DNA from: Owenia fusiformis
Taxonomy: Eukaryota > Annelida > Polychaeta > Sabellida > Oweniidae
Assembly (NCBI GenBank): GCA_903813345.2
Contig: CAIIXF020000012.1
Location: 10,706,932 to 10,770,931, forward strand
Direction: 5' to 3'
DNA: 64,000 nucleotides
Part shown: one piece after another, positions 1-64,000 of the stretch
Position numbering within the stretch: the first letter of the stretch is position 1
Layout: every line of letters starts with the position of its first letter
Program-made: the position numbers and the translations under genes
Notes under the pieces: model-generated
Databases searched by the model: none
Told to the model about the DNA's origin: nothing
What the model saw: the letters and a program-made list of their open reading frames with translations, nothing else

Positions 1-597
1 ATAAATTTATTGAATATTCTAAAAATCGCCAGATAAATAATTCATTAATTAAAATGGGACCGACTCAGCTCCTTGATGAGATATTGCAGGATTTCATCTA
101 AAATCAAAACAAAATGGCTCCAAGAAAAATGGCGATTTTCGAAAACTAGTCAAAATGTTGGTAATGTCTGACATTAGTAACTGGCTGTAAATTTTAAGTT
201 AGCGATCCAGAAGATGTAAACTAATACATTGATCACGTGAACTAATACATTGATCACTTCATGTGTGTTTAGGAATTTTTGATGAGGTAATAAGACCAAA
301 ACTCGCAATTCAAATTGTGATGTGGAGAAATGGCGGACATTTGATTTAAAATTTTATGATTACGACATGACCCCGAGCTGCAAATATACATGTACTTTGA
401 AATATGGAATGATCTTTCTAGCATTAAGTAAAAAGTGCCTGACACTATAACCTATTGAGCCTCCGAAAATAAGTTTTCTATGTACATGAATATCAATTTG
501 TACCCACTTGAATCATGAGACAATTTGGATCAGTTTTGGTCATACATTGTATTGTGGGAATAAGAGTTTTCAACTCTAAGAAGTGAATCTTTGTGAG

Positions 598-962
598 AAC
601 ACAGAAGGATTTAAAGCTATTGAATTGTTGTCAGGATTAGAGGTTTGCTAGTAAATTTTGCTCTCAGAAACCATTATATAGTGTTGGTCACTGATTGCAA
701 TCTAAGATTGATATTTTATTTATAATTATTTCAATCTATTATTATATGATAATTATATATTTGAAGGTCAAGTTATACTAGTGAGTAGTGAGAACATAGA
801 ATGATTAAAAGCTATTAAATTGTTGTCAGGATTAGAAAAAGGAATTCTAAGTACTTACCCTACTTGCCAATAAAATTTGCTAGTAAATTTTGCTTTCAGA
901 CACTTGTTCATTGATTACAATTTCTGAGATTGATATTTTATTTCAAATTACTTCAATCTACT
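598..962. repeat. Degenerate ~195-bp direct duplication
   Basis: The block around 598-743 (AAAGCTATTGAATTGTTGTC, then GCTAGTAAATTTTGCT, then GATTGATATTTTATTT) recurs at about 793-962 in the same order with small indels. No coding potential is seen. Confidence 0.6.
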
Positions 963-1854
963 ACCCTGCATGTAGAGTCTAGTTATAACTAAAGAAGACG
1001 AAGCTCTCTTTTAAGAAGCGTAGTGGAACGAATGCAAAGGGTATCAATCTACTGTACTATTATTAATATGGCACTCATATATTTGAAGGTCAAATTCTAC
1101 TGTGTTGTTATTAAAATATTTCATTCTGTTGTGGTGAATACCTGTGACACCTTCACATGTACCTTATGAAATATTACTTGTGAAAGATGCGATGTATTAT
1201 GTAACTGTCTTGTTTCCCATTATGTTGTTGTCATAGCCTAGCCATAATCAAATGAAAATGAAATGATAATTCTACAAATAGTTCATTCTGTTGAAATAGA
1301 AATACCATATAAGTAGTTATTATAAATTACTCTAAATAGATATAGGTATTAGATGTATAATAGGTAGCAGAATATCATCTTGTTAAATATGTAACATAAA
1401 TTCAACAAAAAGCAATTTCTCTAAAACAATTGCGTCATAAAAACTACTTTTTAGGAGATATATACCAATTCTTGGTTGAGATATGAATGGAATATTAAAC
1501 ATTGTACTCAATTATAATCCAAATATTTTTAAAAAATAAATCTTGCCTAAAATTATCCAATTAATTTCAGAGTTAAAGGATCATATTCAAATAAAAATTG
1601 TTTATTAATATTCATAAAATTATGTAATTGTTTAATTTACACAATGTTTTGTGTCTAGAGTATCTTGCTTTTGTATCATGATTTCTGATTAGAGATATAT
1701 CTTGTTATGGCCTTTAAATGCAACATTAATAATTTATCTCACCATTTATCTCAATTATATTCACGAAAGCAACTGAATAATTTGAAACAGGTTTTGAAAC
1801 AGGATTCATGAATCATGTTTTTGTGAAAACAAAAATGTTTTGTTATTTAAAGAG

Positions 1855-2085
1855 GTCTTTTTTCAACTTGCTTCAAATTGACCAATCTTTTTTCAAAATT
1901 ATTAGAAGCTTTCAGTTTTCAGAAGCTTAAATCTGACTTTAAATTTGAGATTTGACCATCTCAAAGCCGAAAGGGGTCAAGAATGTGTTTTTTTCAACTT
2001 GGTTCAAATTGACCAAATGTTTTTTCAAAATCATCTACAAGATCTCAGAAATTCAAATCTGACTTAAGATTGAACTGTGGGCAAA
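1855..2085. repeat. Degenerate ~120-bp direct duplication
   Basis: The order TTTTTTCAACTTG, TTCAAATTGACCAA, TTTTTTCAAAAT, AAATCTGACTT occurs at about 1858-1935 and again at about 1988-2065. It is non-coding. Confidence 0.55.
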
Positions 2086-2253
2086 AAGGTGTATTTTAAT
2101 GAGGTAGTGGTGACTGTTAAAGGCCCCGTATAATGTTAAAACCACCTTTGCTGATTTGCAAACTACACAGGGCCTTAAATCTGAACTACTGAGATATTAT
2201 TAAACCACTCAATATGCCATATTTAGAACCAAAAAAGCAAAGAAAGCTAAAAA

Positions 2254-2519
2254 CATATATGAGCCTGGCCATAGGAAAACCAGTCTTATCACAAAAATTA
2301 AAATTGTGTAACAGATCCGAAAATGTGCCTGAGATTAAGAGGAAAATGCGCTAACTTAAAATCCGTCTTTTTGGTCTATGTATATGCAAGGAAAAATTGT
2401 TAAGACATAAGTAATGGCTCATTGGAAAGGTCTTTTTGTGCTTTTTAAGATAAACAAAAAATCAAAATATTGAAAAATCTGTGATAAGACCCCTTCTCCT
2501 ATGGCCTGGCTCATATATG
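2254..2519. mobile_element. Short inverted-repeat element (MITE)
   Basis: The ends are imperfect inverted repeats of about 38 bp: CATATATGAGCCTGGCCATA at the left and TATGGCCTGGCTCATATATG at the right, each followed inwards by a TCTTATCACA-like stretch or its complement. The interior is about 190 bp and has no coding frame. The superfamily is not recognised. Confidence 0.7.
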
Positions 2520-3489
2520 AAGTTATTGGTTGTATCTAAGCTATACATAATACAAGATTGATTGATTCCAGGATTTCTATTGACGTCATTAAGTAGGTGT
2601 ATTTCCAGTTTTTCAGTTTTTCTAGCTTTTCTTATTTTTCGTGTGAATAATCATGACATGGTGTATTATTTTTATGATATTTTTTATACATAACTGTTCT
2701 CTGTGTACCTTTATATACATGTACTTTATAAAACATGTGTAAAAACTTAAAGATACCAAAATGTGGGACAGACTGATGTACTTTTCATCAATTGTTCACC
2801 TCATTCTTTTGTCATGAATCGAAAAAGGGGAATTTCTGGTCACCATCAAAAGTCCAAATGTACCATTAACCAGTGAAATACAAGTCTAGATGCTAACTAG
2901 TGTACCTATTTAACAACCTCGTGTAAACTGCAATTATATTTCTTTTCGCTGCTGAGTATTGATATTGAATATATTCTGCAAGAAGAAATTATTTAATAAT
3001 TCTATCAGACAGTTTACACTATAGGCTTTTATTAGATCTCTGTTCATCTCAAACATATTTATCCGTGCTGAAAAAGTGTACTCTTTCGATATTTTTTTGA
3101 TATGTCAATTTGAAATAACTTTTATTTGATTCAACCTAAATGTTCTCATTTATGTGTGGTATAGTTTATATTTGACTATGTGTTTATTTTCTTTGTTTGT
3201 CTGGTTATTTCGCTATGTTTTATTTTTCAATTTAAACATGAACATAATGAATTTTTTCGGGTAATTTGTAGATAGATCAATAGTGTATCGGCATCCAATA
3301 CATCCTTAGTACAAAAGAGACACATCGTTATATGTGAGAAAAAATGTCGTCTCGGTCAATAACTGTTTTGAAAGACAAAATAACAAGAAAAAGTACATAA
3401 CTAAAAGTACATTCTAAATTATTAGAAATGCTGTAAAATGAGTGATGTCTTACAAATAGGGAAATACATGTGAGTGGGACATTGGGTAT

Positions 3490-4090
3490 AAATAAGTATA
3501 ATAAAACCCGTCTTAGTGAACACATGTCTCTAGTAGGCACACTTCCTCCATACATTCTCTACTGATTTCTATAAATTATCCTCTCTAAAGTGAACACCTT
3601 TCTACAGTGAATGCATATCGAAACACCTCTTTAATCCAAACACCTTTCAATATGAACACTTTCTTTTGGTTCTCATTTGTCATCTCATATTGACTCGCGT
3701 GTAATAAAATTTAACAGAACGCCTTGTATTCTGAACACATCACGTCAGTTCCAGTAGCATTCAAAATAGACACGTTTTGTTGTATACACACACATAGATA
3801 CAGTTTATTAGTATCTTATCTTTCAAATGCCATTAAGTAGAGATGTAAAATACTAAAATAGATTCAATGTATGAGGGGTAACAATAAAATGTGTGTTGAG
3901 TGATCAATATGATCAATAAATAACATGAACCAATATGGTTTATATTTTGTAGTCATCTATATGATGTTTTTTTACTTCTTTATTTTCAGATAGAGTAAAA
4001 CCTGTGTAAATTGAACACTTTTGATAATAGGATATTGAAAAATGTTTCATCTTAATAATGGTGTTCTACTTTATTGGTTTAATGGTACAA
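3490..4090. mobile_element. Decayed copies of a family with AAAACCTGTnTAAGTGAACAC-like ends
   Basis: The segments at about 3498-3800 and 3990-4090 carry the motif TAAAACC-TGT-TTAGTGAACAC and many TGAACAC/GAACACCT words. These resemble the termini of the better preserved elements at 16561-16705 and 18857-19033. The termini look like pogo/Tigger-type Tc1-mariner ends (CAGT..AACCT..). Both ends cannot be paired here, so they are treated as remnants. Confidence 0.45.
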
Positions 4091-4749
4091 TAAAGGTATA
4101 TATCCCACTTAAAGGGGCAGTATACTCAAATATTTTGCCAGCTTAGCAGCTAATTTTAATGATTTTACTTACTCTCAGACATATTCTCAGTTACCTGGCA
4201 ACTTTCTTGTTTACATTTTTTTCAATAAAAGAAACCCTTAGTTGCAAAATTTAATTAAAGAATCAGAGATTGCTGCCTGAACAACTCTTTATTTTGCTTA
4301 TTGAGACAAAAACATAAAATCAAACATAATTTCTTGATCAATACTGACTGTAGTTCCTATTTCCTAGACACGCTATTTGTCATTCTCTGTCAAAATCAAA
4401 ACATGGAATAGAGGATTAGATATTGATCATTTCCATTTACCAACTTTGCAACCAACACATGTTATTTACAGTTAAACGGGTAGTATACTCAAACTTTTAA
4501 GTTAAATAATATCTTGATCATTAATCAGTATTTTCTTGAATATTAATTCCTTTATTTCTTTGGCATCATCTGTCAAAAGAATAGAATGAACTAGTACGAA
4601 TAAGAAAGAGGTCACTTTCATGACCAACCCTGGGTTTTTCATTTTCAAAATTTTCAACTACTTTAACTTGTTATCCCACCCTTGGGTGCTATATTGCACC
4701 TTGGTCATAAATACAAAAACTGGAAATGCCGGGAGGATACTACTTCATT

Positions 4750-5110
4750 CAAGTCACATTTAAAATAGTTTCTTATGAACACTGTATTTACAGGAACCTC
4801 AGCGCCATTTATCGCAGTTCCACCCTTCACAAATGAAGGTTACTTCTCCTTTAAGCCACATTAAAAATGGTTTATTATGGACACTGTATTTTTCAGGAGC
4901 CCCTACCTGTTGCATACCACCCTACATGAAGGGAGTGTACTTCTCCTTTAAGCCACATTAAAAGTAGTTTGTTATGAATGTTTATTGTATTTTCAGGAGC
5001 CCCGGCCTGTTGCATACCCCCCTTCATGAAGGGACAGTACTATTCCTTTGAGCCACATTAAAAGCAGTTTGTTATGAATGTTTACTGTATTTTCAGGAGC
5101 CCCCACCTGT
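4750..5110 (+). repeat. ~100-bp tandem repeat that copies the 3' splice site of the next exon
   Basis: Four units share GCCACATTAAAA, then TTATGAA, then CTGTATTTTCAGGAGCCCC and CTGTTGCAT. The acceptor-like AG dinucleotides fall at 4792-4793, 4895-4896, 4995-4996 and 5095-5096, spaced 103, 100 and 100 bp. Only the last continues into an open, conserved ZDHHC exon. The third copy runs into an in-frame stop. The repeat therefore spans the end of the intron and the first ~18 nt of the exon. Confidence 0.85.
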
Positions 5111-5215
5111 TGCATTACCACTTAGTGATCATAGTCTACCAGGGCATCCTTACACTGTTTGTCATCATGAATTTTGGCCTAGCAACCTTCATGGACCCTG
5201 GAGTCTATCCCAGAG
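5097..5215 (+). CDS. ZDHHC5/8: ZDHHC5/8 exon: membrane segment 2
   Basis: The acceptor is TTTTCAG before 5097 and the donor is G|GTAAAT after 5215. It enters with one base completing a codon and leaves in phase 1. It encodes a hydrophobic helix followed by [11 protein letters not shown], the conserved DPG motif after membrane segment 2 of DHHC enzymes. Confidence 0.88.
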
Positions 5216-8200
5216 GTAAATACTGTATAGTGTTTGATGTCTATAACAAATGGCAGGTAGTGACATTTTGCATGTTAATATCTTGTTGAAACTTATCACA
5301 AGATATTTCTCAAATAGTCGCAAAAGGATCATTTTCCTAATTCAGACCAAAATTGGTCAATGCGCCTATTAACCATGATTTATATCATTACAAATTGAGT
5401 ACAAATGGAAAATGGAACAAATAGATGCAGAACCCCCTCCTGCTTTAATATTTCCGGTAAATCTCAATAACCTTCAGAATCCTTTATACCTGAATTATCA
5501 CTATCAGGATCTAATTAAGGTGAAATATAGAAACCTGGATGGAATATTAATTCCTGTCCGCTCACTGTTTGATGAACCTCTTCATTTATATCTGAAGCAT
5601 ACATGCTACTAGGATATACAGGGTGAGCCAAAAAGTTACCTGTATTTTACATATACACAGCCAATATAGTTCAGCGCCGTTTCTGCATCGAAAAAATTTG
5701 GCGCGCGCTGTTCTGGCACCGTAACCTTTCGACACCAAAATTTGCCACCGGACTAGTCAGTCCATTTGGTGCCGAAACGGCGGCGAAAATCAGATTGCAT
5801 TTTGGGGGTGTCAACAATCAGAATGGGTAACATTCTTTTCACTCACCCTGTATAAAATTAAATTAATGATCTCCTATGTATTAAAGCAAGTAGAATCTGC
5901 ACCCACTTGAGATTTTAATCGGAGGCAAGTTGCACCCATCTGAAATCTATTTGCACCCAACATACTTGAAAGTGAGGAGAAATCTTAAAAGTAGGCATTT
6001 TTTGATCAAATTTTGTAAATAAGAATTTGAGAAAAAAATTCTGAGGAGAACACTGGTATATTAAAACGCATCTGCTCAGTATTTAAAATAAACCTCTTCA
6101 CTTAATGTTTCTGAGTGAATATGCTAGTAAGGCTTTATAAAAAACAGAATGATTGATTATGTCTATTATGCTTATATTTAATCCATTTTCTGCAGCAGAT
6201 TGGAATTAGTCTTCATCATACCTTGCAACCAATGTCACATTTATTATGACATCATTGAGCTTGATTTTAGGGATACGTTTAAAATATTGATATACATTTG
6301 GGGAGGGGGTAAACGTCCATTAGATAACAACATTAATTTGAAAGAAGTATAGCGCATCAAAATATATCATGTCATTTTTCATGGGTAGTGATTATTCTGA
6401 AATGAATGTTCATAGCAGACCAATGGAGGAAATGTCAAGATCAATCTTCCTTTATTTGAACCTTATCCTAGTGCAGTAATCAGTCTGCTGATGAGAATAC
6501 TCTCAAGGTCAGTTGTCTGTTGACAAGTAACCTATCCAAAACACATGTTATTGAAAAGTTGCAGACCCAAATGAAAATCCTGATGAATACCCAGAGTGAT
6601 AGATATATAAGTCATAGAAATTCTCGCTAAAATAACTAACTTTGACAAATTTTGTTCAATTTACATGAATTATTTCTATAATATTGTTGTTCATTAAAAT
6701 CATCATGGGCTTTCAAGAGAATCAAAATAAACATCAGATACTGTATATTAAGATAGTAAAATGGCAGTTAAAAAAGTCAATGGTATTAAATGTATAACTA
6801 CTAAATGTTAACCCCCTTGTTGTAGCCCATGAAGATGAGCAGACAGATGATGACTATAGGGCACCATTATATAAGAATGTGGACATTAAGGGCATCACTG
6901 TACGTATGAAGTGGTGCAGTACCTGTCAGTTCTACAGACCCCCTAGATGTTCTCACTGTAGCGTCTGTAATAACTGCATTGAGGTGAGAACAGTTCCCTG
7001 TTTTATTTTCAAACAATTTGTCCTTATTGTCAATTTACGGGTGCAGGATTGACTAAGTGCTGAATGTAAGTTTTTTAATGTAAACCCTATGTATGGTACA
7101 TTGGTACATTTCTCCAACATGAATACCTCACTAAAATGAATACCTTTCAGTCTGGAATGAAAACCTCTCTAAAGTGAACACCTTGACTGTAATGCTTATC
7201 TGTTTTGTTCGCTTGAGATTAGTTTTATGAAAACCACATAATTGGAAAGTATCCTACTGCAGAGTTACATGCAACTTTGATATCTGTAGAAACCTGACCT
7301 TGTGGCAATTTCTTGAATGTACAATGTTCTTGTATACATTGATATAATGTAGAAACTTGACCTTGTGGCAATTTCTTGAATGTACAATGTTCTTGTATAC
7401 TTTGATATCTGTAGAAACTTGACCTTGTGGCAATTTCTTGAATGTGCATTGTTCTTGTATACATTGATATCTGTAGAAACTTGACCTTGTGGCAATTCTT
7501 GAATGTACATTGTTCTTGTATACATTGATATCTGTAGAAACTTGACCTTGTGGCAATTTCTTGAATGTGCAATGTTCTTGTATACATTGATATCTGTAGA
7601 AACTTGACCTTGTGGCAATTTCTTGAATGTACAATGTTCTTGTATACATTGATATCTGTAGAAACCTGACCTTGTGGCAATTTCTTGAATGTACAATGTT
7701 CTTGTATACATTGATATCTGTAGAAACTTGACCTTGTGGCAATTTCTTGAATGTACAATGTTCTTGTATACATTGATATCTGTAGAAACTTGACCTTGTG
7801 GCAATTTCTTGAATGTACAATGTTCTTGTATACATTGATATCTGTAGAAACTTGACCTTGTGGCAATTTCTTGAATGTGCAATGTTCTTGTATACATTGA
7901 TATCTGTAGAAACTTGACCTTGTGGCAATTTCTTGAATGTACAATGTTCTTGTATACATTGATATCTGTAGAAACCTGACCTTGTGGCAATTTCTTGAAT
8001 GTACAATGTTCTTGTATACATTGATATCTGTAGAAACTTGACCTTGTGGCAATTTCTTGAATCTACAATGTTCTTGTATTATGTTAACTTAATTGAAACC
8101 AGATGATGGCCTTGAATCGTTCCAGATTGTATTTGCTTCGACAACCTGTTGATATATGCATTATTCACACACACCATTTGCCTACCTGTTGATTTGTACA

Positions 8201-11200
8201 GATATTTTAAGTAACCCTTGATTTCTTTTCCAGACTTTTGACCATCACTGCCCTTGGGTGAATAACTGTGTAGGAAAAAGGAACTACAGATTTTTCTTCC
8301 AATTTCTGCTCTCGTTGACGCTACATATGATCAGCATATTCATTTGGTGTCTTCTATACGTGCTAGATCATAAAGAGAAAATCGTTACCATAGAGAATAT
8401 CTCTGCGTATCCTTTATACTCGCGTAACACTCACTGACAGGGGTCTGATTTATGTCTTAATATTGTTTTAAGCTATTTAGTTGTTGTTTTTTTATGAGAA
8501 AATATGAAATAACAATATCAAATACAATATTGAAATGTTACATGTGGTATTTGCCATAAATTATCAACTTGATGTTTTCTGTCATGATTCCAATATGTTA
8601 AATAAACAAACCAGAAAAATGTGGAGGTCTGTGATTAATTTACTGTCATACAGACTCTATTATAAACTTACAATTCAGTTGTTCTTTTTATTGTGACATC
8701 ATTTATCATAAGCATAATTAAAAAATATATAAAACATCAGAAGGCAAAAGCAATGCGTAGAATCTCATTTTACAATTGACCTTTCCAAAAGGAAAAGGTA
8801 CAAAGTAAAAAGTAACAAGTCAATTACATGCAAAATATCACCACCTGCCATTTGCTACAGGTGCTGACTGCCAAATGCCTTACACCAACCACTGAACGCC
8901 AAATGCCAAACATCCTCCACAAAAAATTGGCGGTGTTGACATAAAAAACTTGTTTTTGAGTCAAATTAGATGAGTTTTAACTAATGTTACATTTCTGTGT
9001 TTGATTCCTTGACTGTATGTAGTATTTGTGTTATGATAATCATAGGGCTACTCATTGTTCCTGTATGTGGTCTTACTGTGTTTCATATGGTGCTAGTATC
9101 TAGGGGAAGAACTACGAATGAACAGGTAAGAGCAAATATTACTTCATCTAAAAGTTGTCATACATACACTGTATGCCAGTTTTTATTAAGCAATTTGGTA
9201 GAGCTCCAAATTGCTTAAAAACTGGCATTTGGAGCTGTACCTAGTTGAAAATTTGAAAATTAAATGCCACCAAGTTGAAAATGCACCTTGCCAAAATTTT
9301 GTGAAGTATAGAAATATTGAGATATTTTGACTAACAGCTAAAATTGGATTCAACACCCAATAATTTTTAGAAATATTATGAATTTTGGTTTGTGTCTCAC
9401 AATTTTAGCAGAACATCGATGACTAGTAAAGTATTTGAGTCAATAGTTCACAGTTTGATCAATTAAACTTAAATCAATTATTTACTCCTTATGTGCAGGG
9501 GTTTAGCTGAGGTTCTGAGAGCAGTTGGTCAAAATGGCATTACGGACATGTTGCCATGTTATTTTCCTATACCCACAGGAAAAATCAACTGGTCTCAGCG
9601 CTTGCATTAGGTTAGAAAATTTGTGAGTCCCAAGGACGCAATTTTTTTTAAAGTGTGTCCTTTGAAAAAAAAGTGTGTCCCCTATTTCTAGCCTGTTTTG
9701 AGGTATAACTTTATTTTAAAAGCATTTTTTACCAAAACACCTTTCAGTTTTTGATTTCTTGCCGCGAATTTAAAACGGAAGTAAACGTTAAGTACGGACT
9801 GAATAAATGCATGTTCGTTCATTCGACAATGAATACATTTTATTTGATGAATAACCTAATATTTGTTTCTGAATAGGAAAAACTGTGGCGTGTCATGGTT
9901 TCAAATCTAAAAATAAACAAAGTCAAAAAAATTCGAGAGAATCATGATTATTTGTAAATATTCAACATGTTGAGCCATATTTACGATTCAAATAAAGGTG
10001 AGAGATCATAATTATTTGTTTTTGTTAGGTATCGTTGTAAACACATTGTAATATTGACCTAAAAAAATTTTGCGTCCAAAAAACGGAAATATTTTCAATT
10101 TTTGAGTCCTTAACATGTACGGGACGCCGTTAATGCAAGCCCTGGGTCTGTATCAAAAATGACCTAGCATATGGTCCTCAGCTCAAGTCCTGGATTTGGG
10201 GTTATGAGAGCTTTAGCATACAACACACTCTAATGTATTATTTACTTTTGGATATTTTTCTAGGTGACAGGAAAATTCCGTGGTGGCCATAATCCATTCA
10301 CTCGCTCCTGTTCGGATAATTGTAAATATACTTTGTGTGGACCCACATATCCCAGGTAAATATACTTTGTGTGGACCCACATATCCCAGGTAAATATACT
10401 TTGTGTGGACCCACATATCCCAGGTAAATATACTTTGTGTGGACCCACATATCCCAGGTAAACATACTTTGTGTGGTCCCACATATCCCAGGTAAATATA
10501 CTTTGTGTGGACCCACATATCCCAGGTAAATATACGTTGTGTGGACCCACATATCCCAGGTAAATATACGTTGTGTGGACCCACATATCCCAGGTAAATA
10601 TACTTTGTGTGGACCCACATATCCCTGGTAAATATACTTTGTGTGGATGGATCTCAAGACATTACATTTTATGTGGACCTACAAATTTCAGTTAAATACC
10701 TTCTGATGTCACAGTTATTATGCCATTATACCAAGCACAAAATATAACACTTCAACAACATCCAAGAATCTAAGATTCATTCATAAAATTGTGTGACTTC
10801 TATGATATTATGTATATTGTATATGTTAATGTAACTGCTTTCAAATGTTTTTTCTATGAATAAAAAAAGGAATAAAGAAAAATTACATCCTCCAATTAGA
10901 AATCACACATGAATTGCTTGATTCAATAAATAACGGATTCTTTCTTTTCTCTTCAGGGTCGTTGGTAGAGCTAGAAAATTACGAACAATAAACATAGACG
11001 CTTCTAAGGTAACTTATGTGACGTCAGAGAAAAATGTGAAAATTTATATGGAAGATAGCAATGGAGTAAAAGCTGCGAATACATATAGCCAGGTATGCAA
11101 AGTTTTACTTTTGGTCATCATGAATTCACAGTTTTTTTTCAAAATGGATAGGTAGTTGACTGTTTATTTTTTCACGGGGAGTTCTCTTTTTTTTTTAAAT

Positions 11201-14200
11201 GCTTACTTTCATTTTGCTTATATTTTCATTTTTTGCTCCTGGGATAAAAGGTGGCTAAAAATGTTATTCACTGGTCTGGATAGAATTTGGATTTTATCCT
11301 TTTTTAGATATGATATATCTTCCAAATACCTACCTTGGTCAGATCATTCCTCATGATAACCATTGTCATCCCACCTGTTATTATTAACCAAGGAATCAAA
11401 ACAGCCAAACCTTGTCCCTAAACTGTAACTTGGGCAAAATCAACCCAGTTATTTCAGGGGTTGTAAAAATAGGGTTTGTACATGTAAAGTATATATACCC
11501 CTATTAGCATGTACAATATTACAAAAAATGATTATTTTAATTTTAAGTTATAATATTTATTTATTTTATTTAGATGTACTGTTCTCTTTTCTTACTTAGT
11601 ATATTTTGTTTTTGCACTAATTTCATGTTGTATCTTTATATTTATTTTTGATAACATAAACATTTGAAATTTCTTAGTTGACTCTAGAATATGCTATGCA
11701 TAGCACTGCTGCATACTGGATCCTTGTATGAACCAATATGCTTAAAGGTTGTGTATATATGAAATGCAAGAAAATTATAAAGATTTTCCTGTTACATAAA
11801 AATCATGACGTTATGATTGACTCTACATGTGTTATATCGTATCATTTGTTGATTTTAAATTCTCGTTTTTGGTAGTTTAACGCCCTGGCACCTCTAGCTA
11901 AGTATGTCGATCTATGACAAAACTCTTTGGTAAGTGACTACAATGTCTCGCTCAAAATCTGACACTTTCAGAGTTGCTTGGTACTTTAATTAAAATTTTT
12001 TGATTGCTTTGTAAAGTTTCTTCATACATTAAGACAACTGTCTGTTTTTAAGTATGCCTTTATACATCAATCAGTCAATGGCACACTTTTAAATTTTTTA
12101 TCAGATGGTTTTAGAGCTAAACAAAATCGACGGGGATCAATCCAAAAAGATTTTTACTTCCAGTTGCATTCTAGCCATTTTAGATAGTTTCATGTTAAAT
12201 AAAGGAACAATGTATTTGATGGATTTTTAAGATGTTACAGATGTTTACATTTTAAATGAATAAACAACCGCAAAGAGAAATTCATATAGACCTAATTTGA
12301 TGATTCTGAATTTTGAAATGTGATATTTTCTTGCATTTTAAGTATAAATACAACAAAAAGTGTGAACTTGAAAATATAATGCTTTGCTCTTCTAGCCCTG
12401 AGTTAACATCAAATCCATCTTAATTTGAATGAATTATGATTTTAGGAAGCTAGTTGTTCTTTAAAGGACAAGTATCTGTAATTGACTGGTCTTAAATCAA
12501 CACAAAATATATTTGACATCAATTTGATTGTAACTTACACCATCACTAGGCCAGAGTTTAGTATAGAGCTTTTCTGAAAATATCAAAGCTTAAAAAATTG
12601 AAATTGAAAATTGAAGAATTTTTTCACGTTTACTTACTCTCACCTTTTTTTTAAAGTACAGTTAATACCCTTTCAGTTACAAAAGCCATTCTTTCACAGT
12701 CAGTGCAAGGATAGAGAGTGCAGACTCTGGAATTATTTTAAGCTCTGATATTGACAACAAGAAGGTTTATATATCAAAAAGCTGTTGTAAGTTACATACC
12801 GGTACTCATATCATTTTGAAATCATTTTAAAATATTTTGGGTTGATTCAGGATCAGACATACAGATATTGTTGCCCCTTTAAGATGAAATCAACATTTGA
12901 ATGAAATTGTTCATATAAAAAGTTATTCCTTAGCTTTGATAATAGTAATTGTGTTTAACTGATTTGTTGTATAAAAGCATACATTTCATTTGGGTTGTGA
13001 CGGAATATCCATGTTAAACTCTTTATTACTAACACAAAACCATACACAAAGTTCAATAAGAATACCAATACCAATATCTCTCTATGTATACCTGTTTGGC
13101 TCTGAAAACGTGGTTTCATGTTGTTATCTTTTATGTCCATATTCGATTTTTGTTTGTATCTGTCAATGATATTAGAGATTTTCACAATATATGCAATTTC
13201 TGCAGAACCTTTTGGTTTATTAATCCATCGTGTATTTGTTATGCTTTTGTCTTTAAAAAATGTAATAATTCCGTCAAATAGATTTTGAGTATAGACTGAG
13301 TAGTTCATTTTATAGAGTGATGTGTTTCAAAATAATTGCCTAGCGAGTTCTAATTTTTGTTAATAAACAGTAGTAGATTCTTTTAGTTAGTTGAGTTGGC
13401 TTGATTCCTGTGTTCTCATTTTCTATTGATAATGCCGTTTCTTGGCTAAACAAAGTTTGTAAATAATTTCATATACATTTCTCTTTTTCATACATTTAGA
13501 TGTGCAGATAATTTTAGAAGATATTGAATTAAAAGTAAATGGAGTTCATATTCTCTTGAATATCTATTCTCACCTTGTTAAAAAATATCTATCGAACAAA
13601 ATAAATGGCATTGTCCCACTACATTGTATTTATTTCTATTGAATTGCAATTCTATAATTTCAAATATCATTTAACTGCGTTAAATAACATATGGTATGCA
13701 ATACTAGATAAGCCTTCAGTAAGATAAGCCTCTTGTAAGATAAGCCTTCTGAATGATAAGCCTTCTGAATGATACAGATTTCTTATTCTGTCATCACCCC
13801 TTTGTCTACGTTTTCTGTTTCTAATCTTGATAAAACAAACAGTTACGGATTGGCTTTTCTCACTTATACTTTATTACGCTGTATTTCAAACTGGGATTTC
13901 CAAATTAATATTTTTTTGTATATCTATCAATCTATTTTGTATAAGTCTTACTAACAAAATTGGTTTGAAATATTGTTTTAGATTAATAATTTTCCTTGTA
14001 AAGGCCAATTTCAAAACATTAATTTTTATATTTTTAATTTCTATGTAAATTCATCACTCTGGTAATATATTAATAATATTATTAATATATTTTTAATGTT
14101 AAAGCAATTTAGTAAATGGGAGTTTTTGAGAAAAATGTGTTCACTGTATAACGTATATATAATGTATTCTTTCAGTGAGTTCTAAACTCAGTAGCCAACA

Positions 14201-15771
14201 TTTCAATTTACATGGGTCTAGAATCAAATTGTGTTCAAATCAATCCGGGGACTATAAAATTAGAAAAGGCACTTTCGAATTACTACATGTACTATTAAAT
14301 CACAACAAGCATTATTAAATCAGAACAAGTATTATTAAATCAGTACAAGTTTTATTAAATCAGTAAACCTTGTGTTAAATCAGTTTTGGTTCTATTAAAG
14401 TCATACTTATACAGCCCTATTAAATGAGTACAAAATACTTAACAGAACAGGAAAATTAATTTCATACCATTTCTATTAGATATGTACAGCTAACAATAAA
14501 TAGGTACACAATTATACTCCGTACTTTAAATCAATATGAATGTTATTGCAATGTTGGTTTAAAAATAAGTTGTGCAATATAGTATATCTACTCTTGCTTC
14601 TGACTCTTGCATCCACCCAGATTCTCTTGGACACATGACACAGTGCTCATGAATTTGATAGGGCAGGGGATGGGGAGGGGGGGATGACAGTATACTTGAT
14701 GGAAGACTATTCTGTTGGTACATGTATATTTGAATATATATAACTCAGTCAAAAGTATGAAATGCTTCTTGATTTCCCTGTGGTTTCGATTAAGATCTCG
14801 TAATTTAGATGCAAATTGAATCATTATTTACAGCATTTTGTCCCAGATTATAATAAATGTACATGTAGATAGTTTTATAATGAAGATATTTTCTGCTGTT
14901 TCAGATGCAGCCTGCCTGTGGTCAACACAGTCCCTCATTAGATTCTGCCAGGGGATTCTCCTCGCGTGATGAACCAGCATCAGTCTTTGTGCCAAAAACT
15001 GGATCATATAACAATCTTTTTGATAACACCTCCCAGGCCAGCCGTGCCAGTAGCACCACCCCCGCCCCGGAGCTGGAGCGCGAGTACCACCCCCGTCCTG
15101 GTCACCGAACCCCACCCTCAAGGATCATTGTCAGGACGCCTCCTCCAAAAGCTCGTGGAGTTGAAATGAAACAAACTTATGCTCCTATGGCTCCACAGGA
15201 GAAGCTATCTCCAAGGATACGACGCAGCGGAGCTGAGTCACCAGATTGCGCTCTTGCTAGCGATGAAAAATATCCAAATATGTCCAGTTTAGGATCCAGA
15301 GATAGACTGGCCCCAGTGACTCAAGTTAAGCCAACCAATTATTCAGTCACTGCTAACGGCAGTGGGAACGCACATTCTTACCCCATGGCAGCCACAGCCA
15401 ATCATAAACCAAGGGGGACTCAGGGCGCCACTAGAGTAGCTGGGAAACCCCCCCACCCTCAGGGTAGTGTAGACATTGTCGGTCAGCGAGCTGCCGAGGC
15501 TGGACATCATAAAAAATACCATGAACCCCGGGGTCATGTAGACAATAAAGCGCCATCTAGTAGTGGCGGTGATAAAGCTCAGCAGGACAAAGTATCCCAG
15601 CTACTCTCAGCAAACACAACATTTAGACGGCCCGTGTCTTTCGTCAAAGCGCTAGAAATGTCTGAATCTTTAGCATCACAGGAAAAACAGCAACAACAAC
15701 AAAGACAGAAAAACAAAGAACCAAGTAGTAAAAGTTCAGATTACGGATCCACTTATGAAATATCAGTGTAG
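5097..15771 (+). CDS. ZDHHC5/8: Palmitoyltransferase of the ZDHHC5/ZDHHC8 type (5'-partial, 7 exons)
   Basis: This gene encodes a protein S-acyltransferase that attaches palmitate to cysteines of membrane proteins. Exons 5097-5215, 6826-6983, 8234-8406, 9023-9125, 10264-10355, 10957-11092 and 14905-15771 join in a single frame at GT-AG sites. Order of signatures: a membrane segment ending in FMDPGVYPR; a Cys-rich domain with [20 protein letters not shown]; the catalytic [12 protein letters not shown]; membrane segments 3-4; TTNEQ (the TTxE motif); [13 protein letters not shown]; and a long Ser/Pro-rich disordered tail. The last residues, STYEISV, match the conserved C-terminal PDZ ligand of animal ZDHHC5/8. 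The exon(s) for the first cytosolic stretch and membrane segment 1 lie upstream of 5097 or outside the window. Odd features are repeats overlapping two splice junctions and a repeat right after the stop. Assignment to the ZDHHC5/8 subgroup is strong; one or more small exons inside the 3.8-kb last intron cannot be excluded. Confidence 0.92.
5619..5850. mobile_element. TA-flanked MITE with CAGGGTGAG ends
   Basis: The left end CAGGGTGAGCCAAAAAGTTA and right end ..TTTTCACTCACCCTG are inverted repeats, with TA on both sides (5617-5618 and 5851-5852), as expected for a Tc1/mariner-type target duplication. It is non-coding and lies in an intron of the ZDHHC gene. A lone end of the same family (TTTTGGCTCACCCTG) sits near 21418-21431. 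Confidence 0.75.
6826..6983 (+). CDS. ZDHHC5/8: ZDHHC5/8 exon: first half of the Cys-rich domain
   Basis: The acceptor is TTGTAG and the donor GAG|GTGAGA. It encodes [20 protein letters not shown] and then the zinc-binding CSTC...[10 protein letters not shown] residues. It ends in phase 0, just before TFDHHC in the next exon. Confidence 0.92.
7276..8080. repeat. 62-bp minisatellite, about 13 copies, inside a ZDHHC intron
   Basis: The unit contains TGTAGAAACTTGACCTTGTG, GCAATTTCTTGAATGTACAA and TGTTCTTGTATACATTGATA. Copies are highly uniform apart from C/T and A/G changes and one 1-nt deletion. Because 62 is not a multiple of 3, all three minus-strand frames stay open across the array, giving long but meaningless open frames. 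It lies between the exons at 6826-6983 and 8234-8406. Confidence 0.92.
8234..8406 (+). CDS. ZDHHC5/8: ZDHHC5/8 exon: DHHC active site and membrane segment 3
   Basis: The acceptor is TTTTCCAG. It encodes [20 protein letters not shown], with the catalytic Cys in DHHC, and then a long hydrophobic helix. The donor GC|GTATCC is a weak match to consensus but keeps phase 2 and gives the expected join to the next exon (..NISA-ICVMIII..). The preceding intron contains the 62-bp minisatellite. Confidence 0.9.
9023..9125 (+). CDS. ZDHHC5/8: ZDHHC5/8 exon: membrane segment 4 and TTxE motif
   Basis: The acceptor is TGTATGTAG and the donor CAG|GTAAGA. It encodes [20 protein letters not shown] and then [15 protein letters not shown] is the conserved TTxE element after the last membrane segment of DHHC enzymes. 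Ends in phase 0. Confidence 0.9.
9174..9227. repeat. 54-nt intronic hairpin
   Basis: TGCCAGTTTTTATTAAGCAA and its near-perfect complement TTGCTTAAAAACTGGCA flank a short loop, starting 49 nt after the donor of the TTNEQ exon. The stem is ~22 bp. It may be a tiny foldback element; no function is known. Confidence 0.7.
10264..10355 (+). CDS. ZDHHC5/8: ZDHHC5/8 exon ending in the first unit of a minisatellite
   Basis: The acceptor is TTTTTCTAG. It encodes [13 protein letters not shown] then [16 protein letters not shown], matching the conserved post-membrane region of ZDHHC5/8. The donor is CCCAG|GTAAAT, phase 2. The last ~34 nt of exon and the donor are repeated tandemly downstream; using any later donor would read TAA directly after the first junction, so only the first donor keeps the frame. 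Confidence 0.9.
10321..10650 (+). repeat. 34-bp minisatellite multiplying a 5' splice site
   Basis: Nine full units and a partial one of a 34-bp sequence containing AAATATACTTTGTGTGGACC, CACATATCCCAG and GTAAATA. Each unit boundary recreates CCCAG|GTAAAT, a good donor. The first unit is coding. Open frames on the minus strand here are shadows of the repeat. Confidence 0.93.
10957..11092 (+). CDS. ZDHHC5/8: ZDHHC5/8 exon: juxtamembrane cytosolic segment
   Basis: The acceptor is TCTCTTCAG and the donor CCAG|GTATGC. It encodes [17 protein letters not shown] and ..[14 protein letters not shown], matching the segment of ZDHHC5/8 after the TTxE/PaCCT region. It begins with the base that completes an Arg codon and ends in phase 0, compatible with the terminal exon. 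Confidence 0.88.
11093..14904 (+). other. Last ZDHHC intron (3.8 kb), AT-rich
   Basis: No exon could be supported. It holds a 17-bp tandem repeat (GATAAGCCTTCTGAAT-like, about 13706-13772) and a ~21-bp tandem repeat with ATTAAATCAG in each unit (about 14279-14398, six copies). Two possible cryptic exons, near 11881 and 12677, are discussed under rejected items. Confidence 0.6.
14905..15771 (+). CDS. ZDHHC5/8: ZDHHC5/8 terminal exon: long disordered tail with PDZ ligand
   Basis: The acceptor is CTGTTTCAG. The 288-residue reading frame is rich in Ser, Pro, Gln and charged residues and noticeably more GC-rich than its surroundings. It contains [19 protein letters not shown], a conserved-looking island, a poly-Gln patch, and ends in [12 protein letters not shown] before TAG. 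In vertebrate ZDHHC5/8 this C-terminus recruits PDZ scaffold proteins; the same partner class is inferred here. Confidence 0.9.
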   Translation: MQPACGQHSPSLDSARGFSSRDEPASVFVPKTGSYNNLFDNTSQASRASSTTPAPELEREYHPRPGHRTPPSRIIVRTPPPKARGVEMKQTYAPMAPQEKLSPRIRRSGAESPDCALASDEKYPNMSSLGSRDRLAPVTQVKPTNYSVTANGSGNAHSYPMAATANHKPRGTQGATRVAGKPPHPQGSVDIVGQRAAEAGHHKKYHEPRGHVDNKAPSSSGGDKAQQDKVSQLLSANTTFRRPVSFVKALEMSESLASQEKQQQQQRQKNKEPSSKSSDYGSTYEISV

Positions 15772-15774
15772 TTA

Positions 15775-15995
15775 TAGAAAACCTCTCTTATGGAGAACCA
15801 CTGTTTTGGAGAACCTCTCTTATGGAAAACCTCTCTTATGGAGAACCACTGTTATCGATAACTTCTGTTTTGGAGAACCTTTTTTATGGAGAACTCCAAT
15901 ACGGAGAACCTCTCTTATGGAGAACCTCTGTTCTCATGGAGAACCATTGTTTTGAAGCACCTCTGTTATGGAAAACCTCTCTTATGGAGAAACCC
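15775..15995 (+). repeat. 16-bp minisatellite at the start of the ZDHHC 3' UTR
   Basis: Alternating 16-bp units GAGAACCTCTCTTATG and GAGAACCACTGTTTTG begin four nucleotides after the stop codon and continue for about 13 copies. Two shadow open frames overlap it. Confidence 0.85.
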
Positions 15996-16229
15996 CTTAA
16001 AAGGATTTGGGCCGAGTCTTCATACAAGGTTTCTATAAATACTGAAATCCTTTCATGTCCAAATGCAGTGTATCATTTGTTTTTTGTGTGCAAATTTCAA
16101 TTGAAATCTGAGACCGAGTTTTTTTGCCATCAACCATTACAGTAAATCATGTTTATGACTTTAAATTTTTTGTGGGGTATACTTACTTCTTGTATATCTC
16201 TCAGCCCTGAGGTGATGATAATTTTTGAG

Positions 16230-16235
16230 AATAAA
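16230..16235 (+). promoter_or_regulatory. Candidate poly(A) signal AATAAA of the ZDHHC gene
   Basis: This is the first canonical AATAAA downstream of the stop, about 460 nt into the 3' UTR. Another AATAAA lies at 19368-19373. Which is used cannot be decided from sequence. Confidence 0.45.
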
Positions 16236-16560
16236 GTTGCCTTTCGGACACTCTGTAGACCATGCCTAGTTTTTTTAAGAAATAAATGTTATTGAAGACC
16301 TGCCATAAGGATGACCTATAAAGGAGAACTGTTTATTCAGCAGAACAGATTCTGATTGTTAGGTTCTGATTTTTGGGGTTACCCTGTACATATTTTCACT
16401 GGTCTAAGAAATCTGGTTGGGAGTTCAATTCAATGGAAATTATGTAAAACCAGGCCAGATGAATTAGTGATTATGCTACTACGCCCTGCTGAGGTTTACT
16501 CGAATAAGATGTATGAATTATGGTTGTTAACTTATGTTTTAATTAATAACTTATAGATAC

Positions 16561-16705
16561 AGTCAAACCTGTCTAAGTGGAACACTTTTGGTACCTTTAA
16601 AACGTCTTTCATCTGTAGAGGTTTATTTAACATTAAGTCATTTGGCCTTAGAAAAAAGTTCCACTGACAGAGGTGTTCCACTTTTAGAGTTGTTCCGTTT
16701 TACTG
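16561..16705. mobile_element. 145-bp MITE with CAGT..AAGTGGAAC ends, TA-flanked
   Basis: The left end CAGTCAAACCTGTCTAAGTG and right end CACTTTTAGAGTTGTTCCG..ACTG are inverted repeats, with TA directly outside both. It belongs to the family also seen at 16831-16936 and 18857-19033; the termini look like pogo/Tigger-type Tc1-mariner ends. It is non-coding. Confidence 0.75.
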
Positions 16706-16830
16706 TATCTTGTTCACAAAGGTAAAATTTGTTATTTTCCTCCAATCAAATTATAATATGAACATCTATGTTATTAGTTAAAGAACTGTAGTCCCAGAGT
16801 AACAACTTTCAAGTGGTATATATATGATGT

Positions 16831-16936
16831 CCTGTAAAAATCTGTGTAAGTGGAACAACTTTGGTACCTCAAAACTATGTTTATATGGGAAGTGTTCCAC
16901 TACAGAAGTGTTCCACTTTACAGGTTCTGCTGTATG
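16831..16936. mobile_element. Short diverged copy of the same MITE family
   Basis: TGTAAAAATCTGTGTAAGTG near 16834 pairs with GTTCCACTTTACAGG near 16910-16926. It is shorter and more decayed than the neighbouring copy. Confidence 0.5.
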
Positions 16937-17245
16937 TAAAAGCTGAAGGGTCCAAAAGAATAATTCATGAGGTCATTTCTCAAATTTTTTGTGATAAGTG
17001 ATTCGTTTGATATTCCCATTGTCATAGTAACTGCTTCAATATAAAATAGAAAATCAAGCAATCATGAACTACTATCATGGGAAACAAAGTAGTGCATTTA
17101 TAACAGTTTACTTTTATTGCAAACGAAACATGTTAACCCATATCAATAGTAAATTGTATATTGTAAGAACACCTCTATTGCATTGCTATATTCATCAATG
17201 GGCAAAAGACATCCTCCTAAGCAGGTGTCCAGAATCCATACCTCC

Positions 17246-17459
17246 TTCTTCCCCCCTGCTATAACCAATTTGGAAGCGCCCAATTAAACTGAATCATGTG
17301 ATCTTATTATGTGCAATGACTTCATACATGATTTCTGTCGCAGTGTTGCGACAGCCAATCAGATTGTAAGTTCTTAATCCGGGAAATGCTAACTGCTTAT
17401 CGCAGGGGGTAAAAAGAAAGAATATATTCTGGATTTTGATGCCCTGTGATCGGAGGTTG
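17246..17459. repeat. Dispersed ~210-bp repeat, copy 1
   Basis: It is closely similar, by eye, to 27166-27374 over its whole length. It contains imperfect inverted ends (TTCTTCCCCCCTGCTATAA and TTATCGCAGGGGGTAAAAAG) and a perfect internal palindrome TGTCGCAGTGTTGCGACA minus its centre. It is probably a MITE with adjoining sequence. Confidence 0.7.
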
Positions 17460-18856
17460 GCAAAAGATTAATACATAATTTTGATGATGGTGTGAGTCCT
17501 CACAAATACCATTCAAATGTCTGAAAACCAACATACTCACACTCAAACTATTTTTTGCTACCATAGCAACGAATTTAGAGGTCTGTGTTTCATATTTCAT
17601 GGGTTAATAGCTTAAGGTGGGTTTGTGTATTACCTGATGGGACTGCTTGGCTCAAATTCAGCACGCCACATTTTATATACAATAATGTCTTTGTAACTTG
17701 TAACTTATGTGTACAGAATATTATTGTGAATAATTTATATGGATTATATAGGGTGACCAAAAAAATGTGACCATCTAATTATAGAGTGTTGGATTTTTCG
17801 TGTCCCTCTGTATGTCAACTGGGAATATTTTTTTATTAATGAGTATTTATAGATGAGATTCAATAAAGAAGAAATTAAACCAAATAAAGAATATTATAAG
17901 ACCCTCTTCATATTGAGTAAGTCCTGTAAAAATAGTGGCAATATTTCAATTTAAAGGGACACAGACATTTTAAATCGTGAGAGGTGTTCACATTATAGAG
18001 GTTTTTACATACACACCTTTCAATACATGGTAGAGCATAAGATTCTCATATGATATATCACTACTATGAAGGACAATTGAATTGAAAATTATGGGACTTA
18101 TTTTAAATTATGATTTGTAAAAACAGATTTTTGTTATTGATATTATCATTGTGTAACCATGGTAAAATCATGAACAATAATTAATGAATGAATCACGATC
18201 CTAATCATTTTTGAGAAATATGGTAAGTTTTTTTGTTCCATAAAAAGTAACTGAAATCCTCAAGAAGGTGTTCAATATTGAATCAGAAGTCAATACAATT
18301 TGTTTTGAAATTTATTTATTTGCAAAACTTGAATTTTGTGAGATTTGTTGAACCTGTAGTAATAATGTTAATAATGATATCTGTAAAAATTGTTTTATAT
18401 AAATAATATTTATACTACGATTGTATGGTGTTTGTTACATACATTATCATATTTTGTTAGATGCATTTTCGGGTATGTCCCGTTCAATAGATAATATTCA
18501 TCCTATCATGATGACAAGGAAGATATTTTTGAAGTATTTCTAAAAAGTCACATCATTCGAGAGAATAATTGTTAATTTGAAGTTGTGCTGTCATGACAGG
18601 GAACACATTTACTAATTTAAAGAAGAAAATATCCTATCATGACAAGGAATGTGTAAACTATTCCTGCTGTACTAATAATTCCTAGACATTGCCCATGACC
18701 TATTTATTAAACATGTATCGTTATTTAAAGAATAATCATGTGTGTTTACTGTGATACTTTGGGAGTAATCAATTGATGATGACTTTCATGTGCTATATAT
18801 CTCTTTCCATTTAACAAATATGGAAGCATCATTTTTCAATTGATAATGACTATGTG

Positions 18857-19033
18857 CAGTAAAACCTGCCAAGTGGAGCACTTCTACAAGTGGAACACCT
18901 TTGTAAGTGGAACTTCTCTGTAAGTGAAACACTCCACAGTCCTGTGATCCATTGACTTAATGTTAACTGAATCTCTATAAGTGGAACACTTTTAAGAAGC
19001 ATTCAGGGCATTCCACTTACGCAAGTTTGACTG
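18857..19033. mobile_element. 177-bp MITE with CAGTAAAACCTG ends
   Basis: The ends CAGTAAAACCTGCCAAGTGG and CCACTTACGCAAGTTTGACTG (last 20 used) are inverted repeats. The interior repeats AAGTGGAACAC several times. Same family as 16561-16705. Confidence 0.7.
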
Positions 19034-19136
19034 TATTTCACTAAACATTGATCATATAGTGTTCCATCCATTTTTTGTAACATAAGAAATTGTCATTGAA
19101 GCACAGTACCAGAACTGTGTAAAATATAAACTGTAG

Positions 19137-19250
19137 ATCATACATTTGGATGTATATCATACATTTGGATGTACATCATACATTTGGGTGTATATCATAC
19201 ATTTGGATGTACATCATACATTTGGATGTATATCATACATTTGGATATGG
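19137..19250. repeat. 19-bp minisatellite, six copies
   Basis: The unit is ATCATACATTTGGATGTAT with T/C variation at the end and one G change. It lies in intergenic DNA downstream of the ZDHHC gene. Confidence 0.85.
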
Positions 19251-19421
19251 TTTGGATGTGTAAGTTTGAGTATATGTGTATTATACTAAAATGTGTGTAA
19301 ATTATTAGGTTTAATGAAGTCTGGATGGACTTGAATTTATAACAATTTTTAAAAGAAAGTTCCAATGAATAAAGCTTTCATTTGTAAGTAAAGGTTCTTG
19401 TTTGTTAGATTCTTTTAGACC

Positions 19422-19700
19422 AGGACCGTAGCCAGGGGCTCGCAGCCCCCCTGGTCAAAAATTCTTTCAAAATCATGCAGTTTTTCTCCATTTTGAGCAC
19501 TTCTCAAGTGATTTTTGCCATATTTGGGCCATCATGATATACCATGACATCTCATTTCTTCTCAGCCCTGAGATTCAGGTGAAACAGAAAGATGCTAGGA
19601 GTATCAGAATGTATTTGGGCCAAAATTGTCAAATGTGAACCCCCCTGGAAATTTTTGAAAACTGAACCCCCTTGGCAAATCCTGGCTACAGGCCTGTAGA
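19422..19700. mobile_element. Dispersed element with CCAGG..GTAGCCAGGG ends
   Basis: The left part CCAGGACCGTAGCCAGGGG is matched inversely by AATCCTGGCTACAGGCCTG at the right. The interior has TCAAAAATTCTTTCAAAATC and AGTTTTTCTCC. A degenerate partial copy of the interior lies at about 43850-43975, so this is a dispersed family. No transposase is visible. Confidence 0.55.
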
Positions 19701-21820
19701 CTCTTGTCTTTTACATTCCATTGTTCTACCAAGTCCTTCAGTATTAAAGTGGCATTGAAGAATAGAGTGTGTTAATTATTGGAAACAATCCATCATAAAG
19801 GGGCCCCATGTTTCCTTCACCGTGATTATTATGTCACCACCACAAGTGATGTCATATTGTTAGTCTCCAACTTTCTGTGGCTAGCACATTTTTAAGCATT
19901 TAAAGGTGGTGACATTTGTCATGTTAAGTTCCTTCTTGGACATTGTTTCTCTTAATATTGTACTATTGACCTGGTCAAAAAGGAACCAATGAATGTAAAA
20001 TCTCACTAAATCAAGGTGTTTGAATAATATGATTTAAACATTTGTAAAGATGGACGTTGATGTCATCCGTGAGCAATGCAGTGAAATCCCGAACAATAAT
20101 TGAAACAGTTCTTCCATAGTTGCTAAAGCGCCCATAGTTAGATTCTCTACATTATTATTTTGTGTTTAAGTGTAATATGATGTAGTCTTATCTATCGTGA
20201 TGTATTTCTTCCCTTTGCCGAAATATACACCGGATTTCTTTGGGTTCTGAAATGGAAGAAAATCCTAGTTTCAACTTGTTACATGTTCCCCGCCTTAAAT
20301 TAATATCAGTGGTTTATTTTGGAAGTATTTACAATAATAGGCCCACTTACTATTTCGAAAATTTCAAAGAATATAAATCGTTGTTGATGTTTCTCTGAAC
20401 TTAAGATCAAAATAGGATAACGTATTTATACAGTATCTCTTAGCATAATCGAAATAAAAATACATGATATTTTTTAAAGTAACTTCAATTAAAAGCCCAG
20501 GGGCTTTAAAAGGAGAAAAAGCAAGAATATATTTTTATTATCAATGAAAGGAGAGCATATAGTGTGAAATAAACATAAAAAACAACAAAACATGTTATAA
20601 TTTGATAAGTAAGTGAGGTATTTTATTACCTGTGATAATTCTAAGAAACATGAATATTAATTGTAAATTCATAATACATACATGAAGTCATGTACATGTA
20701 TGTCTTATTAAGACATAACATGGAAATTAAAGTCCGACTTATCCCGTGCTGCTCACATAGACCGTAATAACGCTGACATGTCAACAGAAGGAATTTTTTC
20801 GAACGAAGAACTACGATCCAGATATATACGATTGTCTCTTAAAGCCAAATAAGATACAAAAACAGGTCCAGTAGGGGAGTTGGAGTTGGAGAAAGTGTAC
20901 AATTGAACTACAACGAAACAGTTCCATTTCTTCATCCTCGAGCTTATAGGGTAAATCACCATTTGGTCTATGTCTCTACAGTCATGCTAAAGAAGATTGA
21001 TATCTAGTATATACAATATCTCATAATACTGGTGCAAGTTGCATAAAATCTGTAATAAATGAATACAAGGAATACCACGGGTGTTAAAACACGAATATAC
21101 CATGAGCACATGCTTTGAGGATCCGCGTTGTTTGAACCTACCGCCGAGCACACGTATACATTAAGACCCGTTACACAGTCATGATACCGCCGAGCAAGCT
21201 CATTGCATCATCGGGTCTGCTTTACCCCCGTGGAATACCATTTTACGAAACGTGCTCCAAATGCCGAAACATGCCAAACTCACCCGACGTGAATGGATTT
21301 AGACCAATGAAACTTGGTAGAATGAAAATACATTACACAAGGTTTAATTGTGCCAAATATGACTTCAAACCCATTCTGAATGACTGAGTAATAACATTTG
21401 TTTGGGTTACCTTTCTTTTGGCTCACCCTGTAATCTCTTATATATGCTTGTACTTAGATACAATGATATTATAGGTAATTTTGGTAAAGGTCATTGCCTT
21501 ACATCATCTATTTTAGCCTCGATTAGGCGACGACAAGAAATGTAGCTAAGTGTCGGTGGAATGTTATTTCACCGAGCTACAAATAAGACGCGATGGAATT
21601 TATATTCTTATTCCTCAACCGCGTAAGAGGATTTTATTAATAGAATTGTTTTACACTAGAGAAAGAAATGTGAACAAGAGAAAATTCTACCAAGACCTGA
21701 ATGAGTTGTACAATGAAGAGGATATAAAATATTATTATACAATAACACGAATCGGATTATAATAGAATAGCAATTAAAGTGTGTAGAATAAAGACTGAAG
21801 TGCAGAAATAGACCATATCT
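19700..21820. other. Intergenic DNA with no supported gene
   Basis: Several open frames of 60-70 codons exist on both strands (for example 20753-20962 minus and 21181-21387 plus), but none has a recognisable motif. A lone right end of the CAGGGTGAG MITE family lies at about 21402-21431. Nothing else could be supported. Confidence 0.5.
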
Positions 21821-21825
21821 CTGTA

Positions 21826-22008
21826 CACTCCCCTCCAAATATTTGGTAACTGATCCCTATTAGCCTTGCCCAAGTCGGTATTTTTTCACTTATCTGATCT
21901 TGAATTATTATCATATATAATAGAAATCAAGATAAGTAAAAGAGACCGACTTGGGCAAGGCTGATCCCTATTTACATTTCTTAATCTCATTAGGTTTGAA
22001 AGGGAGTG
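21826..22008. mobile_element. TA-flanked element with CACTCCCCTCCAAA ends, carrying a nested MITE
   Basis: The left end CACTCCCCTCCAAATATTTG and right end AGGTTTGAAAGGGAGTG are inverted repeats with TA on both sides (21824-21825, 22009-22010). Without the nested insertion it would be about 75 bp. A longer relative with similar ends is at 47226-48268. Confidence 0.75.
21863..21961. mobile_element. 99-bp nested MITE with 11-bp target duplication
   Basis: The inverted ends are GCCTTGCCCAAGTCGGT and ACCGACTTGGGCAAGGC. The 11 bp TGATCCCTATT occur on both sides (21851-21861 and 21962-21972), a target-site duplication inside the older CACTCCCC element. An 11-bp duplication is compatible with a Mutator-like transposase (9-11 bp). 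Confidence 0.85.
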
Positions 22009-22164
22009 TAGCTTAATGTCATATTATTTCAATTTATATCCGTATTATTGGCCTTTTATATGATGTGACAAACTATTTAAATATTAATTATAAGGAGACA
22101 AATAGGTTAAACATTACTATCTTGACGTTGCCATTGAGTCATAGTTTATATGTGCGAATCATTA

Positions 22165-22294
22165 GGGAGTTTAAGCTTGCACAATTTTCACAACCTGAAC
22201 GCAAACGTAAGTTGTTTAAGCGATACATTTGCATGGACGATTGGTCATACTAATTGGTTGGCGTTTCGATTTTATATGCATGCTTAAACTCTCC
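22165..22294. mobile_element. MITE with GGAGTTTAAGCTTGC ends
   Basis: The left end GGGAGTTTAAGCTTGCAC pairs with GCATGCTTAAACTCTCC at the right. Inside are GATACATTTGCATGG and TTGGCGTTTCGATTTTATAT. Diverged relatives lie, in the opposite orientation, at 49601-49740 and at about 44425-44545. The element ends 40 bp from the desaturase stop codon, so it probably lies in or near its 3' UTR. Confidence 0.75.
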
Positions 22295-22333
22295 ATTTCC
22301 TAAAATGTACGTTTACGAAATTTAATCGTTCTT

Positions 22334-23476
22334 TTATTTATAAACGTGGACATTTACGTCGTCTTTTATAAATCTCTGTGAGTACCAAACGTAGAACATT
22401 CTCTGGAATGACGTCATGATAGGCTCGTTTGATTTACGAACTAAATGTGGATACTTTTCCCGAAATACTTTCGTTGCCTCCTCGAGGCGATAATGCGGAA
22501 TTTTTGAGAATAGATGGTGCACCTGGTGCGTTCCGATATTATGCGTCAGCGCATGCGCCCAGCCATAATGACGGTCCACCGTTGATAATTGACCAATCAC
22601 ATTCGACCATTTAGCATCAGCGAACCATGGTACATTGACGTCATGGTGATGGAGGAAGGTCACAATGACCAGCCAGGACATGAACACGAAGCATGGCACA
22701 GCGTAATACGTCAATATAGAAATATACCCGAAATAAAATCCGTATACTGCAAGACATCCTATCCATATGCATAGACAAGCCAATGAAATAATACACTGGA
22801 ATAAATGCTTGATAAACATGTCTTCAAAGGGATTGAAATGGGAAAGATTTCGAGGAGAAAATCCATTGAATAAATACACAATCCAACTTAGTCCAAACCC
22901 GAACAGTGGCATTACTTTGAACTTTTTGTCCTTGCGATCTTTGTCTCTCACCGGATAAAATACTTCCTCCTTGTCGATGTTACACGTATTCTTATGGTGA
23001 TGGTGATGGGACAGCTTCCATGGATAATATGGTACAAGAATGAACGTGTGTAATATATTCCCAAGGACGTCATTCACAAGTGTGTATTTCGAGAAGGACG
23101 AATGTCCACAATCGTGGCCTAAAACGAACAGCGACCAAAATAAAGTTCCGGTTAAGAACCAATAGAAAGGTAGAGAAAGTAAATAAATTATGAAAGTAGT
23201 TCTTTCTATATATGACATCACGAGGACTAAAGCTGCGATCATGGCACAATCCTTTCCAACATAGAATAACGACTGTAGGAGTGATGACTTAAAACAGTGC
23301 TCTGGTAGCGCGTTTTTCAACTCTATGATTGATGGAACGTGTTCTATTGAAGCGACGCCATTGTCCCCTTTCGTTGTCGTCTCGTTGTCGTCATTCCTAA
23401 GTGCACCTTTACGTTTTGAGGTTTGGCCGTTTGAATGAATTTCATTGGTTGAACACCCTGTGTTGTATGATGTCAT
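22334..23476 (-). CDS. Methyl-end (omega-3 type) fatty acid desaturase
   Basis: This is an intact 380-residue integral membrane desaturase, a di-iron oxygenase of the ER that introduces a double bond towards the methyl end of polyunsaturated acyl chains. His boxes: HDCGH at 121-125, HHHHH at 157-161 (H..HH pattern after WKLS), and HQVHH at 317-321. HDCGHSSFS, FLHHHDVNVPW, STVDRHYG and HHLFSKIPHYRLEEAT follow plant FAD3/FAD2-type enzymes closely; HDCGH is nearer to omega-3 (FAD3) than to delta-12 (HECGH) enzymes. Four hydrophobic segments lie near 76-115, 138-152, 189-205 and 225-275. There is no cytochrome b5 domain, unlike front-end desaturases. The coding region is a single exon; TTTTGTAATTTCAG followed by AGGAAAC puts a likely 3' splice site 7 nt before ATG, so a 5'-UTR intron is inferred. 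TTTATT (AATAAA on this strand) overlaps the stop. Regioselectivity cannot be told from sequence. Confidence 0.93.
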   Translation of the reverse strand: MTSYNTGCSTNEIHSNGQTSKRKGALRNDDNETTTKGDNGVASIEHVPSIIELKNALPEHCFKSSLLQSLFYVGKDCAMIAALVLVMSYIERTTFIIYLLSLPFYWFLTGTLFWSLFVLGHDCGHSSFSKYTLVNDVLGNILHTFILVPYYPWKLSHHHHHKNTCNIDKEEVFYPVRDKDRKDKKFKVMPLFGFGLSWIVYLFNGFSPRNLSHFNPFEDMFIKHLFQCIISLACLCIWIGCLAVYGFYFGYISILTYYAVPCFVFMSWLVIVTFLHHHDVNVPWFADAKWSNVIGQLSTVDRHYGWAHALTHNIGTHQVHHLFSKIPHYRLEEATKVFREKYPHLVRKSNEPIMTSFQRMFYVWYSQRFIKDDVNVHVYK

Positions 23477-23489
23477 GTTTCCTCTGAAA

Positions 23490-24885
23490 TTACAAAATAA
23501 GTTTTAGAAATCCATGTTTTAGATGTCCATGGCGTCGGTAGGGAATTTAAATTAATGCTTTAATGCTTCATTCCTCCGAAAATACCGATATTTTACAATA
23601 TAAGATCGTGGCTTATTGCTGGAGATTTCAATTATATCTTTAAACGACAATTGCGTCCCAACTACGCGTTTAATTACAATGAAAACTAATACATGGCATG
23701 TATAATTAAATACCAGATAGACATGAGCATGCAATCTAATAATCATTAATAATAATGATCTAGTACAACAGAAATACGACTTACAAAATTGTAACTTGCT
23801 ATTCTTATTTTTACTATTCACATATTCTCGTCTTTTACCGTATCGATATGGTTACCCTCCGCCCACTTTTAAAGGCCTCATTATGATAATTTCGAGAAGA
23901 TTATCTAAAAATTCTGAATAAAGTTGCCGCATCATAGTTATACACCATTGGTCATAAATTGAAATCAGTGTTAAATGCTAAAAACGCAAAATACTCCAAA
24001 TATATGAGCAACAGTGTATAAAACACGCTTTAACAGCCTTGTAGTCTTTTTATAGATAGAATCGCCTACCTTGATGAGTATCCGTATTAAAACAGTAATT
24101 TGGCTAGACCTCTGCTACTAGGCCTAGGTGGTAATAGCCCTGACAAATGAGATTTTTGAGATGACAATGTTTCTACGTATACAGCATTTGAATATGAATA
24201 CATTTACAGAAGCACGGCGTCTTTGGAAGATGTTAAGGTTAGTATTGAGAAACACACAATTTGCAAGTGATTGGCTTACGGTAAAGTGTCCATCCATTTG
24301 AATGCAAGATCGATACGGCAGAACCCCAGGCGCATATTATTGCAGTTTCTGACGCATGTAAATCTTACTAAATATTTCATGCAACTTTACATTTCAGTTT
24401 AGAACGTGTATATATTCCAGGCTTTATTCACGCTAATTTGATCCGCCATGATTATTAATCGATGCTGCATTTATTATAACGTTCGTGCTTCGTGCATTTG
24501 AACCAATTGCGAATATACGTGCACATTATGTATTTTACTTGATATAATCGATGCAAGGCTTCGAATACCCCCTGGGCGATGTTGTCGACACAAATAGGTT
24601 GCGAGTATTAATTTTATCACGTTCTTTTTCATCTTATTCACGAGGATGTATTTTTAGCACTGAGAGGAATACGCTTAGAACTCAACTTCTTTTGTTACAC
24701 TGGATATGCTAATTTGGCTCTAGGAATACCCATGTCACCACAATGAAATACTCATTGCATATTTCATCGAATGTCTCAAATCAGTTTTTGGGCATTTTGT
24801 TTGAGATTGTAAGGAACACATTACCATGTTCATTTGAAATATTTCCTACAGTTTACAATCGCTATCATTTGCGTTCTACCTAATA
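23490..24885. other. Presumed 5' region of the desaturase gene; no other gene seen
   Basis: The desaturase 5'-UTR intron should begin somewhere in this stretch, but I cannot locate its donor or the transcription start. An 89-codon minus-strand frame at 23552-23821 has no recognisable motif. The rest is AT-rich and unremarkable. Confidence 0.5.
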
Positions 24886-25734
24886 CACCCTATGCAGACA
24901 GAGCCTGTGGGAAATATTGGGTGCGGCGCAAATGAGCGGAGGGTGCGGAGCTAACGGTCATTTTTGAATTTAAAATTGGGATATTTCTGAAACTAAGCCG
25001 TTTTGGGACTTCAAATATACCAAGATATGTGTATTTGACACCAAATATCATTAAAATTATGAAAATAGTAGTGCAATTCATTTTATAGCGACGCAGTATG
25101 CCTTAAACATATCCCAGACCTATTTATTTTGAGACTATCCTTTTAATACTGCGTCCCCAGCATTCATAAAAAATGGTGTTCAAGATACACTACCCATGCA
25201 AATTATTTTTGCATCTTGGAAGCCAGGCAGTATCTGTGTGATTTTATAAAAATTCGGAAATGTTCTTCAGATATGAGCCCCTCTAAATATTGGGTGCGGA
25301 GCTACGTTTATGGAGCTGCTCCGCACCCAATATTTAGAGGGGCTCATATCTGAAGAACATTTCCGAATTTTTATAAAATCACACAGATACTGCCTGGCTT
25401 CCAAGATGCAAAAATAGTTTGTATAGATAGTGCACCTTGAACACCATTTTTTATGAATGCTGGGGACTCAGTATTAAAAGGATAATTTCAAAATATATAG
25501 GTCTGGGAAAGGTTTAAGGCACACTGCGTCGCTATAGAATGAATTGCGCTACTATTTTCACAATTGTATTGATATTTGGTGTCAAATACACATATCTTGG
25601 TATATTTGAAGTCCCAAAACGGCTTAGTTTCAGAAATATCCCAAATTTAAATTCAAAAATAACCGTTAGCTCCGCACCCTCCGCTCATTTGCTCCGCACC
25701 CAATATTTCCCACAGGCTCTGTCTGCATAGGGTG
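24886..25734. mobile_element. 849-bp near-perfect palindromic foldback element
   Basis: The two ~410-bp arms are reverse complements with few differences, meeting near 25310 around GGAGCTACGTTTATGGAGCT. The ends are CACCCTATGCAGACAGAGCC and its complement. TAATA flanks both sides (24881-24885, 25735-25739), a 5-bp target duplication. The mirrored 63-codon frames at 24890-25081 (minus) and 25539-25730 (plus) are the same sequence seen from each arm and are probably not genes. Confidence 0.88.
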
Positions 25735-25936
25735 TAATATTACGTTCAGCATTTTATACTCTGTATCATTTCATCACTACTAACTGCAAGAAACACGGGC
25801 CTTGAATATCCAGCTAAGACGTTTAAGTTAGTAGCTACTAGCTATAGATAACGTATCCACGGATCGATATGAAAAAATCGATGCGGCTAAAGGATGATGA
25901 ACTCACAAGCGGGGAATAGATACAACGAGAAAAGAA

Positions 25937-26358
25937 CAGTGAAACCTTTATATTTGAACACTCTATTATATAAACTCTCAATCTGGACACTTTTCTCGGT
26001 ACCAAGGGTATCTCGAATTGACTTACATATTTAAAAACATTGAAATGTAAACACCTTGTAATTTTATATTTGAACACTCTGTAATATGAACACCTCTCAA
26101 TCTGGACACTTTTCTCGGTACCAAATTGGGTATCTCGAATTGACTCACATATAAAAGAAGCTTAAAATGTAAACACCATGTAATTTTATATTTGAACACT
26201 CTGCAATGTGAACACCTCTCAATCTGGACACTTTTTCTCGGTACCAAATTGGGTATCTCGAATTGACTTACATTTTTAAAAACCTTGAAATGTGAACACC
26301 TTGTAATTTGAACATTTTGGTTAGCCCCACTTGTGTTCAGATTAGATAAGTTTTACTG
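25937..26358. mobile_element. 422-bp MITE with three internal ~122-bp tandem units
   Basis: The left end CAGTGAAACCTTTATATTTG and right end ..AGATAAGTTTTACTG suggest the pogo-like MITE family seen at 16561. Internally, AATATGAACACCTCTCAATC, TTTTCTCGGTACCAA, GGTATCTCGAATTGACT and AAATGTAAACACC recur three times at ~122-bp spacing. Short open frames here are shadows. Confidence 0.7.
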
Positions 26359-26359
26359 T

Positions 26360-29300
26360 AGATCTATAAAATCTCAGATGTTCGAAATACGTCGAGCAAA
26401 CTTACTATTAATTAATCCAGCTTAAATAAAATTATTCTCAGCGTGTCTCGACGTGGGCTTAAATTTTTAGACTATGTATTAAAGCTTCATGTGTTATAGT
26501 ATAGATAGTGTAAAAATAACAATAAAAATAAACACCCCTGTTTGCTCCCCACATCACGATTTTATTATATTCTGATATCCGAGATATCTGATTGAAAATA
26601 CGAAAGGAATTTAAGATAAATATTGCAGAACTGTCCAAAAATTTTCGAGCGATCTTTAAAGTCTCGGTATTTTGTGAAATAAAACTAGAACACTGGAATT
26701 CTTAAATAAAAGGTATAACAAGAAACAATGGGTAGAGAGAATTTGACATTTCAAATTTATTGAATTAAGGCACTAGTGCCTTGCCTTCAGTAAAACCTAC
26801 ACCGGGTCGTTCAATAAATTCGCGAATAAATGCTCTCATTTCAAAGGTTTTAAATGTTTTCACACAACATTAAAAAATATCCACCTTTCAATGTGCACAT
26901 TTTCTATCAAATCTCTAATCTGGCTAAATAAACCATGTCAAAAAATCTCGAAATTTGGAAACGTTGCAACCCGAAAACCTTTAAGCCGGCCGGTCTTATT
27001 GGCTTTTGTATTACACCCCCCCCCCCAAGTTTGACAACAGTAAGTTTCATTGGATTGTAAAGTGAAAACCTGACGATGTTCCGATGTTTCGATCTTAATC
27101 GTGTCCCTTAACAATAGTTAAGAAGTTTATGACTTATGATTTTTTTTAAATCGCCAAACAGTATGTTCTTCCCCCTGCTACAACCAATTTGGAAGCCCCC
27201 GATTAAACTGAATCACGTGATCTAAGTATGCGCAATGACTTATACATGATTTCTGTCGCAGTGTTGCGACAGCCAATCAGATTGCGAGTTCTTGATCGGG
27301 TGAATGCTAACTGCTTATCGCAGGAGGTAAAAAGAACGAATATATTCTGGATTTTGAAGCTCTGTGATCGGAGGATGTGATACAAGTGAGTGATTCAAGA
27401 TCGTACTTCTGTTTGCACAACTTATGGAGGGGAGTGTAGATTCGTTTTACCGAATATTATATTTTTAATTAGATAGAAAGTGTAAACTACTAGTATGAGG
27501 TCGTAAAGAGTACGGAATAAACGACGTGATATGAATTAATTGGCCATGGATATCTTATTCACGCCTAACCATCGAAAACGTACAGTGACAAAATATACCG
27601 TCGTACACTTTAGATATACGGTGTCACTATTCTAACTGATATGAAGCAAAAACGATGATGTGGGTGTGGTGTAGGTTTTAAAAATTAATCTGAGGAATAC
27701 TTAAAGAGATTTTATGTTTAATTTCGTGTGTATTCGATTTGGAAGACATTTACCTTTCTAATTCCGTGAAAAGATTTTCGGGAAGTGCTCGAGTTTTTTC
27801 GTAGTAAATCTACCCACCAACAATGATCGGTTGGAAAATGTTAGTTTTTTCACATTTCCTTTGGTCATTTTTTCCCCTGTCGCCTATAGCTAAGAGTGTC
27901 GATTATTTTTATGAGAATATGTTTCCCAAAGTTACATAATTAAGGCCGTCGATTGAAGATTTAATAAATATTCACGTTTTTGCTAAAATAATAAAAATAT
28001 ATAAACCATAAGTGTACGTTGTCATCTCGATGTACGTTGTCCCATTGAACTTAAACTAAAAGTATTGGCTTACTTCTCATCTATTGAGATATCAAGTAAA
28101 CCCTCATTCCGCAATTTTGAAGAATTTTGCAAACCCTATACGGAAACCCATCAGCAAGTTTGTGTTTGCTTTTACTCAATTTCGTCGTCAGCGTGATAAT
28201 GAATCGTTATGAATATAGCCCAGAGTAAGGATACTACGGTTACCGCTGGTTATTTGGTTTACAGTAAAAAAAGCTTTTTTCTCCCTTTTCTGGCCCAGCA
28301 CAGCGCCATCTAGTGTTTGGTAAACGAAATGAAATTAATTCTTGATAGGGTAAGTACTAATCTATCAGAAAACATTTCAAAGTTTGGTAAGAAATATCAT
28401 ATCTAGAGATGGGCGGAGTAATTTGCGAGACTATATAAAGCAGTAAAATGTTCAAAAATCAGGGAGGTTATGGGGGGTAGGTCTCTTCAAGTTAATTTTT
28501 CTCAAAATCGGTGTGGTCATCGTATGTTTATCTTGTAATGGCAAGCTAAATGGGACTCTAATGAACACTGGAAACTGTTTCACTGAGCTAGATCTGTGCC
28601 CATGAATATTTTATGAGATGAAATGTTATAATGTTCCTCAATGAGATTTAGTACAGCAATCTTGACCCTATACGAATGGAAAACAATAAACAGGTTAATT
28701 TCGGACTACTATCGAATTAGATTAATTCGAGAAAAATGATAAAAGCAAATTGGATTAGATCCATCACATTGTAATGAACTGACAAGATTCATCTTTTATC
28801 TGGTTTACACCCTTTTATTAATTTTTTTTATCAAACACGAGTCGCATCACTATTGAAATAATATATGATGATATATGAGAGACATCACTCTAAGTACCAT
28901 GAAAACCAAACCACCAGTACTCATATTCATTATGTATATATTATCATATTCTTTCTCGCAAAACATTTCAAATAAAAACAAATGTAAGCCAAGGAGCCCA
29001 TCAGTGATCTAAAGACAAAAGAGATGAAAATGTTTCCCGCCCGTTTCCAGTCATTTCACACTGCTGAAATACGGCAATATAAACCTCACCTTATTTTCTG
29101 TGATTTTTGCGTTTCAGTAACAATATCCAGCTCTCTTCAAATTAGTCTCTTTAAATCCGTTATTGCTCGTTCTCTCGACGAAATCTCTTGAATCTGCGAG
29201 GCATATGTTACCCAGCGTTTCTTTCTCTTACCAATGTAATATATTATTTATGTAACATATGTAAAAATATTCATTTACAATTCGATTGTTCAATCACAAA

Positions 29301-30550
29301 TCAATTCTCGAGCCGAATGTAGAATCTTACACCACAGCTTCTCGCTTGTACGACAATAGCGAATTCGAAATGAGTTTTTTCATGAACCGCAGGGTTCCCG
29401 ATATTGCTGTCTGCTATTACCGCTTACCATATAGAAGGCTAAATTGAGACCACCAAACCAATACTTGACACATTGTGTTAACTGCTATTCTCGGTTCTCA
29501 CCTTATGTTTTACTCTCTTTGAGAAAATTACTATGTCTGACCTTTATTGATATTGCAATTTACCTTTCTTTCATACAAGGCTCATGTAAAGATAGCAATC
29601 AATTCGCCTTATTGTATTCGTAGGAATCACAATTTGCGAGGGAGAGATAATGAACGAGATCCTAGAAGTCTTCGCTCTCAAATCTTGTCAGTACACCAAC
29701 GGTGAATTTCTCATTATAATTCACGCAATCCAGTCGATCACTCAGACTTATGGAACAGCAAGCTCTCAAAGGCAAGCATGATGTATTTGAAAGTATTTCA
29801 TTAATACGAATATCATGTATAGGTACTATTCCCCGAGTGCCGACAATTACTGCACAGGGGAATGGATCTGTAATATTGCGAAAGACGATATTGAAGCCGA
29901 TCAATCCTAATAGTAGATCACCTCGATGAAAGGGCACGTTGCTTCTATTGATCCCCAGATTGAAATATGAACGTCTTCATTACAGATCCATAAAAAGTGT
30001 GTTATCATTACATGGAAAACCCGAACAGCGAAATGCAGAGGTGCAAGTATCTAGTGAGTAAGTAATAGGCCTATATTTATAGAAAGCGGCCTCGAGATTT
30101 TTATTGTTAATGTAAATGTAGTATCACCCTTTCCAGCAGTTTTTGTCACATTGGCAATATCCATGAAGATCGTCAACGTAACAAAAGCGAGGGACTAAAT
30201 ATGTGAATTGCGTCTTCGTCAATATTCCAAACATAGAACCGCCTGCATATTCTTAAACTAGACTATCTTCCTTAACTTTGAGCCAACAAATTATTGTCCA
30301 CAACTTGACTTATAAGTGGTGTAGAATCGAGAAATAAAAATATCTTATCGAAAACGAAGCCTTCTTCCAGTTCTTCCATCTTGTTACTGACGCTGACGTA
30401 TCGTCAGAGTAACTAGGTGAGTACCAGTGGTGTTCAACATTTACGTTCCCTAGAACGCGTTTTACCCGGGACTAATTACATAACCACTTGCCCCAACCTG
30501 GTTATAAAGACGTTACGTAAAAAGCTAGTCAGTCACGAGCAAATATATCC
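26360..30550. other. Intergenic DNA, no supported gene
   Basis: AT-rich with no recognisable coding exon. It contains a C-run at about 27018-27028, the second copy of a dispersed repeat (27166-27374) and a lone GGAGGGGAGTGTA end near 27426-27439. The minus-strand frame at 29662-29937 (91 codons) is unrecognised and has no supporting motif. Confidence 0.5.
27166..27374. repeat. Dispersed ~210-bp repeat, copy 2
   Basis: It is colinear with 17246-17459, including CCAATTTGGAAGC, ACATGATTTCTGTCGCAGTG, TGCGACAGCCAATCAGATTG and ATGCTAACTGCTTATCGCAG. Same orientation as copy 1. Confidence 0.75.
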
Positions 30551-30554
30551 AGCA

Positions 30555-31025
30555 GCTCCAATCACTGGTGATCCACTCGATTACGCTGGTACCGTTTCGG
30601 TAACAAAATGTCGGAACATCGAAGGTACGATTTTTCTTTTTCACACGTTGTAGGCAGAATTCCCACGACATTTTTAACACAAACGTGTATCAGTATCATA
30701 TGTTTAAGGAAATGTTTGCGAACAAATAGTTCAGAAGACAACAGAATCGTCGATTTAATTCCTCACTTAAGTTACAGAAACGGTACTTCGAAAAACGGTT
30801 AAGATCTGCACTTTTAACCCAAACCGTTTCTGTAACTTAAATGAGGAATTAAATCAACGATTCTATTGTCTTCAGAGCTGATTTTTCGCAAACATGTACA
30901 TTTTCTAAAACATATGATACTGATACACGTTTGTGAGAAAAACGTCGTGGGGATTGAGTCTACAACGCGTGAAATAAGAACCGTTTCGGTAACCAGCATA
31001 ATCGAGCGGATCACCAGTGCAATAA
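30555..31025. mobile_element. ~470-bp imperfect palindrome (foldback element)
   Basis: The left arm (TCACTGGTGATCC, GGTACCGTTTCGGTAAC, CACGACATTTTTAACACAAA, AACGTGTATCAGTATCATAT, TTCCTCACTTAAGTTACAGA) recurs reverse-complemented, in order, up to 31025, with the centre near 30805. Open frames 30608-30802 (plus) and 30814-31044 (minus) encode the same text from the two arms and are not taken as genes. Confidence 0.8.
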
Positions 31026-31048
31026 TCGAGTGAAAACTCCTCATTTCA

Positions 31049-31123
31049 TCAACCAGGACGTTATCTGGTGAATTTCATAGCGTCTTTGTTGCTCTTTGTT
31101 ATGGCCTGTTGACGTCCTGGTTG
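31049..31123. repeat. Short inverted repeat beside the palindrome
   Basis: CAACCAGGACGT at about 31049 is matched by ACGTCCTGGTTG ending at 31123, 50 bp apart. It is probably part of the same rearranged element. Confidence 0.6.
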
Positions 31124-32171
31124 CTGAAGTGAGGCACTCTCACTCGATTATTGGAGCCCTTGTATGGACGTATATAGTCGTTTACTGATTCGCATTTCAG
31201 TAACCTGGTGCTACTATTAACACAAGGGTAAAATATTTGGATACAGATCGACCCCCTTCTTGGTGAAAATGATGAAAATAAATATTGATCCATTTTGTTA
31301 TAAAGACGTTATCAGGTGGGGACAAGTGATGACGTATGCTTTCGAGCCTTTCGTAGTGTATTATTCCAGATATTACGCCTATTTACTGAATTTCCATTTT
31401 TCGGACTTAGGAGAGATAGATCGATATGGATTTGTGTGGGAGACATCTCGGATCGATACTTTAAATCAAGAGTCGCGTAGTGAGCTTATATTGTTTTTTC
31501 GATGCGAGGATTTACATTGAAATTGGTTGAGTTAATATTGATGGATCTGTCTGGGAGACATTTGAGATCGATAATGATTATCAAACATCATATAAAATGT
31601 AAACATGTCCTATTGAAAATCCCCCTCTAGTGAACACCTGTCTCTAGTGGAAATCCTCCTCCGACTATACTGATTTCTGTAAAATCAAAATCGAAGATGT
31701 ACAGATATCGTACACATTTTGTCACCTCTTACTAACCGGATACTTTAATTTCTATACAAACTCATGTGTTGATGTTTTTTGCTTCATCACATTTAAGACC
31801 GATGTAAAGATGGCAGAATAGGTCAATTGAATACACTGCCATCTTTTTTAATACAATTTATATCACTCGTTTAGTCTGTTGTTTTACAGCAAGAATGAGA
31901 ATCCGAAGATTCTGAAACATCATAACTTACCGTCTTCTCTCCCACGAGCGCACAATGCGCTCCCCGAATTGAAATTTAAAAGGGTAAGATATTGCGATCA
32001 GATGTTGCTATGGAAATTGAATAGAGAACAGGGGAAAAGTCAGGCTGCCAATAAATGAAGCGTTTTACAAAAAAAGAAGACCAGCAGACAGGAAAAAAAT
32101 AGTGAAACAAGCAGGCAAGAAGGTGCTTTAACGAGACTGTTGGCTGCGAAAATAAATTCCAAAAGGACGAT

Positions 32172-32560
32172 TCTCGGTTTGGAGAACGAAGTTCATCAAT
32201 CTAAATGAGCATTATCCCTGCTTCGGACAAATTTGATTTTTTTACATAATATAGATTTGAATGTCTTCTTTTGAATAGTCATAATTTAATTTGGGTAATA
32301 TTTCTAGATTTTTCGCAAAAAAATATTAGCGCAGTACACTGATGAACTTCTTTCCCCAAATCGAGACTTGTATTTTATTGAATCGGTCTATTTGAGCATT
32401 ATCCCTGCTTCAGACCAATTTGTTATTTTTACATCTTGTAGATTTAATTGTCCTCTTTTGAATATTCATAGTTTAATTTGGGTAATATTTCTATATTTTT
32501 CATGAAAAAATTTTTAGCCCAGGAGGCTGTTCTCCAAACCGAGAATCGTCCTTTAAAATC
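32172..32560. repeat. Rearranged LINE end: ~190-bp duplication with inverted pieces
   Basis: TGAGCATTATCCCTGCTTC through TTAATTTGGGTAATATTTCT occurs at about 32205-32310 and again at 32394-32490. GATTCTCGGTTTGGAGAAC (32171-32189) is the reverse complement of GTTCTCCAAACCGAGAATC at about 32529-32547. The block is a locally shuffled piece of retroelement. Confidence 0.7.
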
Positions 32561-32834
32561 ACAGCTATATGCTCATAATTTCACCAGTGTTAGTGATCCC
32601 TTTTGTAAATGTGGATTACCACAAACACCTTCTCATTTTATCTTAAAATGTCCTCTGCTTGTAAACGAGCGTGAAACTTTATTTGCAGGACTGCGAACTT
32701 CAGATCTTCATCTTTTGGTTCAGAATTTGAACACAGTTGACAAAATTCAGTTTCTTTTGTATGGTGATGAAGATTTAGATAATTCATTAAATGAAAAATT
32801 AATAGAACTTATGAGTCATTTTGTTAAAGTCTGA
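32478..32834 (+). pseudogene. C-terminal fragment of a non-LTR retrotransposon ORF2
   Basis: About 110 residues containing FCKCGLPQTPSHFILKCPLL, i.e. the C-x-C...H...C motif that ends the ORF2 of many LINEs (after reverse transcriptase/RNase H), followed by an acidic tail and a stop. No reverse transcriptase is present upstream, so this is a 5'-truncated, rearranged fragment. A downstream A-rich run near 33049-33069 may be the 3' tail. Absent from copy B of the duplication. Confidence 0.75.
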
Positions 32835-33021
32835 GCCAAATTGATCGGTTTGGCTAATTTTTGCATGCATGTGTTAACACATCCCTGGCCCATGGGATTA
32901 TAGTTTCTTATATGAGTGAAAACATTACTTTGATAAATTTTAACGTATTCCTATTCATATTGTCTAAAATTGCCGCTAATGTTTTTTTATAAAACTTTGG
33001 CAATCAATTGCATGTCTTCTA

Positions 33022-33837
33022 TTGTTTACTAAAGGAATAAATTTATGTATAAAAAAAATAAAAATAAATTCAAAAGATAAAACGGAGAAAACAGAAGAAA
33101 ACTTTTTGGATGAAAATCATTACGTAGACAATCAAAATTTCAAGATGGCGACAAACACAAACAAATTCAGCAAAGAAAACGAAAATGCACTTTCGGAAAG
33201 TATTCAGAAATCGCTAAAACTAGAATTTTCTGCCCTGAGAAGCTCAAATGAGGAGATAACTAAAAAACTCGAAGCTATGTGCGAATCTTTCGGGAAAAGA
33301 ATGGAACAGGTCGAAAAGAAAATAGAAAACTCCGAACAAAAACAGAACGACTTCCATTCCAGATGAAGGTTGAAAAGGAACCGCAAAACTTGAACTTTGT
33401 GTTAAATCTCACAATAAGAAACATAGAATTGGATATTTTTCAACGAAAGAACAATACTATGATTTATAATATACCTGAGGTGACGAGAGAAGATGTCCTA
33501 AGCGTCAATCAAAACGAAACTAAAGAGCCAGCTCGACGTAAACGAGGAATCTATAATGGCGGCTTATCGCATTGGAAAACCGAACGTACATGACGTAACA
33601 CAGAACCGAACGAAAGTCAGACCGATTCTGGTGCAATTGAACTCAACGATAATGGGAGACAAGATCAAGCGGAAAGCGTGGTCGACAAGGGGGCCAGCGG
33701 AAACGAAAGTAATAATAGGAGAGGATCTACCAGAAGAAGCCAGAAGGATAAAGAAAAGGGCGTATACAGAGGTTATAAAGCCAGCAAAGGAGTCAGGCAA
33801 GACCCAAATTCGATGGAATGGTCTAAAATACACATAG
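33022..33837 (+). pseudogene. Frameshifted LINE ORF1-like remnant
   Basis: The reading passes from one frame (33022-33366) to another (~33279-33593) and back (33556-33837), so at least two frameshifts break it. The first part is Lys/Glu-rich and coiled-coil-like (SNEEITKKLEAMCESF, MEQVEKKIENSEQK). The later parts have NNTMIYNIPE, AYRIGKPN, RPILVQLNST and IIGEDLPEEARRIKKRA, the pattern of the RNA-binding and C-terminal domains of L1/CR1-type ORF1 proteins. Probably not expressed as a protein. Confidence 0.6.
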
Positions 33838-33839
33838 AC

Positions 33840-34785
33840 AATATCAAGGGGAATATATAGGGAGGAACTAAAGTCTCTCTCGGTACAAAGAAATTAAAGG
33901 ATGTGTATTGAATGTCACATAGCATTGACTATAGAATGAGGTAAACCTATAATTATATTGCAGCATTTGCATAATAGAACCAATTTTAAAATGTACAGGA
34001 AACAAAAAGTCCCTAATTAGAAAAAACGAAACAATGATATATTATAAGTAACACATCGAAAATAGATTAATAAACAAAATATGTCCAATGCTATGGTGGA
34101 CATTTAAGAACACACTTCGCTTATTCAGCATAGCTAGGCTAGGCAAATGGAAGTTTAACATCCCAAAAATTGCAACAGTTTTTAAATTAGGCTTATATTG
34201 TATATTGATACCAGTTGAAAAACATATCAAAAATATAGAAAAATATATGCAGTGGACAAATATGAAATGTCACATTCTAGGTACCCCCCTCCAAATTTGA
34301 GTATGGGATTGTAAATATTTTTTAATTTCAAATTGAAATGCTCTTGTCAACTAAATGAGTAATATTATGATAGTTTACTGACATAAGCGCAACTAAAAAT
34401 TGTTAACCAACTATTTGAGTGCAATAATTGGCATTTCTAGCCCCAAATATCTGAAAATAGGCCATCAAATAGCCCGAATTTGATATAACAATATATTTAT
34501 TTCTGTATCAATTCATCAGAATTGCATGAAAAAAATCAAGGAGGTTAATGTATACCTGAAAATTGTATTTAATCAGTATCAGGGTCATTAGTTGAATATT
34601 GAGGGTGATAATAATATTTGAAATTTCAATATTTTACCACACCAACTTTTGGGGTGACCTTACTTTTGTTTAATTACTTCCAAGATATGTCATATTTGAA
34701 CTCAAAAGCACAACTAAATTATTTGTAAAGGCTTATTTTTTCCTGAAAACAGTTATTTGATGTTTCCAGGGAAGGATTATTATTA
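33840..34785. other. AT-rich remainder of the copy A insertion
   Basis: No motif-bearing frame was found. The stretch has no counterpart in duplication copy B and is probably retroelement 3' sequence or unrelated inserted DNA. Confidence 0.5.
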
Positions 34786-34985
34786 TTACTTATTACAATT
34801 CACACGATGACACTGACATTGACATGTGTCTGTTTTTAGAATCCAGATAAATGGTGCAAAAAACATTGAGGTTAGACCACAAAAAAAACAAATGTCTTAC
34901 ATGTATTTTATATGTCAAGGTTCTACTTCTCAACTCAGTTTTTGATATAATTCTAGTGACAGTTCCTAAGACCATATGATCGTTC

Positions 34986-35491
34986 TCAGTGTAGGAGCAT
35001 ATAAATTGAGAAACACACATGTATGAATCCATAAAAATTGACTTTAGTGACATGTCCATTAGATTGGACATTCTCATGGCATTGTTTGAAACGGTTTTCC
35101 CAGATATGCTCGATTCCGCATAGAATGCCCTTTTTACACTCATAATCACATGACTGTTCATTATACTTAGAGGTTGACATGCCTCGTCGGTAACGTATAA
35201 ACTTTGCAAAGTAAGGACTGTTCGTCTCTTTGAAGCTGTCTACAACCTTTGTAAGCGATGCCGTACTTATGTCATTGACCCCATACGCTTCTGTGAATTT
35301 ATACTCGAGTTCCCATTCTGCGTTTTCTGGATCAGCGTTTGCCTTTGTAAGGTTCATATAGTATTGCCATATATCTGTAAGTTTGACATCCGTAGTTTCG
35401 TATCTGACCATGCGCAGTGTAGGGTTTCCGCCATACCACGAGGTACCACATGTTGCAGGTGATATAAACGCAGATCCTACTATTTTATCTC
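34986..35491 (-). CDS. SMPDL3: SMPDL3 copy A exon 6: C-terminal domain and tail
   Basis: The acceptor is TTTCTTTGTAG. It encodes IVGSAFISPATCGTSWYGG, QYYMNLTKAN, LEYKFTEAYGV and the Cys-rich end, then a stop after a hydrophobic tail. The length of 506 nt equals copy B exon 6. Confidence 0.9.
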
Positions 35492-38400
35492 CTACAAAGA
35501 AAGCACGTTATGAATAGCTCAGTAAATAACAATTTATTTTGGGCAGTTGAAGTCGATAATCAAAAATGGTTGCAGGCTGTCTGTGAATGATGCGTTACAG
35601 ACTATATGGTCATTACACTCACTTTAAAGCAAGATAAAATGTACTCAACCTCAAAAATAATTTCCAAAGCAAAAGTGAAATGGGTGCACAATTATTGAAT
35701 TATTGGAAAAACCAAAAATGTTTTTTAAGTAGGCAATATATAAGAAGTGCAGATTATACGAGGGGAGTGCGTCCCGTGTACATTTATTTCGAAACTAGAG
35801 GAGCCGAATTCCTCCAGACTTTGGTGATTCATGAAAGAATCGAAGGTGTACATTCCGGTGTGTATTAGGGCAGAGACATTTTTTATATGTTTTATATGGT
35901 TTACGGTTATAGTTACATGTATCGAGAGCAATGGGTAGGGGGTTGCAATATATACCTGATTTGTTGTTTATCATTCGCACTGTGTCAGCATGAGTGTGTC
36001 CATAGTACTGTCCAATGATTATGTCCGAATATTTAACAACAATGTCGTTGAAACGGTCGCTGAATTTCTTTGTGAGATCGCTATTGGCAGAGTCTTCATT
36101 ATTCCCTAGTGCTATGTGAGCAGCTATGTGAGTCTAAATCAAATATTAAGTTACTTTTAGATTCATGTGTACATTTTAAAAATAGTGATTCTTGAAAATA
36201 ATGAGTTATAAATACGTGATATAAAAATGAATCATTTTTTCAAATATCTACGTCTCGTTTGGTGAGAAACTGTGAGAGTCTGTATCTCAAATTCTATCTG
36301 ATAGAGTGGAAATCTTTGCTAATGTTATGTTCAGTGTACAGTACAAATCTCGTACTAAGAAGCCCATAACAAACAGGGGAATTTTCCACAACGTGAGATG
36401 GAAATTTCCATTACTTTTTTAGTACCCTCTTCTCATTATATGGAAAACAAAAACAAAGTATGAAGAAACAAGAGCAGACGAGCTTAACCCCATTATCCTA
36501 CACTGTGATAAAATGCAAAAACGTAACCTAACAACCCCCCACCCACTCCACTTAAACAACAATACCGTTCTATAATGGTTACTACAGTATGTTTCGAATT
36601 GGCTCGTTTTGTAGAGTTTACTTTGTCCTTACGTACTATTCCACCAGCAGCCTTTATTCGCTCCAGTTCATCCTCCAACCATTTGAATTGTGAGGCTGGG
36701 TCGTTTAAGTTTCGTGTCGCACCATTTTTCACCATCCATAGATTTGTGTTCAAGATAATAATGTTTTCTCCTTCTCTGATAGTGCCAGAGTAATAGCCTC
36801 CTATAAAAGGTACACCTTTGATGATAAGGGCAAAATTGTCAGAGTTGTTTGAAACTAGCGATCGAAGACAAAATGTCATCAAGCTATAGCTAACCAAAAA
36901 AAGAAAAAAATCTTACCAAATGCTCCTATTTCATTTCGGCCATTTCGGCCATTTTTAAACGAGGCGAAACCTCCCTCGTTCTCATTTCATCCCCAGTGCA
37001 TAAGGAAAAAATAAAGTCGAGTCGAGCCTCATAAATACTCGTACTATGCGAAATCTAAAAGTAGTATTCGGGGGTCCTACCCTTGTGAAATGTCTGCAAC
37101 GCTGCATCACCTATCCAATCCCTCCAAATCCCACCGACTGCAGTATAAAGTGTACTATTATGTGGCTGAAGCTGATCTTTAGGGTAGCAATCATTGTTTC
37201 CCAGTGCTGGGAATACCTTTGTTGATGGGAAGGCTTCTTTTATCAAAGTCGTTACGTTCACAATGGAGGCAACCACGACCGACTCTGGTTTGAAAGCACT
37301 TTCATTTTTCACATGTGGAGACATATCCCTTAAAACAAATCATTCTTGACACAACTGAGCCATCTTATTGACGAAATATACAGTTTCCCAAATTATGGTA
37401 CATGTATTATAAAATGCTACATCAGTATGGAAACGTCAGCTCACCTGGTTACGTGAAGACGCCATAGGCCATTTGTCGGAGTTCGAGACGCTTGTTTTAC
37501 ATGTGTTACAAGTACTTACTCCATCCACAAAATAAATAGTATAATATGATATATGTTGCTCAGTGGCAATTTGTACAATACATTACAACCTACCCTGTCC
37601 AAACAATAAACTCTGGGGCTGGCCCCAAAGATTTCATCGCGCCAACAAAACTTTTCTGAAAGATTACTGGACAATCACATCGTGGCATGCCGAAGATGCC
37701 CAACTCTTCCGTAGAAAATACGTCTCTACATGATTCTTGTTGGCTTTCATATAGCGTATCTATATGGTTGTCTGTCACGTGCCAGAAGTATCCTAAAATT
37801 CAAAGTGGGCTACTGTAAGTGCATGGTGCAAAATGGTTTCAGCACAAGATTTTTATTTCTACGACATGTGTAATACAGGGTGGGTACAAAACATCCATAT
37901 TTTTATTTGGGTATAACTTTTTTAATGATGTATTGTATTTTAGAAATATTTTGTATAGATTCAAGGATAACTGATTTCTGAAATGGGATAAATGAATCAT
38001 CAGAGACGCCATTTGTGACTTTACCGTTGTCAGGCTATTCCGATGTGCGTCTTTGAAAGGTTTAATTAGAGAGGTTTCGCAAAACGAATTAGCTAAAACG
38101 TATCCGCATCCGTATCTTGTTACGTTTACGGATACGTATTTCGATAATTTTCGTTTCGCAGTTCGTTTTCTGAAGTACGTAATTATAAACGCATCTCAAT
38201 CCGTGTTCAATAGTAGTGAAAACTAGGGTCAAATAAATGACTTCATCTGCACTAAGATTTCAAAACACCATTGGGAGTGTCAGCTTTCAGAATCACAACT
38301 CCATAAGTATTTTTGGTGAGTGAAAAAATACATATTAACCCCTTCATCCCTAAGGGGTCATTTATTAATTTCATGACATCAATTTCAAAATGAAGAATAT

Positions 38401-41400
38401 CCCTTAGGCCGGAAAACATTATTTCTAGGTTTACAATAACCAATTCAGTGTCAAATTATACTTTGGGGAATATTTAACGGTTTGGACACAGATAGCTGAA
38501 ATAGTGGTCATTAAGTGACGTGCAGTGACTGCATTATGCCACAAAAATGCGTAAACATTTCTTTTTTCGGTAAAAATGATATTTGAAATTAGTGTGAAGA
38601 TTTGCGTTAACTTATTTTTTTCCTGAGAATATCAAGGATGCAGCAAGTGCGTTTTGACTTAACATGAAAGCATGCACGCTTAATGTTATATCATCATATC
38701 CCTACCTCATTATCTATTTAAATATGCCTTTATAAATATACTTATCAATGCTACATCTCCCCTGTTTTGTATGAAAAATCAACAAAAAACATATTATGTA
38801 AAAAGATAAATTAGCATTGTTTTTCTTGAATTCATTGAACAACAGGGGACCAGCTCATCAGAGAATCAGAGAACGACGCGAAGCTAACGCCCATCATACC
38901 AGTTGAATATCTCACACTAGAGATTGCACTATATATGAATATATGTAGGTACCAAACCTATAACATACTAATAATACCCTATACACCCTTTGGTTCTACC
39001 CAGAATCAACTGATATACCAACAACATAATACCCTAAACCGGTCATTTGTATCTTAACCCAATATACACCACAACCCGATCGGACACAGCCCGCAAATCG
39101 ACATATATAACCTATTACAACCAAACACAACCTAGATCACCAATCATACAACAGTACAATAGAACATAACCCAGTGTCAAAATACACAGAACGCAATAGA
39201 GCATAACCCAGCACCAAAGCCAGCATAGCGCAACCTGACTTACAACCACCATAACACAACCAACTGTCAGATTAACACAATGAGTCACAGCCCAATTATA
39301 AGACAACAAAGACAAACACAACCAATTGTTGAATTAACTCAACACAATTGTGCACAATCCAACACTAAACAATAAAAACACAATAAGGCACAACCAATAA
39401 AACACAACTAAACTAACAACTATGAAAACACAATGATCTGTGAAATTATCACCACATAATTTGGCACAACCCAATGATAAACCAACAAAAGCAGACACAG
39501 CCCATTGTTCAAGTAACACAACACAATTTTTCAAAACCCAAAACCAAACAATCAAAACAAAATCAGGCACAGGCAAAAGAACAAATTCAAATTGTAATAC
39601 CAAGATACAAAACTAACTAACTCCAATTGGAGACAACGCCAATCACACAACACAATCAGACATAACAAGATGTCTCACCCGACTAGCCACAACCAGCTGG
39701 CCAACCAACATAACATATTCACAAGAAAACACGACCCATTATGAAATTAACATAACACAATGGGGCACAACCCGATACTAAATCACCAGACTAACAACCA
39801 TCAAAAGAGAACCGAGTCTCAAACTTACACAACACAATTTGGCAAAACCTATACCTACTTCACACTAACCCTCCATTACACAACCAAGCTTAACCAAATA
39901 CTCAATCGATACTCAACCCATCAAAACACAATCAGGCACAACCAATAAACCACAACGAAACTTTGATACCGATATACTCATTATTTTTAGGCTGACGTCA
40001 TTGTGACGCCACTGCACATGCGCAGAGGTGAGGCAGCCATCAAACTTTTGCGAGAGAAAATCACCCGTGATTTGCTCTGCTGTTTCCACTTCAAATGTCG
40101 GTATCGTTGACCATCGAGATGCCGGAGCTATCGCATTACTTACAGCAGTAAGTGGTGCATCTGCACGGGGTAATGGGGAGATGTCATTCACGATGCTGGT
40201 CTCTAAAACCAGGTTTGAAGTTGAGGTTGGGTCTTCCGTGACTTTTGCAAATGGCGTCAGCCTCCCATATTTGCAAGTTTTGATCTCAACCTTCAAACAC
40301 ACATCGTGCCGCAAGTACCTCATGTGGATTGATAGCCTGCACCTCATTTCGAACCAGGATTGATCTAGGGATCAATGTGTCAAAATTGGCAAGTATAACA
40401 TTGTATTTAGTTTGAATTGTTTGGTGCAAAAGCACACTGAAACTATTTGACCTATATTCAACATTGGTTTGTGCAAAGGCACATCAGAATTATTTGACCT
40501 AGATTTGCTTTGCAAAAGCATATCATAATTGTTTGAGAGAGTTGTTTTGCATTGTTTATGATCAATACTCATATTGACCATCATGTTTGATTAATTCATT
40601 GCTAAGGATTAGTTATTACATATGATCATGTTTTGGTACACTGCGTTACTCAGTCTGTTCCGCAGTTCTGAGGTTCTACTCTGCGCAGTTGTACATTACG
40701 CAATGTTGGGTATTTGTCGATAGTTAAGTATTATCAGGTTTTGGTACACTGCATTACTCAGTCTGTTCTGAGGTTCTAATCTGTGCAGTTGTACTTTACG
40801 CAATGTATTTGTTGACAGTCAGATATGGTCATGTCTTGGTACACTGCGTCTATTGAGGGCGTTCCGCGGAACTACCCTGCGCAGCTATATACGAGCAAGT
40901 TCTTGTTTGGCAACAGCACTGGATGATTGTGTTGAGTTTAGACACTCATGGAAGCCTGGTCTATTGTCAGTTAGTTTGAACTTGAATTGTCTTATTGTTT
41001 GGCAACAGTATTAGATTGTTGTGTTGAGTTTAGACACTCATGGAAGCTTAGTTCATTATTTAAATCTACTTTGACTTGAATTGTTCATTTATTGTCAAAG
41101 TGTCGGTTTAGTCGTAAAGTTGTGAAGTCATATTAGTACCATAGCTTATACATTTTATGCATGTATAGCTTTATCAAAAGCACTGTTAGGCAGTTAGGAA
41201 ATACCATTTGTTCCATCTTGTGTCATCAATGGGAATACAAGTTGTTGTACCCACATCTATGCTGTGGCATATAATATTATAGGCTATACCTGGGTATAGC
41301 CTATGAGTGGTGTTGTATTACATTAACTTGTGTATACTTTGTATGCGATTCCATCCCTCATTGATCGGCATTGACATGCACCGGCATGTTGCGTATAACA

Positions 41401-44400
41401 TGCACCCACTTGTTACATGGCATGTACCCACTGGATGTGGGATTGCACCCACATGTTACATAACATTAATTTTGACTTGCATGTTACATAATGATTAATG
41501 TGCACTCATGTATATATATTGGTATTGCTACTTGGTGTGTCAAACACTATATGTTGTATAAGTTATTGTTATTAAGTTGTTGATTACTTATGGTACTATT
41601 ATGTTCAACTCTTGTGTCACCATAACTTGTGATTACTTATAGTAATACCATGGTGATATGTATAGTTGGTCTCACAGATCTTAGTGTTTTGTCAGTGGTC
41701 ATTATTAGGTTCTTTGTGTCATGTGTTACACATATACGAGGGGCGATTCATAAGTAGTGGGACTTTTCTGAGGCAGCAAGTCCCTGTGAACATACCTCAA
41801 CCAAATTTGGCACATGGACAGACTAGGATATAAGGCATTGTTTGGTGAAATTTCAATTTTATTCTTTTTGTTCCCTAGCAACAACGGTTGCTATGGTAAC
41901 CAAAAGTAGGGGTTAACGGAGCAGTTAAAAAATGAAGGGCTTGATCAACATAAATATGCTCATAAATATCTCAAAATGACAGTTATTTTCAAATATTTGG
42001 TTTCATATTGTCTCAAGCCTTGTAGTCATGACAACTGTAACATATATTACATCATCATGCTATTGTGATGTCACACAAGGCAGTGACACCAGGATGCTGC
42101 CATTTTCAGTCCTTCTTGGATGGAGCAAAATTTGATTAAAATAGCAATGAAAATGCAAGAATCGCGTATAAACATCCGTGCTGTGATTAAATTTAATGCT
42201 TTGAAAAAGTTTTCAGTATTAAAGACCTATAGAGGTTTGTTGGAAGGCTATGGGAAAGAAGAAGTAAAAAAATCTACAGTATATAGGGGGTATGCTGTAT
42301 ATGTATTCTGAATATAATACATGATAGCCGAGATGACCAATCTTGGAAAATATGGTTTTGAGGGTGCATACCTAGAATGGTTGAGGAGATGCCAAAAATG
42401 CATTGATCGTCATGGCGAATACTTTGAGAAAGAGTGAGATTGCACCAGAAGTATAACGAATCAATAGTCTTACACAGAATGGATGTGCTCCACAAAATGA
42501 CTTGCTAGAAGTCACGGATTAGATCACGTCCTGAATATCAGTTGAGACTTGTATATTTAACTAGCAATTAGTTTAGGAGCCAGTTGTAAGTGTACTCATT
42601 ATTCATTGGTTATTGTAAGGATATGGTAATACAATATTGCCATTTTATTCCAATGTTTAGTTGGTAACTTGTATTTGACTTTTACGTCATATCGCAAGCT
42701 CACAAGAGCTATTTGTAAGTGTACTTGTTATTCATTGGTCATTGTTAGGATATGGTAATACAATATTGCCATTTTATTCCAATGTTTAGTTGGTAACTTG
42801 TATTTGACTTTTACGTCATATCGCAAGTTCACAAGAGCTATTTGTAAGTGTACTTATTATTCATTGGTCATTGTAAGGGTATGGTAATACATTATTGCCA
42901 TTTTAGTCCAATGTTTAGTTGGTAACTTGTAAGTTTGACTTTATGTCATATCGCAAGCTCACAAGAGCTAGTTGTAGGTGTACTTATTATTCATAGGTCA
43001 TAAAGGTTATTGTGGTAATGCATATTGCAATGTTATGCCTATGTTTATTTAGTAACCAGTTATCCGGTTGTGTCACACACTCTCCCAGGTGAAGGTATTG
43101 TTACAGAATTACTTGTGTGTATTTACAGTGAGTTCCATGCACATGAGCTAATTAATGTAAAGTTATAACATAAGAGTCTTAGTAGACAAGTTACATGTTT
43201 CAGTATTAAATGTGATATTAAATGCTGTATATCATGTGACCATGAAGCAAGGATATTAGTTCAGTAGTTACTTTAGATTCATCTTTGTGAGTGTTGTTTG
43301 AATGCATGTACTCATTGCTATTTAGTAACAATGTACTACTATTATTCAGGATATTATTCAGGTAGATGGATAATATGTCTATCATTCAAGTAAATAACAC
43401 TGTACAATTCAGTGTATATTATTCAGGTATATTATGCATATATCATTCAGGTATCACAACATCAAAGGTATTTTTCATATATGTTTTCCACTATGTGTGG
43501 CTTTGTTTGCACACTTTGTGTGCCTCACTGTATTACCATGTTGTTCAGTTGTTAATAAACCTTTAATCTTTTAGTTATATATTTAATTTAACTCATCTGT
43601 TTTGTCAGTTAAAGTGTATGTTTTATGTCGCAGCGCGACATATTCCGTCCCTTTGTCATTTTATAAGTCATGTCTGAGGACCCTTGAGAGTATTAACAGG
43701 CACAACACGAACCCGGGATTTTAATGCTAACGATTCTTTCACCTCACTTAGCCCTTCCCCTTATTCACGCTACAACTTCTGTTTGCTCTGCACCGCCGTG
43801 CGGAGAGAGGGGCGGTGAGGGTCGTTACACATGTTCAAGTCATACAACGGGAAGAAGCTCCCTGGCTAGAAATTATTTCAAAATCATTCAGTTTTTCATC
43901 AACCTGAGCACTTTTTGGGATTTTTTAGCCAAAAACTCCCCTTGGCAAAAGCTGGATGAAGCGGGACGCCACCTTTAGACCCAATATCACATTCATTGTC
44001 GAGGTCAGGACCAAGCTGCTGTACTCAAACTAAGCCCAATACCCTGCTCTATATGAATATATGAATTCAGACTTCAGTGACTTAAGGCACAACATATAAA
44101 TGCAGGTGGCCCAGCTGCTCACCATTGGTTTGATGTCCCTAAGAAATTCACTACGGTATTACTATTGACCCCAAAAACGATAGACCTTACATCTGCGTAT
44201 TAGCAAATGTGAGTAAAGCTTTACTCATAAAAATTGCAAGTCCCTCGCTTATAATCAAATTTATCGACAGATAAGGCTATTACTTCATCAAAATAATCAC
44301 GACACACATGATAACATATGTGGGTTATTAAAATTATACATTTAGGGAACAAATTGTCAAGATTTGAAGGACAAAATAGATACGGAGACAACTACGCACA

Positions 44401-47400
44401 GAAAGTGTTAGTTTACGTACTTTCGGTATTTGAGAGGTTAAGCTTTGCATATATAATCGAAACTGAACCTGTACGTATCACTCGACCATATACAAATTCA
44501 TGTAGCCTTCTCATATAAATAGCCGTTCAAATCCAGTGTTTGTTATGGTACGTTCACACCAACGGCGCTTTGATGGCGCTTTAAAGCGGCTTGTAAAGCG
44601 GCACCAAAGCGTAACAAAGCTTAATTAAAGCGTCGGGGTCGTAATAGGTCGTAGAAAAGCTCGGGAGTAAAGCGGGATATTCGGCAAGAGCGCTAAAAAA
44701 ATTAAACTGTTTAAGCGTTCGCACCAACGGCGCTTTGATGGCGCTTTAAAGCGGATTGTAAAGCGGCACCAAAGCGTAGCAAAGCTTGATTAAAGCGTCG
44801 GGATCGTAATAGGTCGTAGAAAAGTTCGGAGTAAAGCGGGATATTCGGCAAGAGCGCCAAAAAATGTTAAACTGTTTAAAAATTTTGGGCGCTCTGTTAC
44901 GAATTGATTGAAGCGCCGAGAGCGTATCAAAGCTTAACAAACCGTAACAAAGCTCAACAAAGCTTGACTCAAAGCGTAGGAAAGCTTAACACAGCTTGGT
45001 TCAAAGCGGGGACCCCAGTCTATTCACGGTCTGTTACCACTTGACACGCTTCGTTAAGATGTCTCAAGATTTGCTACGATCTGGCATGAAGATCTGACAC
45101 GAGGTCAGACGCTCTCATCAATATCTGACACTCTTTGTTACACTTTCCTGAGGGACTCTCAAGCTTTCCAACGAATTGAGACGCTTTAATCAAGGATTGA
45201 AACGCTTTGCTAGGCTTTGTTACGCTTGAAAGTTTTCACACGCTATATCACGCCGTGCGACAAACGTCATGTCTTCTTCAGATAGGTCATGCTCTGGTCC
45301 ATCTGGAATTTCTGGATCTCGTTGTTCTGCCATCGTGTTCTCGAGTCAAAGATGCAATGGTTTTATGGATCTACTGCATCTTTATATAGTCATTGGATCA
45401 AAAGCGGCATGGAATCGGCGATCTCGACATTTTCCAATGCGTGACAGAGCTTAACAGAGCGTAACAATGCACAACAGAGTTTTGCAATCGTATCAGAGCC
45501 TGATTTAAAGCGTCATAATCGCATCAAAGCGTAATAATGCTTATCAAAGCTTTTCAAAGCGTGATTTCAAGCGTAACAAAGCCTGATCAAAGCGGGATCA
45601 AAGCGTGAGGAACCTTTTAGAGCTATGTTAAGCTTTCCTACGCTTTGGATCAAGTTTTTCTGAGCTTTGTTACGGTTTGTTAAGCTTTGATACGCTCTCG
45701 GCGCTTAATCGATTCGTAACAGAGTGCCCAAAATTTTTTTAGAGTTTAAAATTTTTTGGCGCTCTTGCCGAATATCCCGTTTTACTCTGAGCTTTTCTAC
45801 GACCTATTATCAAAGCGCCGTTGGTATGAAGAAAATGACAAAAATGACGGCGCTTTGCTCGCCGATTTAAAGCGTGGCATTCGCCGTTGGTGTGAACGTA
45901 CCTTTACGGAAAATTCTGTCTGCATTTTGTCACCATTGCTCTTTCTTCCCGCATTCTAGTGCTGTTTGAATGAATATATTAATTAAGTATTTCTAACTAA
46001 AATATATCACATTTTTTTTATAAACCACAAACATTTAGATCATAAAAAATTATTCAATACTTGAGTGAGCACGATATGCAAGGGTTACTAAGTTGACACA
46101 GTAAATGACCACTGATATTGTGTTAGTCCATGCACACAGCGTATTCTGCTAAGGCCATAAGAAGTAGATTCTTTGCTTTGCGTCCCCTTGCTTGCACGAT
46201 TTTGAGTAAATCAGAAAAAAAAACATCAAAATAGCAATCACAAGGGTCTGAAAGTACCATTACATTTCGTTCAATCAGAATCAGACGAAATGGCGGATAA
46301 TTTGATGTGCGTCAAAATTGACAGTGTTATAATTATTTTGGCATACATTGTGTATTTTCTTATTTTTTACTCTTGAAGTTTAAATATATTGTATAAAATG
46401 TATAGATATGTGTTTGTAATCACTGCAAATTGGCATGTCATCCCTTTTTATGACCATAAAATGTATACATTTCTCAGCAAACAAGTTTGTGTTTTTTTCT
46501 TGAGTTTGTGTTTGTTTTCCTTGTACCCTTGCATGATTTGGATTTTGCCAGGTCCATAGCCCATGCCAGGACGCAAAACAAAGAATCTACTTCTTATGGC
46601 CTAATACACATTTGCTAACACCCCCACTTTCAAAGTGAAGTGACTAATTGGGTTATGTTTACGTTTTAATGTGTTTTGGGTTCCTTGTTACAGCACGGGG
46701 GGCCAGTAAAGTAGACTAACATGTTTGCATGGCAAGTTTTGATCGAATATGTGAGACACTTTAAAAGATTTTTGAAAAGAATCCAAATCAAAAGAATTTT
46801 ATGTTATATTTCATTTTGTAAGACCTCATGAACTTACAGTTATTTACTGAAAACTAGTATATTCATAGCAAATATTTTTTAAGAATGTAGTACTTATTTA
46901 ATCATGGCGCACAATAAAAGTCGTAATGGCTGCACGAATACTCTCAATTGGTACTGACGATAAAAGTCACAGATGACAAATATTATTGTATTACATATGA
47001 AATGAAACATTCTATCACCGTCCCGCTGTTTTTATCATTAATGACGAGAATCATGAATGTTTTGAGAAATGAAAACATTTTAGATGAACTTGTGAATCAT
47101 TATAGACTTTGATTTGTTTTTGAGAAATTAACGTTTTATTATTTTATTCAAGAATGCTGCCAAATCTTTTTAGACACACGATTTGAAACTTGTGGTAGGC
47201 CAATCCTCTGTCTTTCTGGCAAGTACACTCCCCTCCAAAAGCTTGGCAACCTAAGCTCCCTGCCTCCTCTTTATATTTGAATTTTTATTTACATAACCTG
47301 CGGGGAAAATACTTATAATATTGATTAAAATGTAATTTGATTTCACTTCCAATGCCTCCAAATTTTCCCATTTTTTTACCTCTTTTGATGAATTTTTTAA

Positions 47401-50400
47401 TCCGCTGATTATCAGTGGATCAGTTTTTCAGAAAATAAAAAGTGATTATAAGGAAGCAATGCATATTGGTACACCATGTGATTTTTTAATATTTTTTATT
47501 ATGAACTTTTTCCCTTAACTGTGAGAATGTAATACTCATTTGAAATAATAAATCTAGACTTATTTGATATAATCCTCCTTACGCCTTTGCTTTCCTCAGC
47601 AAAAGATGACTGCATCTGGCCTTTTTATTGGACAGAACTTTCCACTGCACGTAATGTGTGTACCTTTTACACTTGTATCTAGTAACACAGACATACTCAC
47701 CTAATTGCCTCCCTTAATCCATTTATTTGCTAAACATATTATAATTAATGTCATAAACGCGATCCACTAAAGTTTGATATTCTTGAAAATAGAGTAAATA
47801 CTTAATACACTGAAACAGCAACATTTTAATCCTAAAATGATCACCGAGATGAACGTGCATCTGAAAAAGCAAAACTGATTTTTTCGCAATCGATTTATTT
47901 TTCCTTAAAAAGTGATGGATAATAAATACCCATTCGATCAAATACTTGTGTTTATAAATGATACATATGCTTTTAATAATAACTCATTTCAAAATGTTTC
48001 TATTATTTAATATTTGCTTTTGAGGACTTGTCAGACCCGGGGACTTAGCAAAAAAAATTTTTGTTTGAAATAAAACAAAACGGAGGGGCACAGATTTGAA
48101 AGAAAATGTGTTTTCATCAGTATTAAGACAATTTGTTTATTTCACTGTAGATGGAGCAGCTTTTTATTGATATTTTTTCTTTGCATAATGTCATAATGCT
48201 CCGGGGTCTTCCCAAAATTAAACAATCCCACCCCGTGCCTGAGGTTGCCAATCTTTTGGAGAGAAGTGTAAATTTACTATTTTTATCTACTAGTCATATA
48301 AATTGAATATATGTTATTGGTTATTGCAATGAATTTTCCACAAATATTTTTGAGGGGGAATCCCGACCGGGGGTTCGTCCGAACCCATCGAACCCCCGGT
48401 CCCTACGGCTATGTGTAATGCTTCTATAGTATGTCATTGATGCGGTTTTATAGCTGGTTTTCTAATACATATTTTAAACGAGCTCGTTTCGTAAGATTTT
48501 TGGCCCTAAATCAGTGGCGTAGGAACAATGTACGCCAAAACGCCAGTGCGTAGTGTTGAAAAGTGAGAATAAAAAAGAGTTTTTAATTTTCTTATGTTCT
48601 TTAGTCATATTTTCTCATTCATTGTTTAAATTGTAAAAGTAATCTCGAGCACACTAGCCTAAAGAAATGTTTTGTGGATACCATATCATTATTGGTCTGT
48701 CTGGCAAATATTAACAGATTGAATTCCCTTACCAACATGCTTTATTTCATGAAAATCGAGCCACTATTGACTGTCTTATAAATACAATTTCGCCAAATAT
48801 TCGTGAATCGCGTTCTCTTCACAAATTTGAGAGGAAAACTGTTTTCTTTCAAAAACTACTTGATGAATACCTTTGACATTTTTTCTGCATTTTCCGTACT
48901 GCTTATGCTAACTATGGTATCATATAATTATAATAATGATGAACCTCTTAATTTAGATGTATATTTTTTTTTTCTCCCCTACCCCAATTTTTCAATTTCA
49001 CTATCGATTTTTATTCCGTTGCTATGCAAAATCATAGACACGAAATTATAGTTAAGTCAACAATTTTCTATTTTCTTACTAAATCACTAATTGTTCCTGG
49101 TAGTACTTTTTGAATTATGGATGTTAAAGACAAAAACAACTTGAAAATGCCGATTATTCAATTACACGTTCCATTGATTTCAGTTCTAGAAAAGCGATTA
49201 CCTAGTTTTTTTTCATTTGAAAAATATTCTTGTTTTATAACATTTTTTGGCATCCCCTAAGTCACGTTGACCTCGATTTGACCTTTGTGGTTGGTGTGTT
49301 TATTTGTTTCATTGATCACGAATGCGTTTCTTTATATCAATTGATCAAACTAGTTTCTTTAATCTGTACGTATTGTATTGCACGGTACACGATGGAATCC
49401 TACAATACTATAAGCTTATATCTTAATTCAATTATTCGAAAATGATTAAAAAATCTTAATTGTTTTTTGGAAATTGGTCGTTTCAATCGTTCGAGACATT
49501 AGCAAAGTGAGAATGATTTGTGTCGAGATTTAAAAGATAGGCTTTCCAAGGTGATTTTAAATGATAAAAATCATTCGAACATTTTAAAGCACATTAAAAA
49601 GGTACCGGGGATTTAAAGCTTGCATATGAAATCGAAACGCCAACCTATACGTATGACCAATCGCCCATACAAATGCATCGCTTAAGTATTTCCGTTCACA
49701 TTTAGGTTGTGAATATTGCAAGCTTAAAATCTCTGTTACCATAAAATGACGTTTTACGAGCATAATATAGGCGTTTTGATATAGAATATTGACACAATTG
49801 TTTCATATTTTTTTGGCAGGATTTTTGGCGTAGTGTTGAATTTACACCTTCCTACGCCCCTGTAAATCATGCATGACATACATCATCGTGTTCAGCAAGA
49901 ATTCAACTGTGCATCGAAATCAAAATTGACAGCATAGTGTTCAATAGACACGAGTAAAATGGTTCCCGTTGACCCAACGTCAAATTTCAAAATCTCCCGT
50001 TCTAAACCCGAAACTCTGAAGCTGAAAGAGTATCTGAAGTAGACTAAGCGCGCATAAAACTATGAGCGCTCGATACATTCCTTTGTTAATTTTTGTACTT
50101 TGCGTTCACGGTTACGTTGTGAAAAACATCGTTAGCTTAACCTCTCCATTGCTGTCGGTACCACAAACGTATTGAGTACACTTTTACTCCATCTATGCGT
50201 TACGGATTTTGATACGGGTAGTTAAAACGTTGTGCGAAACATGTACACTGTAATTATTGCAATACCATTCCATACAGTGTAAAATGAATTGAACATACCA
50301 TTTGAAAAACTCGATTTATGTCAAAAAATTCATTCACCAAATTTTAGTCAAATTATACACAGCACACAGTACTTGTTCATATAGTGATACCTTTAGAACT

Positions 50401-50818
50401 AAAAACAATATAATCGAAGGGTAAAATCGGATACGTAAATGACCAACGTACAAAAGCCTCATTTTTCGTGTTTTCCGTATTATTTCACGTATAAATCGAA
50501 CTGACTACGCATAAATCTGGTAAATACGTTACGGATACGGATCCGTGGAGCTAAAAAACGTTTTGCGAAACTTCTCTATTGAAAGGAATAATTGCAGCTA
50601 TAAACATATAGAAGTAATTGAAATTGAAAAAAGATTGTCCTTCTTCAGTTTTTTGCAGACATACATTGACAAACCGAAGGATTATACTTACGTTCAAGTC
50701 GTCTTTATCACCCTAAGCAGTCCAATTAGTAAATATACGTACCTTCGGAACCCAACACTAATGGTAGGTTAAGCAGAAACGCAAGTACACACAAGCTAAC
50801 GTCTCCACGACAAGACAT
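34986..50818 (-). CDS. SMPDL3: SMPDL3-type acid sphingomyelinase-like phosphodiesterase, copy A (6 exons)
   Basis: This is a secreted or surface metallophosphoesterase related to SMPDL3A/B. Coding exons in transcript order: 50743-50818, 37594-37792, 37081-37328, 36637-36800, 35956-36133, 34986-35491; all joins keep frame and give 456 residues. Residues 1-23 form a signal peptide. Metal-site motifs are YFWHVTDNHID (D33, H35), WTGD (D93), LGNND (N136), THIAAHIALG (H235) and YYGHTH (H275, H277). The family GNHD motif is GNND here: the active-site His is Asn137. The C-terminal domain has LEYKFTEAYGV and paired Cys (CDYECKKGILC). It ends with a short hydrophobic tail (FYGFIHVCFSIYMLL), possibly a GPI signal as in SMPDL3B. 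Intron 1 is ~12.95 kb, against 1.35 kb in copy B, because of a 12.5-kb insertion. The family cleaves nucleotide or phosphodiester substrates; activity here is uncertain because of the missing His. Confidence 0.87.
35956..36133 (-). CDS. SMPDL3: SMPDL3 copy A exon 5: AH and GHTH metal ligands
   Basis: Encodes THIAAHIALGNNED, then FSDRFNDIVVKYSDIIIGQ and YYGHTHADTV. The His residues are the conserved metal ligands of the second half of the calcineurin-like fold. 178 nt, phase 0 to 1, same as copy B. It differs from copy B at HIALG (HIPLG in B). Confidence 0.9.
36637..36800 (-). CDS. SMPDL3: SMPDL3 copy A exon 4
   Basis: Encodes GYYSGTIREGENIIILNTNL and DPASQFKWLEDELERIKAAG, the conserved LNTNL and QF.WLE.EL elements of the acid sphingomyelinase family. 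The acceptor is TTTTATAG and the donor ATA|GTACGT. 164 nt, same as copy B. Confidence 0.9.
37081..37328 (-). CDS. SMPDL3: SMPDL3 copy A exon 3: GNND motif
   Basis: Encodes DMSPHVKNES, IKEAFPSTKVFPALGNNDC, YPKDQLQ and GIWRDWIGDAALQTFHKG. The codons for GNND are GGA AAC AAT GAT; in most family members the third is a His codon. 248 nt, same as copy B. Confidence 0.9.
37594..37792 (-). CDS. SMPDL3: SMPDL3 copy A exon 2: first metal-binding motif
   Basis: Encodes GYFWHVTDNHID, Cys pairs (ESCRDVF, PRCDCPVIF) and FIVWTG, whose following Asp is completed by exon 3. The acceptor is AATTTTAG and the donor GG|GTAGGT. Confidence 0.9.
38960..39960. repeat. ~1-kb strand-skewed (A/C-rich, G-poor) degenerate repeat
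   Basis: The plus strand is dominated by ACACAACC, AACACAAT and CACAGCCCA words with very few G. A higher-order period of about 190 bp is visible (for example CACAATGAGTCACAGCCCAA near 39278 and TAATTTGGCACAACCCAATG near 39458). Open frames on either strand reflect the composition. Confidence 0.75.
39960..40370. other. Balanced-composition island between oppositely skewed repeats
   Basis: This ~400-bp stretch is more GC-rich and complex than its flanks, and open on both strands (39913-40347 minus, 144 codons; 40028-40363 plus, 111 codons). Neither product shows a motif I recognise. It could be a captured exon or the core of the surrounding element. Confidence 0.35.
40625..40885. repeat. Three ~110-bp tandem units
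   Basis: TTGGTACACTGCGTTACTCA, GTCTGTTC.., CAGTTGTACATTACGCAATG recur at about 40632, 40740 and 40836, the third more diverged. T/G-rich on the plus strand. Confidence 0.7.
40915..41075. repeat. Two ~95-bp tandem units
   Basis: TGTTTGGCAACAG, TTGTGTTGAGTTTAGACACT and CATGGAAGC occur at about 40912-40955 and 41005-41048. Confidence 0.7.
41737..42310 (+). pseudogene. 5' fragment of a decayed mariner element
   Basis: It starts after TA with CGAGGGGCGATTCATAAGTA, a mariner-type terminal repeat. About 380 bp later an open stretch (42120-42311) has IRAVIKFNALKKFSVLKTY and GYGKEEVKKSTVYRG, matching the first helix-turn-helix of mariner transposases. The catalytic domain and the right terminal repeat are missing. 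It is unrelated in detail to the intact mariner at 51170. Confidence 0.6.
42583..43060. repeat. ~130-bp tandem repeat, nearly four copies
   Basis: Units contain TGTAAGTGTACTTATTATTC, GGTAATACAATATTGCCATT, CCAATGTTTAGTTGGTAACT and GTCATATCGCAAGCTCACAA. Starts fall near 42585, 42715, 42845 and 42975; the last is more diverged. Non-coding. Confidence 0.85.
43060..44425. other. Inserted DNA without recognisable gene
   Basis: Part of the 12.5-kb block. It contains repeated ATTATTCAGGTA words (43330-43450), a possible end of a long-repeat element near 43550-43700 with an AATAAA at 43554, and a degenerate piece of the 19422 repeat at 43850-43975. No reverse transcriptase or integrase motif was seen. 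Confidence 0.4.
44425..44545. mobile_element. Diverged MITE related to 49601-49740
   Basis: GAGGTTAAGCTTTGCATATA, ATCGAAACTGAACC, CGTATCACTCGACCATA and TACAAATTCATG follow the same order as in the 49601-49740 copy. The ends are poorly kept. Confidence 0.45.
44547..45902. mobile_element. 1.36-kb foldback element built from AAAGCGTAACAAAGC-like words
   Basis: The termini GGTACGTTCACACCAACGGC and GCCGTTGGTGTGAACGTACC are perfect inverted repeats. The left side is packed with AAAGCG/CAAAGC words, repeated directly every ~166 bp at the start (44551 and 44717), and the right side carries both orientations. A short unique island lies at about 45240-45420. Ends of the type GG..GTTCACAC are reminiscent of PIF/Harbinger elements; no transposase is present. 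Confidence 0.8.
46152..46602. mobile_element. ~450-bp MITE with AGGCCATAAGAAGTAGATTC ends
   Basis: The left end AGGCCATAAGAAGTAGATTC and right end GAATCTACTTCTTATGGCCT are perfect inverted repeats, continuing inwards as TTTGC-TTTGCGTCC and its complement. The interior is AT-rich and non-coding. Confidence 0.85.
47226..48268. mobile_element. 1.04-kb TA-flanked element with CACTCCCCTCCAAAAG ends
   Basis: The left end CACTCCCCTCCAAAAGCTTG, followed by GCAACCT, and right end AGGTTGCCAATCTTTTGGAG..AGTG are inverted repeats with TA on both sides. Same terminal family as 21826-22008. The size and TA duplication suit a Tc1/mariner-type element, but no transposase remains readable. Confidence 0.75.
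48349..48415. repeat. GC-rich hairpin
   Basis: ACCGGGGGTTCG and CGAACCCCCGGT flank a ~12-nt loop, a strong stem in AT-rich surroundings. Probably a relic of a dispersed element; it does not fold as a tRNA. Confidence 0.6.
48420..49600. other. AT-rich DNA within the 12.5-kb block, nothing recognised
   Basis: Open frames at 48803-49051 and 49230-49445 (plus) have no motif and look like chance frames in AT-rich DNA. Confidence 0.5.
49601..49740. mobile_element. 140-bp MITE with GGTA..GATTT-AAGCTTGCA ends
   Basis: The left end GGTACCGGGGATTTAAAGCT and right end AGCTTAAAATCTCTGTTACC are imperfect inverted repeats. It is related to 22165-22294 and 44425-44545 through ATCGAAACGCCAACC, CGTATGACCAATCG and CAAATGCATCGCTTAAG. 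Confidence 0.75.
50743..50818 (-). CDS. SMPDL3: SMPDL3 copy A exon 1: signal peptide
   Basis: The ATG is followed by 24 more codons encoding MSCRGDVSLCVLAFLLNLP then LVLGSE, a typical cleavable signal peptide, and a donor GAAG|GTACGT in phase 1. It joins exon 2 to give ..SEGYFWHVTDNHID. The near-identical exon lies at the same relative place in copy B, supporting the model although ~13 kb separates it from exon 2. Confidence 0.82.
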
Positions 50819-51169
50819 TTTGATAGAATCGTGTATAGAAATCCTATTAAAGAACTGGGCTTGTCATTTAATCATATTGTTAATAAGGCTAGGCTAAATA
50901 AGAAAGGTGGTTCTCATGGTGTCTCCTTATATTCCAAACCTATTAAAAAAGAAGGCCCAATCAAGCATTTATGAAAACAAATCCTGATTAGTAATATACA
51001 GCCCCCAAAAAGTTTGGCAATACAAGGTTCTCTGTTTGATCACGTGTTAAAGAGACTGCATTTCAAAACGGTTCGAGTGATAAATGATAAGCTTGGCAGC
51101 GATATTATCTGGGAATCAACTCGCCGCTATTCTCTACTATGTCCCAAATACAAAGTAATGCTATTAAGT

Positions 51170-52475
51170 CGAGGGAAGATCCAAAAGTTTCCGGCCTAAC
51201 ATAGTTCCCGATGTCTGAGAGCAACCATTCTTCACAGTTCAAATGTTGCTTATGTATGAACATAATTTATGCATATGATTAACCTCTAGGGGTCACAGCC
51301 TCATTTTGAGAATATTCATAATGAGGTCAGGTCACAGTGGCTGCACATCAGTGATCACAATGGAGGAAACTGAATATAGAGCTGTGATAAAGTTTCTATA
51401 TCAAGAAGAAAATGGAGGGCAGGAAATCTACGATAGACTTAAGGATGTGTATGGGGAAGGTGCTCCCTCCTATTCTACTGTAAAATTTTGGGTGGCTGAA
51501 TTTAAACGTGGACGGGAATCAATTGATGATGCACCACGTTCTGGAAGACCTAAAGATGTCACTTCAGATAGAAATGTTGATCTTGTACATCGAACAATAT
51601 TGGAAGATAGGCGGAAATCTATACGTGAACTTGTAGAAGAAACTGGATTATCATATGGTACCATTTGTAGAATAATTCATGAAGATTTACACATGCAAAA
51701 GTTAAGCTCAAGATGGGTGCCCCGTATGCTCACAGAGGACATGAAAACAAAACGAGTTGCTGTTGCAAGAGAGCTTTTGGACATGTATAACACTGATCCA
51801 CAAGGTTTTATGGAGAGAATAGTCACTTGTGATGAAACATGGGTGCGTCATTTTGAGCCTTCAACCAAACATGAGTCAATGCAATGGAAACATATGGGGT
51901 CCCCACCCCCAAAGAAGTTTCGCACCACCCCATCCAACAAAAAGATGATGGCCACCATTTTCTGGGACTGTGAAGGTCCTATCTTAGTAGACTACCTTCC
52001 AAGAGGTACTACAATGAATGGAGAATATTATGCTGCTTTGTTGTGTACTTTAAAAGCTAAACTTGATGAAACCAGGCCACACAAAGTCCGTCTTGGAGTT
52101 TTGCATCAACAGGACAATGCACCTGTTCACACAAGCCAAGTTGCTCGTGATGCAGCGGAAGAATGCCATCTGGAATTATTACCGCACGCACCCTATTCTC
52201 CAGATCAAGCACCCAGTGACTATTACCTATTTGGGAAACTCAAAAAATCTCTACGAGGGCAACGCTTTGATGATGATGATGAGGTCAAGATAGCTGTTAA
52301 CCAGTGGTTGGAGGGTCATGCTCCTGATTTCTTCAGAACTGGACTTGAGATGCTGCCAAGAAGATGGGCCAAGTGCATCGAAGTACATGGAGACTACATT
52401 GAAAAATGACACTATCATTTTGAAAATCCATCAACTAGAACTATGTTAGGCCGGAAACTTTTGGATCTTCCCTCG
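51170..52475 (+). mobile_element. Intact mariner element (1306 bp)
   Basis: The terminal inverted repeats are ~38 bp, starting CGAGGGAAGATCCAAAAGTT at the left, with the exact complement at the right; TA follows the right end and a T (TA minus one base) precedes the left. Copy B carries the unoccupied site (GCTATTAAGGATGTCC near 60235-60250), so insertion followed the segmental duplication. The identical repeats and open transposase frame suggest recent activity. Confidence 0.93.
51360..52409 (+). CDS. Mariner transposase (DD34D family), intact
   Basis: A DNA transposase that excises and reinserts the element at TA sites. From the second in-frame ATG (51360) it has 349 residues, the usual mariner length; an upstream ATG at 51306 would add 18 residues and looks less likely. 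The N-terminal half has two helix-turn-helix regions (YRAVIKFLYQEENGGQEIY; SIRELVEETGLSYGTICRI) that bind the terminal repeats, with APRSGRPK between them, then WVPRMLTEDMK. Catalytic Asp residues are in IVTCDETWVRHF, LHQQDNAPVHTS and YSPDQAPSDYYLF. No stop or frameshift interrupts it. It is framed by the perfect terminal repeats of the 51170-52475 element, which lies upstream of SMPDL3-A. Confidence 0.95.
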   Translation: MEETEYRAVIKFLYQEENGGQEIYDRLKDVYGEGAPSYSTVKFWVAEFKRGRESIDDAPRSGRPKDVTSDRNVDLVHRTILEDRRKSIRELVEETGLSYGTICRIIHEDLHMQKLSSRWVPRMLTEDMKTKRVAVARELLDMYNTDPQGFMERIVTCDETWVRHFEPSTKHESMQWKHMGSPPPKKFRTTPSNKKMMATIFWDCEGPILVDYLPRGTTMNGEYYAALLCTLKAKLDETRPHKVRLGVLHQQDNAPVHTSQVARDAAEECHLELLPHAPYSPDQAPSDYYLFGKLKKSLRGQRFDDDDEVKIAVNQWLEGHAPDFFRTGLEMLPRRWAKCIEVHGDYIEK

Positions 52476-52479
52476 TATG

Positions 52480-53750
52480 TCCCCGGCTGGATGGCATTGA
52501 AAATGATTAACACTAATTTTTCTTGTAAAGTACATATCAAAACTTAGTGTTTCTGTGAGTTGAAGAAAAAGTTTAATACACAAAAGTGTACTTTTGGATG
52601 AAAATAAGATTTTTATAAGAGATACAATTATGAGAAAGTGCTACGCCCACTTTTATCAAATATTGCCACTCTAGGGGCCTCTTGATTAGAAAAAGGCACA
52701 CTATACCATGTTTTTCAAGTTTTGATATCCATTTGTGCCTGTTAGGATCTAGGAAAACCATGAGAAAGAGTTCAATACTATTTAGAAAATTTTAAACCTC
52801 TGGGAAACATGGCATAAACATAAAAGTTAATTATTCAAGCCTAGGGTCGACAGAGAGCACTACACAATGCAAACGCTGCGATTGTCAACAATGGACCGGT
52901 TTTATAAGTTAAAACACTTAAACAGGACAACTCGCATACGAGAGGAAACCAAAAAGTTTTTTAAAAAGCTATATCATTATTTTTTCATTAGATGTATGTT
53001 GGGTGCCTCCTTTTCATTGGAAATCATGAATGTTGTATATTATGAGGGCAGAAGAGGATGACATCTATGGAGGATTTGAACGATTTTCAAAGTATAGTAA
53101 TGGAGTCTTTAGATCTTGTTTGTTTTATGAAGATTTCTCATATGTTCTAATGTAAATTGTGATATCCTCGTATGTATTCAGTGATTATAAACATTATTTG
53201 GTCAATTATTAATGAAGACTGAGTTAAGTTTTATATCAACTGCAGTCTGTGTGCATTCTAACATTAGTAATCTTATCTTGTCTTGTATTCTTATGTTGAA
53301 ATAATTCTCAAAAATGCGTTGACACCTTGAGCAGAAAATTTTGGTTCGAGGACAATTTTATTCCAGATAACAGTGATTCAAGCAGCTCTTTAGAGCCGTC
53401 TGTATGGTTGGAATCACTTAATTGAAAGACAAGTCGGATTATCCATAAAAAATGATTTACAAAAACTTGTGGGCAAACCCTCGTATAGTGAGGCAATACA
53501 ACAAAGGCATGCGATAACATGCATCTGACAGTGATAAATCGTGTTTGAAATTACAATAAGCTGATAAACAATTTGTTTGATGTGTTTTCAGCTATGTACA
53601 GAGTTGTCCAAAAATGGGAAATAGACCAGTGGATAGGGAATTTAATTATCCTTATTTGGTATATCATGAGTTCAAATTTATAATAATAGCTGTCAACCAG
53701 CGTCCATAATACAAATGCCGTCATTTTCACTTCAAAACGGTTATTCAAAA
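52480..53750. other. 5' flank of SMPDL3-A shared with copy B
   Basis: Colinear with about 60240-61500 of copy B, including AAAAAGTTTAAT, TAGGGGCCTCTTGATTAGAA, ACTACACAATGCAAACGCTG and TTGTGGGCAAACCCTCGTAT. No motif-bearing open frame. Promoter elements of SMPDL3 presumably lie in the shared DNA near its exon 1, but none can be named. Confidence 0.55.
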
Positions 53751-53764
53751 TCTTGCAAAAAACA

Positions 53765-53850
53765 AGTTTTTTTTGTCAACATGAACAGATGTTAAATATG
53801 TCCACCATTCTGATCAATTATAGCCCTCAATCTTGGCATAAACTGGTCGA
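53765..53850 (-). pseudogene. C-terminal scrap of a Tc1/IS630-type transposase
   Basis: On the minus strand about 25 codons read IDQFMPRLRAIIDQNGGHI, then a stop and HLF, the characteristic R.....I...GGH..HL ending of Tc1/IS630-family transposases. Nothing upstream in frame survives. It is absent from copy B. Confidence 0.5.
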
Positions 53851-53854
53851 TAGT

Positions 53855-54480
53855 GTAACGCGGTAAACACGATACAAAAATATGTCATATTCCGCAGCGA
53901 ATATGGCATATTTACCTGCAGTGTATGACAGATTCACCTGCGGTATATGGCATACACACTAACCAATGAGAACGTGATACGGAAGTACGCAATTGTCAAT
54001 TGCATCGAATGAACGAACAAGTAAAATGTTATAAATTATAATAATGATTACTGAATCAACAGTACTGTGTATCGAATATATTAACTTAGCAGAAGTTTCA
54101 GTCACAAATCTCGCGTAATAGACTTACTCAATCAATCCAAGAGTCATATATTAGTACTCGACGCACTAACTATATTCGTAATCCAGCGTAGTTTTACATT
54201 TAGAGTCGATTCTCGCAATCAATTAAATCAAGGCTTTCTGTATCACGTTTCCACCTGCGATATATGTCATATTCACCCGCGGTATATGGCATATTCCGCA
54301 ATTTAGTATGACATATTCCGCAGGTGAGTATCGGGTATTCAGTGAAATCAATGTATCGCATATTCACTGCGGAATATCGCATACTCACCTGCGGAATATG
54401 CCATATACCGCAGGTGAGTATGGCATATTCACCCGTATCACAAATACCGCGCAACAATGAATGTATGCCATATACCGCGT
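53855..54480. repeat. Array of palindromic TATGGCATA / CCTGCGG motifs, copy A only
   Basis: About a dozen imperfect copies of ATATGGCATATTCCGCAGG-like and ACCTGCGGTATATGGCATA-like words in both orientations, clustered at 53880-53955 and 54230-54435, with GTAACGCGGTA at the left and TACCGCGTAAC at the right as inverted ends. Probably a foldback element. Missing from the matching place in copy B. Confidence 0.75.
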
Positions 54481-54562
54481 AACAGATAGCATAATTTATA
54501 TGCTTTTGAAATACTGAACTTTACTTCTCAACAATTCCGTCCTGAATAGATGTAAGGGGTTC

Positions 54563-55237
54563 ATGGTAGACCCTTTCTTGAATGCGTTATCATTCGTTAT
54601 CGTTACTCAACATTGAAATTCGTATTATAACTGACATTATAACATAATGCTATTTTTTGCGCATGCAAAGTACATTTTGGCAATTCATTTTTTCACTTTT
54701 TCTGATAGATATTGTTCCTGCTGAATACCAAAAACCGTTGATGTCTTTATCACATGCTGATATAGTATTTAAATCTACGGGCGACATCAATTGCACGGTT
54801 TTATTGAACCTGGGCGTACTATACGACACTCGGTCAATTGAGTATTTTGATCAAAATTGAATACAATATTGAGCAAAACACTCAATTGGCCGAATAGTTT
54901 TCTATTTCATGTTATCCCCGGGCATCAATTTGCAAAGAATACGTTCAAAATATACATTACTAAATGCACCACCGAATGCGATGCCTACAAAAATCGTTCA
55001 TCCTTTCATTGATACACTGTAGAAGAAAATAATGCACCAACCTTAGTTTTCTGTTCCATCGCGGCCATTTTATTGGATAAATCAGTGATCGTAGTCGTCT
55101 AACCTCGTTTTCAGAGGTGTCGTAACCGTCATGCTATAACACCGTGAATTACAGCACGTTGCAATAAACTGCAGCCACAAGCCTATTGCTAATAAAGTGT
55201 TGTGTTTATCTGAACGTAACCTGACAATTGGTACTGA
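54563..55237. other. Spacer between the two segmental duplicates
   Basis: 675 bp with no counterpart elsewhere in the window and no recognisable gene; a 67-codon frame at 54657-54860 overlaps the left part but has no motif beyond a hydrophobic start. Confidence 0.5.
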
Positions 55238-55607
55238 ACACTCGTTTAGTCTGTTGTTTTACAGCAAGTATCCAAGATTCTGAAACATCATGGCTTACCG
55301 TATTCTCTCTCATGAGCGCACAATGCGATCCCTAAATTGAAATTTAAAAGGGTAAGATATTGCGATCATTAAATAAGATAAGATAATAAGATATTACAAA
55401 TATATGAATAATTTTCTAACTACTTATTACAATTCAAAAGATAACATTGACAATATGTCTATTTTTAGAATCTAGATAAATTGTGCAAAAAACGTTGAAG
55501 TTAGACCACAAAAAGTCAAATGTCTTGTTTTATATGTCGAGGTTCTACTTCTCAACTCAGTTTTTGATATAATTCTAGTGACAGTTCCTAAGACCATATG
55601 ATCGTTT

Positions 55608-56113
55608 TCAGTGTAGGAGCATATAAATTGACAAACACACATGTATAAATGCATAAAAATTGACTTTAGTGACATGTCCATTAGATTGGACATTCTCATG
55701 GCATTGTTTGAAACGGTTTTCCCAGATATGCTCGATTCCGCATAGAATGCCCTTTTTACACTCATTATCACAAGACTGTTCATTATACTTGGAGGTAAAC
55801 ATGCCTCGTCGGTAAAGTATAAACTTTGCAAAGTAAGGACTGTTTTTCTCTTTGAAGCTGTCTACAACCTTTGTAAGCGATGCCGTACTTATATCATTGA
55901 CCCCATATGCTTCTGTGAATTTATACTCGAGTTCCCATTCTGCGTTTTCTGGATCAGCGTTTGCCTTTGTAAGGTTCATGTAGTATTGCCATATATCTGT
56001 TAGTTTGGCATCCGTAGTTTCGTATCTGACCATGCGCAGTGTAGGGTTCCCGCCATACCCCGAGGTACCACATGTTGCAGGTGAAATCAACGCAGATCCT
56101 ACTATTTCATTTC
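55608..56113 (-). CDS. SMPDL3: SMPDL3 copy B exon 6
   Basis: The acceptor is TTTCTTTGTAG. It encodes EIVGSALISPATCGTSGYGG, QYYMNLTKAN, LEYKFTEAYGV and the Cys-rich C-terminus with its hydrophobic tail. Confidence 0.9.
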
Positions 56114-59100
56114 CTACAAAGAAAGCACGTTATGTATAGCTCAGTAAATAACAATTTATTTTGTGCAGTGGAAGTCGATAATCAAAAATGATTGCAGGCT
56201 GTCTGTAAATGATGCGTTACAAACTATATGGGCATTACCCTCACTTTAAAGCAAGATAAAATGTACTCAACCTCAAAAAATAATATCCAAATCAAAAGTG
56301 AAATGGATGCACAATTATGAATAATTGGAAAAACCAAAAATGTTTTTTTTAAGTAGGCAACATATAAGAAGTGCAGTTTCTACGAGGGGGTGCGTCTCGT
56401 GTACATTTATTTCGAAACTAGAGGAGCCGAATTCCCTTAGAAGATTCAAGAAAGAATCGAAGTTGTGTACTAGGGTTATGGTTACATGTGTCAAAAGTAG
56501 GGGGTTGCAATATATACCTGATTTATCGTTTATTATTCGCACTGTGTCAGCATGAGTGTGTCCATAGTACTGTCCGATGATTATGTCCGAATATTTAACA
56601 ACAATGCCGTTGAAACGGTCGCTGAATTTCTTTGTGAGATCGCTATTGGCATAGTCTTCATTATTCCCCAGTGGTATGTGAGCAGCTATGTGAGTCTAAA
56701 TCATGTGTACATTTTAAAAATATGGGAAATGTAAATATGTGAGCACAAGTGCTTAATGGGAAGACCAAGGAAGAATTACAAAATCAAATTATGAAGAAAT
56801 TAGAGCACACTAGCTTAACCTAATTATCTTACCCTGTGATCAAATGCAAAAACGTAACCTAACAACCCCCCACCCACTCCACTTAAACAACAATACCGTT
56901 CTATAATGGTTACTACAGTATGTTTCGAATTGGCTCGTTTTGTAGTGTTTACTTTGTCCTTACGTACTATTTCACCAGCAGTCTTTATTCGTTCCAGTTC
57001 ATCCTCCAACCATTTGAATTGTGAGGCAGGGTCGTTTAAGTTTCGTGTCAGACCATTTTTTACCATCCATAGATTTGTGTTCAAGATAAGAATGTTTTCC
57101 CCTTCTCTGATAGTGCCAGAGTAATAGCCTCCTATAAAAGGTACACCTTTGATGATAAGTGCAAAATTGTCAGTTGAGAGTTGTTTTAAACTAGCGATCA
57201 CAGACGAAATACCACCAAGCTATAGCTAGCCGATCATATCGGCTAGATTTTATCACGTGAATCTGCAGGTAAATGAACTCCTTTCCTGGGGAGGTTTCAT
57301 AAATATCTATTTTAATAATCGCCAAACCCTGGCGATTGCCGAGAACTAGGTTGTGGACAAATGTACAAAAATAAATGTATGAAATGTATGAAAATAAATG
57401 GATGAACTTTGCGATCGACGATGTTGTTTATTGTAACACGAGTAAGTTAAACAAGGTTATGCTGTCCAGCCTTGTTTCTTATATGCTTGGTGTTTTTTCT
57501 CATTAAACCCACCATAAGGTGAAAATAAAGTGAGTCGAGCCTCATAAATACTCGTATATATGCGAAATCTTAAAGTAGTATTCGGGGGTCTTACCCTTGT
57601 GAAATGTCTGCAATGCTGCTTCACCTATCCAATTCCTCCAAACCTCACCGACTGCAGTATATAGTGTACTATTATGTGGCTGAAGCTGATCTTTAGGGTA
57701 GCAATCATTGTTTCCAAGTGCTGGGAATACCTTTGTTGATGGGAAGGCTTCTTTTATCAAATTCGTTACGTTCTCAATGGAGGCAACAACGACCGACTCT
57801 GGTTTGAAAGCACTTTCGTTTTTCACATGTGGAGACATATCCCTTGAAACAAATCATTCTTTACACAATTGAGCCGTCTTATTGACGAAATATACAATTT
57901 CCCATATCATGTTACATGTATTATAAAATGCTACATCAGAATTTTAGATATCGTTTATTTTCAAACAAAATTGACATTCAATGATCATTTACGAATATAT
58001 TTTGATGATGCCTATCGTCAGTTTGTCAGTTGATAAAACGGCAATTTTTTAATAACTTGCATGGAAACGTCAACTCACCTGGCTACGTAAAGACGCCGTA
58101 GCCCAGTGCCAGTTGTCACGAGTTAGGGAAGTTTGCAATTGTTTAACGTGTGTTTATTCACTTACTTACTCACTCACTCACTCCCTCAATCACTCACTCA
58201 CTCACTCACTCACTCACTTACCACTCGCTCAGTGGCAATCCCCCAAATTGTACAATACATCCAACCTACCCCGTCCAAACAATGAACTCCGGAGCTGGCC
58301 CCAAAGATTCCATCGCGCCAACAAAACTTTTTTGAAAGATTAGTGGACAATCACAACTTGGCATGCCAAAGATGCCCAACTCTTCCGTAGAAAATACATC
58401 GTTACATGATTCTTGTTGGCTTTCATATAGCGTATCTATATGGTTGTCCGTCACGTGCCAGAAGTATCCTAAAAAGATCAAGTAAGTGCATGGTGCAAAA
58501 TGGTTTCAGCACAGGATTTTTATTTCTCCGAGAATGTGTTATACAGGGTGGGTACAAAACATCCATATTTTTATTTGGCTTTAACTTTTTTTAATGATGT
58601 ATTGTATTCTAGGAATAATTTGTTTAGATTCAAGGAGAACTTTTTGATTTCTGAAATGGGATAAATGAATCATCAGGGACGAAGAGGGAATAGTGTTCTG
58701 AGATCTTGTTTGTTGTAAAGAAGATCAGTAAAGAGCGATTGAAGATCTTAGATTGAGTCCACAACAAATGAAACTTATTTTTACTGTACGAGTAATATCC
58801 CTGACCTGACCAAAAGAGGACATTCGACTCATTCATTTTACCATGTAATCTGTGTCTAAATCTCCTCATTGGTGTAAAGGTCGGCTTGTACCATACATGC
58901 ATTAACATTTCATATAACAAGTGTGTGTATGTATTATTACCACCTTGCCGGGCCTGTTCTAGGGGTTCTATTGCTAGTTTAGAAGGCATTTATTTTACTA
59001 TATCGACCTGAGCAATATGTGACGTCTTAGTGGAGGTCAATATTGCCGGTCAAGAATGCCTTCGGCCCTCTTAGTGGAGGTCAATATTGCCGGTCAAGAA

Positions 59101-59891
59101 TGCCTTCGGCCCTCGGTCCAATATTTCACTATATTGGCCTTCAAAATGACGTTATTGTACTATTCTTTTCAACGCCCGTCTCACACGGTAAAGTAACGGT
59201 AAAGTCAAAATCCGTTGTCACGAATGGCGGACATAACCGTCGCTTTAACTCTTTAATCACTTGGTACTTGTTTCATGGGACTTTATCGTCACTAATTCTT
59301 TGCATGTGTTAAGCTCGTGCGATGATGTATTATATGAAATCCCAATTTCTATCAAATGGGGTCGTGAATTGCCTACCGTTGTCATTTATACAGTATCCGT
59401 TGTTCTGTGTCATATTCAGATCGATAAAATTAGAGCCTTTATTGCAATGGTAGAACATATTATTTAACTATATGATCAGTAGAAAAACACTTTGCGTAAT
59501 TGCAGTACCAAAGGAATTTAATCTAGTCGCATTTTTAAACATGAAGTACATGAAAATCTAATTGAAGCGACAGTTATGTCCGCCATTTGTGACAACGGTA
59601 TCTGACTTTACCGTCGTCAGGCTATTCCAGTGTGCGTCTATGAAAGGTTTTGAAAGGAGTCATTGCAGCTATATACATATAGAAGTTATTGAAATTGAAA
59701 AAAGGTTTGTCCTTCTTCAGTTTTGTTGCAGACATACGTACAAATCGAAGGATTATACTTACGTTCGAGTCGTCTTTATCACCCTAAGCAGTCCAATTAG
59801 TTGTTATATACGTACCTTCGGAACCCAACGCCAATGGTAGGTTAAGCAGAAACGCGAGGACACACAAGCTTACATCTCCACAACGAGACAT
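55608..59891 (-). CDS. SMPDL3: SMPDL3-type acid sphingomyelinase-like phosphodiesterase, copy B (6 exons)
   Basis: Paralogue of the 34986-50818 gene. Coding exons in transcript order: 59816-59891, 58270-58468, 57595-57842, 56968-57131, 56518-56695, 55608-56113. All six lengths (76, 199, 248, 164, 178, 506) equal those of copy A, giving 456 residues without stops or frameshifts. Signal peptide MSRCGDVSLCVLAFLLNLP. Metal ligands as in copy A: VTDNHID, WTGD, LGNND, AHIPLG, YYGHTH. The active-site His of GNHD is again Asn, so the change predates the duplication. The C-terminus keeps CDNECKKGILC and a hydrophobic tail (FYAFIHVCLSIYMLL), a possible GPI signal. Replacements relative to copy A include S-to-P in the shared NSPYF region (KNSPYF) and W-to-G in CGTSGYGG. 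Intron 1 is 1.35 kb with a MITE; intron 2 holds a CACT microsatellite. Both copies look functional as genes; catalysis is doubtful. Confidence 0.88.
56518..56695 (-). CDS. SMPDL3: SMPDL3 copy B exon 5
   Basis: Encodes THIAAHIPLGNNEDYA and YYGHTHADTV with the conserved His metal ligands; HIPLG is closer to the family AHVPxG than copy A's HIALG. Donor G|GTATAT. Confidence 0.9.
56968..57131 (-). CDS. SMPDL3: SMPDL3 copy B exon 4
   Basis: Encodes GYYSGTIREGENILILNTNL and DPASQFKWLEDELERIKTAG. The acceptor is TTTTATAG and the donor ATA|GTACGT is as in copy A. Confidence 0.9.
57595..57842 (-). CDS. SMPDL3: SMPDL3 copy B exon 3: GNND motif
   Basis: Encodes DMSPHVKNES, TKVFPALGNNDCYPKDQLQ and EVWRNWIGEAALQTFHKG. 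Same GGA AAC AAT GAT codons for GNND as copy A. Confidence 0.9.
58155..58225. repeat. CACT/ACTC microsatellite in SMPDL3-B intron 2
   Basis: About 15 tetranucleotide units with a few changes. Not present in copy A, so it expanded after the duplication. Confidence 0.9.
58270..58468 (-). CDS. SMPDL3: SMPDL3 copy B exon 2
   Basis: Encodes GYFWHVTDNHID, ESCNDVFSTEELG, PSCDCPLIF and FIVWTG. Donor GG|GTAGGT, phase 2, as in copy A. Confidence 0.9.
59026..59113. repeat. Two exact 44-bp tandem units
   Basis: CTTAGTGGAGGTCAATATTG then CCGGTCAAGAATGCCTTCGG and CCCT, repeated once without change. In intron 1 of SMPDL3-B. Confidence 0.9.
59196..59614. mobile_element. ~420-bp MITE in SMPDL3-B intron 1
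   Basis: Ends ACGGTAAAGTCAAAATCCGT/TGTCACGAATGGCGGACATA at the left and the matching complement (TATGTCCGCCATTTGTGACA, ACGGTATCTGACTTTACCGT) at the right, ~50 bp long. Copy A keeps only a joined scrap (CGCCATTTGTGACTTTACCG near 38008), so the element predates the duplication and was largely deleted from A. Confidence 0.75.
59816..59891 (-). CDS. SMPDL3: SMPDL3 copy B exon 1: signal peptide
   Basis: 25 codons ending LPLALGSE and a donor GAAG|GTACGT in phase 1, 1.35 kb upstream of exon 2. The short distance and frame-consistent join here are the main support for the exon 1 assignment in copy A. Confidence 0.87.
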
Positions 59892-61664
59892 TTTGATAGA
59901 AGCGTGTATAGAAATCCTATTGAAGAACTGGGCTTGTCATTTAATCATATTGTTAATAAGGCTAGGCTAAATAAGAAAGGTGGTTCTCATGGCGTCTCCT
60001 TATATTCCAAACCTATTAAAAAAGAAGGCCCAATCAAGCATTTATGAAAACAAATCCTGATTAGTAATATACAGCCCCCAAAAAGGTTTGGCAATACAAG
60101 GTTCTCTGTTGGATCACGTGTTAAAGAGACTGCATTTCAAAACGGTTCGAGTGATAAATGATAAGCTCGGCAGCGAAATTATCTGGAAATCAACTCGCCG
60201 CTATTCTCTACTCTGTCCCAAATACAAAGTAATGCTATTAAGGATGTCCCCGGCTGGATAGCGTTGAAAATGATTAACACTCATTTTTCTTGTAAAGTAC
60301 ATATCAAAACTTAGTGTTTCTCTGAGTTGAAGAAAAAGTTTAATTCTCAAAAGTGTACTTTTGGATGAAAATCTGATTTTTATACGAGATGCCACGCCCA
60401 CTTTTATCAAATATATCCACTCTAGGGGCCTCTTGATTAGAAAAGGGCACACTAAACCATGTTTTTAAAGTTTTGATATCCATTTGTGCCTGTTAGGATC
60501 AAGGAAACCCATGAGAAAGAGTTCAATATTATTTTAAAACTCTGAGAAACATTGCATAAACAAAGGAGTTAATTATTCAAGCCTAGAGACGGCAGAGAGC
60601 ACTACACAATGCAAACGCTGCAATTGTCAACAATGGACAGGTTTTATAAGTTAAAACACTATAACAGGACAACTCGCATACGAGAGGAAACCAAAAAGTT
60701 TTCAAAAAGCTATATCATCATTTTTCATTAGATGTGCGTTGGGTGCCTCCTTTTCATTGGAAATCATGAATGTTGTATATTGTGAGGGAAAAAGAGGATG
60801 ACATCTATGGAAGATTTGAACGATTTTTACCGTATAGTGATGGAGACTTTACATCTTGTTTGTTTTATGAAGATTTCTCAAATGTTCTAATGCTTCTGGT
60901 TTGATTGTGATATCCTCGTATGTATTTAGTGATTATAAACATCTTTGTTAAGTATTAATGAAGACTGAGTTAGGATTTATACTGTATCTACTGCAGTTAG
61001 TGTGCATTCTAACATTTATAATAATATTGTCTTGTATTCTTATATTGAAATAATTCTTAAAGATGTGTTGATTCGAATACAGTTTTATTCCAAGTAAGGA
61101 GTGATTCAAGCAGCTCTATAGAGCCGTTGGTATGGTTGAAATCACTTATTCTGAAAGACCATTCGGACCAACCATAAAAAATGGTTTACAAAAACTTGTG
61201 GGCAAACCCTCGTATAGTGAGGCAATACAACAAAGGCATGCAATTACATGCATCTGACAGTGATAAATCGTGTTTGAAATTAAAATAAGCTGATAAACAA
61301 TTTGTTTTCAGCTATGTACAGAGTGGTCCAAACATGGGACACTCATATTTCAAAAATAAGTATTGATTTTATTGATTAAAATATATCATATCATAGACCA
61401 GTGAATAAGGAATTTAATTATCCTTATTTGGTAAATCATGAGTTCAAATTTATAACAATACCTGTCAACCAACGTCCATAATACAAATGCCGTCATTTTC
61501 ATTTCATTTCACTTCTCAACAATTCCGTCCTAAATAGATGTAAGGGGTTCTGGTACACCAACTCTGCTAGTTCTCCCCATACGCGTGGTAATCGCAGAGG
61601 TTGGCATCGGGTGATCTAGAAGGCCAGTGATCAAGGGAGAAAGAGTCGAAGGCAAATATACAAA

Positions 61665-61835
61665 GCCGGCTTTCAAAGCCGGCTTTCAAAGCCGGCTTTT
61701 AAAGCCGGCTTCTACAGTACATCAGAAGCCGGCTTCTGGCGTCACCAAGAAGCCGGCTTTTAAAAACCGGCTTCGAATGACTTACAGAAGCCGGCTTCTG
61801 CAGTTACCAAGAAGCCAGTTTTAAAAGCCAGATTC
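61665..61835. repeat. Array of self-complementary AAGCCGGCTT motifs
   Basis: Ten or more copies of AAGCCGGCTT or near variants in 170 bp: first four at ~14-bp spacing (AAAGCCGGCTTTC), then four at ~25-35 bp separated by AT-rich linkers, ending in degenerate AAGCCAG. Each is its own reverse complement. Just outside duplication copy B. Confidence 0.88.
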
Positions 61836-61849
61836 TCTCTCTCAATCAT

Positions 61850-62030
61850 TTTGTTGTGCATTATGCATCTTATTCTCGTATAATTAGCATGGAAATGAGA
61901 AAAAATGAAAATAAGTAAAATTGTAACATATTGCAAGATTTTTTGCAAAAAGTAATTTAAAACCAAAACTATGGGGGAAATTTAATTCTAAGTAAAAATA
62001 TCGAGGTACGACGTCAGATACTGTACATCG
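61850..62030. repeat. Partial copy of the ~345-bp repeat
   Basis: TTGTGCATTATGCATCTTAT, TCTCGTATAATTAGCATGGA, GAAATGAGAAAAAATGAAAA and GCAAGATTTTTTGCAAAAAG match 63530-63660 and 63878-64000. Confidence 0.8.
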
Positions 62031-62940
62031 TGGCATTTTACTGCATTTTTAATGCGTACTTACTTTTAAAACCGCAATATCTCGACAGCAAAATCATATT
62101 TTTCTACAATTTTTCGTCATCAGTTGAACACGTATGTCCATGAAATATTTTGCCTATCAGAATTCCAAATAACTGTTTGGGACTTTTTAAATGAGAATCA
62201 CGCAAGCCGTATTATGCGACTTTCTATGCTAAAACCGGGTGTCGACTGTAACATTTTGAAGAAAAGTGATTTTAATTTTAAACGAAAAATGAAGATAACT
62301 TTTTCATTTCCCAACGGATCTTTCTCAAATTTTCACGATATTTAAATTCACCATTTTGAAAAAGACGAACAGATTCTGTGTGATGACGTCATAATATAAC
62401 AATGCTAACTTAACGCTTATATTTATGCAAAAAAAGTGTCGACAGGCAGAATTTCGTACCAACAAGATATATATTTTGATCAATTAAACATTAAATCGTT
62501 TGAAATGTGAATTATTCTTTTTTGATTCCTGAAAGGCATATCATATTCTATATTTTTATCAAAAAACTATATCATTTCGATTAAAATTCAGTCTGTAAGA
62601 AGTATAAATTGAAAGAAATATGAAGTGAAGCCATGTGAAAAATTCACAAAATTACGTTTCATTTTTTGAGTTAAAATATTTCTAACTAAGGGATAAACAT
62701 TCAAAACTTTCCAATGTTTCAGCATGTTCTTTTAAATATACCCCTTACTACATACAATTAATTTCATTTAATTTGAACCAGTATATATTGAGATAGACAT
62801 CGTTTTATCACCGCAACCCCAAGTGAAGCCTTTACAAAATAAGACGTTACGCCGTTAGCGTATTATATGTTCTCCTTTATTATTCATTGCTTTAAATAAA
62901 TAAAACTAAATATTCGAGTTAAAATAAATTACAAATAATG
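62030..62940. other. AT-rich DNA, nothing recognised
   Basis: One 73-codon plus-strand frame (62124-62345) without motif. Presumed upstream intron or promoter region of the candidate exon at 62982. Confidence 0.45.
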
Positions 62941-62987
62941 CATTTTACAATCCTTAATATCTTCTCGTCTGTGTTTATCAGTTGAAT

Positions 62988-63073
62988 ATGACAAGCGGCA
63001 TTGTGAAAGAGTCTAGAAAGACGGTGCGACAACGAGAGCGCAGGGCCGAAAAGCGCGACAAAGAAGAAAACGG
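62988..63073 (+). CDS. Candidate 5' coding exon of an unidentified gene
   Basis: A good acceptor (TGTGTTTATCAG) at 62970-62981 is followed 6 nt later by ATG and 28 codons plus two bases, then a GG|GTAGGG donor. The product is very basic and charged: MTSGIVKESRKTVRQRERRA then EKRDKEEN. The segment is clearly more GC-rich than its surroundings, as seen for the real exons in this window. No downstream exon was found before the window ends, and I do not recognise the protein. Alternatively a chance open stretch. Confidence 0.45.
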
Positions 63074-63335
63074 GTAGGGTTTGAAATGTCTACTTTCTGG
63101 TGATTCTAATTCTGTATATCGTGACACAACCTTTTTGAATATAGAATTGTATTGAAGCGCACATTAATCTGAACAAAACTTGACGTTTTTAAGAAGATTC
63201 TACGAATATTAAAACGTTTGCAATTACTTGGAGGAGCATTGCGCATATTTATCGCGTAAATCTTTGCATTTTGTCGGTAAAATGAACAATTACACTGTTA
63301 CGCCGTGATGTACAGTATCTGACGTCGTATCCGAT

Positions 63336-64000
63336 GAATTAAATCATGTTCGTTAAATAAGAGTAGATTATGCATTGCATTTCTGTTTGATAAAAACGCA
63401 TCGCTCATTTTACAAAACTGGCTCCAACTTGGAGCCAGTTTGCAAATCAGCTCGCTCCATCTTACACAAGCTATGTAGGGGCAATCTAGCAATTGGGAAT
63501 CACGGGATACTGTGTCATGATAATTGTTATGTGCATTATGCATCTTATTCTCGTATAATTTGCATGAAAATGAGAAAAAATTGAAAAATACGTAAAATTA
63601 TTACATATTTCAAGATTTTTTGAAAAAAGTCATTTCAAGCCAAAACTATGACAGTAAATTAAATCCTAAGCACAGATATCGATGAATAAGATCACATTCA
63701 TTAAATCAGAATAGATTATGCATTGCATTTCCGTTAAATAAAAACGCACTGCTCACTTTTCAAAACTGGCTCCAACTTGGAGCCAGTTTGCAAATCAGCT
63801 CGCCCCATATGACAAATGCTATGTAGGTACAATCTGGTAACTGGGAATCACGAAATACTCTCTCACGATTATTTTTATGTGAATTATGCATCTTATTCTC
63901 GTATAATTGGCCTGAAAATGAGAAAAAACTGAAAAATACGTTAAATTGTAACTTATTTCAAGATTTTTTGCAAAAAGTCATTTCAATCCAAAACTATGAG
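63336..64000. repeat. ~345-bp tandem repeat with a 21-bp palindrome, two copies (second cut by window end)
   Basis: Units start near 63336 and 63681. Shared order: AGATTATGCATTGCATTTC, AAAACGCA.CGCTCA, the palindrome CTGGCTCCAACTTGGAGCCAG (first 20 nt: CTGGCTCCAACTTGGAGCCA), AATCAGCTCG.TCCAT, TTGGGAATCACG-like, TGCATCTTATTCTCGTATAA and AAGATTTTTTG. A third, partial unit is at 61850-62030. Confidence 0.88.

Follow-up and report, generated by a model that had tools for sequence, protein, structure and literature searches.

Tandem SMPDL3-type phosphodiesterase genes in Owenia fusiformis carrying GNND in place of the usual GNHD

SMPDL3A and SMPDL3B (PDB 5ebe, 9k2e) have a phosphoesterase domain followed by an ASMase_C domain, a conserved set of metal ligands, a His-Asp acid pair, and the motif GNHD. 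The window considered here, a stretch of 64,000 nucleotides from Owenia fusiformis, contains a tandem pair of genes whose products share all of these features but the last: both read GNND. As in SMPDL3A and SMPDL3B, no saposin domain was found. Human acid sphingomyelinase (ASM; SMPD1) has its catalytic domain, metal site, and H282-D251 pair in common with the window pair, but it differs in having GNHE, a saposin domain, and a proline-rich linker (PMC5062611). Bacterial ASM-like metallophosphoesterases (e.g., Microvirga WP_157934732.1) resemble the pair in GNND, metal ligands, and His-Asp pair alike, but they are about 25% identical to it and form a branch separate from all animal rows. YfcE and LpxH belong to different subfamilies, without an ASMase_C domain. 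YfcE-type phosphodiesterases have GNCD, likewise without the His of GNH (PMC4320098), and LpxH, still an enzyme, has Arg80 at that position (PMC5016852).

Two structural papers disagree as to which His donates the proton. Zhou et al. proposed H319 of human ASM, not H282 (PMC5062611), whereas the work on the mouse enzyme points to H280, the counterpart of human H282: H280A is inactive on the soluble diester bNPP, and H280, aided by D249, is essential, while H317A (the GNH position) hydrolyzes bNPP with only slightly reduced activity (PMC4961792). With a liposome substrate, both mutants fail (PMC4961792).

The two window genes lie on the minus strand and have six exons each. Positions within the window are as follows:

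50743..50818, minus strand: copy 1 exon 1, encoding the signal peptide MSCRGDVSLCVLAFLLNLPLVLGSE; identified by its similarity to exon 1 of copy 2 (tblastn/blastn), with donor GTACGT
37594..37792, minus strand: copy 1 exon 2, DxH metal motif and D65
37081..37328, minus strand: copy 1 exon 3, D93, H97, and GNND
37190..37201, minus strand: copy 1 GNND codons, residues 135-138, counted from the exon bounds; Asn137 AAT at 37195-37193
36622..36800, minus strand: copy 1 exon 4
35956..36133, minus strand: copy 1 exon 5, AH and GHTH motifs (H240, H280, H282)
34986..35491, minus strand: copy 1 exon 6, ASMase_C domain, with a hydrophobic C-terminus that resembles a GPI signal and may be one
59816..59891, minus strand: copy 2 exon 1, signal peptide
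58270..58468, minus strand: copy 2 exon 2
57595..57842, minus strand: copy 2 exon 3
57704..57715, minus strand: copy 2 GNND codons, residues 135-138, counted from the exon bounds; Asn137 AAT at 57709-57707
56953..57131, minus strand: copy 2 exon 4
56518..56695, minus strand: copy 2 exon 5
55608..56113, minus strand: copy 2 exon 6

All ten introns (five per gene) are bounded by GT-AG, and the open frame of each copy runs to 461 codons. An earlier reading of the sequence alone had described an intact frame of 456 residues in both copies; the frame is indeed intact in both, but the length was wrong. That reading gave the feature as 37081 to 57842, which are the end of copy 1 exon 3 and the start of copy 2 exon 3. 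A start of exon 4 at 36850/57186 was rejected, as by eye it brings a stop and a frameshift into copy 2; the TATAG acceptor at 36800/57131 was chosen instead, and with it both copies again align with SMPDL3 (K-GGYYS). Also rejected was a copy 1 without exon 1. This exon was visible neither in a comparison of the region's two halves nor in the first scan, and was located 13 kb upstream by means of copy 2 exon 1.

The 461-residue protein of copy 1 matches PF00149 (31.9 bits; cut-off 21.5) and PF19272 (81.4 bits; cut-off 23.7), giving it the combination expected of SMPDL3 proteins, a calcineurin-like phosphoesterase with ASMase_C. These were the only two Pfam families at E <=0.001, with no saposin B domain. 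Without its signal peptide, copy 1 matches residues 1-424 of the 454 of SMPDL3A (E 3.8e-70, with a query that held 18 intron-derived residues), and the two proteins are 38% identical.

Residues 135-138 are encoded by GGA AAC AAT GAT in both copies, so GNND was read correctly from the sequence alone. At the position of Asn137, His is found in SMPDL3A, SMPDL3B, human ASM, and all three of the other SMPDL3-type genes found in the O. fusiformis genome. GNND stands opposite GNHD of SMPDL3A in ungapped alignment, and no other His takes the position. Neither copy therefore has the His of GNHD, which we regard as a usual feature of SMPDL3 proteins, not a defining one. The metal ligands are intact, as had been claimed: D33, H35, D93, N136, H240, H280, and H282, seven of seven, are present in both copies. 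So are H97 and D65, which correspond to H280 and D249 of mouse ASM and to H282 and D251 of the human enzyme.

Among bacterial ASM-like proteins, Asn is the common residue at the GNH His position, occurring in 28 of the 29 loci read, all 28 as GNND. The prokaryotic relatives were reached from the Microvirga plasmid match. The 29 loci comprise a first set of 13, a further 15, and the Microvirga protein itself (P0001). Five of the first set were found with a peptide pattern that contains GNND and are to that extent biased; the other eight were found through DIHFDPFA (seven GNND, one GNGD). The further 15 came from profile A3, built of 13 rows, four of them animal and three of those GNHD (SMPDL3A and two paralogues). 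All 18 of its matches that were read have GNND, and three of them (L031, L032, L047) had already been counted. Two of the profile A3 searches apparently drew one and the same pool, L022 and L023 do not differ in the sequence surrounding the motif, and the count leaves out two profile matches, G403:C15 and the fragment G402:C79. A regular expression for DxHxD or HxH came up empty in L018, L019, L028, L030, L033, L041, and L046, either because it was too strict or because the match was cut; in those that entered the tree set (thus not L018, L019, or L046), the residues are present in the aligned columns. Of the bacterial rows in the tree, 22 of 23 have Asn at the H319 position, and the equivalents of D251 and H282 are invariant in all 23 and in all animal rows that extend over these positions.

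Other searches gave less. None of 10 pattern matches in viral contigs was confirmed as a relative, nor was any of the 109 prokaryotic pattern matches obtained by way of alignment A1. A plasmid search with human ASM returned the same Microvirga record alone, and one with the Microvirga protein returned that record and one from Legionella adelaidensis. An assayed bacterial relative, RsASML of Ralstonia, converts ATP and ADP to AMP and shows no sphingomyelinase activity (PMC4140839). It was sought by going from E. coli FlhB to Cupriavidus FlhB and on to a genome close to the Cupriavidus match, and 0 of 396 genomes drawn from that genome's family gave a match, though the draw may not include Ralstonia. 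The bacterial proteins with GNND found here have, to our knowledge, no measured activity.

In the tree, the window pair groups with the SMPDL3 rows, leaving ASM outside (93/82; 90/75 in another tree), and lies outside the group made up of SMPDL3A, SMPDL3B, and the three other O. fusiformis genes (94/91). Animal and bacterial rows are split at 100/100 and each window gene has five introns, which together set the pair apart from the bacterial branch. Row L046 (GNND) was omitted from both of these trees owing to its very long branch, and L018, L019, L023, L024, and L026 were never entered. The placement among SMPDL3 rows is tentative: a single clade of the six rows with His, which would fit Asn as a retained ancestral state, is not rejected (p-AU 0.165). 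Perhaps the pair survives as a relic of an early SMPDL3 lineage in animals, one in which the GNH His never arose, and hydrolyzes soluble nucleotides or cyclic dinucleotides at the cell surface with bacterial-type GNND and one His-Asp acid pair. We regard this as a tentative possibility, the likelier case being otherwise; if true, it would be a naturally occurring form of the ASM active site with a single histidine.

The same test bears on the suggestion that a His-to-Asn change was fixed before the duplication. That is unproven: Asn may be ancestral according to the tree, and gene conversion may have passed it from one copy to the other. The dS values leave scope for this, being lower across exons 3-6, at 0.09-0.11, than across exons 1-2, at 0.28-0.32 from few sites. 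Over the full 461 residues the copies show 33 differences, with dS of 0.135 and omega of 0.25 (bootstrap 0.15-0.39), which indicates purifying selection and bears out the constraint that had been supposed. Were one copy neutral, omega should reach at least about 0.5, assuming equal rates. Polarized replacements number 8 in each copy, with 17 unresolved. Intron divergence from MAFFT is inflated where lengths differ and was not taken as a rate. Constraint on the protein is not proof of constraint on catalysis, since by arithmetic 33 differences in 461 residues would spare a set of nine residues at the active site in roughly half of cases.

We infer that the two genes probably encode secreted SMPDL3-type di-metal phosphodiesterases, likely held by a GPI anchor, that are still enzymes. 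The seven ligands would bind a pair of metal ions, presumably zinc as in ASM, a water bridging the metals would attack the phosphate, and His97, polarized by Asp65, would protonate the leaving group. Asn137 would stand in place of a His whose main role is to bind and orient the substrate, and for that reason small or rigid phosphoesters should be turned over while lipid-like or flexible ones are handled worse. Nucleotides or other soluble phosphodiesters are the most likely candidate substrates. Because bacterial relatives carry Asn and the key acid His is retained, a working enzyme with altered substrate preference appears more likely than a dead one. The premise of a catalytic GNH His conserved throughout the family is not well supported, given Asn in the bacterial branch, the mild effect of H317A in mouse ASM, and the inactivity of H280A. 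Of the proposal that the enzyme is altered or inactive, the first half is the better reading, and the greatest losses would fall on lipid or bulky substrates; the second, along with a decoy role, is the weaker.

A cell-surface protein that is catalytically dead but still binds metal and ligand, as scavenger, decoy, or scaffold, would also be consistent with constraint on both genes. We take H125 of yeast Mre11 to be the GNH His. The change H125N, in a conserved phosphodiesterase motif, abolishes endonuclease activity in vitro though the complex still forms (PMC2625443), and H319Y in human ASM causes severe ASMD (PMC5062611). H111N in human ADPRibase-Mn, which likewise puts Asn for His in the GNH motif, reduces efficiency 75-fold on CDP-choline and 14-fold on cADPR and kcat on ADP-ribose 15-fold; with 2',3'-cAMP, however, efficiency is about unchanged and kcat falls 1.8-fold (PMC4334965). 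Loss of catalysis is nonetheless unlikely in the window pair. A pseudoenzyme should lack a residue essential to its family, but the donor essential in mouse ASM is kept with its Asp partner (H97, D65), loss of the GNH His has a mild effect in that enzyme with a soluble substrate, Asn is usual in the bacterial branch, and ASM H317A, like ADPRibase-Mn H111N, remains active on some substrates.

It is quite unlikely, too, that Asn137, Thr310, and the altered loops (ATCGTS for the AVTP loop, FGM for FGD) form a pocket for new chemistry or a strongly changed specificity, on a substrate used by no known SMPDL3. Thr at the position of ASM Y488 (T310 in copy 1) is confined to the two window copies among 31 rows, and the stem branch of the pair is long (1.12 changes per column). 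But the long branch may reflect mere fast evolution, and the Y488 position is highly variable (W, F, V, Y, I, or G elsewhere) and is close to a loop whose alignment is uncertain. An artefact, either a codon error or two alleles assembled side by side, is very improbable despite proteins 93% identical, considering that two loci 20 kb apart with that dS and 33 residue differences carry the same AAT (which makes a base-calling error in the Asn137 codon unlikely), that several introns differ in length by at least 160 bases, and that a mariner copy is found upstream of copy 1 but not of copy 2.

The pair is thus a known kind of enzyme in a variant with GNND, and it supplies natural evidence on the proton-donor His in the family. 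Constrained proteins that lack the equivalent of H319 and keep that of H282, as do 28 of the 29 bacterial relatives, constitute independent sequence evidence for the H282 view. The pair offers a natural protein with which to test which His donates the proton, and GNND proteins should not be called dead on the motif alone.

The window (C12:10706932-10770931 of a 498-Mb assembly) carries a tandem pair of SMPDL3-type genes, both on the minus strand, each with six exons and 461 stop-free codons. Exon 1 of each copy encodes a signal peptide, and the hydrophobic C-terminal tail, which follows a small-residue site in both, reads like a GPI signal. Copy 1 matched two Pfam domains at E up to 0.001 (calcineurin-like phosphoesterase and ASMase C-terminal) and no third, and its closest relative with a solved structure is SMPDL3A (E 3.8e-70). 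Residues 135-138 are encoded in both copies by GGA AAC AAT GAT, confirming the GNND noted in the sequence-only reading, whereas the motif is GNHD in SMPDL3A and SMPDL3B and GNHE in ASM. In both copies N137 occupies the position of human ASM H319. The same reading found the other metal ligands that it could align intact, and alignment to human ASM bears this out for all seven (D33, H35, D93, N136, H240, H280, and H282). The acid His (human H282) is also kept, as H97, along with its Asp partner (D251), as D65.

Intron 1 of copy 1 (50742-37793) spans 13 kb; its counterpart in copy 2 spans 1.3 kb. Other features of the window are:
7225-8088, minus strand: repeat array with three open frames
10213-10661, minus strand: repeat array with two open frames
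22334-23503, minus strand: open frame of 389 residues with three histidine boxes (HDCGH, HHHHHKNT, HQVHH), resembling a fatty acid desaturase gene without introns and perhaps belonging to the methyl-end type
51169-52476: transposon of the mariner type, its bounds taken from comparison with copy 2, whose single open transposase frame spans 51279-52409 on the plus strand
The transposon sits upstream of copy 1 exon 1, and the matching place of copy 2 lacks it. Among 30 candidates scored in the genome, at least 21 others are complete or almost complete copies with 96-99% identity, and one more stands at 93%, hence the family looks young.

The ASMase_C model found at least six places in the genome (such counts of family members are lower bounds): the two window genes and, on contigs C1 and C2, C1:11.8 Mb, C2:2.66 Mb, and C1:39.78 Mb, where the last exon occurs twice. 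The motif exon reads GNHD in all three genes outside the window. In the third of these (L013, C1:39776056-39778782), the doubled exons lie about 2.3 kb apart with identical translation, the result of either a recent partial tandem duplication or assembly doubling. Its exon 5 reads FAHHHTD, as against YGHTHAD in the window genes, with both metal His retained.

GNND is the rule in the bacterial relatives read. A Microvirga plasmid protein (25% identity) has it, as do 12 of 13 bacterial loci reached from that protein, the other having GNGD. Five of the 13 are biased, having been caught with a pattern that itself contains GNND; the remaining eight gave seven GNND and the one GNGD. Three more searches, with a profile including GNHD proteins, gave 18 matches (15 new), all GNND, for a total of 28 of 29 loci read. 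Across the 23 bacterial rows used for the tree, no variation occurs at the seven ligands, the acid His, or its Asp, whereas the column of H319 reads N in 22 rows and G in one. With an E cutoff of 1e-15, members of the family turned up in 1/398, 15/396, 1/398, and 0/396 genomes, the first three counts including the seed genome. The bacterial loci (L017-L048) mostly read GNNDS, followed by a GDY-like stretch, and their hosts include Microvirga, Pseudovibrio, Sphingomonas, Acidobacteriota, and FCPU426. No assay of these proteins is known to us. RsASML, an assayed bacterial relative, is reported to convert ATP and ADP to AMP and to leave sphingomyelin uncut (PMC4140839).

In a tree computed without the H319 column, the window pair falls outside the other SMPDL3 proteins (support 94/91), and together they are separated from ASM (93/82). 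The tree requires two N/H changes, and by our own count a gain of His followed by one loss costs the same as two gains. An alternative tree uniting the six H rows in one clade is 3.7 log units worse but not rejected (p-AU 0.165); on it, N in the window pair would be the retained ancestral state. The placement of the pair is unsure, owing to long branches.

Constraint, as proposed earlier, is upheld: dN is 0.033 and dS 0.135 between the copies, an omega of 0.25 (bootstrap 0.15-0.39; none of 1000 resamples reached 1). Both copies are probably constrained, since one neutral copy would give about 0.5 or more. Polarizable replacements number eight on each copy, with 17 unresolved. Split by exon, dS drops from 0.28-0.32 across exons 1-2 (90 codons) to 0.09-0.11 across exons 3-6, a contrast that may reflect chance or gene conversion. 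If conversion is real, the common GNND need not be older than the duplication.

On whether this His is the catalytic residue, two published assignments of the proton donor disagree. Zhou et al. proposed H319 in human ASM, where H319Y causes severe disease (PMC5062611). Gorelik et al. report that on bNPP mouse H280A (human H282) is inactive and H317A (human H319) only slightly reduced, while both fail on liposomes, which makes H280, paired with D249, the likely donor and gives H317 a role in binding or orienting substrate (PMC4961792). Beyond ASM, the same substitution is reported to have mixed outcomes in the superfamily, in Mre11 and ADPRibase-Mn. We take H125 of Mre11 to be the His of the GNH motif. 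H125N, in the conserved phosphodiesterase motif, is reported to abolish endonuclease activity while the complex still forms (PMC2625443). In ADPRibase-Mn, H111N reportedly lowers kcat 15-fold on ADP-ribose and efficiency 75-fold on CDP-choline, with about no loss on 2',3'-cAMP (PMC4334965). The motif of YfcE is given as GNCD (PMC4320098), and LpxH as having Arg at the equivalent position (PMC5016852).

The sequence-only reading had suggested an altered or inactive enzyme. Inactivity follows only weakly from the motif, since mouse ASM largely tolerates loss of the equivalent residue on a soluble substrate and since the His is also absent from nearly all bacterial relatives read. An altered enzyme is the likelier half: the pair would most probably still be active as phosphodiesterases at the cell surface, with a shift in the substrates they prefer. 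No title describing an animal SMPDL3 with GNND was among the matches listed by a literature search largely without subscription journals. Because SMPDL3A is reported to hydrolyze nucleotides (PMC4961792) and to break down cGAMP (Hou et al. 2023, cited in PMC13268100), soluble nucleotides would be the first candidate substrates.
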